DNA of 64,000 nt from Xanthostigma xanthostigma. Taxonomy: Eukaryota; Arthropoda; Insecta; Raphidioptera; Raphidiidae. Location: NCBI GenBank assembly GCA_963575645.1, contig OY754467.1:32857108-32921107 (forward strand). The letters are read 5' to 3'. The notes below the pieces were generated by a model, which was not told where the DNA came from, made no database searches, and saw only the letters and a list, made by a program, of their open reading frames with translations. The stretch's first letter is position 1. The number at the start of each line of letters is the position of its first letter. Position numbers and translations under genes: made by a program. Of this stretch, positions 1-64,000 are shown in pieces.

Positions 1-185
1 TTTACCCAAATCTGATCTATACGACTCGTACAATCCACGAAACAATAAGAAGAAAAAGACAAATTTCGGCGTTTTCCATAAGAGTTCAAATTCGAATTTC
101 TCCAACTAAGCACCGAATATTAATAATATTTGGTTAGTATTTATAACATGTAAACTCAATTTCACTGTATTTTGACCATTTTGAT
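1..185. other. AT-rich non-coding DNA
   Basis: No open frame, repeat or site that I can support. Confidence 0.5.
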
Positions 186-466
186 ATACAGGGTGTCTCA
201 CGACATAACTGCCATAGCTGGGACTGTTTTGCTGGGGTGATTTCAAGTAAAAGATGTCTAATGAACATATACCCGGAACGCTATCCTAACTGAGCCAGAA
301 GCATTTGAAATTTTAGATAAGTAGTAGTAGGAATTCCCTACTAATTTAAAAACCATTTAAGTTAGGATAGCGTTCCGGGTATATGTTCATTAGACATTTT
401 TGACTTGAAATCACCCCAGCAACACAGTCCCAGGCTATGGCAGCCATGTCGTGGGACATTCTGTAT
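186..466. mobile_element. Foldback (inverted-repeat) element, 281 bp
   Basis: The left arm begins ATACAGGGTGTCTCACGACA and the right arm ends with its near-complement TGTCGTGGGACATTCTGTAT. The arms are about 105-110 bp and pair through AGCGTTCCGGGTATATGTTC and its complement, with a spacer of about 70 bp. It has no coding capacity. The termini resemble the ACAGGGTGT ends of the larger foldback at 11.4-12.7 kb, so the two may be moved by related machinery. Confidence 0.75.
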
Positions 467-1260
467 CCTGTATGTAGGGAACATCGTGAATAATGAATTA
501 ATCAAAGCAGCGTAATTAACATTTAAAATATTTTTTGTAATTTCTATTGAAATGTTAAATTTATAGAGTTTTTATTTATATTTTTCATTCCAAATGTATA
601 AAATCTATTTATAATTTAATTTTTCCCAAACTGCACTCTAAGCTGGACTTAGGGTACAGGCCTATAATAAATTATAAAAATTTAAACTCTAAACACTTGA
701 TAGTTTTCTTATTAACAATAAAGGACCTATTTTTCGATAATAATTGTAGATATAAATTTCTAACATTCCTTTATTTCAGGACTATGAGATTGGTAGGAAA
801 AAATACTAACACAAAGTGACAAAATTTATATACTTTACTTTTTACGAATTCGATTAAAATTCAGATTCACCCTCTCCACCTGCCATGTCCCCAGAGCTTT
901 TCTCATTTTAGAGCTTTATTGACGATATAACGAATGTGTTATATTTGAATCAACTTTTAAAATTATTCTAAATGTCGTTCCATTTAGAAGTATATTTTTT
1001 GCGACCGGTTTCATGTCCTACAGATTGTCCGTATCTATATTTCTTGTTATGAAAATTGTTTAAATAATATGCATATATATATTATATATAGTTTATATAT
1101 TTTCTTTTAATAATCAGGATCCAGGTGTGTTTGTTTTCGGAAATATTTGACTTATGTGATATATTACTAATATTTCCTATAATAATAATATGTCCGTTCA
1201 AATATTTTTAACACATTTAATTTGAAATAATTCGCGATTTGTGAACGAATTTTTCATATG
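467..1260. other. AT-rich intergenic DNA without recognisable features
   Basis: No gene or convincing repeat was seen. It contains a short TA-rich stretch at about 1070-1100. Confidence 0.5.
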
Positions 1261-1263
1261 TAA

Positions 1264-1700
1264 AGTCCGCTAGATTTGCCGCTAGGTTCCTTGCTAAATT
1301 TCACTACTAATTTTCCACAGCTGGTTTTCTTAATTGCTATTATGTGCTCGCGGCTTCACACGAGACGTCTTTACAAGCTTGCTCTGCAGGTGCGCGCGCA
1401 ATGATAGAACGGTAACAAAAGTGCATGTTTATTGTCTCTGAACAGAACACACACTATGGCATAGTGTTTGTTTGTGGGCATTTGTTCAAGTCGCCCACGT
1501 GACAAAATACTGCTTTCCGATTGGTTCTTGCTTATACCTAGCAGCGGACCTAGCAAGAAAAAATAGCCACTGATCTAATTTTAAAACCTATATTGTGAGC
1601 TAGCAGGCGAGCCCGCAGTGACGTTATTTCCAGCTTCGTGTCCAGCCTACACTCCAAGCAGTGTTTCTAGTAGCGGTTCTAGCCTCGTGTGCAGCGGCCT
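1264..1700 (+). mobile_element. PIF/Harbinger-like MITE, copy A
   Basis: 437 bp bounded by TAA on each side (1261-1263 and 1701-1703). The right terminus is GCCTCGTGTGCAGCGGCCT, the complement of the left terminus seen intact in sister copies (AGGCCGCTGCACACGA); the left end here is eroded (AGTCCGCT). Sister copies lie at 50113-50549, 59631-60042 and 60877-61312, with a partial one at 59371. Three-base TWA target duplications are the hallmark of PIF/Harbinger transposons. It has no transposase, so it is non-autonomous. Confidence 0.75.
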
Positions 1701-1703
1701 TAA

Positions 1704-2394
1704 GTGACCAATTATGTAAAAAATGTAACCCTGATTACTTTTTTTTCTATGCATTTTTGCCCTAAAAAAATCAGGACAGTGGAAATATCCATATAAAATC
1801 TTTTATTTATATTTAATACTATTTTGTGGCTCTGCGAAGAACTGTTACGGGTTCGAAATACTGTTACTTCTGGAATGAATGTAAGTATTTGAACGGATAA
1901 ATTAGTAGAACTGCTGTAAAACGTTTAGCCGAGATATGAAAATGAGAATAATTTGTCAATTTTGAAAACATTTGCTCAATTATTTGGTAACAAATAAATT
2001 GCGTAAAATGCTTGTACTTAGATACATAATAAAATAATTAATACATTAATTTGATAAATGTTTTACAGCAAATCAGAAAGGGCACTAAAACATTACGAAA
2101 AGCTGTGAAAATTGTAAATTGGACGATAAGGGCACCTGTAGATATACAAATTTATATTTTAGAATGTGTTACATTTTTGTAGTTTGAAAATTTAAATTCC
2201 TGTTTAAGTTTTAAATTATTAAAAAAGAAGCTTCTTAACCAGGAACGTATTTTGGACTATAAAAGTACCACGCTCGATATATTGATAGATAAACTACTAT
2301 TTTCACTTTTATAAAAAATAATATGTAAAACTATTATTAGAATGTCTTTTTTACGGACATGATCGTTTATTAACATTGTTCCGTGAAAAAAAGT
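1704..2394. other. AT-rich intergenic DNA without recognisable features
   Basis: No supported gene, RNA or repeat. Confidence 0.5.
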
Positions 2395-2397
2395 ATT

Positions 2398-2640
2398 TTT
2401 TGACGTGATAACGTCTTATAAATTGATGAAACACCAGCTGCACGCACGAAAAAGTGTAACGCCGTAACGTTCCGCCTGACCCTGTGCGTGCAAGCGAGAG
2501 CGCAGTATAAGCGATAGAGAAGCACGATCGGCCCAAGTTTGACAGCTACTAAAATTTAGGTTATGTATTATTAAATATGATATTCGAGCGGAATACGTTA
2601 TCACGTAAAACTATCGTCCGTAAACCGACTTTACAGACAA
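2398..2640. repeat. Interspersed repeat F, copy 1
   Basis: Begins GACGTGATAACGTCTTATAA and ends near CGTAAACCGACTTTACAGAC. The two ends carry complementary GTGATAACG / CGTTATCAC words. Other copies: 6608-7016 (same orientation, different middle), 41416-41490 (reverse, one end only) and 42360-42450 (reverse, the other end). The internal sequence is CpG-rich for this region. Confidence 0.65.
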
Positions 2641-3800
2641 CCAATTTTTTTATTCTTATGTTTTACCAGTTACAATGGTAACTTTGAGTTTTTCAAAAGA
2701 TTTGAGTATGAAAAGGCTTCTTGAAACGATACGAATAAAAATGATGACGCCCCGAACCCTCCCACTCTATTAAGACGGCTTTTCATCACCCACAGACCAC
2801 AGTCAATCTCTTTTCTTCCGCTGGTCGTAACTCGTAGTTGCAATGCCTCTTAAAGCTCAAATAGTTTGAAATATTTCGAATTAATCGTTATGTATAGTGT
2901 CCGTTTAGGCGTTTACAGTTCTTTTTTAATACAATAATAATCAATTAGACCGGATATTAAATGTTCCTTAATACGTTCCTGTGGGCGCTTTAAATTACAA
3001 TGCATGGTACTCATGTAGTGATAAATAAATCTGAGATCTTTTATTAATAGATTTATAAACTAATAAGCTACTTAATATCTATAATCTATATTATATTAAT
3101 TATTATGCTGCAATAATATTTTTGATATTTTGTCTTCCAGAATCGATAATTATAAACCTGTGTATATCTGTCAGTCATATTTTGAAAACTGGATCAATTA
3201 AGAGTGAAGGTACCGTTTCTCGACCACTTTTGTAAATAATTAGTTGACAGAATGGTATAAATTATTATTTTTTCGCCTTTTGTTTTTCAATATTATTTAT
3301 GATAAAAATAAAATAAAAAATTTAGTAGTTTATTTTTTTAATTCAAAATCCCAATTGCTCTCTATTCATATGCGGTTGTAGTCGTTCATACTCTAATCTC
3401 GCCTAATATTTCGACTCATATTTAAAACACTGGATGAAGTAAGCGCGACTACTGTACATTGTTGCTGATGCAGTTTTCTAATAAGACTAAACTATGTTTC
3501 TTCCGTTTTATGTTTCTTGATTATTTATTTTAAATGTTATACCTATAATCTATATTATATATGATCTAATTAAAATTAATAACTGTACCTAATAATGATT
3601 GTTATACAATATATGTATATTATGGTTATGCACAATAAATATTTTTTGAAACAAAATATTTTTTCATGTTCAGTAAAGACTGTCGGAAACAATCCTGCTT
3701 ATGGGCTTCACGTACAGTGCCGTAACTGGAGCGGTAATAATTAATCATACTATCATGATAAGGTACTACAGCGGTATCATTCTGATCAAATTAACTCAAC
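2641..3800. other. AT-rich intergenic DNA without recognisable features
   Basis: Nothing that I can support beyond low-complexity AT stretches. Confidence 0.5.
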
Positions 3801-4023
3801 AAAAAATATAGTTTAAAAAAAACTAAAAAACACGCTTTATATCGGACTAAAAAGTAAAAAATAATTGTTTTAAAATAAGCTTAAAAAGCGTGGGGCGCTT
3901 TGTTCCACATTTTCGTACATCGAGCGCCCAACGCTTTTTAAGCTTATTTTAAAACAATTATTTTTTACTTTTTAGTCCGATATAAAGCGTGTTTTTTAGT
4001 TTTTTTTAAACTATATTTTATTT
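3801..4023. repeat. Long near-perfect palindrome, arms about 90 bp
   Basis: The left arm (ATATAGTTTAAAAAAAACTA through AAGCTTAAAAAGCGT) is matched almost base for base by the right arm (ACGCTTTTTAAGCTT through TAGTTTTTTTTAAACTATAT). The spacer is about 35 bp. It directly abuts the tandem array that starts at 4037 and shares the word TATAAAGCGT with that array's units, so the two probably belong to one element. Confidence 0.8.
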
Positions 4024-4036
4024 TTCACTTTTTAGT

Positions 4037-4590
4037 GAGGATCTATAAAAGAATTTATTAATCCTGGGGGTCCTAATAAGGATAATGGGAAACTGTTATC
4101 AAATTATTGCATTGTCATCGGTCCTTGATACGTATGCAAAGTTTCAAATTAATCAGACTTCGGTAAATTGGTGAAAATTATGCTCAAAGATTCCGTTACG
4201 GACATACATACATAGTTACAACCCAAACTAATATAAAGCGTTTAATAATAAGGATAATGGGAAACTGTTATCAAATTATTGCATTGTCATCGGTCCTTGA
4301 TACGTATGCAAAGTTTCAAATTAATCAGACTTCGGGAAATTGGTGAAAATAAAGCGTTTACTACAGAGGATCTATAAAAGAATTTATTAATCCTGGGGGT
4401 CCTAATAAGGATAATGGGAAACTGTTATCAAATTATTGCATTGTCATCGGTCCTTGATACGTATGCAAAGTTTCAAATTAATCAGACTTCGGGAAATTGG
4501 TGAAAATTATGCTCAAAGATTCCGTTACGGTAGTTAGTTACATACATACATACATAGTTACTTACAACCCAAGCTAATATAAAGCGTTTA
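4037..4590 (+). repeat. Tandem array, three units of about 110-220 bp
   Basis: Units at about 4037-4240, 4247-4360 (partial) and 4366-4590 share GGATAATGGGAAACTGTTAT, TGCATTGTCATCGGTCCTTG and TTTCAAATTAATCAGACTTC. Units 1 and 3 end with a short ACATACAT microsatellite and CTAATATAAAGCGTTTA. Unit 2 lacks both the first 60 bases and the tail, as expected from unequal exchange or local slippage. Transcription-style termini are absent. Confidence 0.8.
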
Positions 4591-5726
4591 AAAATAGTAG
4601 AAATTATCGCTATAAATGTATTATAGTACGAATTGCTTTTTCTTTCCGTAATAACAGTATAAGCAAATATATTCGCTTATTAAATATAACGTCAACTACA
4701 AAAACACAAGATATAATTTTGTGTTATTTTTATTTTCATATATTTAATAACATCTATGTTGCTAGTGGCCGTAAGTGGAAGCGTGGCTCATGAAGTGAGA
4801 CAGCAAATGACTGCTTTCTATCTCTTTCTTTTTACTTGACCCGTTCTGCGCAAGTGTCGTGTTTGTAGTGGGGTAATTAGTAAGTGTTTAAGTCTTTCTC
4901 CCGATCTTTGCTAGCAATATAGAGGGTATTAAATATATGACCAAGATCAAGTTTTAATATTAGAAGGCTAGTAGTTACGGTGCTGGCCACGCACAGGTAT
5001 AGTGCCCGCGGTGAGAGTTGAAGACAGGTACTATGGTAGTGAACGCCTACTTGACCGCAGACGGTAGAATAAAAATAAACACCGACGCACATGGATCTCC
5101 GAAACAGCCATTAGCAAGCTAGAAGGCGGGCGCAATGCGTTCACGTCACTATGACGCGGTGGCTTCATCTTTCGCCGCAGCTATTCTATCAAGCGCGACG
5201 AACTGCATGGACCAGAAAAGCCTGTTCGTGCAGGTACCCATGCCATTTAACGGAGTATTGTGTCAATAAACCAACGATACCGCGGACGAAACCTCGTGCA
5301 AAGATAAGTTTCGAAAACAAAACTTAGCTCTTTCGTGATGACCCTGTATTTTAAATCACACTGCACGTAGTAACTCGTAGCACATCTAAAACTTCACGCT
5401 GTGAATTAACAATGAACTGAAAGACTTTGGAGTGATATGAATTCTTCAGGAGGTTAGCTAAGGGGTGGTGATCTTGAAACATATCAGCAAGGGCACGTCA
5501 CTATGTATTATTTGAGTAAGTGAAGTCTGTGTGTACGTTATACGACGTGTGCTTAAGTGAACGAAAATTAGTTTTCCATTATGCTGGATGTGGAAAAATA
5601 AATGTTTCTATTTTTACTTATTTTCACACACCGTTACACTGCTATTATCATTTTGCGCGTCTGAGTTTGGTTCGTACAAGAAATTATATTTACGTTAATG
5701 TCGCTCAAAATCCATTTTGAAGAAGA
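4591..5726. other. Intergenic DNA with a GC-richer patch at 4975-5280
   Basis: No gene that I can support. The patch at 4975-5280 contains several CpGs and shares the word CATGCCATTTAACGGAGTAT with the sequence near 55858 (CATGTTATTTAACGGAGTAT), so it is probably an old repeat and not a promoter. Confidence 0.4.
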
Positions 5727-6360
5727 GAGATTCTGTTCTATGGAGTGAAACAATTTTTAAGCTGATTCGAACTCTTATAAGTCCTGAAATTTTAATTGAA
5801 AATCGCGAACGGCAATAGGTCATATGCATAAAACTCCAAATTGGTTAAAATTTTTAATTCGAAATATATTTTAGTTCTTGATCATAACGTAATGGTTATT
5901 TTATTAATCTAATCACTGAAAAAAATACAAATAATAAAAAAAAATGTAGAAAATAAGCGCTACTTTCGAATTTTCAAAACGCATCGTGACGTGAGAGTAT
6001 AATATATCAACAACAGTTTTCATGACGACTGTGTCGTCTCACAGTAAGATTATGTCAGTATTTAGAGAAAACAACAAATAAACTTCATTTAGAACATTGA
6101 CAATTTGACATCAAGGTTGGCATGCATCGTATATCATGACGTCACATAAGCCCGCGAACATGGCCGATTGTTTAAACTGTCTATTTTTGAATGTGGAATT
6201 TAATATTTTTTTTCTTATGATAATATTACGTTTTTAAATGATTATCAATTTTTTTCCGTATTATGGTTGACTAAATAATCTATTAAAAATATAAAAAAAA
6301 ATCATGCATATGACCTATTATTGGTTTGTACGTACGTACGTACATCCGAGCGATGCAGAT
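5727..6360. repeat. Interspersed repeat K with an ACGT microsatellite edge
   Basis: GAGATTCTGTTCTATGGAGT and GATTCGAACTCTTATAAGTC at the left recur at 17406-17480 and 22950-23010. The left part also has AATAGGTCATATGCAT (5814), whose exact complement ATGCATATGACCTATT lies at 6304, just before a TACG repeat. This suggests an inverted-repeat element of about 0.5 kb. A TACG repeat also follows the 17.4-kb copy. Confidence 0.5.
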
Positions 6361-6607
6361 TGCAAACCTCAACGAATCGTTTCGCTTATCTTTTATTCGG
6401 TTTGTTTACTTTCAAAATAAAGTCCTAATTCATTCAGTACCTATATTTTATAATCATTTTATTATTTTATAACGGATAATAAAGTTTAATGTTACACCAA
6501 ATCTTCATTTCTGGGCTTGTAGGCTATTGTCCATTGGTGTTTTTACCTGACATTTCGTCTACAACTGTAATAGACATTATCAATAAGATTTACCCTATAT
6601 TTTTTTT
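6361..6607. other. AT-rich intergenic DNA without recognisable features
   Basis: Nothing supported. Confidence 0.45.
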
Positions 6608-7016
6608 GACGTGATAACGTCTTATAAATTGATGAAATACCGGCTGCACGCACAAAAAAGAGTAACGTTCCGCAAGCGAGAGCGCGATATAAGTGATAGT
6701 CTCTCTCTTCTCGCGTGACGTCAGAGAGTAGTGTGCGTTCAACATTTTTCTCGGCTGTTCCAGCGAAAGCTACATCTGACAGATGGCCAGATAAATTATA
6801 CGGTTTGTTAACAAATATATAATATATATACATTCTTTTAAATGTCTTTTATAATTGCTTAAAAATATATATTTTGCTTTGGTTGATCAAATTATTAGTC
6901 GGTAAAAATATAGTTTGACAGCTACTAAAAGGTTATGTATTATTAAATATGATATTCGAGCGGAATACGTTATCACGTAAAACTATCGTTCGTAAACCGA
7001 CTTTACAGACAACCAA
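6608..7016. repeat. Interspersed repeat F, copy 2
   Basis: Same ends as 2398-2640 (GACGTGATAACGTCTTATAA and CGTAAACCGACTTTACAGAC). About 190 bases of different sequence lie in the middle (from TCTCTCTCTTCTCGCG to AATATAGTT). Either copy 1 lost the middle or copy 2 gained it. Confidence 0.65.
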
Positions 7017-8218
7017 TTATTTTTTTTTTTTTGATAATAAATTTATCTGATATGTTCATGTATTTTGCTTCATACCACTAAATACAGCGTCAACAAAGCT
7101 GTCTAATTTCCATGTAATGATGTATCACATTTTTTCTATGAAATAAGGACAGAATAATGTTATCGATTACAATAATGTATATTCTCTGAATTGAAAAGTC
7201 GACGCGAGATTTTCATTTAAATGAGATTTGGTGATATTTCCTCCCGCCCATTTGGAACTCACGTGAACGTCCCCGGAATAACTCAAAAACCTGATGCTCA
7301 ATTTTTTGTTTTCACTAATCTACTTTGGACACTCTGTATATTTATTTTTTTGTTATTCTTCCGAACGCTACATTTTTTATAATCTATTTTGAAATTTCGT
7401 TTCTGTCAGACGTAATATAGCTTTAGAAAATTCTATTAAATGCTTCCACATGTCCCATGAACATACATCTTCAAATGTAAATTTCCAAAGATTGAAGAGT
7501 GCTTAACCGCACCGCAATATCCTCCAGAGAGCTTATACATGTAGGTGTACAACTGCCCGATTCTGTATATTATGCCATCTCAGTCCTTCTTAACTGTTAT
7601 TCCCGTACATAAACAGAGACGGGACTTTCTAAACACGCGCTATAGATAGTTCCGTCTTTGTTTCGCCAAAGTAAAATAGAGAGCGACAGGAAATTCTACT
7701 GCAGAGGAAATAACCGCTATTTTATCATTCAAAAGTGAGTAATTGCAAAAATACGTCGGTTATTTTATAACATTTTCTTTTATAGAAAATAAATTGAATG
7801 TAAGTATTTATATTTTTGTGAGCTTGAAGAACTTCAAAGCTTTTGTGTACAAAGTCTTCTTATGGATAGGTACTGTTTATAAAAACTGTTTGGTACAGTA
7901 AATTTTATCTACAAACAAAAATATATTCGTGGAAGACGAAAATATGAAAAAGGTAAGTGTGTACAATGTACAGCCGCGGACATAGTTGTTCATAAAAACT
8001 CAATGGCTTAGCTACAAACTAAAAATAGGTATTATATCAATAAAAAAATTTGGAAAGTGGTCTACGAAAAAACGAGTAATTCAAGAATCACAAGGCGCGA
8101 CAGTTTTCCAGTAAACTGTTATTTCCAAAAATCCCAAAAACTATTTTCAGCTTTGCAAGTCTTTTTTTTTTTTTGAACAATAACAATATATAAGATAGTA
8201 ATAATTTATCTGTAATTT
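7017..8218. other. AT-rich intergenic DNA without recognisable features
   Basis: No supported gene or repeat. A CpG-poor, AT-rich stretch with short homopolymers. Confidence 0.5.
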
Positions 8219-8219
8219 T

Positions 8220-9147
8220 TAACTTCCCGCTTTAAAAAAAAAAAAAAAAAATTTTTTTTCAAAAATCGGGAAGTTATTGGTTACACCCCGATTTTCGAAA
8301 ATCGAGTTTTCGCCAGATCTCGACGTTTTGAGGTCCTAGGAAGCTATTGAAACTATTTTGGCGATGATGTCCGTAGGGCTGTATGTATGTGTGTGTGGGG
8401 GGGTGTGTGTGTGTGTATGTATGTATGTAAACCTTTTATATCTTTTGAACGGAGTGTTCGACTGAAACGCGGTTTGCGGCATCTGACGTGATCTTGGTGA
8501 ACTTAGACTTCCTGAAAATTTGAAACGATTCGGCCCAAAAAATTTTGAGAAATCTTAAAAAACCCAGTTTCAAAAATTTTTAAAAATTTGTTTTTGTAAA
8601 ATATTTTCTAAACTACTAAACCGATTAATTCCAAAAACTAATCAGCTCTTCTCCTTAACAAACTGCGTCGATTTCCGCAAACCGCATCAAAATCGGTTCA
8701 TTTGTTCACGAGATACCGTGAACGAAAAAATCGTAAAAAAGTGTTTTTTTAAAATGACTCTTAAAATTGTTATCAGATTGATTTTTTTGTAATAAATTAC
8801 TTTCTTAGGCTAAAAAAACTGCGTCGATCGCCGCAAACCATATCAAAATTGGTTCATTTGTTCGTGAGATAACGTGAACGAAAAATTAGGAAAAAAGTAA
8901 TTTTTTAAAATTACTCGTAAAATTCTTATCAAATCGATTTTTTTGTAATAATTTACTTTCTTAGGTTAAAAAAACTGCGTCGATTGCAGCAAACCGCATC
9001 AAAATCGGCTCATTTGTTCATGAGATATCGTGAACGAAAATTTCGTAACAAAGTGTTTTTTTTTGAGCTCGAAGAGCTAAAAAATAAACTTCTTGCTATA
9101 TTTTATATATTTTTGAGCGTTTTGAACTCGAAAATAGCGGGAAGTTA
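8220..9147. mobile_element. TIR-bounded element with internal 156-bp subrepeats
   Basis: Starts TAACTTCCCGC and ends with the exact complement GCGGGAAGTTA. The interior has a GT/GTAT microsatellite (8393-8430) and three degenerate copies of a unit containing ACTGCGTCGATNNCNGCAAACC and GTTCATTTGTTC, starting at 8662, 8818 and 8974. The spacing is exactly 156 bases each time. No transposase frame survives. The superfamily is not recognised. Confidence 0.65.
8393..8430. repeat. GT/GTAT microsatellite
   Basis: Alternating GT and GTAT words with a short G run inside it. Confidence 0.9.
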
Positions 9148-9250
9148 CAGGGATGGCCTGCAGGGTCAAACTTCTTTTCAAATTTTTTTTCTTGCAAACT
9201 TTTGTATCTATACCCACATTATACATAGATAGAAACATATTGTACACATA

Positions 9251-9558
9251 GAAGTTTCACTTCTGTAATGCGTTCTCGTAACAAATTTTTAATTTTTTTT
9301 CCATTTAGCCACTTTGAAGTTTCACTTCTGTTATGCATTCTCGTAACACATTTTTAATTTTTATCCATTTGGCCACTTAGAAGTTTCACTTCTGTAATGC
9401 GTTCTCGTAACACAATTTTAATTTTTTTCCATTTGGCCACTTAAAAGTTTCACTTCTGTAGTGCATTCTCGTAACACATTTTTAACTTTCTTTCCAAATG
9501 GCCACTTAGAAGTTTGGCTTCTATAATGTGTTCTCGTAACACATTTTTAATTTTTATA
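9251..9558 (+). repeat. Tandem array, five units of about 65 bp
   Basis: Units start at 9251, 9316, 9380, about 9445 and 9509. Each reads GAAGTTTCACTTCTGTAATG, then CGTTCTCGTAACACATTTTT, then CCATTTGGCCACTTA. Within each unit GAAGT-TTC-ACTTC is a small dyad. Divergence between units is about 5-15 percent by eye, with the last unit most diverged, as is usual at an array edge. Confidence 0.85.
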
Positions 9559-9589
9559 TAGAGTTCCTATAATAGAACAATTTCGTGAC

Positions 9590-10050
9590 ATAGACCACTT
9601 TATATTTGCATATCAAACATCCTCCCAAAATTTGGTTTCAATCCGCTCATTCGTGGTGTCGGAATGGTAAAAAATGTCAAAGATGACGTTTGCATCTGTC
9701 AAAGTATTATGTTCTAATATATTACCTAGTTATTCAAATTGTTAACTTAGAAGGCGGTGCATTTCACCAAATACGAATGTCAAAAAATTGAATTACTATA
9801 TTAGAAATTGCAAATAAAGCCGTTTTCATTTTAAGACTAGACATACGCAATCTTCTAATTTCCATGTCACATGGTACGGCGATGCACTAGACAAAATTGA
9901 ATTTATACAGCTATTTTTATTCTATAATATAAATCTGTATAAAAAACTGTTTGGGAAAATTCTGTTATACTAAATCTATGTAAAATGTGTTCCTCTTTCT
10001 GGTTTCAAACCGATCTGATTTAAATTGAGCGAGAAAAAAGCAAAAAACTT
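9590..10050 (+). repeat. Interspersed repeat G, copy 1
   Basis: About 460 bases matching 41785-42275 in the same orientation. Shared words include CACTTTATATTTGCATATCA, AATTTGGTTTCAATCCGCT, AAGTATTATGTTCTAATA and CAAACCGATCTGATTTAAAT. Its first 60 bases are also found inside the arms of the foldback at 14.2-16.1 kb. Confidence 0.7.
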
Positions 10051-11405
10051 TTTTTTCTTAATTTTCTCCCCTCTGGGACCAAAATTCAAAAATCGGGCGA
10101 CTTTAGGATTTAAGTTACCCGGAGACGAGTCGAACAAAAAAAAAAGTTTTTTCAAATCGGTTAAGGTGTTTGGGCTGTACGCTGGATACAAAAAGCGTGA
10201 CTCACAGATTCACAGACAAAGCGAGTACATATAGGCGCTTACAGCTAAAGCTTGGGTAAAGAGATTATTTAACGATTTTTTGCTTCCTGGGAGTTTTGCA
10301 CAAAGTTGTAAGTACTATTAGGAAAAAATAATATTGAATTTAATTTCATAAAATGATATAAAAGCGTTATTGTTGAGTTTAGGGTCCACGTTTTTTAGCA
10401 ATGAACACAGAAGAAGAATTATTGTAAATTTGGAGGAAGAAATTTGTATAAAATCTTTTAATGTTATAGCGACCTGCGACGGCCGACGATCGTTCCGATT
10501 GTGCTTCAGCATCCCACGCTTAAACGTGAACTGGGGTTTGTAGATTGGAGTATAGACTAATCCAACGCCTACATAATATTATCTGCGCACATTTCATAGT
10601 GATTTCACTGATCTGACTGGATTCTATTATCTTACTGAAGCTATGCGGTGCCTGCATCGCAGCACTAAAATCAGCCGACAGTAATTTGCAGTCACTGTTG
10701 ACTGTAGTAGTAAAACTCGAACGTGTTTGTTTTGTTACAAACTCAGCAAAGATGTTCGTGACACGACAATCGACACGTCATTGTAGCAAAGACACACCGA
10801 TTGTTGTTTGGAAACAACAATCGGCTGGATTGTTGTTCCAACAATAGAATAGAATAGAACACAAATTTACTGTTTGACCTAATTTGGATACAACAAGTCA
10901 TTAAGTAAAAAACAATCATTAAAAGCATAAGCAATCCAATAATAGTAAAAACTAAAAACAATCACACAAAACAGTAAAATAGTTATAAAAGTTCTTTCAA
11001 GCTATATGGTTCCACCTCGTGGGTAAAAAGGGCTTTGCTGTCAAATTCCAGACAACAATGAGCAACAAAGGAAAGAACTATCCAGCGCCTATATAAACCA
11101 CACGGGACAGTCCACGGGGACAGTCACAGCAACAGTCACACAGGGACTGTCATACACAGACAATCACACAGGGACAGTCATACAGTGTCCCTCATCGAGT
11201 AATACATAAATTCGACATAAATTAACAGTCAGTAGACAATGCTGAGGTAACTGCTGAAATAAATAGTTTAACATAAATAATCTCATAGATAAATAAATAA
11301 ATGAACTGTGTATCTACGAAATAAATAGAACTGTATATAGTTAATAAAATAAAAATGCTAAATAAATTTTGGAGTGCTCCTGTGTTGTAAATAATCTTGT
11401 GTATA
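10051..11405. other. Intergenic DNA with short local repeats
   Basis: No supported gene. At 10797-10845 there is a short hairpin around GATTGTTGTTTGGAAACAACAATC. At 11100-11195 the words ACAGTCACA and GGGACAGTC recur several times as an irregular mini-tandem. Confidence 0.5.
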
Positions 11406-11407
11406 TA

Positions 11408-12688
11408 CAGGGTGTTTGGCACATGAACCGACACAATTTTTTGGGGGGTTCTCGTGGTCATTGTGATCATTTTAACCCCAATGACTTTTGCCCTAAGTGT
11501 TATGGTTATCGAGATACGATTTTTTTTAGTTATTTTCGAAAATTGGCCTAAAACTTGCCTTCAAAAAATCGTAACCTGTTTGTTTTTAAAACTAGAGACA
11601 CGAAAATACATTTATTGAGTTCTCGAATGACTCCTTGTTCTAAATGAATCATAATTTTATGCAAATAGTATCAGGAAAAAGACCCTTTGGACTTTTAAAG
11701 TGCCTGTATTAATAAAAAAAACCAGTAGAAAAAAATAATTTAAAAATCATTTAAAAAAAAATTAACAAATATTTAGAAATTAGTTTTGTTTAGAAAAATA
11801 CTCCACTTTATCCTCTTTTCAACGATATGCCATAGGTATGTCATATTTATCATTCAGAATGTAGCCAAATTAAACATTACCAGTTTGCAAGAGTCAACTC
11901 GTGCGCCAAAAAATATCAAGTATTCGCAACGGAGGTACCCAGCAGAGAAAATTTAATAGAAAGAATAGATGCTGCATTTGAAATAATGAAAAGGGAAATG
12001 CTTTTGAGAACAACAACTGTTGAAATTAGAAATAGGTGTCGTGCTTGTATCCGATGTGGAGGGGCACAATTTGAGCAAATTTTGTAATCATTGTCTACCT
12101 GTTTAACAGTCAATATCGTTTAACGAAAAGTGAAACAAGACTTGTTATTTACATCCTAGATCCATAATGGCTGGCTATCTGACTTGATATTTTTTGGCGC
12201 ACGAGTTGACTCTTGCAAACTGGTAATGTTTAATTTGGCTACATTCTGAATGATAAATATGACATGTGGCATATCGCTGAAAAGAGGATAAAGTGGAGTA
12301 TTTTTTCTAAACAAAACTATTTTCTCAATACACGTGAATTTTTTTTAAAATGATTTTTAAATTATTTTTTCTACTGGTTTTTATTCATACAGGCACTTTA
12401 AAAGTCCAAAGGGTCTTTTTCCAGATACTATTTGCATAAAATTCGAATTCATTTAGAACAAGGAGTCATTCAAGAACTCAATAAATGTATTTTCGTGTCT
12501 CTAGTACCAAAAACAAACAGGTTACGATTTTTTTAAGGCAATTTTTAGGCCAATTTTCGAAAATAACTAAAAAAAATCGTATCTCGATAACCATGACACT
12601 TAGGGCAAAAGTCATTGGGGTTAAAATGATCACAATGACCACGAGAACCCCCCAAAAAATTGTGTCGGTTCATGTGCCAAACACCCTG
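11408..12688. mobile_element. Foldback element of 1.28 kb around a transposase fragment, TA-flanked
   Basis: CAGGGTGTTTGGCACATGAA at the left is complementary to the right end (TTCATGTGCCAAACACCCTG). The arms are about 500 bp each, with a few percent divergence and small indels. Both outer edges are TA, fitting the TA target of the IS630/Tc1/mariner group. The loop of about 270 bases encodes the end of a transposase (11920-12087). The structure looks like an element whose terminal part was copied in inverted orientation. Confidence 0.75.
11920..12087 (+). pseudogene. C-terminal fragment of an IS630/Tc1-mariner-type DDE transposase
   Basis: The frame ending at TAA 12085-12087 reads VFATEVPSRENLIERIDAAF and continues through EMLLRTTTVEIRNRCRACIR to CGGAQFEQIL. 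This matches the typical end of insect TA-targeting transposases: an amphipathic ERI-x-AAF helix, an RR/RC-x-ACI segment, then GG-x-FE-x-hydrophobic and a stop. Only about 55 codons remain; the catalytic DDE core is absent. It sits in the loop of the foldback element, so the fragment cannot be functional alone. Confidence 0.6.
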
Positions 12689-12690
12689 TA

Positions 12691-13041
12691 TAGTTGTATA
12701 GTAACTTTGTATTCTTCATTACTTGTTATTTTATTAGTTGGAACTGTTGGTTCGTTTCTGTGACGTTGTAGAGAAGTTTTTCTGTTTATTTGTTTAACTG
12801 TTTTGTTAACAATTACTATTGTAAATAAATATTTTCCACCACGAACGAGAACAGTTTTGTTACAGTTTGTTTTCTCGAAAAGACCAGTAAAACACATTCT
12901 CTGTTTATTCACCCCTAAAGGGATAAATTTACAAAAATACGTTCTTAGAAAGCACTTACGTCATAAGAAGAAAACATTCCAAATACTTCAAGTTTCTAGG
13001 CTCAGCGGTTTTGAGTGTACATTCATGAATCAGTGTAATGA
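12691..13041. other. Intergenic DNA without recognisable features
   Basis: No gene is supported. An open frame of about 110 codons (12803-13141) runs into the Helitron to its right and has no recognisable domain. Confidence 0.5.
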
Positions 13042-13263
13042 TGACGCTCGGTGCGATTTCGTCCGAATTTGTAGATTGCCAACGTTTTTTCGTCGGCTTA
13101 CGCTGCAAACTTGGTCTCCACGAAGAGCGCTTTTATTTTAACGCGATAATATATAGCCTGTATCCATCCTGAAGGCTGAAGGTCCATTCTAAATATTGAT
13201 GAAAAAAATTTTGAAATCGGATGAGTAGTTTCGGAGATTACCTTTTTATAATATTAGTATAGA
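13042..13263 (-). mobile_element. Non-autonomous Helitron remnant, minus orientation
   Basis: The right edge, TTATAATATTAGTATAGA before T, is the complement of the common insect Helitron 5' end TCTATACTAATATTATAA. The left part (CTCGGTGCGATTTCGTCCGA) corresponds to the degraded GC-rich 3' end. The same internal words (GAATTTGTAGATTG, TTTTATTTTAACGCGAT) occur at 22469 and 36022. Confidence 0.7.
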
Positions 13264-14217
13264 TAGGTCTGTTTGACTTTATGTTTTCTTCTCTGCCTTC
13301 CCATCGTCTTATTTTTTTTAACAAATTGATTTTACAATTTCAGACAAAATTGAAGTAAAATCTTATCACACAATTTTTTTCCGGAGATAAATTTATTTTT
13401 TTGAAAATTTAAAGATATCGCAAAAGGTCCCATCCATGTAAAATGAAGAATCAATGAATTAACAATGATGACTTCAGAATCCTCATTTGACGAACTCAAT
13501 ATTCACAGAACTAACCAACCAAGAACTGACTTTGCTTGACGTTTTCACGTTTACAAATATCTATATACTTATTATACATCTGAAATATCAATTTTATAAT
13601 TTTCCTAGGACTATTATAAAATACTGGATTTTACAATATCCTTCGGCATATGTAATGCTTAGAGACTTTAGACATAAACTCTTATATAATATAGTTCGAG
13701 TTACCTCTGCGGGCAATAGGAATATGCATTAGTGGGGGGTTGAGGACAAAGAGCCTAGTGACGGCCCATAAGAATGTAATTAATTGATTAACTCAAAACT
13801 TTAATTAAATGGTGAAATGAACAATAATAAAAAAAAAGTTTCGTCAAAATCCGTTAAATAGTTTTTAAGATAAATTAGTTCAAGCACATACTGCAGACAT
13901 ACGAATAATTTTATAAAATAGCATAAATTAGTACAACGTAAAAGAACTCAATATAAAAAGGCGTACACCAGAAATGGTATCCAAATGGTAGTTTCACTTC
14001 AAAAATATGCTAGATGATCCTGGGTCCGAGCTCCAAACTAAATCCACTCCTAGTCTCAAGCTACTGCGTTACGACTGTGAACATGTCACTCGAGAACACA
14101 ATTAGACATCCGGGCTGACACATATGTCGTTACGATTACTGAGCCCTGTGATAAAGAGCTCGGCTTCGGTGTCTAGTTTAAGTACTATCTTCGTGAAAGT
14201 ATATATATTTACAGTTA
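13264..14217. other. AT-rich intergenic DNA without recognisable features
   Basis: Nothing supported. Confidence 0.5.
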
Positions 14218-15042
14218 GCCGGCGAGCTGACGACCTATTTAGGGTATGTATTTTAGGCAACCTGAAATAATAAAAAAACAGTATTTTATCAATGGGTGAA
14301 TCTGGAATTGCGAGTCTGCCTGAGCGTTTGCGGTTAATTTGCGTCTGCGCAGCATATGATTTCTACAAAAAAATATCCGAAAAAAAATTTTTTAGGCAAC
14401 TTGAAATTTTTATAATTTTTTATGGTTTATAATATAATCCAGAAATGAAAATGCCAGACAATTTTGTCGGCTACAAAGTAGGACCAGACCCCCCCCGAAT
14501 ATATTTAATTAAGATACGCAATGAGCACGATACAGGTCAACGGATGAACGGATTGAAACCAAATTTTGGCAGGATGTTTGGTATGCAAATATGAAGAGCC
14601 CTATTGTTTTTGGGGAGAATCGGCGCATGCGCAAAAGAGATATGTGCTATAACGTTGTTTTTTATATAATAATGATATACTTTTCATAACGGTTTATTAT
14701 TCTATTTATTTTTTCAAGAAATTTTTGTGAAAAAAAATTCTAAATTTTATAGTTTCAAAAATATTTTGATAATAAGAAAAGAATCAACTGTTCTTTTGTT
14801 TTGTAAATCTGTAACATTACATGTAGGTAACCATCCCAACGAATAGCAAATATCATAATATTTAACACTAGTCGTTACCCACTGTGTAGTGATAATAATT
14901 ATTTAATAAAAATCACAATGGATAAAAAACGTTTAAGTAATTTGTAGAAAAGAAAAAAGTCATAAAGTGACTGTTTTTAGTGAAGACAGACTACAAAAAT
15001 ACAGATACTTTTTAAAAATTCGAATTCAAAGACGTGATTCTA

Positions 15043-15560
15043 CCATAGAGATATTAGATTAGAGTACGCGAGTGAGCCATGAAAGTGTTTGCAATGCAGA
15101 GAAAGAGAAAAGTTCCTTATCTCTATGGTAACTAATGATACAAATCAATGCTGATTTGAGTAAACAAATAACTGGTTTTCTGGATTTTCTGCAGCGTTCT
15201 CTCTCACAACTGAGGACACTTTCACTCAGCCCCGGATCTAGGGGGGGGGGCAAACCGGGGCACCCGCCCCGGGCGGCAGTTTCAGGGGACGCCAAAATCA
15301 TGATAGAATATGGTTGAAAACCACATCCAATCTGTCCTTTTTCCGATTTACTCAATCTGCTTGTTTCCTGACGGTTTCCCGTTCACGAAAAATGCCAACC
15401 ATTATATATTTGTGGAGTTTTTTAAGTAATTTATCTCAAACGCTGGAGAGAGTTTCTGCCCCGGTTCGAAAAAATCCTAGATCCGGTGCTGCTGAGTTTC
15501 ACTTATGGCAAGCATACGAACTAGCGAATTTTAGTTACTTATATGTCTATGGATTCTAAC
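15043..15560. repeat. Interspersed repeat M, interrupted by a hAT-like element
   Basis: CCATAGAGATATTAGATTAG to CACTTTCACT, then resuming at TATGGCAAGCATACGAACTA. The uninterrupted relative is on the other strand at 31577-31740 (GCTTGCCATAAGTGAAAGTG, TTTGTTTACTCAAATCAGCA). Comparing the two gives the empty site of the insertion at 15227. Confidence 0.7.
15227..15496. mobile_element. hAT-like MITE nested in repeat M
   Basis: Termini CAGCCCCGGATCTAGG and CCTAGATCCGGTGCTG are complementary apart from single changes. TTTCACT flanks both sides (15220-15226 and 15497-15503); extending to eight bases gives one mismatch. The empty site CACTTTCACTTATGG is present once in the relative at 31615-31632. 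It contains a run of about ten G (15241) and a CCCGCCCCGGGCGG segment. Confidence 0.65.
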
Positions 15561-16140
15561 GACAAATGTAACCCCAACAAAAGGGTACCATGTTAAGTGC
15601 TATAAGAATTTTTCAGGTTTGAAGAAACAATATTTTTTCACAAAGTTAAGTTATGAAAAGTATAGCATTATTATAGAAAAAACAACGTTATAGCATATAT
15701 CTCTTTTGCGCATGCGCCGATTTTCTCCAAAAACAATAGGGCTTTTTATATTTGCATACCAAACATCCTGTCAAAATTTGGTTTCAATCCGTTTATCCGT
15801 TTGACCTATATCGTGCTCATTGCGTATATTAATTACATATATAATATGTCAGGGCGGGGGGGCCTGATCGTACTAATTTATAACCGACAAAATTGTCTGG
15901 CATTTTTATTTCTGGATTATATAAATGCTGAACTAAAAGATTATAAAAATGACAAGTTGCCTAAAACATATTTTTTTGGGATATTTTTTTGCAGATGTCA
16001 TATGCTGCGCAAACGCGAAATAACCGCAAACTCTCATAGGCAAACTCGTGATTCCAGATTTACCCATTGATAAAATACTGTTTTTTTATTATTTCAACTT
16101 GCCTAAAATACATACCCTAAATCGGTCGTCAGCTCTTGGC

Positions 16141-17405
16141 TAAGTTGGCTTATGGCTATGTGCGATACAGGAGAGCCTTTAGGGACTATGTCACCCGCTT
16201 CGGGTATTCCGTAGATTTGCTGAATCGAAGATGCTTTCGCAACAATTATCAAAGCGAGATGAAATTAAATAGCTACCAATCTGTGACTTTTCTTAACATA
16301 GCTACGAATTGTTTTCAATTTATTCAAGATTTAGTAGAAATGGATCTGTAAAAAAAAGGTTCTTACACAAGTAAAATTTTTATAATTTAAAAATTTGTCA
16401 AGATCGGACAAAACACATCTTTTAAGGCATTAAATTTCCTATGAATTTATAAACAGAGTTTTTAACTCGGTACAACGCGTGTCAAAAATGTTCATTAATT
16501 TTTTTTTATGATTTCAGCTTTGCTTATAACTTCAAAATTTTTAAAGATATCGGTACGGGATAAAAAGCACGCCTTAAAGCGTACGCTTCTTTATAACAAT
16601 ATACGTTTTCAATGTAAAATTCGATATACAAAACATTGTAAATTTAGGGGTTGAAAAAGACATTACGCTTTAACAATGGGTTTCCACGGCGACACCACGA
16701 AGAAATTATTTCGAGCTCTATGGCTCAGTAACAGTTGAAGACATTTCTTTTTTAAATACATCATTCTGTTCGAAATTTATTCAGTTTTACGATTGATAAT
16801 ATTTTTTTGTCCTAAAAAATCGGTAAAAGTTTCAAAACATTCGGACCCCACTAGAAATTACTTGCTGGACACTGGTTTATACTATTACCCAACATAAAAA
16901 TGTCATGTTCTACTTAAAAAAGCGCAGTAATATACGGTTTTTTAGGTTGACATTATTAAAACAAGTGAATACGTCGCGTCGACTGTTATCAGTGGATTGT
17001 GGAGTCCTGATTATGACGTCGAACACCTTCTGTGATAAACGTGTACCCGTAGAATACTTGCAGGTCGGTACGCCGTATGTATATTGTACATAGAGCTTAA
17101 TACGAAGTCATACTTACGGTAGTACTGCTGTTGCTGACAGGGATGGACTAACGTACATGTGACGTCAATCGAAAGCACGCTCCAGGGTTGAGTCAAGTTT
17201 TTACAATTCTCTAATTAATATAAGTTTTCTATTATTTAGCCTATTAAACTGTCCGGGCCTAGATATTGCCCACACCGCCAACGGACAACGGTTTCTGCTC
17301 TATTAATACTTTGAGCACCAGAGCTGAATTTCGTCCATGCAAACAGTTATATCTAGATTAAAATCACAAGATATTGATTCAAATTGTGACTTTCTGGAAA
17401 GGGTA
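16141..17405. other. AT-rich intergenic DNA without recognisable features
   Basis: No supported gene. A small open frame at 16136-16351 starts inside the foldback arm and is not recognisable. Confidence 0.5.
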
Positions 17406-17575
17406 GATTCTGTTCAATAAAATGGAGCCATTTTTAGATTGATTCGAGTTCATAATAATTGAAAATTGCGGTCAGTAACAATTGCTGTCCGCGATTTTCA
17501 ATTACGTACGTAGACCTACCAATAATTATTGTGTGGTTGGCCTGTACGTACTTACGTACGTACGTCCGCGTTGTA
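17406..17575. repeat. Interspersed repeat K, second copy, with an ACGT microsatellite
   Basis: GATTCTGTTCAATAAAATGG and GATTGATTCGAGTTCATAAT match 5727 and 22950. It contains a hairpin (TTGAAAATTGCGGTCAG...CTGTCCGCGATTTTCAA) and ends in a CGTACGTACGT stretch. Confidence 0.5.
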
Positions 17576-17585
17576 GAAGTCTAGA

Positions 17586-17881
17586 TCAGAGATGCCCAAA
17601 CTACTTAGAAAGATGAGAATTAAAGTATATTTAATCCAGCCCTCGCGCTCGGCCCGCCAATTGCACAGCCCGCGCTAGGAGCGAGCTGAGCCAACAGCAG
17701 GGGTATGAACCAATGGTATGACGGGCGACGGTAGTATTGTATCGATCCCGCATCAAGATGGCTGTGGAAAAGCTAATGCTGGCGGTGACGGTGTGATGTG
17801 AGACATATGGATACGTTATTGCTATCAATTGTGGTGATGTTCAAAATATAGACATTAATCAATCATTCTGCACCATTGCAG
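17586..17881 (+). promoter_or_regulatory. Region immediately upstream of the NPDC1-like start, partly a repeat remnant
   Basis: These roughly 300 bases are less AT-rich than their surroundings and contain several CpG dinucleotides at 17640-17780. The left edge (CAGAGATGCCCAAACTACTT, 17589 on) resembles a hAT terminal sequence, so part of the GC-rich block may be a transposon remnant and not a promoter. No clear TATA box or initiator was found. The transcription start could equally be in an upstream non-coding exon. Confidence 0.25.
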
Positions 17882-17882
17882 T

Positions 17883-17958
17883 ATGCATGCAGTGCTTTTA
17901 TTGTCATGTTTGGTGACTATTGTTAATCAGGCGCTTGGCGAATTGGAGTATTATCCAG
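17883..17958 (+). CDS. NPDC1: NPDC1-like exon 1: start codon and signal peptide
   Basis: ATG at 17883 opens 25 codons plus one base, followed by the donor GTGAGA at 17959. The peptide has a hydrophobic core (AVLLLSCLVTIV) and a plausible cleavage after ALG, then ELEYYP. The leftover G joins AG from exon 2 to make Glu26. An in-frame TAA lies at 17856-17858 and no ATG lies between it and 17883, which supports this start. The bases just before the ATG (CATTGCAG, ending 17881) could also be an acceptor, so a 5' UTR intron may end one base before the start codon. Confidence 0.8.
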
Positions 17959-20900
17959 GTGAGACAAAAACAAAACATTTGTCTTTTCAGTGTATTTTTA
18001 TATCTTATGTGATTGTTGAGACTGTCTACTAAATGTTCAAGATGTTCTTCTGTTTCTCTGTAATTGCCGTGTTCTGTTTCGCTTTTCGATTGTTTTTCCG
18101 GTTTCACAATATTTCTCTAATCAATCAATCAGATGTTTTGACGCAAGTGTCTGTTCGTTCACAGAAATTTCATTCATGAAATTTTATGGCGGGTAGCTCT
18201 GAAAACGGGGTGGAAATATATTGGTTTGCAATGATTATTTTTTACTTTGTTCAACTTTTACAGTTTTATTTAAATCGTTTTGCATAAATATTACCTATAT
18301 GAATAATTAATTTGTTGGTAGTCAATCAGGTCATATATTAGTTAGTTGAAAAACAGCTATATTATACTAATTGCATTAGTCTTTTATAATTTAAATGCAA
18401 ATTAATATAAAGGAAACAATGAAACATATCTAAAAAAAAATTGACAGTACGTAGGGCAAGCATTGGCGAGTTTTTGATCTATGAATTTTTTTTGTGTAGG
18501 TACAACTATGCAGTATAATCGTTTTTCACTGTTGTTAGATAGATAGATAGATAAATATTTATTTCACAGTAGTGATAGTACCTGTTTGCCGCAATGATCT
18601 TTTGTTGAAAAACAATTAAACAATGCTATAAATATTTTGTAATTTGTTACCAATTATTTATAATATTTATAACAATGTAATCGGTGTATTTGAATGATTA
18701 ATAAACAGTTATAATGATTATCAAAAACAAATTATGTAAAAATTGTCTGTTTTGTGAATACCATCTGCTATCCAATATAGACAGTAGACACAAAAAATAT
18801 GGGGGAAGTCTGAACCAATCAATAATAATGGTTGAAATTGAACTTCATTCGAAATATACACGTGAAACATTACATATCTACATTTCTTTTTCAAAATAAC
18901 TAGTATATGCAGTTCGGTGATTTAATAATTCATCCTTCATTTTTATTATTGCTCATTTAATTTTTATTAATATTTATAATTTATAACAGAATAATTAATC
19001 CAGACACCTTCTTTTTGGAACCCACTGATATTCATATGACCTTCAGTTGAAAGTTTTTTGGTTTTACAACTGTTTTAATATATTTTTACTAATAATTGTT
19101 CATATTAAAATAATTCAGTAAAATTATCATTTTTACTCAACTGGTAAACGTTTCAATAAAAAGATACGGTCTCCAAATTTGTTTTAATGAAGAGAGGATC
19201 TACTAAAGTTTAAGAGAGAGAGAGATTGTAAATTATAGACGCTCAACAGCTGGCTAAAGTTTAAGGATCGCTGCTTTACTGGATTAGTAGTAGGTCGTCT
19301 CATATTATTGTTATTAAGTCAAGCATTTGATTTGCCATCCTTATTGTTTTGTTATATGTGGTCCGTGATCTCAACTAAACTACTTCGATGATATAATCGG
19401 GTTAGCGCGTGTTGAGGAAGAATCCATGAACAGTGTATAGTTAGCGAACAAACTAGTTTATTCCATGGAACGGTAACTACTATAATAAAGTTCAGGAGGT
19501 CCGAGTTCTAACCCTGCGGCAGACTAACTAGGTTGAAGTTTTTTCATAGTTTTCCTTGATCAAGCCAGACAACTATAGAGATGAGTGTTATTTCACTACC
19601 GCGTGAAGTGGCTAATAATAATTAGATTTCATCGTTCACTGCAGTTACGTCTGACTAGCTATCGGTGACTAACAGTAACCAGTGACTAGTGCTGAAAAAA
19701 TAATTGTCAGTTGTCACTTAACAAATATTATGTAAACGATAACTAAGTAAACTATTTATGGCATATACAAAATGTAGTAATGAATTATTTATTCTATCCA
19801 TTGATATTATTTCAATGAAAATTTAATAAGAGATATTTCTGTACCCTGTGAATTAGCCGTCATTATGTAGATTTCACTGTTCACTGCAGTGAGCTCACGT
19901 CTCAGTTCAGACTAGCTACTGGTGACTAATCAGCGACTTTCTATGCCGTGTCCATAACCTTAACCATAACGCTTGATTTGTAGATTTTAAAATCACTGTG
20001 ATTTCTTGTTTAATGATAATAATGTGAAGCCACATTATCACCGAACATAATGTTAACCAGGCCTGTTTTGTAATGCACTTTGTGTTATATAATTCAATTA
20101 AACGTAAATCAATACCGTAAACGTATTCAGTGTTTATTTACAGTATGTTTATTCTGCATTTATTATAAGTAAGAACAAATTTGCGTGGCCAAATATAATA
20201 CAAAAACCTATGTCGGTATTCTGAATGGTCATGTTAAAATTAACAGCTCTGTTTTTCTGTCTCACTCTGACTTATGTGAATTTCTTAGAAAGTGACAAAA
20301 AAGTTAACAACATTGTAAATTCTTATATTGATCATACAGAACAACGGCATAGGCTTTTGTTAAGTTGTTAAGAATAGAAAGAAAAAGCGCTGATCGCAAA
20401 ATCCCGCTGTCAAAGTATCCAGTGTGTTCCAGGACAGATGTAACAAGGGAATGAACAAAAAAATTCGAATTTTCGAATGACTCTTGGAGATCTAGTCCTC
20501 CTTGATGTAAAACATGTGTTGATTCGGTCTTCTACAGGGAGTTTTATAAGCAAAATTGTAGAAATTATATACTTACTTTATTTTCCAAAATATGAAAAAA
20601 TTCCACCATCTAAAGTTGTTTGGAATACAATTTTATAACTCCGTATCCAATAAATAAAATTATCGACCAATTTTTCAGACAATATATTAACAAAAAATAT
20701 CAATAATACATTAACGTTTCGATCCGGATTTGGATCTTCTTCAGAACGGATCTAAAAATATAAAAAATAATAATTAATTAGTTTCTATTTATTTTTAATG
20801 TAATTCGTGAAATATTTTTTATTTTTTTTAATATAGAAATATTGAAAAAATAATAACAAACAATGTTTTATTACGTAATCATAGAAAATTGTGAGCACCT

Positions 20901-23900
20901 ATAAAGAAAGAAAAATTATTAAAAACAATATTATTTCAAAATGTATTATTGATATTTTTTGTTAATATATTGTCTGAAAAATTGGTCGATAATTTTATTT
21001 ATTGAATATTATATATTATATTACTTAAATTTTCCGTATCTAATTGAGCATTGAGAGAATTTTTATTTGATTTTATATGTAGGTAACATTTCCGAAATAT
21101 TTCTTTTAAAAAAATTAGTTTCATTATCTAAAATTTTTATATCATCCCAATTAATTTTGTGTTCAAATTCTAATTTGTGTTTAGTTATTACATTATGTTT
21201 GTCAGGGATTAATTTATGATTATTCTGGTGTTCTCTTATTCTTGTTTTAAGAGCTCTTTTTGTTTGACCAATATAATTCTTATTACAATTTTCACAATTA
21301 ATTTTATATACAACATTATGCTTTTGTAATTTATTAAATTTATCTTTTCCCTTTTTAATAATTTTATCAAGTTTATTTTTAACATTAAAAACAGTTTTTA
21401 TATTTAAATTTTTAAGAAATGAATTAAATTTTAGTGAAATATTTTCGAAAAAAGGAATTACTATAAAAGGACAATCAACATTATTAACATTGTTTTGTGA
21501 ATTTTGACTTTTTGTTAATTTATTAATTCTAATTTTGATAAATTTATTTATAAATTTGAGAGGATAAGAATTAGCAAGTAGGATTTGACGAACTAAATTA
21601 AAATTATCTAAGTGAAATTTTGGTTTAGATAATAAAATAGATTTATCAATAAGATTATAAACCATAGCTATTTTTTTATTTATCATCCAATAAATAAAAA
21701 TTGATAAATAAAGGTATTTTTTTCTTAATAATATTTATAACCTTACTTATTAAAGCCCATACAGAACTAATTTTTGGTACCTATAGTACCTTAGTTTCAC
21801 TATCTACCAACTTTGCAACTACCATGAAAATATGCACTTTCTCTGGACAACTGAGAGATGACACGTGTCCAATGCAAGCGTGGACTGCAAATGAAGTTTA
21901 ATTAGAATTGTCGTCCAATCAATTAATACCATATTATTGAAATACGTGTTGGCATTGCATAAACGTACTTCAATGTTTAAAATGTTGATAATCTAATAGT
22001 ATGGACAAATATCCATATTATAAATATTTAGAAAATGTCAATATATAGGTACATCGTGTCACAATTTTGGCCGCGCTAATCTCTGAAACCACTTAACCGA
22101 TTTGAATGAAGTTTTGTAAATGCGTTTTGCCTGGTGCAACTTACGCTATAGGATAGTTTTTATTAAATATTTTGTACAGAATTACAGGGTTTTTTTAAAC
22201 CTGTTTTAGTAACATGTAACTGATAAAGTTTACTCAAAGCTATTAGTTCAGAAGCAAACAAAAAAAAAACTGTTTTAGTACCAAGTAGCGACATCTGTTA
22301 GAATTTACTCAGAGCTATTGGTTCAGAAGCAAATCTGGTAGAATTTGCTTAAAGCCATTAGTTCAGACGCCGGACGAAATACATTTTGCAGAATTATATC
22401 TATCGCGCCCGGGTGAAACCGGGACGGATCGCAAGTTATTATATAAAATAATTATTTATTTACTATACTAGCGACTCGGTTCGGCTTCGTCCGAATTTGT
22501 AGATTGTAAATAATGTAATTTATAATGATCAACAATGAGAAACAAATAGTAAACGGTAAAATTTCGTTTTAAATTCGTGGTAGTTTTCATAGCTCGCCTG
22601 AAATGGTTTCTTTGACATCAAATTAAAAGAATACCTAAATAAATTCTGAAGTGGAGCTATTTTAAGACTTAATAGTGTATCTTAGTATGTCATCAAATGA
22701 GGACTCCTCTAATTGTTTTCGCGTGTTCGAATCGGGGTTTTTTATTCTAAAAATAAAAATTATAGTTTCATGAAGCCAAATATATAATATTTTAAGTTGC
22801 GTGATTAAAGTGTAAAATTTACATCGGTAATTATATAAAAATAAATATTATTCTGAGATAGGTATGTTTTATCATTCCAACCCTACAAGTGGAGAGGGTA
22901 CTAATTTAGGTCAAAATTCGTTTTTCACATATTCTTTTACAATAATTTTCTTACGATTCCATTCTATAAAATTGAACCATTTTAAAATTGATTCGAGTTC
23001 ATAACTTTTAAAATTGTAACTGAAAAAAGTAAGGAAAAATTTGGTGCGTAAACATTTATCTCTGTCTCGGTTTAATAGGTCATTTTTATAAAAAAAAAAC
23101 TGATAAGTAGATATCTCTGTACATCCTTTCTGCACGCACTCGATATACAAATGCGTGGGAGTTTTCAATAAATGCTACTTAGACATCATTTATTTGCACG
23201 AAATATTTATGAAAAATATATACAGATAAAAGTAATAATATATACATCCTTGATATCTAGTAGTCAATGACTGAAGTAATAAAATATGATTATGAGCCAG
23301 TGATTGTAGAATATTAGGAACAATTTACCGATAATAATACTATTTCAATGGCTGTCTGATATAGAAGTTATCTTTGCGTTGAACGCTTTCTGTAAAAATT
23401 TACAAATTCGCGGATAAAGGCTGGAAAATGGCATGTTTTACACATTTATTTCGTGATAAAAGTGACATGCCTCGTTATAATTTCCTAAAAATATTTGATG
23501 GATCCTATCAGAAATGTAGTGCTTAATACCGTAACGAAAATAACAAGATTAATGACTTTTGACATTTTTTACCCGCATCAATATTAATATAGCAGCTTTA
23601 TTATGTATATTTTTTTCTGTATATATAAACATGTTTAACTTCTGCGTCTATATATACATTGGCATGGCGCAGTGAGATAACCAACTTTATTCCTAAATAG
23701 CTTTTTTGCGTTTATCATATTAATTATGATTTAACGGTTTTATATTATGTATAGAAGCATGGAATCAAAATCAATTAACAATCATTCATTTGCTAACACC
23801 AAATTATTTTTAGCTGCATACTTGTATGTGAGATAAATTTTTTCCACGATTCATAGTTTTACTTATTTATGTACTCGCGATTTCAACCCCTCGATTCGTG

Positions 23901-26900
23901 TCTAAGGGAAATCTTCTGCTTCCTGTTGACATAACATAATGGTTTGTACCTTAAATTTTAAGCTAGATTTCAATTTAACTATTAATAATAATTTTATCGA
24001 AATGGATCCATACAGACATTCCGACAAACAGACACATTTCGGTAAAATGTTTGATATAAGTAAATAGGAAGGACTCTATTGTTTTTGAGAAAAATCGACG
24101 CATGAATAAAAATGATATAATAGCTATAACTTTATTCGAAACGATTTATTATTCTAGTGACAATCTCGTAGTTTAGTAGATTTTGTGAAAATAAAGAAGT
24201 CAATTGTTTTTTTTTCTCTGAAGCAAATTAAATCTTGTTTATTTACTTAGTCGTCTGTTGACATTGCGGAAGAGTATTAATTTCACTGAAATGACATGAA
24301 TGAATTTCGATATTTTTTTTATAAATGAATGTTTTGATAGAAGATAAATTAAATAACACTAAAGCAAGGGCGTAGATATTTTTCTGGGGGGTGGGGGTAA
24401 AAAAATCAATATTTTTTAGGTTTTATTTATATCACACATGAACACGCAAAATATTACTTCCCCAATTTTTTACGCTTTCTTTTTCAAGAAGTATTTCTAA
24501 ATTTTATTTTTTTATTAGGTGTTCGAATTATTTTCAGTTTTATTTTTTTTTATTATGATCGGGGGGAGGGTAATTACCCCCTTTTAGCCCCATATCTACG
24601 CTTTTGCACTAAAGTCGTGGAGCTGAAATGGTCCATCACTCAACAGGCGCCAAATTTTACATTTTAAAAAATCAAATAAGTTTCTATTTTTTTTTTATGA
24701 TTCAGTCGCACAAAAATAATTAATTTTTATAGTTCATGCAAATAGCAAACATGTAAAATGATGATATGTGGGATGCCAATCGGTTTTTCAGAATAACAGT
24801 ATTTTTAAACGCCGAACGGAAAATGCGGTCTGCGTTTAGAAACACAAGCTGGGACCGATTTTTAGCGGTAACGCCTGTGACCATCAAAAACACTAAACTG
24901 ATGTCATATCCGGAGCATAAGATAAATGAAGGAAATGTCAACTCTTAATAATATTTCGTCAAAAACATAAATGTGAAAAAAAGGCCAAGTACAAAGAGCA
25001 AGTGGCTATGCCGGAAAAAAAGGTGCCAAGTTTTCACTTGACAAGTTAACGTATACGGGTCGATTATAAAAACTTGCAAATGAAAACTTCATAGACCTGA
25101 CTTCTTTTGTTTGGTAAAGCCATCTGTTGTTTGTATAGAACTTGGCTTCTTCACATTTATAGTTTTGGTTGGATTTCAGTACTTTTTGTAAAGTTATATT
25201 CTTATTTATTCTATACTTAAATATTATCTAGGCACATAATAGTAAAAAAAATATTAAAAATTAATTTTATATCATATTGTTTTTTTATTTTTTGTTTTAC
25301 TTTCGAAAAGTGTGCCATTAAAAAGCGGAATTTCTTCTTTCCTCGTTTATTTTTCTATCCTACTCTAATAATTTTTGCCTTCCATACGCTTGATTTAAAA
25401 TTTACCCTTTTGCGACAGTGGCGGTCCCCTAATTTAACGCTTTTTAATGGACACTTATTCGTACACAGAGATGGTTCTCCTTAACCTCTACCCTCCATAC
25501 CTCGGAGATAGAGAGGGGTCGAAAAGGGCTCGGAAATTAGTCGTGTATAAATATAGCACAGTGCTTTACGAGAACTTGGTCGGCGCATCCCATGCGCTAT
25601 GGTCTAGTTTTATAGGGAAATACATAAAAAACAAACTAAATATAAATTTAGCCTTGATTAACCTCTTTATCTATGATTTGCGGTTAGTAAAGAATTTTCA
25701 GTTTCTTTACATTTCCCTCTACATCGAAACGCTCAATATCAAACGCTTTAAACAGAACTACGACTATATTCTCAATTGTATCAAAATTGAATCAAAGGTC
25801 AAGTTTTAATCGAAACCTCTCTTTGCGGATTTTTTCGAAACATTAAATTATATCGATTTATGACATATGTAAAATGAAGCAGTTCGCAAATTTTCGATTT
25901 TCGTTCATCAATAAATCGATTCTTAATAAAGGCAATAGAACAAAAGTATCTACGATTGATAAGAATATTTATTTTTCTCACGAATTTGATATCAAATCGA
26001 TTTTGTGATCTACATTACTGTTTTACACAGTTTCGAAATTTTTAATAGAAATTTGATGTCAGAAATTGCCAGTCTCATAAGGAGTGAAATAACAAATCTG
26101 CAGTACGAAAGCGACAAGTTCCTTCTCGATTATATAAAAGAAGGTCACGAACTTAAGTAAGCTTTTTACGTGTCAATAATTACAATCCAGAATAATTTTA
26201 CGTTAACTCTTTTCATATCTGACACGCAAAGCGTATCGTGTAGACCAATGTGCCTTTATTTAAAAGTATTGTTTCGTTACAAGCATAATATTTATCGAAA
26301 AAAAACAGCGACGAGGGACGGTGTGACAGAAAATCGATCGTATATTATTTGCATAATAATAATAACGCGTCTTTTATAATAATTGCAATTTTTTATATCA
26401 ATTTTTTCATTTCGAAGTTCACAGGTTTTACTTGAGATATTACTTTCATAAAATTTAATTTAAAAAATATTTTACTTTGTGTTGTGCTAAAGTAAGACTT
26501 GAAATTGTTTTAATATTACTAGTACTGTATCTTTTATATGGAAACAAAGATAAAGTTCGTTCAATTTTCTTACAAGTAAACTATAAATAAAATACAGACA
26601 TCAGAAACATGATGTATGTATGCTAATTGTTCTTACATATTTTATCAACAAGTACCTACTTTAGTAATTCATGCATAACAATGTAATGTTAACAGAGTTG
26701 GGTTCAGTATTTTTACACAACATTTACATAGAATATAATACGATGAAGGAAGGTTTTTGGTTGAGGATCATAAGTAAATAAGCTTTACCAATGTTTCGCT
26801 AGTGGCCAACGTTTCGAAAAATTTATTTTCATCTTCAGGGCCTATGAACATGTATATATGTTTATATTTAGATCATAATATTATATCTAACAGTTACAAT

Positions 26901-29900
26901 AAGTTTTTTTATTAGAGCTACTATATAATAGTGAAAAAATCTATTACACACCTCAAGCTGGTCGAAAGGTGGTAAATTGTTAAAACAACATACATGAAAA
27001 ACCTTCCTTCATCGTAACATTCTATTGGATCAACACTACTTTATACTGAAGACATAGAATATAATATTATGGCAGCTTTTTCCGTGCTTCTTTTATTACA
27101 AGCTCCCAGGTTCTTACCCGAGAACAGGTTGAAGTATCAATTGAATTTTCAATATAGAATTAAATATATTAATTAAGAAAGGAATATACAAGTATAAATT
27201 ATTAATTTGGTGCTAATACATTAAATAAATAGATCCACAAATTGAGAAATTAATTATAAAAAAACCCGAGGTACAAAAACGACACTAATTAAAAGGAAGA
27301 GAACATCAAGACGCAGTAGGTGGGAGTCTAATTTGTGTTTTTCTTTTGTTTTTGAATGAACCACCATAATACGTTACGTCTTGAGATTTTCTGACTTGGT
27401 TTCTTCCTTTTAATTAGTCTTATTTTCGTGCAGTTAGCTTTTTTTTAATTTTTTTAGTAATTATTTTTTTAATTTGCTGCTTGAAGTATTGGCATAAGCA
27501 CTTTGTATATTATTAAAAAAACACGTTATTAAATAGTGATTCCACTCCTGTATACCGGCTTATATCATTTTAACTCAGCAATTCTATTTTTTTATCACTA
27601 AGTGTTTCCTGTTTTGCTTTTGACATGGCTACCTACCTTTTAATGTTTCAATGCACTTCAAACTCTATAAATATACTTACAATATTTTAAAATGAATATT
27701 GGAAACATAAAATCAGTGTCTGTTGTAGGACGGTCTATAAATACGCACTTAGGTACTTCTTTTAATGTTATCAATGTTTCCATTTATAGCCCCTCGAAAA
27801 ATTATTTGTATTATTTCTAGTGATGCCATTCGAATAGTGATTTTGCCGAATACCGAATAGCACAAGAGCCCGTAACACTAAAACCCTATGGATCTCCGAA
27901 TAGGCCGCCAGTTCATGGATATTTGGGAAATTTAAACCCTGCTTAAAAGAAAAATACAATGGTTGGCAGGCTAGAGTGAATCGGACCGTGAAAAAGGGGT
28001 AACTTCCGTTCACCCAGAAAAACGGTTAGGTATTCTATGAATCTCCGAATAGAATGTTGTTTACTTTATTTTGAAGTTTACGTGCTTAAACTCGGTAGGT
28101 TGGCGGGTTCCGGCGGGCCGAAACCCCCGCCAAGCGCAATTGAATTTTTGACAGAAATTTTTTATTACATAAATGGAAAGATCGCATACAAGTTTTATAG
28201 CAAAACTACGTTTATTTTATTTTTTTACCTCATAATTAAAAAGTTATATGGATTTTAAAAATACTTTTTAACTAAGTTTATTTTGTGTACATGTATAGGT
28301 ATTATAGGTACAACTAACCATGGATACAAAGCTACAAAAACATTACGACGCCAACGGAACTTAGCTAAAAAGTAATTTTAAATTCCATTTTTAATTATTA
28401 GGTTATAAAATAAAATAAATGTAGTTCTGCTATAAAACTTGTTTGTAATCTTTTCATTTACTTATGTAAAAAAATTCATTAAAAAATTCAATGGCTTTTT
28501 TTTCAATAAAGAGCCCGCCAACCCACCACGAAACGATTTTAAAAGTTAAAACCTTTCATTTAAATGTCATTTCAATCTATTCGGTTATGAGGTAAGAATA
28601 CCTATTTTGCGAAATAACTTAAGACGCGGTTGACGGGGACTTCGGCCCATTGGAACCCGCCAACCATACGAGTTTGAGCACGTTAATAACGTAAACTTCA
28701 AAATAAAGTAAACAACAATCTATTCGAAGATGCATAGGATAACCGTTTTTTTTTTTTTTTTTGGGTGGCCAGAAGTTACCCCTTTTTCAAGGTCCGGCCC
28801 ACTCCAGCCTGCCAACGATTGTATTTTTTTATTAATCAGGTTTTAAATTTTCCAAATATCCGGGAATTGGCCTATTCGCGAGATCCATAGGGTTTTAGTG
28901 TTACGGGCTCTTGGGCTAGAATATTCGGCCACGTTCTCGGTCGAAGCGCCGAATATTTGCCGGTCGAATTTTCGGCAAAATATGTGTAGGTACATTTCAC
29001 GGGTGACAGGTTATGGCCTGTTTCATTACGGTGCGTGCGGTAGCAACGCGGTGCAACGGGCGTTTTTGTCTCATTTACAGATAGATTGTATCACGACACG
29101 CATTATTTGTTCATCATATCATATCATATCATATTTTTCATATTAATTAATTAATATTATAAATGCGAATGTAAGTTTGTTTGTTACGCTTTCACGCAAA
29201 AACTACTTAACCGATCATCATGAAACTTTGCACATACACTCTTGAAGGTATTAGAAGTAACATAGGATACTTTTTATTAAAAAAAAATAAAAATTTTTTA
29301 TGAAAAATAAGCAAATTTGTACCTCAACCCCTGATATGCATGTCAAAAGTCGATTTCCATATCAGTCGCGGGCGTAGCCGCGGGTAGCGGCTAGTTGTTA
29401 TATAAAATTGTGTTACTAATAGTCCTTATTTTATTACTAAAAAATATCACTGTTTGTTCAACAAAAGCTTTAAAAAATGGTATCATTTAATAGAAAATCG
29501 CAGATTTTTAAGTAATATGAGCGATTTTTTTTCGTGATTTGATATTCGGTATTCGACCAAATACCGAATACATATTGAAAAAAGTAGCCAAATAGGCCGA
29601 ATACCGAATAGTATCCGAATATTCCTGGCATATTTAATTATATTAATTTCATTAAAGTTTTGAGCATAATTTTTTACTGTTTTTCAGAGTATCGGAAACC
29701 AGGCGCTATTTCCAAATGGAGTAATGGTAAGTATCGATAACTAAAATATTTTTAAAATAATGTTGAATATTTCAAAGAGTCCTACGGTATAGTCCGTAAG
29801 ACTAAATATAGATACAGTTATATCTAGCTAAAATTTGCTATTATTATTGTTATGACACACCCATTGTTACAATGCAACATAAGAGAAATATTCAAATCTT

Positions 29901-32900
29901 TATAAGAGAATATATTTTCAAACAATGTCACCGTTGGGACTTTAACCCGAATCTTCCACGATGGATACAGTTGTGTCAACGGTGGACACAGTTATGTTCC
30001 CGGGCCGGAATAGTTGAGCCCATCCGCCCCTGACCAAAAGTATACCTAAACATGAATAATAATTATTGATGACTATTTACCACGAGTATTATGACCTTGA
30101 TCTTCCTGAGTCAAAATAGTATATTACAACACACGGGCCGAAAGTTTGATATTCTCGCACTGCGCGCTGTGATTCCCGAGGCGCAGTGCAAGGATATCAA
30201 ACTTTCGGCCAGTGTGGTGTATACTATTTTTCTTCATATCTCGGTCGTAAGTACGTTTATTAAATACATTAACCAATTAATTAGTTATTAATTACATAAA
30301 AACACAGATAGCTTTAAGATTATACGTAAAAACACGAATGATAGTTGTTCGCGACTATTAGCTAGAATGTAATAGGGTTGCTATAGAAACGACATCTTCA
30401 TAGGTGATTTTTCTTTACTGCCGCGCGAACGTACGTACTTCCCGCATCAGTGCGTGTAATCTCACCAATGCGTAAATGTTAGACTTTCGGTCTTACAGTT
30501 GATGCCGAAAGTACGTACTTTCGATCGAGGTATTAAGAAAACATAATTTGCCATACTGATTAATCAGTTCTTAATAGGAATTGAAATTTTGATATCGTTT
30601 CTACTCGACAGGTGTAGAAGTACCAACCGACTATGAACTTCAACAACTGGTCGATTTTTTGCGTAAGCGTCCGCGACTCCAGGAAGTCCCGCCGCCGTAT
30701 GTGCTGCCCAATCGCGATCAGGACATGCTTCAGGAGTTTACATATCAATTCCCCAAGTATCCAGCTACGGCAGGCGTAGCACAACCTTTCGCTGTTGACC
30801 CATCTGATCCCAGATACTATTTGGATTCAGGTAATTAATTAGGATGTTCTCAGTCTGACCTTCGTGAGGATTTCACACAAAAAATCTTCCTACAGAAGAT
30901 ATGATGCTAATGTTAATGAATACATAGTCAAAATCCTAAATTTAATTATATTATAGGCAATCAAAGGTATTTCAGACTTAACAGACATAAACCGAGATAG
31001 ATTTTTTTCCCGATTTTTTGCTCTTTCATTTGGATCCCGCCTGAGCCCTTCAGCTTTAAAAATAGCGTCGGGAGGGAAGGATTTGAAATGAGGAGTACAG
31101 GGCATATTTGTAGGTAGCATATATACTCTTAAAATAATTCTGCATATCTCAGTTTAATGATAATTATATTTATTTTATAAAACCACAGTTCGCTTATCTG
31201 TTATATACTAAATCATCAGCAAATTTCCTACAGATAAAATATACGATAATTTTCCCAATAAATATATATATCGAAATGCTTTACAAATTATTACACGAAA
31301 AATTTATATATGGTAGAACCTCTGTAAGTCGAAATTCAACGGAGACGCGAAAAATTCGAATTATAGAGTTTTTAACTTACGAAGGATTTAAACTTAGGTA
31401 GTTTTTGTATGGAAATATTCGACTTGTAGAGGTTAAGATTCATTCTAACTAATTTTAATGATCGAGTTGTAAATGTTGTAAAATCAAACATCGCTGTGTT
31501 CGAGATACAGAGGTCCAATTTGTTTTTGCAAGCTATGGAGGGAAAATATGTACCGAAATGACGTGTAGGGACCATAGAGATATAATTAACTAGAGTACGA
31601 TAGTTCGTATGCTTGCCATAAGTGAAAGTGTCCTCAGTTGAGAGAGAGAACGCTGCATAAAACCAGATATTTGTTTACTCAAATCAGCATTGTTTTGTAT
31701 CATTAATTACCATAGAGAACAGAGTCAGACACTTTCGCGGCTCACTCACGTACTGAAAACGTACGAAAACTGAATTCTGCAATATATGCTATAAGAAGGG
31801 TTTCGGATGTTGTATCAATTGAGGCTGCAAGAACAGCATATTTCGGATTATTTGAATGTTTAATTAGCTATGGTGTGCTATTATGGGGAAACTCTACGGA
31901 TTCGAATAGAGTATTCGTACTCCAAAAAAGAGCTGTTAGGGCTATGGCCAGAGTTTCAACTAAAGAACACTGCAAACCAATTTTTGTTAATTACAAAATA
32001 TTAACTCTACCGTCATTGTTTATTCTTCATGCGTTATTGTACGTTAAACAAAATATGATGAACTTGAATTGCAGCTCTGATTGTCACTCTTATAATGTAA
32101 GATATAAACATAATGTGAGATTACCACCTCACCGACTACAAAAAACAAATAGCAGTTTCGTCTGCATATCAATTAGACTATTCAATAAATTGCCTCTTGG
32201 TGTTCAAAACCTTCCCCTAAAACATTTCAAAAATCTTGTGCGGAGGAGGTTGATTGAGGCTGGTCATTATTCTGTAGAAGATTTCTTTTATTAGTGTACT
32301 ATACTTGTTTTTTTTTTTAATTGTATGAGGATGTTATGCCACGTAATGGTATTCTATTCTATTCTACTCTATTCTAATATCTCTATGGTAGGGACTCACT
32401 GATTATTTCGACTTATAGAGGGTTGAGATTTCTAGTAATGGGGATTTTGAGGAAAGAGAACAGAACATTTTTTCGAGTTTTGATGGTTTCGACTTAAAGA
32501 GGCTCTACTTTATATATATTCTAGTGTAATAAACTTGAATCAACCTGCAAATGGGAGAACATAGAGACAGTGCTTTTTAGGTTAGGATGCATTTTTAATT
32601 ATTAATTTCGATATTAAATAATTAGTCTAAATTGGTGTTAATCAAATAGGTAATAAAAATAAACTTATATTTCAGATGACGACATACGGCCAGAACCGAA
32701 AACAACAACAAAGATATCTCGGCCTAACAAGAAAGACGACGAATTAGAAAGAACAGAAGATCAGACCGTACGAGGTGAACCGAGATCGAAACTTCGGAAC
32801 GGAGATTTCGATACAAATAACGGCCATTATTATCGGCGTGGTGATTCGCCGCGATGGACGGACGAGGACGGCGTTCGAAAAATAAAGATTGTGTCGGGAC

Positions 32901-35900
32901 AGGCGACCGAAGATCGGAAACCAATCGCCGGAATCTATATCATAGCAATTGTTGCCGGGGTCAGCGCCGCCGCGACGGTTGGACTCATAGCGTTCGCTGT
33001 TGGCTGGTACAAGTAAGTTCACTTGCACGACTACAGTCTTCACTCGAACTGATTGCGAAGCGAATACGAAAAAACGGAGAATTTCAGAGTATGCGGTACT
33101 TGGATACGGATACATTTTGACGGGAAAGAGTGTTTTTTTCTTTGACTTTAGAAAAAGAACATGTTTCAGACAAAAAAAAATGTTGAGGATAATGAAAGTC
33201 GATATAATCTCTCGCTACAGACCCGTACAGTCATTGGCGTAACAATAGGGTAGCAGAACGGGAAAAATTCCACGGGCCCCCGTCCCGAGAGGCTGTTAGA
33301 ACAAGAGGAACCTAACGTTTATTACAAAATTCGGTGAAAAATATTAATTTTGTATTTAATCAATTTAAGTAAGGTATTAACTCAAGAACATACACGAATT
33401 ATACAAATATCTACTTTACTTCGTGATTCATAAATAAGAAAATACAACTTGAAGCTTTTTTATCTTAAGGGGGCACCTAGTGTAACAGCTCAAAAATATT
33501 TATTATTTTTTTTGCTAAAAAATGTTCTAAATATTATGTAGAATATGCCTACAAAATTTCAAAACGATATTCGTTACGATAATAGTTAAGATATTAATAT
33601 CATTACAAATTTTTTTGAAACACGTTTTTCTCAAAACACCATTTTCGAAGTTTGTAGGCGTAATCTGTCAAAAACTATTAAAGATTTTCGGCTGAAATTT
33701 TTACCAGATATAAAAAACAACTTTCATTCGTAGTTGAACCTACTTGTTTGGTAAATTATTGTTATAAATTTTGTTTATAACGAACTATGAATGTCATTAA
33801 CAGGAATTTTTTTAATGGATTTCCCAGGTTTATTCTAAGGGCTGTAATTATGCTCGCAAATTGGACGTCGAAACTGCAACGCGTCTGACAGAAATGCTTA
33901 CCACGCCGCCATTTTGTACCGAAAAAATTAATACAATTTTTTTTAAGAAATTTAAATATTTTCTATATAAGACCTAATTCATTAAAATATCATAAAAATA
34001 TAGTTATAGACCAGTACAGTTAGCCCAAAATCAAGTGAAAAAGGGACAAAATTAATAACAGAAAACGAATGATGAGGAAGGGAAGAAACTGCCGTCAGAA
34101 ATACAGAAGTCAAAAATTCAAATGCGTAAAAGGCCGGAGGGATGTGGGGGGTGCGTTTTAGGGGTCAAACGCGGTTTTTCGTTATTTCCGGCGAAAGTTG
34201 ACCTCCAATCGAAAAATATTGCATGGCAATGTTGTAGGTATTAAAAGGATCTACAACTTTTATAAATATAATTTTTTCACATAACCTTAAAGATTCAGAG
34301 AAATATCGAAAAAACCGTGTTTTTCGTTTTTATTTTTTTTTCTCCTGCAAGAATGATTTTTTTTTCATGAAATTTTCAGGAGACTTACCTTTCTATGTCC
34401 TTAATAAGCTGTAATTTTTTCGAATAAAAAAATTAAATTGCCAATGCAATATTAACAAAAAACCGAAAAATTACCCCTAACTTCAACCTAAAAAAGTAAT
34501 GTAAAAATTTCAGATTTTCAAAAATCGTAGTATGGGGTTTTCTTCGTTAAAATGTCTACTTTCAGATGGTGTATTACATTTGTTAATGTAACATTGAATT
34601 CCTCTTTTATGAATGATTTTAACTGTACATTTTCATATATAATTGCCAAATTTGAGCAATATTCAAATTCAATTTGGGTGTCTTTTAAGAAGTTATAAAA
34701 ATGTCCCCTAAGAGTAAAAATAACGGAAACTGACGAACAGACACCCAAAAACTCACTTTTTCGGTATGTAGGAATCATGAGTCGTCTAAATCCGTTAAAA
34801 TCCCGAATTAGATTTTTTCGCCACAACAAGACTTCACTTTACTCGAAAGAAAAAATCGCTGAAGATTGAAATCGATTGAGATAATATAGTTTGAATAAAA
34901 ACCTCATGAAGTATCCGACGGTATCATATACTCTGCATCGAAGTTTAAAAATATTTACTAAAGAATCAGTTCGAGATATTATTTAGTGAATTTTTACATT
35001 AAATACATAAGAGGAAAGCTATTTAAAAATTAGAAGATTAAAGGATGAAGCCTGGTGACATAACATCAATGAACCCTGCAAATAGGTACTGAAGGTTTTT
35101 TATTGCATTTTATTGTCTGACGTTTCTGCAATCTTTATGCTATCTTCGGAGAATCAATGCTATCTGCCGAAACGTCAGACAATAAAATGCAATAAAACCT
35201 TCAATATTTGCAAAGTTCATTGATCCTATTCCACCAGGTTTCATCCTTTAATCTTCTAAGATTTAAACAGGATCATCATCACTCTAAATTATTAGTTATT
35301 TTTCAGTATTTAAAAATTTTATTTTTACTACACTCTATAGAATAGCGGCTTTCCATTGCGTGTATAGCGGTCATAAAACGACCTATTTATTACTAATACG
35401 TGAAGTAAAACAAACGTTGCGCTCGAAGAATATTAGAAGTAAAGTTACCTAAGAGTGAAATGTCGAAACATTTTCAAAATATACTGAAAATGAAGTGAAA
35501 ATCAGCTATTTTATAGGAGGTACTTTCAATATAATTGTATATCATGTATTTCTATACAAATAAGCTACACTGTTAAATATCAAGCAACATTTTATTTGTA
35601 AATTCATCAATGTCGGAAAAAATACAGTGAAAGCTGAACAAAAACTATTTTACATAGGTTTGAGATTTCGTTGAAGATACGGTAAAGTTATGGGTTTCCG
35701 ATTATCTTAGTCAACCACTTACAAATTTATGATTGACAGAATATATAAATATATGTATTATGTGGCGTAATAAAAGAAATTATAAAGTTAATTATTTAAA
35801 TCTTTAGTTTAGTGTTTTACCGATATTTTATTCTTTCACTGCGAAAATTTATCAGTCACTGACTTGCGTATTCATATTTTTGAATTTTTTTTTTCACACC

Positions 35901-38900
35901 AACAGAGTTTATTAATTATTATCCATAGAGTACGAAACAATACATTTACAATAATATTGTAATAGTTGTAATTGAATTTTAATATACATGCATATTATTT
36001 ATGTATATTTTTATTTAATAATAACGGCCCGGTTCGGCTTCGCTCGAATTTGTAGATAGTCACCGTTTTTCGTCGACTTCGTTGCAAAATTGATCTCCAC
36101 AAAAAAGAATTTTATTTTAACGCGATTATATATACAGCTTATGTCGATCCTGAAAGTGCATTATAAATAGTGATGAAAGAATTTTTCAAATAGGTGCGGT
36201 GGTTCCGAATATTATCCTCGACATACACAGAAACTCACAAAATTCATATCCTCTTTATAATATTAGTGTAGCTCTATAGTCAAAGCAGTGGCACGTCAAG
36301 CCGGTGTCGGACAGGCAACCGGATGGCGAGTGGTAATCTGGGCCTTTGAGTAGTACAGAGCCCCCTGGTAGCGGCCAAAGTGACCCCAAATGGACAGGGG
36401 CGGCGATATGGGGGTGGGGCCAATTGAAAATTTCTTGAAAAGGCAACCGGATAAAAATGCGGTAGCATTGAATGAAATACCCTAATTATATAATAAAATT
36501 TTTTTGCCAGCCGAAACACGCGGGCCGTTTTTGCACTAGCGAATAAAAAAAAAGTGAAAAGGCAACCGCTTCAAAATTAGTGAGCATACTTATTGACACC
36601 ACCAAACTGTTGGGGAAAAATTGCCATCCGATCCTGATGGGCAGTTTCGGAGAAACAACCCCTCAAAGTCGCCGGTAAACCCTTTTTTTCGATTGTTTCA
36701 ACAATAGATAAAAAAAAACACTAAAAATTGTTCAAATCGGATGGCATTCGAAGTTTATACTGTCCTAAGTACAAATAATGGTGTGTATCAATGGCATCCG
36801 ACTTCGATTAAATTAACCCCTATTTAGCCACCCCCCAAACCTCATGAAAATAACAATAATGCCATACGCTGCAAAAAATTGTTGAAAATCCTTTTCAATG
36901 AATATTTAACGACTACTTGAACTTTTAAAAGGTCTGTGCATGAAAATGATTTTCAACAATTTTTATAATTAGGGTATTTCATTCAATACTACCGCATTTT
37001 TATCCGGTTGCCTTTTCAAGAAATTTTCAATTTGCCCCACCCCCATATCGCCGCCCCTGTCCATTTGGGGTCACTTTGGCCGCTACCAGGGGGCTCTGTA
37101 CCACTCAAAGGCCCAGATTACCACTCGCCATCCGGTTGCCTGTCCGACACCGGCTTGACGTGCCACTGCTTTGAATAATATATTATATATGCAGTTAACA
37201 AAAACCATAATTTTAAATATTGAAATGTCGAAAAGGGAGTACATATTTATAAAATATAATGAAATGAAAGATTAAGACAGTATTTCGCCAGCTTTTTATC
37301 TTCACTGAAATTTTGAAATCTTGATGGTGGTGGTACGGGTCGATATGGTGGGAGTACGGGTTTCAATTTGAAAGTCATGGTTGTATACTTGTCTATTTAG
37401 CTACATATTTACAAAATAATAAAACATAGAATTAAACAGTGATACAAAATAATTTAATGAGTTTTGTTCAGCACATTTAGACATTTTATCTAAATAAATG
37501 TTTTAAATGTGCTAAATAGCATTGATTAAGTGTGTATCACTGTTCAACTTTACCTCTATTAGGAGACTTAATTATATGCAATTAACGAAATTTGAAAACA
37601 AAATAATTAAATATTTAATGTTAATGAAATATATAAGAAAATCAAAGATGAGCATAATATTTATGGCAACGTTTATCATTGCTGATATTTGTCTCTGCGT
37701 TATTGAAGACAAAATAAAATAAACATTTGGATGCAATTTTTTATTTCAAATATCAATGACCTCGTTTCACGTGAGCTATGTAATAAATATATTTAACGTT
37801 TAAATAATTAATATGAAACTATCTTTTATTATGAATGAATTCCACTATATACCTACTGCGTTAATATTTGATACTTGAAATTATTTTACGTAATGGATTC
37901 CGAGAAATACATTCGATATATTTAGAAATGAGCATTAAAAATAAAATGAAAAGCAGCTATTCTTTTTTCAAAAAAATATATAATTATATATGTTACGGTC
38001 TATACCCGAATTCGGTCAATGGCCGAAATAAATGCGCAAAACTTATAGTTTTGACCAACGGTTATTTCCCAAACCCGAAATCCCACATTTAAACGGGTAT
38101 TGAGTGTTTTAAAATGAGCAAAACTAGTTTTGCGCATATTCAATTGGACAAAACTAGTTCTGTCCATTTCTGAATGGCCAGTACTAGTTCTGTTTCTTTC
38201 ATTCAATCAACGTCGAAATCCGAATACAAATAAGGTTATGTTCTTGTTTATATATTGAATTGTTCTTCTGAATGTTATAATTAATATAATTGAGGGATAT
38301 CCAGTGTAATAATTAAATAAAAATGCAAGGTGAAATCGAGTTTCATCTAGTTCGCCTATTAGAGGCTTCTGATACAAAAAAATGTAATATTATGAGGAAA
38401 CATAATTACCTTACTGAGGTTAAGGAAGCAAATTTGTTGAAAGTTGAATTAAAACCTCTGTCTGCTAAACAATACGAAAGAATAAATAATAAGTATCAGT
38501 GATGTGGAAAGGTTAATTAAAAAACGAAAAGAAGATTCCGATGCCATACTAGTACTGTCCGTTCAGAAATGGGCACAACAAGTTTTGTCCAATTGAAAAT
38601 GCGCAAAACTAGTTTAACTCAATTTATAACAATTAATACCCGTTTAAATGTAAAATTTCGGGTTTGGGAAATATTCGTTGGTAAAAACTAGTTTTGCGCA
38701 TTTATTTCGGTCATTGACCGAATTCGGGTATAGACCGTAACATATATTATAATAAATAGTACCTATGTATGTATAGATTGTTTACTTTGAAAAGTTTTTT
38801 TTTATATATCTTATTTTTCAAATCATCCCTGAGAGGAGTCCGCATACCCCCTTAGAATTATTCTCATGGATACCGGTTTATGAAAGGCTGCTCTAAACTG

Positions 38901-41900
38901 CCCTCTAGAGTCGACACCGTCACAGTCTGAGCGCGATAAACGAAGGGATGGGCGGTATTGAATTACGCGTACAATTTACCTGAGCAAATAGCGCACTGTC
39001 TGTAATTGCGTTTATTTAGACCGAATTCGCCGATGGAAGCAATTATTTTTGTGAAGATTTCACAATTTTATTTACCCACATTCTCATAATGCAGCGTGCG
39101 AGTGTATTTGATTTTTAATGAGTTTGTTTTAGGATTTGTGATGGAATTAATTTATTTCATCTGATGTTTGTAAATACAAGCATCGGATAAATTAAATGAA
39201 TCGTGTAAATACACACCGCATTTAAAAAGAAGATCAAAGCTTAGTTATTTTTTTTTCTATAGGTTGAGAGCGAGCGGGTTTAAAAAAGAAAAGAAAAACT
39301 ATTTTAGTTTTATACGCTTTCTTTGTATAACTAATAAAATAACCAGTTTGGTAACTACCCTAGAACTGGCATTGCCAAGTTGGGTATAGGAAAACTCAAA
39401 TAATTCTTGTAAAAAAAGCTTATAGTCAAATAATGAGTGAGTAAATAAATAAAATAAAAAAAAATAAACTGAGAAAATAGGAAATGTACTCGTTTTCTTT
39501 ATACGCGGTATATTTCCAGAATGTTAATTATGCACATTTTGATTGCTAATATCTCGTTTTACAGACGGTGAAAAAATTTCATTTTTTTAACTTAAATATA
39601 AGACACTTTTATTAACCTTATACTTCAATTTTATTAGATTTCTAAGAAAAGCCGCTTCACGTGTGAACTACCTTAAAATTAATAATAAAAATCGCAGGAT
39701 TGTGGACAAAAAGTTATTTATTTAGTGTACGACGTTTCGTCTGTATATTTAGACTTTTTCAAGTACAAATGTGAAAATTTAATACATTTTAAACAATAAA
39801 AATAAATAAAAATAAATACGAAAGTTAGTTCAATTTCATAACATAATTATTATACTAACTACTTAAATTTTGAGTATCTGTTCTGTAATTTATTAATAGA
39901 ATTGTTTTTTCTAATAAATAAATAACTTTTTGTCCACAATCCTGCGATTTTTATTAATAATTATCTCGATGGACACGATATCTAATATATATCTACCTTA
40001 AAATGTTTTTTTACATATATATTTTATTAGAAATTATGATAGAATCTGTTGTCAACAAAGTTTTCCATATTTTTTTACGTAGCATAACAAATCAAAAACG
40101 TAAATTATGGGCACTATAATACATATATTTCTTTATAATAGGTATTAACTTCTTGTATTATTTCGACTAGAATCATCTAAAATGATCGTTAGCAAATTTC
40201 ACTACTTGCGACTGAAAAGTTTTCCAACCGAAACGATTCCTTTATATTTTTAAAAGAAACAAATTGGATATAAACTTGTAAATGCTAACGAGATTTATGC
40301 ATATAGAGGCTTTTACCATCTCTGAGACGCTTTGATCGTGTCGGATATCTTTAATGGGCACAGTTGAACATTATCAATAATTCAAAAGTCTCGTTATTGA
40401 CGCTTTTAAATTCCCAAACAATTATTCTGTGCTGAGAATAATGTTTAAGTTAAATTTGCACGTGTTACTCACTGTGAGCTATTCTCTCTTTCCCTCTCTC
40501 TCTCTGTGTGTGTGTGTAATTACACAGAACGAACTTTCCGGCGACGATAATCACAATCTAACTGACTTTCAATTTCACTTTCGTACATTATTTCTTTTGT
40601 GTTTATTGAACCAAAAAAAAATATTTATACTATTTTTATACAGAAATTCGATTATCATTTATGCAGAACAGAGTAGTATTTATAAAATTACAGTAGGTAT
40701 ATTACACCACACTGGTCGAAAGTTTGATATCCTTGCACTGCACGCCATGATGCGCGAGGCGAGCCGAGGGTATCATGGCGCGCAGTGCAAGGTATAAAAC
40801 TTTCGACCAGTGTGGTGTATATACTATAGTTTTATAAATAATACTCAGTTCAAGTGTATACTATTTTTCTTCATACCTCGGTCGTAAGTACGCTTATTAA
40901 ATGACATTAATTAATTACATAAAAACACAGATAAAATCCAAGCAAGCAGCTTTGAAGTTAAATTCGTAAAAACACGAATGCCAGCTGTTCGCGACTATTA
41001 TCTAAATGTAATAGGATTGCTATGGAAATGACATATAAACAACAGTTGATAGGTTATTTTTTCTTTACTGCCGCCCGAACGTACGTACTTCCCGCATCTG
41101 TAATCCCACCAATGCGTAAATGATAGACTTTCTGCCTTACAATTGATGCCAAAAGTATGTATTTTCGATCGAGGTTTGATGAAAAATAGATTTAAAGGCC
41201 TCTTCCTATCAAAAGATTATCTGCAGTTTCGTATCGGTTCACTAAATGAAAACTCTTCACTTTTCGAATATACAAGGTATAATTTTGTCATATTATTGTA
41301 TTCGAAATCTCTTCCTAATAAATTTATAAGCTGTTGAAGTTCTAGATGTTTTATTGAATATTTTGTATACCAGTACTGCAATTTTGATAGTAATTATTTT
41401 GAACAGAAAAAAAATTGGTTGTCTGTAAAGTCGGTTTACGGACGATAGTTTTACGTGATAACGTATTCCGTAATACATAACCTAAATTTATATAATAATT
41501 ACAATAATTCGAATCTATGATATTGCATCTTTCGCTTCAAATTTAGGTAAATTTTATTAAGTAGAATAATAAAACACTATAAAAAGTACACTATTATTAT
41601 ATAAAAAACAACTATGGCATGTATCTCTTTTGCGCATGCGCCGATTTTCCCCAAAGAATTTACAAAAATTTCTAGTAAAAATAGATAGAGTAAAAACCGT
41701 TTTAAAAACTATATTATTATTATATATAACATCATTATAAGAGATATATTCTTTTACGCGTGCGCCGATGTTCCCCAAAAACAATAGGCCACTTTATATT
41801 TGCATATCAAACATCCTCCCAAAATTTGGTTTCAATCCGCTTATCCTTGGTGTCGGAATGATAAGAAATGTCAAAAGTGACGTTTGCAACTTACAAAGTA

Positions 41901-44900
41901 TTATGTTCTAATAATAATTAGTTATTCCAATAGTTAACTTAGAAGGCTTTGCTTTTCACAAAATACTAATGTCAAAAAATAAACATTAGAAATGCAGCCG
42001 TTTTCATGTTAAGATAAGACATACGTTATTTTCTAATTTCCATGTACGGCAAACAAAGACGACCGACTGCGTCGCGCGCGCGCCATGCAATAGACAACAA
42101 TGCATTTATACAGCTATTTTTCTATATAAATTTGTATAAAATATTTTTCTATATAAATTTGTATAAAAAAACTGTTTAGGCAAATTCTGTTATACGAAAT
42201 CTATGTAAAATGTTCTCCTCTTTCGTTTAAGACTGGTTTCAAACCGATCTGATTTAAATTGAGCGAGAAATTAGCAAAAAACGTTACGCGTTAGGAACGT
42301 TAGGAACGTTAGGCGTTATGCGTTACGCGTTATGCGTTACGCGTTACGCGTTACGAACGTTACACTTTTTCGAACATGCAGCCGGTGTTTTATCAATTTA
42401 TAAGATTGGTGATTCATCAATTTATAAGACGTTATCACGTCAAAATGCAGGAAACCTTACCGACAAAATAGTGTATTTGGTAATATACATGTTTGACTTT
42501 TTCTCGCGTAACAGTGCAAAAAATTAGAACAGTTTGGTGGTAAAAAGTTATTTATCACTAAACTATTCCAATTTTTTTCTCGTCTATTAATTGATCGACT
42601 CACTTCAAATTTAGCACAAACTTTTTGACATATTAAAACAATTAAATAATAAATAGCGAGCTCTCTGTGCCATTTTTAATTGTAAGATTTTTTTTATTCT
42701 TCACTGCCTGAAGGGTAGTCACTATTCGTGGGACAGTCATCATATTTTAATAAAATATGTGTCTATGCATATTGCATAAGCTATATCATATTCAAATTTC
42801 ATTCATATGCGTCGTATAAGCTACATGTCATGTCATCAAAGGCAAAATATCTAATCAAAAATATTTCACGACATAATATCAAATACAAAAATATACAATG
42901 TCACAATATTTTTTTCTAAAATATCCATAAACACAAAATTATCAGATGTAAATAACTGTTTTAATAATTTGATAATAATCCATCCAAAGCTACAAAAAAT
43001 GGGGGTGATGGCCTTCTGGAAGGAATGGGAATAAAAAGACGATTATCAAAAAATATACACATTAAAAAATTACCAGTTGAAAGATTTTGATTGCAGATGA
43101 TCTGGAAATTTTTATGCGGATAGTTTTACACTAAACTTACGCACTGTATATATAATGAACTATCACGTAAGATCTAAGATGCTTCGATTTCATTGAAAAG
43201 AGATGTCTAACGTGAATAACAAAAAATCACTTGAATATTTTCTATTGAAAAATGTAACTACCTATATTTTTTTCACCTATTATTGACATTGAATGTTTCA
43301 TCTGCTTTGTAAGGGTACATTTAACGCATTGAAATAGAGGCGAGACACTTTTTTTCTACTTATTTTTCAAAAAAAGCTAGACTATTCTTTTGATTTATTA
43401 TTTTACTGATAGATAATGAAAAATGATTGTCGAGACATCGACCTATGTATGAAACACATAAACCAGATGTTCTCAAACTTAAAATATGTTGTAGGTATAT
43501 ATTAGATATCGTGTCCATCGATAATAATTAATAATTTTCTTATTAATTATGTTGTAGGTATTAGAATCCTTACTGCACTGTTATTTTATCATTCTAATCT
43601 TTTTTATTTTTTTTTTTTAAATATTTAGTTTAGAATAAAATAATTAACTACAAATTCGATAGATACATTTGAAAAAAGATCAGTCGCATTGTTATATGCA
43701 TTACAAGGTATTTATAAAAAATATTCACATTAATTATGTTCCAAAGTCTCATAAACCGGACTTTGTAGCCTATTGAAATTAGACAAATAAAGAATCAATT
43801 TACCAAAAATTCTCTCAAAAAATGGTTATTATCATTCGTGTAGATAACAAAATGCTCTACAATTTTCAATTTCCTTTTCTATGGTGAATAATAATTTTAT
43901 TGAAACTGATGCACTAGTTTTCGAATTAGAAGCTAGCAGACGAAACAAATATTTTTTTCGAAAACGCGATATTTCTACTTGACGTCGAAAATTATAAAAA
44001 CTGCTCGTAAAATAATTTCGTGAAGCTTCGAAAATATCAAGTAAATTTTACAATACGAACATTTCTTGGAAGGCAGCCAGTAAATGAAAATGCTGCTCGC
44101 GCAAAAATAGCAATGGAACCCACATATCAGTACTTTGAGGAAATGTCTTAAAACATAGACGTAAGGAACACACATTTTAGAATCTCTGACTTGGAGCCCT
44201 TCAGAGTGCGTATCTGGAAACCTATACTACTCGCATATTTTCTATTGCAGGTTGAGCGTACACTTATTTCGATAAAATAACAACTGCTAAGTATCATATA
44301 TCACCATTTTTCAAATGAATTTGATTTATCATCCACAATATTTCTATATTCGTTGATAGCTGCTTTTAATCTGATTTTGATTTTCCTATTTTCTTTTGTG
44401 TATTACACCTGTAACATCTGTTGTTTGTAATAGCAAGCGATAATCTAATTTGACAGAAAGTAATTTTTCATAATCTATAAAAAATCGAGCCAATTAGACG
44501 ACCAACCCAACACAACGTCGAAAATACTGACATTAATTGATATATTAATAAATGAAATAAAGTTTCTGCTAATGCGTGCGACGACGCGAATAGCAGCTAG
44601 TATAATAAATATTTAAATTACATTTAATCTCCTTTGTTTTCATGGTTACATATGCTTATCACAAGTCAAAAAAGACTATGCGTCAAAAATTGCGACCTGT
44701 AGAGCTCGGACGTACGTACGTACGTACAGACCGACCGACAACTGTTCGCAATTTTCAGTGTCGTGAACGTAAAATTTATAACAAGACCAACACTACTCTC
44801 AATGTCCGCAGATATGGAAGTTATTTTGACATTCATGTAAATGTAAAATATCTTCAGAAACTTATTAATAATCCATTCACCTTGTATAGTTTCGTCGACA

Positions 44901-47900
44901 TTTATATTCAACTCCCTTGCTTCTCCAATTTCATAATTGTAGCTCCATAATATAATGTAGGTACCTACAACATTGTTATTCTATCTTTTAACTGTAGTGG
45001 CAGTTGACTCTGTCCTCTCCCGAGATCTGTAATAAGATTCATAATAATATGACGTTGTATTATAGTACCTACGTACATTTTGAGCAACTATTATAATTAT
45101 TATAATTGTTCTTTAACATTAACAATTCAACAATCGCGTTTTGTCTTTCCTAAACCGTGTTTTAGACGGGAACAGGAGTGCTTTATGAAAGTAAAGGATT
45201 TAAACTTCTCGAATATTAACGACAAGAGGGCTGATTCTCCAAAAAATTACAAAAGCAGATTATTGTGTAGTGTGTCACGTGATAGCCAATTTTCGCACCC
45301 TCATATAAGACTGTTTATCCACCAAATTTTTAAAATGTCGGCATCTCTGAACGACAGCCATTTCTAACAAAATTTTGGTTATGGGATTTCCTACTCTCAA
45401 TTAAATGAATTTAAGTTTATAGGTACGTTTTCACGAAAAACTCTAAAGTTACTGGGCTCTTTATTATAATAGCTCTGTTTCAATCTCTGTGCAAACCGTC
45501 AGGACCCTCGCGCCCCAAAGTGCGATTTGTGCGATGCTCGCGGACGGCACATTCAAGGGGCGGCAAATGGCCTAGTTGTGTTATGTTTTTTGTACTGTAG
45601 GTATAGAAAAAATATATAACTGATATTATATCAATTTTATTTGCATACTCAAGCCTGCGTGAAAACTCTTACGAGTAGTTATTTATTTTTTAATGAAATT
45701 CGAATTCGAAATATTTCGCGCGCAGTTTTCGATTCGATAGCTAATTCACATCAGCGCGTAGACAGGGCGCCCCTATCGGGAGACTCCCGCGTATGTTTAT
45801 ATCTTGAATTTTCTTGTCGATTCCTGCAAGAGTGCGAGTGAAGTAAAGTATTTTTCAATCAACAAATACTTTTTTACGTAAGACTTGTGCACCTGAATGA
45901 TATAATTAATAATATATTCTTTCCCTCATGTGAGTGTAGTACGGAAAAAATTGCAAGTTAATTCCAGGGGATTCACATTCAGTCGTAATGGTTAGTTGGT
46001 AGGTATTTATTCATAGTCATGCGCAGTAGCTAAAATGAAACTGTTTGTGTCGGTTTCAGAACAAGTGTTAGCTACTGCGCATGAGTGTGGCGGTTCTGTT
46101 ACCCGTTCGACTCATGTACCTCTTCATCGTTAACCACTATACCTACCTACGTCATACTTAAGAAAAATCTATTTCACTCGAATTACTTAGTTTCCTTTTA
46201 AAATTCCGTAGACTGTGATACATTCTTAAATGAAGCTGCGTTCGCGTCAGTCTTCTGTTTTAGTATTCCAACGGCAACGCGATGATTCTTAGGGCTATCA
46301 GAGTAAAATGACATGCCCCAGGAGAGGCATTTATCTGTCGATAGCTGCTCTGTATGTATAACTACGCGAGATTGTTAGAGAGAGCGCGCGTGTTCATGAC
46401 GATATTTGGATCTTGGGAAGAATTAAGGACATTATGTAATCTGATAATACCGGAGGAGAGACTCTATTCGCTGGGTGCGTGACGGCAGCACCGCCTACCG
46501 TCCGCAATTTTTCATGTTCTTAATCTTATAACATGTCATACGAGCATTTTTTAAGTAACTGTAATACACCTTTAATTATCGAAGTTTTTATACCCAGTCA
46601 AGTAGATACTGCAGTGTTTATGTTGTTTCACTGAAAAAAACGTATTGAGTATAATTATTATTTAGAAAAATGTAAAAAAAATATATTATTCCACGTTTAC
46701 TTCCACGAGGACTACTAGCGCCGCTAGCGGGCAATAAAGTTGGATTGAACTACCTTGTTATAGATGTTTTGAACCGCGAAGGTCCTTACTAAACGATATG
46801 GCGGGGAACGCGACGAAAACGAAATATTATGACGGTCACATGAAAGCATGGGCTGTAGCCGTTGCATGATTTATTGCTTATTTAGTCCACAGTTCACGCT
46901 GTTCGATTCAGTTGTCCTCACTTATATACTCTATACCCGGCCATTAAAACCTTTAAAATACGATATGCACATAAGTGTTGTCGATATGGTAGCAATGGAA
47001 ATCATTAATGCATTGCAGAAAATCGTTCTACCTAAAAAGCCGGGCGCCCAAGGGAGATTCGTATGCATTTTGTATGGAATGATTTTCTGTATTAATGATT
47101 CCCATAGCTACTATATCAATTAAATGAAATTCACTGTATATAGGTTGTGTGCACGAAGCCTATTAGCGCCGCTAGTGGGTAATAGAGAATTATTGAACTA
47201 ACTTTTTATGGAAATCGCGACATGTTTCTATGGAGATAAGTCAAAAACTTTAGTTGGCCATGATGTGTCAAAAAAAAAATGTAATAAGAAAAACTGATGT
47301 TAATTTGTTTACACTGACAGCGGAATGTCAAATTAGGGCGCCAATGGTCTTTATTTTACTTAAATCGCCATCAGCGCAACAGCCCGGAACACATCGCTTA
47401 GTTTTCCTATGTTTTCTTTGTAATTAAAAAACTTTATAAAATTATAACTATTTTCACTTTTAATAAACATTGCTCACTGACATACGGAAAATTGGAGTTC
47501 GAAGTTTCCCCTAGTGCTCACCACAAACGCTCGCATCGAAAAATTTGTAGCTCCGCCTCCGTGCAAATAGTCCATATTCAGTTTTTAACGGTAACATGTA
47601 CATTGTAAGAAACATGATACAAAACAGAAAAAATAAACGTCATTTTTAAGTGTCAAATTGTGACATTTCGTAAATATTTTACATCTTTTTGTTTCTAAAT
47701 GTGCATAGTTCAGCTCACATAATATTTCATCGGGAAACATATAAATAAAAACAATAACCCCACGCAGACCTGGCAAGCGCAGACCCATTATACTGATTTA
47801 TAACATTGCATACATAACTATTATTGCATTTGTTCAGAAGCCAACTTTGCTTTTTCGGCTACAGTCGACTTCACACATGAACTTTTATAAAAAGCCAGTT

Positions 47901-50900
47901 AGTATTCAGAGGTCATACTTTTTTTAAAAATATAAATCATTGTGCTTTTACATTTTTTAATTTACCATTTATTTAAAATGAAATACCTTTGTACGTGCCC
48001 CAAACATTTTCAAATTTGCGTGTGTGAGAAAAGAAAACGAGAAATTTCGTTCAACATTTTGTGTTTATTTCACTTATCTAATACCAGTCTAAACTCCCAT
48101 GACACAAAAAGTTACCCCAAGAACACCTCAAAATTATAAAGTGAAAATGGCTGAAAAACATGTCAGAAACATGTTACGCCCGCCAGACTAGTAAAAATTT
48201 GTTAATTATTATTTTTTATGAATTTTTGAATTTAAAAAAGAAAACATGATTTTACTTTCCAAAACACCTGCTGGATATTTATACAATTTGTAGTAAATAA
48301 TGTACCATTTTTGAAAAAATTTGTCTGGCTGACAATTTTTGTTAATAAATTTGTCAGGCTTCATTTGTTACAAATTTTTTTTTATGAAGTCTGTCACAGT
48401 AAAAAACATTTTTTTGCTGACAGACCAATTTTTATGCATAAAATAGATGTCAAACCTTCTTTCAGAAAAAAATTAAGGTAGTGTTTTGACACGGCCCTTG
48501 TAAAAGCTGATTTGTTTATGAAAAAACGCTGTCACCGCGCTTAAAAATTGAATCTGGCATGGTAAAAAACAAAATTTTGATGAAAAATGATTAAAGTATA
48601 TAAAAGGGATCTACCGTATTAATTTAGAATTAAAAAAAAAACATTTTTTTCTAGTTAGCAACGATTATACCATATTTTTTCATTAATAAATGTGGTCGCA
48701 TTTAATGAAAAAATATGGTATAATCGTTGCTAACTAGAAAAAAAATTTTCTTTTATTCCAAATTAATACGGTAGATCCATTTTATATACTTTAATCATTT
48801 TTCATCAAAATATTGTTTTTTACCATGCCAGATTCAATGTTGAAGCGCCGTGACATTTTTTTTTCATAAACACATCAGCTTTTACAAGGGCCGTGTCAAA
48901 ACACTACCTTAATTTTTTTCTGAAAGAAGGTTTGACATCTATTTTATGCATAAAAATTGGTCTGTCAGCGAGAAAATGTTTTTTACTATGATAGACTTCA
49001 TAAAAAAAATTTATAACAAATGAAGTCTGACCAATTTATTAACAAAAATTGTCAGCCAGGACAAGTTGTATTAGATAGAAGAGATCTTAAACTTTATTTA
49101 AAAAAAAATTCAAGGAGGTGTTATGAAATGCATTTTCATAAAAAAAATAATGTATAACAAATGAAGTCTGACAAATTTATTAACAAAAATGGTCAGCCAG
49201 ACAAATTTGTTCAAAAATGGTACATTATTTACTACAAATTGTATAAATTTCAAGCAGGTGTTTTGGAAAGTAAAATCATGTTTTTTTTTTTAAATTCAAA
49301 AATTCATAAAAAATAACAATTAACAAATTTTTACTAGTCTGGCGGGCGTAACATGTTTCTGACATGTTTTTCAGCCATTTTCACTTTATAATTTTGAGGT
49401 GTTCTTGGGGTCACTTTTTGTGTCATGGGAGCTTAAACTATACATTGTGTGTCTACATTTAAAAAAAATACCTTTGAGACGTCTATTTTAAAACCATGTC
49501 TGCCTACATATTATATGATTGATCAAACAAAATAATAATGACATGTAAATTAGTGCCTTTGTTTAAATATAAATTTAAATACTAATTTCTAATGATATAA
49601 TTTTTTATTCTGAGGAACACTACAATAGTCTTAAAAATCAATACAAATATAAATGACTATTCAAAAAGAACCGTTTTATTTTTTGCACCGGAGTGTATAA
49701 AGATTTGTAGGTACTACATACCGTGGGCTATAAAATCGTATTAAGTTCGAAATTTTCTGTATTTTCAGACGATTGTTTAATAGGATTACATGGAATTGAA
49801 GAAACTCAGATGCTATTTGCTAAAATTGACATATTTTTCGTTGAACATATTAATTTTTTCTGACTGTATTCAGTTGATTTATATTAAAAATATGGAAGTA
49901 TTAAATTCCTTTTGTCATACCGAACAAACCGTGCGGCTGCTAACATTGGAAGCGCATAATGTCACTTATATACAGAATGTTTTCGATCTACTTACTCAAT
50001 TTTTAAGGATGATGATACTGCGGTCAAAAGAAGATGAGTAGTGACAAACCCCTTAGTAAAAGCTAAATGATAATTTTACTGTACTTTCCCATATTAGCAC
50101 AACGTCAACTAAAGGCCGCTGCACACGAAGCTGGGTTTGCCGCTAGATTCCTTGCTGGATTTAACTGCTAGTTTTCAAGCGTCGGTTTTTGTGATGGTTT
50201 TTATGTGTTGGCTTCTCACGATGCATGTTATTAAATTTGCTTTGTAGATGAGTTTGGTGCGCGCGCAGTGATAGAATGTTAACAAAAGTGGACGTTTATT
50301 GTCTCTGAACAGAACACATTCTATGGAGCGATGTTTGTTTGCGGGCGTTTGTCCATGTCGCCCACTGACAAGAAACTGCTTCCTGATTGTGCTTGCTCAA
50401 AACAGGCAGACGAATTTTGAATTCGATCTTGTCACCTCGCAGGCGAGCCCGCAGTGACGTCATTTCCATCTTCATATAACCCGCACGGCAGCCAGTCCAT
50501 GTCCCAGCAGTGTTTCTAGCGGCAAAACCAGCCTCGTGTGCAGCGGCGTTTATAGAGTACAGTCAGTCTCGAACACACAGTATATTATGTCTCGTACGTT
50601 GAAATGGTGCAGCGTGCGATATTAAGAGCCCTGATGGGATCGTGTGGAATTGTATTGTTGAATTCCTATTATATTATTTAGTCAGACGTGTCACTCCGGT
50701 TAAGTACAGGGTGAAGCTCCGGGATGGAGTGGTTTTCAGAACGATACTGTAGGCTTCATTTTAGGCATACTATAAAAAAATATCAATAAACACAGCTTAA
50801 CAATTTCAATTTATGAGAAGTGGTGTTCAATACAAAATGGAACACTTATGCGAGATCACTTCGATGGTCGTACATCTGTCTCAGGCGATTTTCACTGAAA

Positions 50901-53900
50901 CTATTTGACATAAAAATTTTTATTTGCATAGAATTAGAGTGCGGTGGCCTAAATACAGATTTAAAGTATAAACGATTGGATTTTTATTATGACAATTAAT
51001 TTCATGGGATGAATTAAGAAATGAAAAAGAAAAAACAATTTCAAGTGTATCGTGTAAGGTGTCAAATAAAAGCTTATAGAAGCACGAAATAAACAATATA
51101 TATTATTTAGATGAGTTTAGTTACAGTTAGTAATTATTATAATATATTACAGAGTAGCTACTGTTTGCTACAATTGTTAAGAAACAACCATTGTTATAAC
51201 GCTATCAACACAATGTCACCGTCGGGATACGAACTTTAACTAATATAATTGGCTCTCGCATGATGTGAAAAAATCAGTTATCAATGCTATAAATATTAGA
51301 ATGATAGTTTGATAGTTGTGTCACTGTGGTGTAATGTAACTCAGTCCGCCGCGAGAGTGGAAAGATTCGGGGTTCGTATCCCGACGGTGACATTGTTTGA
51401 AAAATAAACTAATTTTTCTATGTTGATAGCGTTGTAACAATGGGTGTTTCTTAACAATTGTAGCAAACAGTAGCTACTTATGTTTTTTAGTTTTTAAGCA
51501 TTATTACTATTATTCGTGAAAAAATTGCTATCACCATTATCACCAAAAAAATCGCTCAGAAAAACCGTGAATATTAAGAATCAGATGTAGATTGAACGAA
51601 AATTATCAGGATTGAAAAATTCTAGCGTGATCAATTTAATTTCATATTAATGAATCAACATCTAACTACTTAGTATATATAGTAATATCAAGCAATGCGA
51701 GGAAGCTAGGCTGTGTATTCGATCCCTGATTTTTAATAATTTATTTAGATCAAATCTATACTAATATATGAAGCTGAAGAGTTTGTTTGTTTGCTTGGTT
51801 GAACGCGCTAATCTCGGAAACTACTGGTTCGAATTGAAAAAAAATTTTTGTTGAATAGTCCGTTTATCGAGGAAGGCTATAGGCTATATGATATCAAGCT
51901 ACGACCAATAGGAGCGGAGCATCAATGAAAAATGTTGCACAATATAACTCAAAATTTGTCCGTCCGACAAAAACGTTTGAACGGTGACTCCGATCATCAT
52001 GAAATTTGGACACAACATTCATCTCGGTAAACTAAGATGAACTTGCGTATTCATGTCCCTCTCCCTCATTCGTTCTTTAGCACCCGGGTGAAACCGGGCG
52101 GGACCGCTAGTAATACATAAAAATGTACCTCAAAGTTATATTATATGAGTGAATGATACATAGGTATTTATAGTTTATTTTGAAAAGTTTTTCAAAGAAT
52201 TTAGAGATTACCGGAACTGTATATCAAGCATTTTGTATGCATACGCGCATTCAGATGCTCGGACTATAAAACTATGCTGGTGTATAAGGGATTATATTTA
52301 ATAAGCTTGTGAACTGTCACCTTAAGGGTACCGAGACCTCACTGTTTTTTTTTTCACAGCTTAGAAACCACTGGTACATCGGTATTATGTAGGTTGCGGT
52401 AGTAATACTTTGTTTTTCAACTACAAGGAGACTCTTTAGTCCAGTGATTCTCAAAGTGTAGGCCAGAGCACACCGGTACGTCCTAGAAAATATCCGCGTG
52501 CGCCCTGTGGTATTCCAGATATAGAAATAAAATATAATTAGTAATTACTGTATTATACCATTTCATTATGGATAGCACATCATTATTATGTTATTTGAAC
52601 AACTCAGCAGAGATTAGTCAGTCCGGCGGTGTGGTCGCTCTTTACTGAATTTTCTATACCGGGTGTTTTTTTTTTTAAATTTTGAACGTTTCTTTATCAT
52701 AGATTTTTTTTATGTGAAAATGAACATCTTTTGTGTTCTTTTTTTTAATTTAGCTTATAGGTAGTTTGTTTTTTTTTTGCAAATGGCTAATAATGATTTT
52801 TGTAATGAGCGCTCTGGTAAAAAAAATACGAGTCGAATTGGAGAAAAATTCAGACAAAAAATGTTTTTTTCACAAAAAAACAATACCCAACTATAAAAAT
52901 GGGGGTTCCCATTTAAAAAACAAAGTTCACCCCCTCCTCCTGCTATGGAGTGAAGAGGTGGTGGTGGCCGGTGGGTATTGTCTTCAAACGATTTCCTCCT
53001 CGAAACCCAACAACTTTCGTTCAAACTTTTTAGTGTATTTGCCATAAGGCACTTACACTATTGGCGTTGGTCGGATAGCCGAACCTAGGGGTCGGATCAA
53101 AATTTCTCGACGTTTCATAGCCTCCTAAGAAATTTGCCATCATTTTTGAAAATCTTCAGTTAAAGTAGTGTTGATCCAATAGAATATTAAGATGAAGGAA
53201 GGTTTTGGTTGAGGATCATAAAATAAGCTTTACCAGTGTTTCGCTAGTGGCCAAATGAAAATAAAATTTTCGAAACGTTGGCCACTAGCGAAACACTGGT
53301 AAAGCTTATTTTATGATCCTCAACCAAAACCTTCCTTCATCTTAATTTTTGAAAATGTTTATATTAGCACGATAATTCTCGAGAGACTTAATTGTTTTAA
53401 ACGAAATTTGGTCCACATGTTGGAATCCATGACCGCATGAAGCTTATTTAAAATAGGCCCAATCGGGCCATTTTAAGGGTGGTATTTAGGGGTTGAAAAA
53501 GTTTTTGAGCCCAAAAATCCCAAAAAAATCTCAGAATCGTTTTTGAAATTTAATTCTTCAGTAAAGATTAAAATGTGCTGCCAAAATTTAAATAACATCG
53601 GTCCGACAGGAGCGGACTTACAAATTTTAAGAAAACAGTAGTTTGTGGATTTGTTAATTTACTTACTAAAGGGTGTATTTAATTTGGTGCAGATGTTCAT
53701 TGATATTAGTAAATTAAATAAAAAAAAAACCGTTGTGTGGTTTTAAGAAACTACGACGCAAGTGAAACTTTTATTGGATTGTAGGCGTTGGATTGTAGAC
53801 ACTTATTCATCACGATTAATTATAAACAACAATATTCACATGAATACACGAATAAAAACATGTAAACACTGTACAGCACTTGCCCGCATGACAGACTGAC

Positions 53901-56900
53901 TATGTGTTATACATACTACACGGTCAGCTGATGCTAACCATGGGCGCCGCCATATTGGCCTTGGCTTTACCCCTACTCCGCGGCCGCCTGTAATGCGACA
54001 TGCAACAGACGGCCAGAAAAATTCGGGGCGATAGAATAAAAGTTTCACTTTAATATTATTTTAATGGGTGTATTAAGGTGTTAAATTTTGTCCAAAAACA
54101 AAAAAGTTAAGTTCACATAATAAAGCCACACTACCTGTATTAGCAAATACACTATATTGTCGACAGAGTTTGGCATTGCGACCCGAGTTTGTTTATACAA
54201 CCAGTTATTTAAAAAAAAAAGTTAAAAAAAGACACTCTATATAGTGCTCCCACAATTATTTGTAGGATTTCACAAAGCTTTGGGACCGCTGCATTCGACT
54301 GTGCCTTATAGTTGCATAACGCGCCGGTACGCCGTTGATAGCGGCGTCGCGGCATGCCGGCAGTGCACGCCGCTCTGATTGGTCAGTAGACTCAAGGCGC
54401 GCGAACGCACGTAATCACAAGTTTTGCCGTACTATAATTTAGTTCGTAACGCGCTGTCGACACGTGGCCTCCCGCATACCAAAGTTGCGCAAGTTCGATA
54501 ATGACTTTTTCGTAAAAATGTTTTTAATTAAAAATATTTCTCAACAACTCAATAATTCGCTAAAGTTCAGAAAGTAATCAGGTTTTTGATTTCTAATCTA
54601 TATAGTAAATACGGGCAAGAAAAAAAATGTGGTATCGATTTGAGTGTGTTAATTCGTACACATTGTGATACATCGTTCTCTTCGTTTTAATGAAGGAAAT
54701 TGCACAATATATGTTTCACCACGATGTGTACGAATAAACACAGATAAAATCCATATCTTAACAAAAGATCCTCAATAACGTTCAAAATTAAATATTTAAT
54801 AAATTATGGTCGAATTTCGACCACTGAACGACTACTAGTGTTAATAATTCTTGAAAAATTATGTATTTTTTCTTATATTCAAAAATAAATAGGACACTAA
54901 TTTTACTAAAACAAATTTAGTTTAGAGAAAATGTTAGACTTTATTTAATTTGAACACGCGCTACATTTTTAGAGCTTGTCATAAAGAAAACAAATGACTA
55001 TCACTATCGGTGTTCGAACCCCTATCATTCAGCTAATGTGATGTTATTAACTGGAGACACTTGTGTGCAACTGAAGAATTCAGGTTCGTGTCTTGACAAT
55101 GACTATTATTTTTTTCATTTAAAACAAGCTCAAAATATAATGGAAATAAGTCTAATGTTTGCTTATATTGCGTAACAAATAAAAATACATTTAATTAGGA
55201 AGTTTCCGCTTGACAAAAAAATAATGATGTCACATAATGATAATACATATCTTACAAAATGCTGAAAAAACTTAATAAGCACATTTTTTATATATTTAGT
55301 TTATAAAATAAAATGATAATTAAAACCAACAATAATTAATAGTGGTTTTAATAATCAGTTAAAGTGATGATTTGATGTGTTTTTCAAAATAAAATCTGTA
55401 TAAGACATTTATCCTACGGAATGTTCAGTAATGTAAAAGAATGCGTGGATAATCTAAAAACGAGTATTGTCGAGATGAAAAACGAGCTGTAAGTATGTCT
55501 AGTTCTTTTAGTCCCAACGTACACTAATATTATAAAGAGATAGTGCGAATTTTGTGAGTTTGTGTGAATGAGGAGGGTACTCATCCGATTTCAATTTTTT
55601 TTTTCATCAATATTTAGAATAGACCTTCAGGAAGGACATAGGCTAAATATTGTCACGTTAAAAAATAATCGCTTTTTACAACGTAAGTCGACTGAAAAAC
55701 GGCGGCAATCTATAAATTCGTGTGAAGCCGGACCGGACCACCAGTATAATAATATAAAGTAAGAAAATATATTTTCACCGATGTCGAGTTGAAGGCCGCG
55801 TACACTATACCAGCACGACTAGCACATCACAGACCAGTAAAGCTTATTTGTGAACCCATGTTATTTAACGGAGTATAGCTCACATTAGTGATTAGACCGA
55901 CATCAGCAACCAGCAACAACCGTCAGTCAGTCGTCTGCAATTTCCGTCTAGCCGTGCCGGACCGATCTAGTGTGCTAGCGATGTGTCGTTAAACAATATT
56001 TTGCCGTCTTTTAACCAGTGTTACCGATTTTTAATGAGCCAATTCCTTCCATGTTTCACCTAGGATTGATTTTACGATTTTTTCTCAAAAGTGTAACCGT
56101 TCTGAACACGTTTGAAAAATTTAAGCGAAATCAGTTTAGCTTTTCAAGTCATGGCAAAGACAGATAGATGACTAACAGAGCAAACTTTCTTTTTGAGACT
56201 CAGGGGACTTGAAAATGTGCAAACCCATTGCATAATTTAATTTTCCCCTGTAGAGTAGAAATTTGCCTCAAAAAATTATTAAAAAAATGTACCTATATTT
56301 TGATAAGAATAATTCTTATTAAAATATAGGTAGGTACATTTTCTTTTAAAATTACGATTGGTACAATTATTGTACCAATCGTAATTTTTTGAGTAGTTAG
56401 GTTAGTTAATTTTAAAGTATCTGTAATAAGCGAAAATTTTATAGCTATATAATTTTTAGTAAAAACAATTAAAAATGTTAAAAAAACTGTAATCGTTTGA
56501 AAAATTTGATTTGAACCGTGATCAAAACCAAACCAAATTTGATTGTTCATAAAATAATTTTCGTTGAGAAATATAGAGTGTTTACCTTTGAAATAATTAC
56601 TTTTACTGAACCTTTATTGAATTATTTGCTCAATCGACTAGAAATAACGTAATAATCCTTTCATAGTCTGATTTCACAGTTTCATAGGTTTGCTGCCCTT
56701 ATAATAGACAAATATCAAAGTTGGATTACGGAATAAAAATATATTCTATAAAAATCAAATTATTTTAAAATATTTTTTGAATATCCCTCTATAAAATAGC
56801 TGATTTTCGAGCCTGTATAAGGGTACTTAAAATTACTTATTTTGCAGTAGTGCCTAATCATCTATTGTATAAAATATACACGAGAAAACTTAATAAATTC

Positions 56901-59900
56901 GTTAGTTTTTTATTAGGTTTTCAATAAATTAAATTATCGACCAATTTTTCAGACAAATATATCAACAAAAAAATATAATTAATACATTAACGTTTCGATC
57001 CGGATTTGGATTTTCTTCAGAATTGATCTCAAAATAGAAAAAGTAATTAATATTTAGTTTCTATTTATTTTTAATGAAATTAGTGGAATATTTTTATTAG
57101 GTTTACCTGAGATTTACATCAGTATCGAGTATTGAATCATTACTAAAATAATTACACAGTAGCGTATCTCGTGAAAGTCAGAACAATACAGGTCGCAGAA
57201 ACAAATGAAGACTATTCATGACACGTGTTTGTTTATTCACTTGTTACAAAGTAGAACAACACGTTTATGTTTGACATAACCGGTGGCGCTTGTCTTTCGA
57301 GCGAAATATGTTTTATTTTTCTCTCATAAAAATGTAGAAGCCATTTAAAAGCACAAAGAAAAATGATCTAGTTTCTTTTTTGTATTAAAAATAGTGATGT
57401 TTTATATCCTTCCATTTTTAATACTGAAACTTTTAACAAAATGTGGTGGAAGTACGTGTTTTGGTGGTGGACTGACGGGTATCTATATTACTAAAAGTTT
57501 TTTTTTTTAAGTTACGTGGGTTCAAAGAAGGATTTGCTACGACTTTTTGTTGTTATAAATGCAAAACTGAATATTTGAAGGTCTAGTTTTTACTTAAAAA
57601 AACATATGTCACCACGCCGCTTTTTTAGTTCTCATTTTCCAATGGACGCTGCCCTAAAGTCAACATAGTTGTTTCTAAGATTTTTTTATTCTGATTTTAA
57701 ACATCGGTGCAAGCTATACATGAACTATTCGTGATTCTGCAGTTGTAAAGAAATAAACAATTAAATTTGTTTATTACAATTATTGATCGCGCTAGAATTT
57801 TTAAATTCTGATAACTTTTTTGTTCTCTTTAGGATTTAATTTTTTAAAAGAATATTTAATACAGTAACGAAATATTCATTCGATATTCAACTATTTTCTT
57901 TTCTGTTTTCACAATTGTAATCTAACCAAGAAAATACTACAAAAATACTTGTTTAAAGTAGTACTGTCGGTTAGAGAATTACTGTTCAGAATTAAATGAA
58001 ACTAGGCATATGGGTGCATTTTAATAAGATAATGAACCACCTAAAATTTCAAAAAGCTACAGAGAACCAAAAAAAGTAATTAATATTAAACGTTTTTTGC
58101 CTTTAACATTGAACCTTATGAGAAATCACAGATTTTATTAAATTTTACAAAAAGTACTGTTCAGATTTCAATGAATTTTATATCAACAATAAAAAAAAAT
58201 TTCATACAATTGAGGTTCGGAGCATGTGATAAGAGTAATAAACAAAAATGTATCTACTTTTTATTTCGTCATTTATTATATGTAGCAACTCTGACATTTT
58301 GAAAACACACGTATAAATTATAGCTTTATACGCAAATTCTAATATTTCGAGTGAAACACAGTTACTGTCAGTATACCTCTATCCAGAAGCGTAGCGTGCC
58401 TTGGCGGGGCCCCGTATAAAAATTTGTTTGGGGGCCCTTAGGAAGGGTAAAGATTTCTCACAAAAAAAAATGTTTGCATAAAATTAAAAGAAATATTTAT
58501 TCATTATAATTATCTATCTGTCACTTTTTCCAAAATTTTTACAAGCAATTCATCATCGTATCGTATGTACATCGATTATTGTGGGATTCCCCCGTTGAAG
58601 TAAATGACTTAAACGGGAAAATCCCGCAGCCCGCGATAACCGATGTAGGGTGTTGCCAACTTTTGAACGCACGCTTCACGCGGGAAAAAAAGAAATTGCT
58701 TTTTTTGACTTTTTTGAAATAAAAAAAAAATTGGGAAGTTTTTATTAATTTTTGCTTACGCTCGTTGGGGGCCCCCGTGGCCCGGGGGCCCCGTACAATT
58801 GATACGGCAGATACGGCGGTAGCTACGCCCCTGCCTCTATCTCTTACTTTTACGTGGCGTTGTCAAATCTAAAAACTAGGTTATGTCGAATGTGTCTACT
58901 CCTGAGCACACATTACTTATGGTATCGACAATACTACCTTAATCCAAGTCGTAGCTCAAATAACAACCAAATAAAAATTACTAAATTATACTCTATATTT
59001 AAACGTATTGCGTTTATTTATCAAACAAGTCATTTTATATCGGAGCAAAGAAGAAAATGGTGCAATTACATATTGAGTCGTTATACTTGGAACAAAATCA
59101 ACCTGACAAATGTTACATAAAAATCGGTCTGAAATCGTTTCTTTTTTTCGTAAGTGACGGTTATATCGGCTGTATTAGTCTTGACATACATTAAAGATTA
59201 TACGAGCACATAAACGTTCGGTTTTATTCCACATCTGTATTTTACACGAGCGCTAAGTAATTGATAAGCAGAGACCGTCCGCCCTGTCCATAAACTGTTT
59301 TACGCACCTTCGAATACGGGCCGAGTTTAATATGTAGTAAAGTCAGAGCTGAGGAATATCTTGTATCTAAAGGCCGCTGCACACGATGCTGATTTTGCCA
59401 CCAGATACCTTGCTAAAGGCTGCTAGGCTTCAAGCGTGCTGTGGCGCTAGGTTTCGCGATGGCTTTTATGTGTTCGCTTCACACGATGCGTGTATTGAAC
59501 TTAATCAGCGTTATTTATTTACTTTTGCGGTTTGTACATCAATACTGTTTTGCAACTAAGAGACTTTTGTATCATAGTCCATAGATACTTCCAAAAACGA
59601 AGTTACTGCTGAAAAGTATCTGGTACCTAAACGCCGCTGCACACGAGGCAAGCTTTACTGCTAGAAACGTGCGGGCTTCGAAGATGGCAATGACGTCACT
59701 GCGGACTCCCCTGCGAGGTGACAAGATGGATTTAAAAATTAGAACCGAGCCTATGTTTCTTGATTGTTTTAAGCACGAACCAATCAGCAGTATGTTGTCA
59801 CGTGGGCAACATGGACAAATGCCCACAAACAAACACTGCACCATAGCGTGTGTTCTGTTCAGAGACAATAAACGTCCACTTTTGTTAACATTCTATCACT

Positions 59901-62245
59901 GCGCGCGCAACAAACCCATCTACAAAGCAAATTTCAATACATGCATCGTGTGAAGTCAACACATAAAAGTCATCACAAAAACCAGCGCTTAAAAACTAAC
60001 AGTTAAATCTAGCGGCAAAACCAGCCTCGAGTGCAGCGGCCTTAAAATAGATTTATTGTTATCTTAGATACTTGTAGAGTTACTTAGATATTTGGAGTAA
60101 CTAACTTTTGAAAGGTATGCTTTTAAATCTTCCGTGTTTTGAACAGCGTTGTGTTTTAAGAGCTTGATTTATTCATTAAAATATAATTATAACTGTATGC
60201 CACTGGCCGTCTTAAAATCGACGTTAAATAGATAAGGACCAATAAAACACGAGCATTGACTATAAACAAACCGTGTTGTACATCTTAGTTATAAAATAAA
60301 TTGATTCTATTTTAAGATATACCTCTATAAGAACCATATTTTGCATATAAAATAAATAATATCTTTAGGCGATATAAAAGATATAAAAGAATGAATTATT
60401 ACCGATATTTTGAATCTCTGCACGTATTGTTAAATGTGACTATAAAAATATGCTGAAAACGCATTGCTCAATTTTACGATTTTAATATTTTATTAAAGAT
60501 GTAAAACTGGTGAAATAAAACACTCCCGGAAAAAAGAAATAGGTGACTTTGAGTTCTTCCTGGGAGAAAGGAAAATTAAGGAGATACATAATATGTTTGA
60601 ATTAATTTAATAGAATAAGAATGCGAAATACAAAAGTAATTTTTCTACATTAATTAGAAGAAAGGGTAAAAATACTGTGAAGTTTTACTTAAAGTCATTT
60701 TGGTAGGACTGGACTTACAAATATGAAAACGTTAGTTTGTGGAAATCGGTGTACCTACATACTGAAGGGTGTATTAAATTTAGTGTAGATGTTGGATTGA
60801 TATTAGTATTGAAATTAAGTACAAAATATTATTTCCAGGGAATAAATTTTTTATTTTGCCCAAAAAGAAAGTTTAAAGTCAGCTGCACACGAGGCTAAAT
60901 TTGCCGCTAGGTTCCTTGCTATAGATTTCACTACTAGCTTTCTAGCGCTGGTTTTCTTGACTACTATTATGTGCTCGCTTCACACGAGACGTCCTTACAA
61001 GCTTGCTCTGTAGGTAGATTCGGTGCGCGCGCAGTGATAATTATAACGCTAACAAAATTGCATCTTTATTGTCTCTGAACAGAACACACACTATATGGCA
61101 TTTGTAGTGTCTGTTTGTTCCCAAGTGTCAAGATACTGCTTCCTGATTGGTTCTTGCTCATACCTAGCAAGAAAAATAACCCCTGTTCTAATTTTAAAAC
61201 CCATCTTGTGAACTAGCAGGCGAGCCCGCAGTGACGTCATTTCCAGCTTCGTACCTAGCCTACCGGCCAGCAGAACTCCAAGCAGTGTTTCTAGCCTCGT
61301 GTGCAGCGGCCTTAAGTTCATATAATTAAGTCACACTGCCTGTAATAGCAAATGGACCAGTGATTCCCAAAGTGGTGTATATCGACCCCCAGGGGTCGAC
61401 GACAACTTGCAAGAGGTCCATGTCAGCGGGAAAAAAAATTGGGGGTCCATGAAATGAAAATGGGGGTCAACGATAGTGAATCTCCTAACAAAAAAAGAAA
61501 CAAACTGGACATCGTTAACCGAAGATATTTAAGATTAAATCTAACTAAATTGATGCCAAATTTTGAAAATTTATTATTAAAGTAGATATCATGTTCATCC
61601 CTCACACTAAAATCATTTATTTTTTGATTAGTTATTTTATGTAACAGAAAGTAAATTTTAATTTGATTCGTTTAATTTGAATCTAATTAATAAATGTATA
61701 AAACTAAACATTTCACACTACATTTCACTACCATTATAAATTTCAATCGTTCAAAGTGAGTAGCACTATACCGGTTGTCAAAAATACATTTGAAATCAAT
61801 GAATTTGCAAAAAGATAAGCAGGGGGTCTACCTAAAACCGAAAAACATGGCAAGTGGTCTACGAGACAAAAAAGTTTGGGGAGCTCTGAAATAGACTATA
61901 TTGTCGGCAGGGTTTGGCACATAATTATAATTATTATTTCGGCAATCAGAACCGAAGTTATAATATTTTGATCCAAAGTTTATGTAATAATGCAAACCGT
62001 GCTTTAGTGATGGTAGAGCATAAATGATTATGTAAAGGTTATCCGATGAACAAACTAACATATATCGTGTGTTGTTCTGACAGTTTGCAGAAGAATGCGA
62101 AGGCAGCGGCCGACGTGGAATACCCGGCTTACGGTGTGACGGGGCCCAATAAAGATGTGTCGCCGTCCGGTGACAGACGGCTGGCTCAGTCCGCACAAAT
62201 GTACCATTACCAACATCAGAAGCAACAAATCATCGCCATGGAGAA
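17883..62245 (+). CDS. NPDC1: NPDC1/CAB-1 family single-pass membrane protein, five coding exons, 3' end missing
   Basis: Joining 17883-17958, 29688-29726, 30612-30830, 32676-33012 and 62084-62245 gives 833 nt, or 277 codons plus two bases, with no stop. All internal borders are AG at the acceptor and GT at the donor, and phases agree (1, 1, 1, 2, then 2 out). Residues 1-19 form a signal peptide (MHAVLLLSCLVTIVNQALG). Residues 20-194 are an acidic, proline-rich ectodomain, about 195-221 a transmembrane helix, and from 222 a cytoplasmic segment with YPAYGVTGPNKD and AQSAQMYHYQHQKQQ. That segment is the part I recognise as the NPDC1 family (vertebrate NPDC1, C. elegans CAB-1). Family knowledge: these are neuronal membrane proteins, and CAB-1 binds the Rab3 exchange factor AEX-3. 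A role in neuronal vesicle traffic is inferred. Vertebrate proteins are about 325 residues, so roughly the last 40-60 residues lie beyond 64000. Confidence 0.88.
17959..20645. other. Intron 1 of the NPDC1-like gene, first part
   Basis: The sequence is mainly AT-rich without a gene. A TAGA/GATA microsatellite lies at 18536-18556. TTCACTGCAGTGA-type words and GACTAGCTAYYGGTGACTAA occur twice (19627-19690 and 19870-19936), a local duplication. A short block at 19490-19520 (GGTCCGAGTTCTAACCCTGC) is faintly tRNA-like but not foldable as a tRNA. Confidence 0.5.
18536..18556. repeat. GATA microsatellite
   Basis: Repeated TAGA units. Confidence 0.85.
20646..21699 (-). mobile_element. 5'-truncated Penelope-like element
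   Basis: Runs on the minus strand from a truncated 5' edge at about 21690 to a 3' region at 20646. The 3' region contains ATTATCGACCAATTTTTCAG (20659) and its complement about 300 bases away (CTGAAAAATTGGTCGATAAT, 20976), so it can fold. It also has AACGTTTCGATCCGGATTTG followed by CTTCTTCAGAAC, a feature of Penelope-like ends. TCCAATAAATAAAA occurs at both borders (20646 and 21686) and may be a target duplication, although the internal inverted copy suggests part of it belongs to the element. Confidence 0.75.
21063..21686 (-). pseudogene. Penelope-like element protein, C-terminal part with GIY-YIG endonuclease domain
   Basis: 207 codons without interruption. Residues 1-60 (VYNLIDKSILLSKPKFHLDN and on) match the linker after the reverse transcriptase in Penelope-like proteins. 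Residues 124-160 contain the endonuclease: VVYKINCENCNKNYIGQTKR followed by ALKTRIREHQ. It has the VVY and YIG strands, the CxxC inserted between them that is typical of this family, the catalytic R (TRIREH) and the following EH. The reverse transcriptase is missing, so the ORF is a 5'-truncated copy. It is still open, so the insertion is fairly recent. Confidence 0.8.
21700..22076. other. Intron 1, no recognisable feature
   Basis: AT-rich; nothing supported. Confidence 0.5.
22077..22436 (+). mobile_element. Helitron remnant, plus orientation
   Basis: GCCGCGCTAATCTCTGAAAC and CACTTAACCGATTTGAATGA are typical of the 5' half. The 3' end GCGCCCGGGTGAAACCGGGA then CGGATCGCAAGT matches the GC-rich hairpin terminus, with CTAGT decayed to CAAGT. 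Inside, a unit with AGCTATTRGTTCAGAAGCAAA is repeated three times (about 22237, 22312, 22352). Confidence 0.6.
22469..22520 (-). mobile_element. Helitron 3'-end fragment, minus orientation
   Basis: ACTAGCGACTCGGTTCGGCT followed by TCGTCCGAATTTGTAGATTG is the same 3' end as at 36022 and 13042, here with an intact CTAG. The rest of the element is not recognisable. Confidence 0.55.
22521..24364. other. Intron 1, mostly featureless; third copy of repeat K at 22950-23010
   Basis: CATTCTATAAAATTGAACCA and GATTGATTCGAGTTCATAAC (22960-23000) match repeat K at 5727 and 17406. The block at 24030-24110 is an eroded match to the TTGTTTTTGGGGAGAATCGGCGCATGC part of the 14.2-kb foldback. Nothing else is supported. 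Confidence 0.45.
24365..24606. mobile_element. hAT MITE, 242 bp, with 8-bp target duplication
   Basis: The flanks are CACTAAAG on both sides (24357-24364 and 24607-24614), a perfect 8-bp duplication. Termini CAAGGGCGTAGATA and TATCTACGCTTTTG are complementary with two changes. The subterminal regions are also complementary in style (GGGGGGTGGGGGTAA and TTACCCCCTTTTAGCC). There is no coding capacity. Confidence 0.85.
24615..26742. other. Intron 1, unassigned region with small open frames
   Basis: It holds an open frame of 120 codons at 25447-25809 (no recognisable domain) and a 34-codon frame starting at ATG 26056 that ends in a GTAAGC donor-like site. I cannot assign either to a gene. TCGATTT words are frequent at 25840-26030. 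Confidence 0.4.
26743..27047. mobile_element. Penelope-like terminal repeat fragment, family 2, copy 1
   Basis: CGATGAAGGAAGGTTTTTGG, GTTTCGCTAGTGGCCAACGT, and CATCTTCAGGGCC in the left part. The right part ends AAAACCTTCCTTCATCGT then CTATTGGATCAACACTACTT. The same pieces occur at 53163-53345. An ACGTTTCG plus TCTTCAG arrangement is typical of ends of Penelope-like elements, but no protein is present, so the family is inferred. Confidence 0.5.
27048..27817. other. Intron 1, no recognisable feature
   Basis: A weak inverted pair (CTAATTAAAAGGAAGA at 27285 and TCTTCCTTTTAATTAG at 27401) brackets about 115 bases and may be a small MITE remnant. Confidence 0.45.
27863..28913. mobile_element. Foldback element, 1.05 kb
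   Basis: CAAGAGCCCGTAACACTAAA at the left and TTTAGTGTTACGGGCTCTTG at the right are exact complements. Pairing continues through GGCAGGCTRGAGTG / CACTCCAGCCTGCC and AACTTCAAAATAAAGTAAAC (28684), the complement of 28061-28080. The arms total about 270-300 bp each. The centre has a second pair, GGTTGGCGGGTTCCGGCGGG and its partner at 28650. Confidence 0.75.
29111..29141. repeat. CATAT microsatellite
   Basis: Four to five consecutive ATCAT/CATAT units directly left of the Helitron start. Confidence 0.8.
29151..29394 (+). mobile_element. Non-autonomous Helitron, plus orientation
   Basis: Starts TAATATTATAAATGCGAATG with the common GTTTGTTTGTTACGCTTTCA and AACCGATCATCATGAAACTT words. Ends with the GC-rich hairpin GCGGGCGTAGCCGCGGGTAG and the terminal CTAG followed by T. 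The TCTATAC start has been lost into the adjoining CATAT repeat. Confidence 0.7.
29688..29726 (+). CDS. NPDC1: NPDC1-like exon 2 (39-nt exon)
   Basis: The exon lies between the acceptor TTTTTCAG (ending 29687) and the donor GTAAGT (29727). It reads AG, then YRKPGAISKWSN, then one base G. It is phase 1 on both sides and joins exon 1 to exon 3 without a stop, so that YYP-E-YRKP and KWSN-G-VEVP are continuous. At 39 nt gene finders can easily miss it. Its support is the strong splice sites and the exact phase fit. I do not recognise a motif in the peptide itself. Confidence 0.8.
29727..30611. other. Intron 2 of the NPDC1-like gene
   Basis: 885 bases from the donor GTAAGT to the acceptor CGACAG. 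At 29921-30000 there is a palindromic patch (GTCACCGTTGGGACTTTAAC and on) related to the sequence at 51210. The rest is largely the repeat at 30115-30545. Confidence 0.8.
30115..30545. repeat. Interspersed repeat H, copy 1
   Basis: Begins with a hairpin, GGGCCGAAAGTTTGATATTC paired with GATATCAAACTTTCGGCC (30192-30209), around a GCGCAGTGC core. It continues through CATAAAAACACAGATA, TTGTTCGCGACTATTA and CGAACGTACGTACTTCCCGC to TTTCGATCGAGGT. The same order and orientation occurs at 40690-41180. Confidence 0.75.
30612..30830 (+). CDS. NPDC1: NPDC1-like exon 3: membrane-distal ectodomain
   Basis: 219 nt between the acceptor CTCGACAG (ending 30611) and the donor GTAATT (30831). It encodes residues 40-111, starting VEVPTDYELQQLVDFL and containing KRPR, a VPPPYVLPNRDQ stretch and DPSDPRYYLDS at the end. 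It is clearly less AT-rich than the flanking introns, as expected of coding DNA. The segment has no cysteines, so the ectodomain is probably not disulphide-stabilised here. The upstream border sits only about 65 bases after the end of an interspersed repeat (30115-30545). Confidence 0.85.
31573..32387. mobile_element. 815-bp insertion flanked by GTAGGGAC duplications
   Basis: GTAGGGAC occurs exactly at 31565-31572 and 32388-32395. The insert has ends CATAGAGATAT and ATATCTCTATG, exact complements. Its left part (31577-31740) is repeat M, and its right part carries a LINE reverse-transcriptase fragment. An 8-bp duplication would fit a hAT-type transposition of the composite, but the CATAGAG ends are not a hAT signature I recognise. 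Confidence 0.65.
31770..32294 (+). pseudogene. C-terminal reverse-transcriptase fragment of a jockey/CR1-type LINE
   Basis: An open frame of 174 codons up to TAG 32292-32294, entered without a start codon. It reads LNSAIYAIRRVSDVVSIEAA, ECLISYGVLLWGNSTDSNRV, LQKRAVRAMARVSTKEHCKP and KILTLPSLFILHALLYVK. This order (the SAIYAIR helix, ISYG-x-xLWGNS, LQKRA-R, then LTLPSL) is diagnostic of the region after the polymerase fingers and palm in jockey and CR1 family proteins. Endonuclease and catalytic palm are missing, so it is a 5'-truncated dead copy. A short A/T-rich tail and an ATTCT microsatellite follow at 32350-32380. The frame has no internal stop, which suggests modest age. Confidence 0.8.
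32676..33012 (+). CDS. NPDC1: NPDC1-like exon 4: membrane-proximal ectodomain and transmembrane helix
   Basis: 337 nt between the acceptor TATTTCAG (ending 32675) and the donor GTAAGT (33013). It encodes residues 113-223. The first part is highly charged (DDIRPEPKTTTKISRPNKK, then Glu/Arg/Asp-rich sequence) and probably unstructured. KIKIVSGQATEDRKP then leads into the hydrophobic run IAGIYIIAIVAGVSAAATVG and LIAFAVGWY, the single membrane span, with the positive side (ectodomain lysines and arginines) just before it. The exon ends in phase 2 (AA), completed by T from exon 5 to give Asn224. Ala/Gly-rich small residues in the helix (AGVSAAATVG) could favour helix packing. Confidence 0.88.
33013..36021. 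other. Intron 4 of the NPDC1-like gene, first part
   Basis: No coding feature. The blocks 33470-33960 and 34090-34860 have many AAAATTT and TTTTTCG runs in a style common to old insect repeats, but I found no second copy within the window. A short palindrome-bearing element lies at 35027-35261. Confidence 0.5.
35027..35261. mobile_element. Foldback with Penelope-like terminal words, 235 bp
   Basis: AGAAGATTAAAGGATGAAGC at the left and its partner TTTCATCCTTTAATCTTCT at the right. Inside, TTTTATTGCATTTTATTGTC then TGACGTTTC pairs with GAAACGTCAGACAATAAAAT. The spacer holds GCTATCTTCGGAGAATC. The ACGTTTC plus ATCTTCGGAG arrangement is again like ends of Penelope-like elements. Confidence 0.6.
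36022..36272 (-). mobile_element. Non-autonomous Helitron remnant, minus orientation
   Basis: CGGTTCGGCTTCGCTCGAAT then TTGTAGATAG at the left and CTTTATAATATTAGTGTAGC at the right, the complement of the TCTATACTAATATTATAAAG start. It is a close relative of 13042-13263. The foldback at 36281 begins only eight bases further on. Confidence 0.7.
36281..37173. mobile_element. Foldback element, 893 bp, GC-rich arms
   Basis: CAAAGCAGTGGCACGTCAAG at the left and CTTGACGTGCCACTGCTTTG at the right are exact complements. Pairing extends about 215 bp with very few changes (GGCAACCGGATGGCGAGTGG, CAGGGGCGGCGATATGGGGG). The arms are much richer in GC than the rest of the window. The word AGGCAACCG recurs inside. 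The high arm identity points to a recent origin or to gene conversion between arms. Confidence 0.8.
37174..37986. other. Intron 4, no recognisable feature
   Basis: AT-rich; the small open frames at 37522-37722 and 37868-38092 have no recognisable domain. Confidence 0.5.
37991..38742. mobile_element. Ginger-like DNA transposon remnant, TIR-bounded, 4-bp target duplication
   Basis: Termini TGTTACGGTCTATACCCGAA and TTCGGGTATAGACCGTAACA are exact complements. TATA flanks both sides (37987-37990 and 38743-38746). The inverted arms are about 200 bp and contain repeated AAAACTAGTTTTGCGCAT words. The centre carries an integrase N-terminal fragment. TGT...ACA ends, 4-bp duplications and a KRBA2-type integrase all fit Ginger-type elements. 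Confidence 0.65.
38323..38502 (+). pseudogene. N-terminal fragment of a Ginger/KRBA2-type integrase-transposase
   Basis: ATG at 38323 opens 59 codons to TGA 38500-38502: MQGEIEFHLVRLLEASDTKK, then KHNYLTEVKEANLLKVELKP and LSAKQYERINNKYQ. After a shift the sequence continues DVERLIKKRKEDSDAILVL (38503-38560). The order (Y-x-EV-x-EA, then K-x-LSAKQYERINNKY, then a DVE-x-LIKK segment) resembles the region before the zinc finger of KRBA2-like integrases in Ginger transposons. The frame break and loss of the DDE core make it a pseudogene. The assignment rests on pattern memory only. Confidence 0.45.
38743..39681. other. Intron 4, no recognisable feature
   Basis: Nothing supported. Confidence 0.5.
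39682..39969. mobile_element. Short foldback with Penelope-like terminal words
   Basis: TAATAAAAATCGCAGGATTG then TGGACAAAAAGTTATTTATT at the left; AATAAATAACTTTTTGTCCA then CAATCCTGCGATTTTTATTA at the right. The arms are 40 bp and perfect, with CGACGTTTCGTCTGTATATT next to the left arm. The flank GATGGACACGATATCTAATA (39968 on) recurs in reverse at 43502, so a second, decayed copy is there. Confidence 0.7.
39970..40689. other. Intron 4, no gene; CT/TG microsatellite at 40484-40518
   Basis: A run of TCTC then TGTG dinucleotides. Otherwise featureless. Confidence 0.55.
40690..41180. repeat. Interspersed repeat H, copy 2
   Basis: Same order as 30115-30545. The opening hairpin (ACACCACACTGGTCGAAAGT to TTTCGACCAGTGTGGTGT) is better preserved here. 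Copies differ by small indels and roughly one base in ten. Confidence 0.75.
41416..41490. repeat. Repeat F fragment, reverse orientation
   Basis: GGTTGTCTGTAAAGTCGGTT then TACGGACGATAGTTTTACGT and GATAACGTATTCCG, the complement of the right end of 2398-2640. Confidence 0.65.
41785..42275 (+). repeat. Interspersed repeat G, copy 2
   Basis: Matches 9590-10050 throughout. This copy has an extra CGTCGCGCGCGCGCC stretch at about 42070 and a local duplication of ATATAAATTTGTATAAAA (42125 and 42153). Confidence 0.7.
42283..42360. repeat. ACGCGTT / GGAACGTTA minisatellite inside a repeat F fragment
   Basis: Seven-base units GTTACGC and GTTATGC alternate about six times after three AACGTTAGG units. 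It then passes into the other end of repeat F (ACGTTACACTTTTTCG to CGTTATCACGTCAAAA, to 42447). It looks like an expansion of the AACGTTACG words in the repeat. Confidence 0.75.
42448..44690. other. Intron 4, no recognisable gene; decayed element end at 43500
   Basis: ATTAGATATCGTGTCCATCG (43502) is the complement of the flank at 39968. Otherwise AT-rich sequence with no support for a gene. Confidence 0.5.
44691..46690. other. Intron 4, mostly featureless, with a CGTA microsatellite and a short hairpin
   Basis: CGTACGTACGTACGTACAG at about 44710 resembles the edge of repeat K. At 46019-46085 GCGCAGTAGCTA pairs with TAGCTACTGCGC around a 40-base loop. The open frames here (44642-44950, 45080-45367) have no recognisable domain. 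Confidence 0.45.
46691..47190. repeat. Repeat with CTAGCGCCGCTAGYGGG edges and an internal imperfect hairpin
   Basis: CTAGCGCCGCTAGCGGG (46717) and TTAGCGCCGCTAGTGGG (47164) bracket about 450 bases. Within, GATATGGTAGCAATGGAAAT then CATTAATGCATTGCAGAAAA (46982) pairs imperfectly with 47066-47118, which reads ATGATTTTCTGTATTAATGA then TTCCCATAGCTACTATATC. Confidence 0.5.
47191..48091. other. Intron 4, no recognisable feature
   Basis: Nothing supported. Confidence 0.5.
48092..49432. mobile_element. Very long palindrome, 1.34 kb, nearly spacer-free
   Basis: The left arm from AACTCCCATGACACAAAAAG pairs with the right arm ending CTTTTTGTGTCATGGGAG. The centre is at about 48689, where ACCATATTTTTTCATTAA meets its complement after only about 15 bases. 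The arms are about 600 and 740 bp; the excess in the right arm is a tandem copy of about 135 bases (ACAAATGAAGTCTGACCAAT at about 49016 and ACAAATGAAGTCTGACAAAT at 49155). No coding frame of note. Confidence 0.85.
49433..50112. other. Intron 4 segment with an unexplained coding-like stretch at 49767-50041
   Basis: After a strong acceptor-like sequence (TTCTGTATTTTCAG, ending about 49769) there are two overlapping open stretches. One reads DCLIGLHGIEETQMLFAKID to a TGA near 49862. The other reads SDCIQLIYIKNMEVLNSFCH and continues to TAG at 50039-50041. Together they look like one protein with a single frame shift. I recognise no family. Confidence 0.3.
50113..50549 (+). mobile_element. PIF/Harbinger-like MITE, copy B
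   Basis: Starts AGGCCGCTGCACACGAAGCT after TAA (50110-50112) and ends GCCTCGTGTGCAGCGGCGT before TTA. Same orientation as copy A. The flanks differ (TAA and TTA), so one flank has mutated. Confidence 0.75.
50550..51159. other. Intron 4, no recognisable feature
   Basis: Nothing supported. Confidence 0.5.
51160..51475. mobile_element. Foldback with tRNA-like B-box, 315 bp
   Basis: GTAGCTACTGTTTGCTACAA at the left and TTGTAGCAAACAGTAGCTAC at the right are exact complements. The inner part has GGGGTTCGTATCCCGACGGT (51370), close to a polymerase III B-box (GGTTCGANNCC), preceded by AACTCAGTCCGCCGCGAGAG. The left arm has the decayed complement. This could be two tRNA-derived SINEs head to head. 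A related piece lies at 29921. Confidence 0.55.
51755..52110 (+). mobile_element. Non-autonomous Helitron, complete
   Basis: Starts TCTATACTAATATATGAAGC after A and ends CACCCGGGTGAAACCGGGCG then GGACCGCTAG before T. It therefore has the 5' TC, the 3' hairpin and CTAG, with A/T flanks. Internal words AACGCGCTAATCTCGGAAAC and ATCGAGGAAGGCTATAGGCT are widespread in insect Helitrons. No Rep/helicase. Confidence 0.85.
52111..53162. other. Intron 4, with a one-ended hAT remnant at 52442
   Basis: CAGTGATTCTCAAAGTGTAG (52442) is a typical hAT 5' end and resembles the element start at 61358. No matching right end was found. Open frames on both strands at 52755-53047 overlap each other and have no recognisable domain. 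Confidence 0.45.
53163..53345. mobile_element. Penelope-like terminal repeat fragment, family 2, copy 2, as a palindrome
   Basis: AAGATGAAGGAAGGTTTTGG then TTGAGGATCATAAAATAAGC and GTTTCGCTAGTGGCCA are followed after about 25 bases by the full complement (TGGCCACTAGCGAAAC through CCTTCCTTCATCTT). The arms are about 75 bp and almost perfect. AGTGTTGATCCAATAGAATA on the left is the complement of the right flank at 27026, so it belongs to the element. Confidence 0.65.
53346..54280. repeat. Interspersed repeat N, copy 1, with a nested element
   Basis: GGAGCGGACTTACAAATTTT, GTAGTTTGTGGATTTG, AAGGGTGTATTTAATTTGGT and, further right, AGTTCACATAATAAAGCCAC and TAGCAAATACACTATATTGT. The same order is seen at 60700-61950, there split by a Harbinger MITE and a hAT element. 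Here it is split by a different block (about 53730-54070) beginning CCGTTGTGTGGTTTTAAGAA. Confidence 0.65.
54281..55428. other. Intron 4, with a CpG-rich patch at 54290-54480 and tRNA-like words at 55010-55110
   Basis: The patch contains GCGGCGTCGCGGCATGCCGG and GATTGGTCAG and could be a repeat or a buried regulatory region. At 55010-55110 GGTGTTCGAACCCCTATCAT is the complement of a polymerase III B-box word. It is paired with GGTTCGTGTCTTGACAATGA about 80 bases on, like a decayed SINE pair. Confidence 0.4.
55429..55488 (+). other. Candidate 60-nt cassette exon of the NPDC1-like gene
   Basis: Bounded by an acceptor ATGTTCAG (ending 55428) and a donor GTAAGTATG (55489). It is phase 2 on both sides, so it would insert exactly 20 residues between exons 4 and 5 without shifting the frame. 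The peptide is NNVKECVDNLKTSIVEMKNE, helical in character. No NPDC1 protein I know has such an insert. The alternative is a chance splice-like stretch or the first exon of another transcript (ATG at 55421). Confidence 0.25.
55517..55744 (+). mobile_element. Non-autonomous Helitron, plus orientation
   Basis: ACACTAATATTATAAAGAGA at the start, ATGAGGAGGGTACTCATCCG and AGGAAGGACATAGGCTAAAT in the body, and GTGAAGCCGGACCGGACCAC then CAGT at the end (CTAGT decayed to CCAGT). Confidence 0.65.
55745..56921. other. Intron 4, with two small tandem hairpins
   Basis: A GC-richer patch at 55785-55990 carries CATGTTATTTAACGGAGTAT, shared with 5240. The two hairpins at 56288-56390 are listed separately. 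Otherwise featureless. Confidence 0.5.
56288..56390. repeat. Two adjacent near-perfect hairpins
   Basis: First: TACCTATATTTTGATAAGAA pairs with TTCTTATTAAAATATAGGTA. Second: AAAATTACGATTGGTACAAT pairs with ATTGTACCAATCGTAATTTT almost without a loop. They lie about ten bases apart. Confidence 0.8.
56922..57110 (+). mobile_element. Penelope-like 3'-end fragment, same family as 20646
   Basis: AAATTATCGACCAATTTTTC then AGACAAATATATCAACAAAA, AACGTTTCGATCCGGATTTG and TTCTTCAGAATTGATCT match 20653-20760 closely. No open frame accompanies it. Confidence 0.7.
57111..58375. other. Intron 4, no recognisable feature
   Basis: Nothing supported. Confidence 0.5.
58384..58833. mobile_element. hAT MITE, 450 bp, with perfect 8-bp target duplication
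   Basis: CCTCTATC flanks both sides (58376-58383 and 58834-58841). Termini CAGAAGCGTAGC and GCTACGCCCCTG are complementary with two changes. Subterminal GGGGCCCCGTATAAAA pairs with CCCGGGGGCCCCGTACAA-type sequence at the other end. There is no transposase. Confidence 0.88.
58842..59367. other. Intron 4, no recognisable feature
   Basis: Nothing supported. Confidence 0.5.
59371..59500 (+). mobile_element. PIF/Harbinger-like MITE, partial copy C
   Basis: Starts AGGCCGCTGCACACGATGCT after TAA (59368-59370) and follows the family through TTTTATGTGTTCGCTTCACA, then diverges. The right end is missing. Confidence 0.6.
59631..60042 (-). mobile_element. PIF/Harbinger-like MITE, copy D, reverse orientation
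   Basis: TAA at 59628-59630 and 60043-60045. Termini ACGCCGCTGCACACGAGGC and GCCTCGAGTGCAGCGGCCT. The internal order is reversed relative to copies A, B and E (GACGTCACTGCGGACTCCCC near the left, TCTGTTCAGAGACAATAAAC in the middle). Confidence 0.78.
60046..60700. other. Intron 4, no recognisable feature
   Basis: Nothing supported. Confidence 0.5.
60877..61312 (+). mobile_element. PIF/Harbinger-like MITE, copy E
   Basis: TAA at 60874-60876 and 61313-61315. Starts AGTCAGCTGCACACGAGGCT, ends GCCTCGTGTGCAGCGGCCT. The empty site AGTTAAGTTCAC occurs once in repeat N copy 1 (about 54105), confirming the 3-bp duplication. Confidence 0.82.
61358..61888. mobile_element. hAT-like element, 531 bp, with 8-bp target duplication
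   Basis: Starts CAGTGATTCCCAAAGTGG and ends AAGTTTGGGGAGCTCTG, imperfect complements. The flanks are AAATGGAC (61350-61357) and AAATAGAC (61889-61896), seven of eight matching. The empty site GCAAATACACTATATTG at about 54150 supports the boundaries. The subterminal GGGGGTCCATG and GGGGGTCTACC blocks are typical of this type of hAT. No intact frame. Confidence 0.82.
61897..62083. other. End of intron 4 before exon 5
   Basis: Contains the end of repeat N and a short TATAATTATTATTATTTC-like stretch. The acceptor used is TTCTGACAG. Confidence 0.6.
62084..62245 (+). CDS. NPDC1: NPDC1-like exon 5: conserved cytoplasmic juxtamembrane domain
   Basis: 162 nt with donor GTGAGT at 62246. Two acceptors lie close together: TTCTGACAG ending 62083 and TTTGCAG ending 62090. 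Only the first keeps the frame, giving N-LQKNAKAAADVEYPAYG. The rest reads VTGPNKDVSPSGDRRLAQ and SAQMYHYQHQKQQIIAMEK. This is the best conserved part of the family and the basis of the gene identification. It ends in phase 2, so at least one further exon must follow; I searched to 64000 and did not find the acidic tail. Confidence 0.9.
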
Positions 62246-62500
62246 GTGAGTACTCGATTATTTATGATCCCTTGTGTTATTCAAATTTAAAAAAATTGGA
62301 GCACGCACCTATTTCAAGAATTACGAAGCGCGACATTCACATAATATTCATGAGTTTTGACGCACTTTTGGCCGTCATTTATCTTTTTTTTATTAGCAAA
62401 AACGTATTTTCAAAAAATAAAATATTTAAAAAAATGTGTCGTTTTTGTTGGCACGTTGCCATTTTCTTACTCGACAACCATTTGTAAGTATCATTATCCA

Positions 62501-62998
62501 AGAGCTGACGACGAATTTAGGGTAGGTATGTATTTTAGGAAAGTTGAAATAATAAAAAAACAGTATTTTGTCAATCGGTGAATCTAAAAATCACGAGTCT
62601 GGCAGATCGTTTGCTGTTATTTCGCTTCTGCGCAGAATATGACATTTGCAAGAAAATAAACCAAAAAATATGTTTTAGGCAGCTTGAACTTTTTTTAATC
62701 TTTTATTTTAGCATTTATATAATCCAGAAATAAAAAACCCAGACTATTTTGTCGGTTTTAAAGTATGACCTGATCCCCCTTAAAATATTTAATTAATATA
62801 CCCAACAATTATAAACGTCTAAAATAAAAGTTATAAAAAAAAAACAAGTTGCCTAAAACATCTTTTTTTGGTTTATTTTTTTGCAAATGTCATATGCTGC
62901 GCAGAAGCGAAATAACCGCAAACGCCATTGATAAAATATTGTTTTTTTAATTATTTCAACTTGCCTAAAATACATACCCTAAATACGTTGTCAGCTCT
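62501..62998. mobile_element. Short foldback, same ends as the 14.2-kb element
   Basis: AGAGCTGACGACGAATTTAG at the left and CTAAATACGTTGTCAGCTCT at the right pair. Arms include GTATGTATTTTAGG, ATTTCGCTTCTGCGCAGAAT and ATATGTTTTAGGCAGCTTGA. It appears to be the arm pair of the 14218-16140 element without the 1-kb centre. Confidence 0.72.
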
Positions 62999-63220
62999 CC
63001 GATTATAAGTGTCAGTACCGAGTAACACTTTATCAAAGTAATGTTTCTTTATGATATTACCTTAGCGAATCTCCGCAAATTTCAGTTACTTGACCATAAT
63101 TTTGAAATCTATCACAATTATTTTTTTTATTTATTTGAAAGAAATCAAAATACATAGTATCAATAACAATATCGACCCAAATGAAATAGTTTCAAACGAT
63201 TTATACACGAAAATGATCAT

Positions 63221-63378
63221 AAAAATTAAAATAGTTACTTTTTACCACAAGTTTTATTAGCGGATGTACCTACATTCCGGGAGCTAAACTAGTTTAGTTT
63301 AGATGAGAGCATAGCTCCCGAAATGTACATCCGCTAATAAAACTGTTGTGGTAAGAAGTAACTATTTTTTATTTTTGT
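63221..63378. repeat. Hairpin, arms about 65 bp
   Basis: AAAATTAAAATAGTTACTTT then TTACCACAAGTTTTATTAGC and GGATGTACCTACATTCCGGG pair with the right arm (CCCGAAATGTACATCCGC through GTAACTATTTTTTATTTT). The loop is about 30 bases. It would fold if transcribed as part of the intron. Confidence 0.78.
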
Positions 63379-64000
63379 TTCAACCACAGTGCTCTTAATA
63401 TTTGTATGAAAATGATTATAATTTAATGTAACAGAGTATTTGGCAAGTGGTGCTTGTGTTGTGTTCTATTCTCCTTTGACTGGCAATGAATTATTTAAAC
63501 AGCTGTCACCATTAGGCATCTATTAACCAGTGTTGGAGTTCTATCAGACGTAAACCGTTCACGTTTTTATTTAAAAATAAAAATAACAGTACGGTATCAA
63601 ATAAGGGAATGGGTAAAAAACCAGTGTAATACACACTGGAATCAACCTTGGTTCGTCTTTCACATTTATGTTTTTACAATATTACACCACTAGTCATTTA
63701 ATTTTGTGTTCTAAAAAGAACAACTTTATTTTATACATTTGAAAGTAGAAATACGATCGGAAGTCTTTTTATGTGCCTGTTTAAGACCTGTAGAACTATA
63801 ATAAAAGTTAGCACTATTACAACACAAAAGCTCCGATCTTGCGTCTGTTCGATTTGTATTAAAGCTTATAAATAATGCATGACAGGTTGTACGTGGTAAA
63901 GTACATCTCCGATAGGCTTACAAAGAACTCTTCCTTTAATTCCAAGCTTAGTCGGTGGAAATACCGGTTCTTAGTGCGTCACGTTTGCTTCGAAGATAAG

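Follow-up and report, generated by a model that had tools for sequence, protein, structure and literature searches.

Vertebrate NPDC1 has a cysteine-rich N-terminal ectodomain, and the C-terminal part of NPDC1 comprises an acidic stretch and a TVYECPGLAPTGEMEV-like end. In a study of Caenorhabditis elegans, CAB-1 (NPDC1/cab-1) is presented as a Rab GEF recruitment factor for dense-core-vesicle secretion acting upstream of RAB-27, and regeneration is said to be affected by the loss of cab-1 but not significantly by that of aex-3/MADD, the Rab GEF (PMC8612575). A study of the acidic TLY motif reports that a tail peptide of human NPDC1 binds TBC1D23 at about 3 µM, and as late as 2024 still terms NPDC1 largely uncharacterized (PMC11093223). 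A search by title and abstract opening, with most subscription journals outside its coverage, found no literature on NPDC1 in insects.

The DNA analyzed here, a stretch of 64,000 nucleotides referred to as the window, very probably carries an animal NPDC1/CAB-1 gene, of which it covers the 5′ and middle portions and whose product would be a type I single-pass membrane protein with a proposed role in vesicle traffic; the locus is a new, partial and ordinary member of an already described animal family. What it shares with the family profile (PF06809) is the helix and the membrane-proximal part of the tail, positions 1–208 of the profile being unmatched and positions 290–352 unseen in the window, whereas the ectodomain, unlike that of the vertebrate protein, is free of cysteine. 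The likeness to C. elegans CAB-1 is that of a shared family name, from which a common function may be supposed by analogy.

Exon model of the locus

Exons E4 and E5 and the ATG exon E1 were located by reading the flanks of two obvious coding stretches, and the interval between E1 and E4 was subjected to a splice scan with a generic matrix written by hand, the same matrix that was used in all the chance tests described below. With thresholds of at least 4 for both acceptor and donor, which were set after E2 had been seen and before E3 had been seen, the scan returned two candidates, namely the 39-nt and the 219-nt exons that appear as E2 and E3 in Table 1.

Table 1. Exons of the NPDC1/CAB-1 gene model in the window (all on the forward strand)
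Feature	Position	Strand	Length	Phase	Splice sites	Content
E1	17883–17958	+	76 nt	1 out	donor GTGAGA	ATG, signal peptide MHAVLLLSCLVTIVNQALG
E2	29688–29726	+	39 nt, 13 residues	1/1	acceptor 6.2, donor 5.9	
E3	30612–30830	+	219 nt	1/1	acceptor 4.0, donor 4.4	ectodomain segment
E4	32676–33012	+	337 nt	1 in, 2 out		remaining ectodomain and transmembrane helix
E5	62084–62245	+	162 nt	2 out	donor GTGAGT	juxtamembrane LQK and conserved tail RRLAQSAQMYHYQHQKQQ
Next intron begins	62246..64000	+				further family motif not found

The four introns (11,729, 885, 1,845 and 29,071 nt) all have GT...AG boundaries, the phases of the junctions are 1, 1, 1 and 2, and the joined exons give 833 nt that are translated into 277 residues without a stop. 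The outer limits that an earlier note had proposed for the gene (17883–62245) agree with this model to the base, and five exons, the number that it had given, with one of 39 nt among them, were recovered with the aid of the splice scan, the 39-nt exon being E2. In the four introns no extra exon was found that has the right phase, a length of 30–600 nt divisible by three, an acceptor of at least 1 and a donor of at least 3.5; weaker ones are possible, because the acceptor of E5 itself scores only 1.1.

The introns and the rest of the window hold elements of other kinds. Intron 1 contains an ORF on the reverse strand (21066–21734) with a GIY-YIG match just below the cutoff (2.4e-4, 21.7 versus 22.6 bits), which we take to be perhaps a fragment of a Penelope-like element, and intron 3 a forward-strand ORF of 192 residues (31716–32291) without a Pfam match, which in our view is reminiscent of the terminal part of a LINE reverse transcriptase. 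Apart from the ORF of E5, ten ORFs of the window were compared with Pfam and none matched above a cutoff, and neither the Rfam nor the tRNA scan gave a hit. Two adjoining tandem arrays lie at 8647–9114 (unit of 156 nt) and 9240–9557 (unit of 64 nt); three long inverted repeats, at 11404–12692, 36277–37177 and 48086–49439, have arms of 217–331 nt that are 94–98% complementary and are perhaps foldback or MITE-like elements; and a dispersed repeat family is present at 1248–1705, 50109–50554 and 59367–61317, in several copies and in both orientations.

Helix and cytoplasmic tail

The assignment to the family comes from the last two exons. The ORF that holds E5 matches PF06809 (NPDC1) with an E-value of 3.2e-11 and 43.2 bits over profile positions 229–290 of 352, and the joined protein does so with 1.8e-12 and 47.3 bits (curated cutoff 23), through its residues 198–277 and over profile positions 209–289 of 352, thereby bearing out the NPDC1/CAB-1 identity that had been claimed from the tail motif. 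The match is limited to residues of E4 and E5, and E4 alone yields no Pfam family. Since the joined protein matches the profile both better and further than the E5 ORF, with the helix included, the E4/E5 junction is supported. An alternative acceptor of E5 at 62091, which has a better score (3.6), was discarded; its use shifts the frame, and translation then ends some 16 residues past the junction. A search of the PDB by sequence gave no match.

A pattern search of genome contigs matched 378 stretches, two of which were confirmed, while none of the 28 pattern-matched stretches from viral contigs was. The first of the two (L001, positions 1–541 of QWHO01000076.1, a metagenome-assembled genome named “bacterium CPR1”) lies at a contig edge and consists of 180 uninterrupted codons that match PF06809 with 3.7e-32. 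It encodes an NPDC1-like ectodomain, helix and tail in a locus having an overall GC content of 67%; presumably it resembles vertebrate coding sequence, and it is probably a stray vertebrate-like sequence, that is, a chimera or a contamination in a public bacterial assembly. The second (L002), of 32 residues with 50% identity and an E-value of 3e-6 in a contig of 64% GC, was taken for a chance match.

When aligned with L001, E5 scores 118, a value that none of 500 shuffles reached (maximum 45), E1–E4 together score 47 (4 of 500 shuffles as high) and E4 by itself 46 (1 of 500), whereas the score of E3, 24, was equaled by 366 of 500 shuffles and thus amounts to no similarity. The alignment runs through the helix, the W-x-x-LQK and LAQSAQMYHYQHQKQQ, and the ectodomain of L001 is unlike E3. 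These scores indicate that the helix and the tail are homologous, homology being demonstrated for this part and not for the luminal exons.

Within the 277 residues the succession of signal peptide, ectodomain, membrane helix and cytoplasmic motif is the one that had been expected. Hydrophobic residues extend over positions 1–21 and a signal peptide of about residues 1–19 is predicted by rule of thumb, with small residues (A-L-G) where cleavage might take place; by the same kind of rule the protein would have a type I topology. The luminal region, of about 175 residues, has neither a cysteine nor an N-glycosylation sequon, the sole cysteine of the protein being residue 9, inside the signal peptide, so that the ectodomain described in the earlier note as cysteine-poor has in fact none; the one cysteine-cluster pattern that was tried is absent from all plus-strand frames of the window. 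Besides the signal peptide there is a single hydrophobic stretch (193–222), which contains the transmembrane helix at about residues 195–222, with a hydropathy of up to 2.41 over 19 residues. Hydropathy and the alignment to L001 agree that this helix is directly followed by the tail W-x-x-LQ...LAQSAxMYHYQHQ, which reads here WYNLQKNAKAAADVEYPAYG...RRLAQSAQMYHYQHQKQQIIAME.

With the introns in place, no stop in 833 nt and an intact tail motif, it is highly improbable that the locus is a decayed or processed NPDC1 copy; no point supporting such a copy was found, the 3′ part being unseen within the window.

The luminal exons and the start of the gene

Neither E1–E3 together nor E3 alone matches a Pfam family, and E1–E3 rest on splice grammar rather than on homology. 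Over the whole 64-kb window, the plus strand has two open phase-1/1 exons of 24–400 nt with acceptor and donor of at least 4, namely E2 and E3, and the minus strand has none; at the same thresholds phases 0 and 2 add a single plus-strand case, which is again E2, open also in phase 0, and none on the minus strand. When the E1–E4 interval was shuffled 300 times with its dinucleotides preserved, 294 shuffles were without a candidate and six had one; a summed splice score of 12.1 was reached in one of the 300 (E2 has 12.2) and a score of 8.4 at a length of at least 219 nt in none. E2 combines a good acceptor with a GTAAGT donor and has the top summed score among the open-exon candidates, being one of 15 open 39-nt phase-1/1 AG..GT stretches between E1 and E4.

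Relaxing the thresholds and admitting all phases and lengths yields 31 candidates on the plus and 11 on the minus strand, different phases and nested pieces being counted apart. Among the 31 the summed score places E2 first, E1 (treated as an internal exon) third, E3 eighth, E4 fifteenth and E5 twenty-fourth, and the acceptors of the last two are weak (2.3 and 1.1). E4 and E5 could therefore not be found by splice score alone, and their support is homology. As to composition, E3 has a GC content of 0.50 compared with 0.34 in its flanks and E4 likewise has 0.50; windows of the same length with a GC as high amount to 1.3% for E3, 0.2% for E4 and 0.6% for E5, the GC of E1 and E2 being unremarkable (about 20% of same-length windows equally high in each case).

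The earlier statement that all phases fit holds inasmuch as the five exons do join in phase, but it does little to establish E2 and E3. Indeed, both exons are symmetric and every skipping combination that was tried (without E2, without E3, without both) remains in frame and open, so that neither can be proven by frame. The same three combinations are what speaks for a gene that lacks E2 and/or E3 or uses them optionally, with E1 joined directly to E4 or E2 serving as a cassette exon; this is unlikely, though far from negligible, in view of the fact that at the 4/4 thresholds the two are the sole open phase-1/1 exons and that E3 is high in GC. The splice tests and the GC of E3 argue for the use of the two exons, not for their constant use. 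As for an NPDC1/CAB-1 lineage in which a short, cysteine-free ectodomain made of symmetric phase-1 exons has replaced the cysteine-rich one, with E2 as a regulated (e.g., neuronal) cassette of 13 residues near the signal-peptide cleavage site, such a proposal is rather improbable.

At the 5′ end, a test for first exons (signal peptide plus phase-1 donor), the settings of which were chosen after E1 had been seen, finds E1 (donor 7.5) as the only plus-strand match in the window and one minus-strand match, which appears solely at the most lenient donor threshold (at least 4). Just upstream of the ATG at 17883 there is an acceptor-like AG (17880–17881) with a score of 3.1. If 17882 follows an acceptor, the gene would start farther upstream, in an exon that may or may not be coding; this alternative would accommodate both this score, which TTCTGCACCATTGCAG before 17882 attains and which is above those of the E4 and E5 acceptors, and the third rank out of 31 held by 17882–17958 as an internal exon. 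On the other hand, a signal-peptide-like stretch already begins at the ATG at 17883, and an upstream coding exon is therefore unneeded; such a start is rather improbable.

Extent of the gene and proposed function

ECPG, PGLA, YECP, TGEME, NPLF, DEEN and VYE[CS], which are C-terminal motifs of the family, occur in none of the six frames of the window as exact matches, a search that diverged or intron-split forms could escape. Because this C-terminal part was not found and the PF06809 match stops at position 289–290 of 352, the gene is incomplete in the window. Thus, the description of the locus as a 44-kb gene cannot stand for the whole gene, which measures at least 44 kb, the missing 3′ end excluded. 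Downstream of E5 two acceptors with a score of at least 1, at 62397 and 63086, open phase-2 stretches of 18 codons or more; neither of the two readings resembles the family tail and both were rejected as the next exon. The 3′ exons with the remaining tail probably lie beyond position 64000, and the TLY motif, we presume, belongs to that part of the tail.

If worm CAB-1 and human NPDC1 are taken as models, a role in dense-core-vesicle and endosome–Golgi traffic is likely, and our best guess is that the protein would act as both vesicle cargo and adaptor. Judging from the family, it would reside in secretory (dense-core) vesicles and in recycling carriers, where its cytoplasmic tail may recruit Rab regulators or tethers, and the traffic of neuropeptide vesicles would thereby be promoted.

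Although partial, the model obtained here is usable; it describes an animal NPDC1/CAB-1 gene whose introns are long and whose 39-nt exon may escape gene predictors. If the absence of cysteine from the ectodomain holds in orthologues, it would suggest that the conserved function of the protein resides in the helix and the tail.
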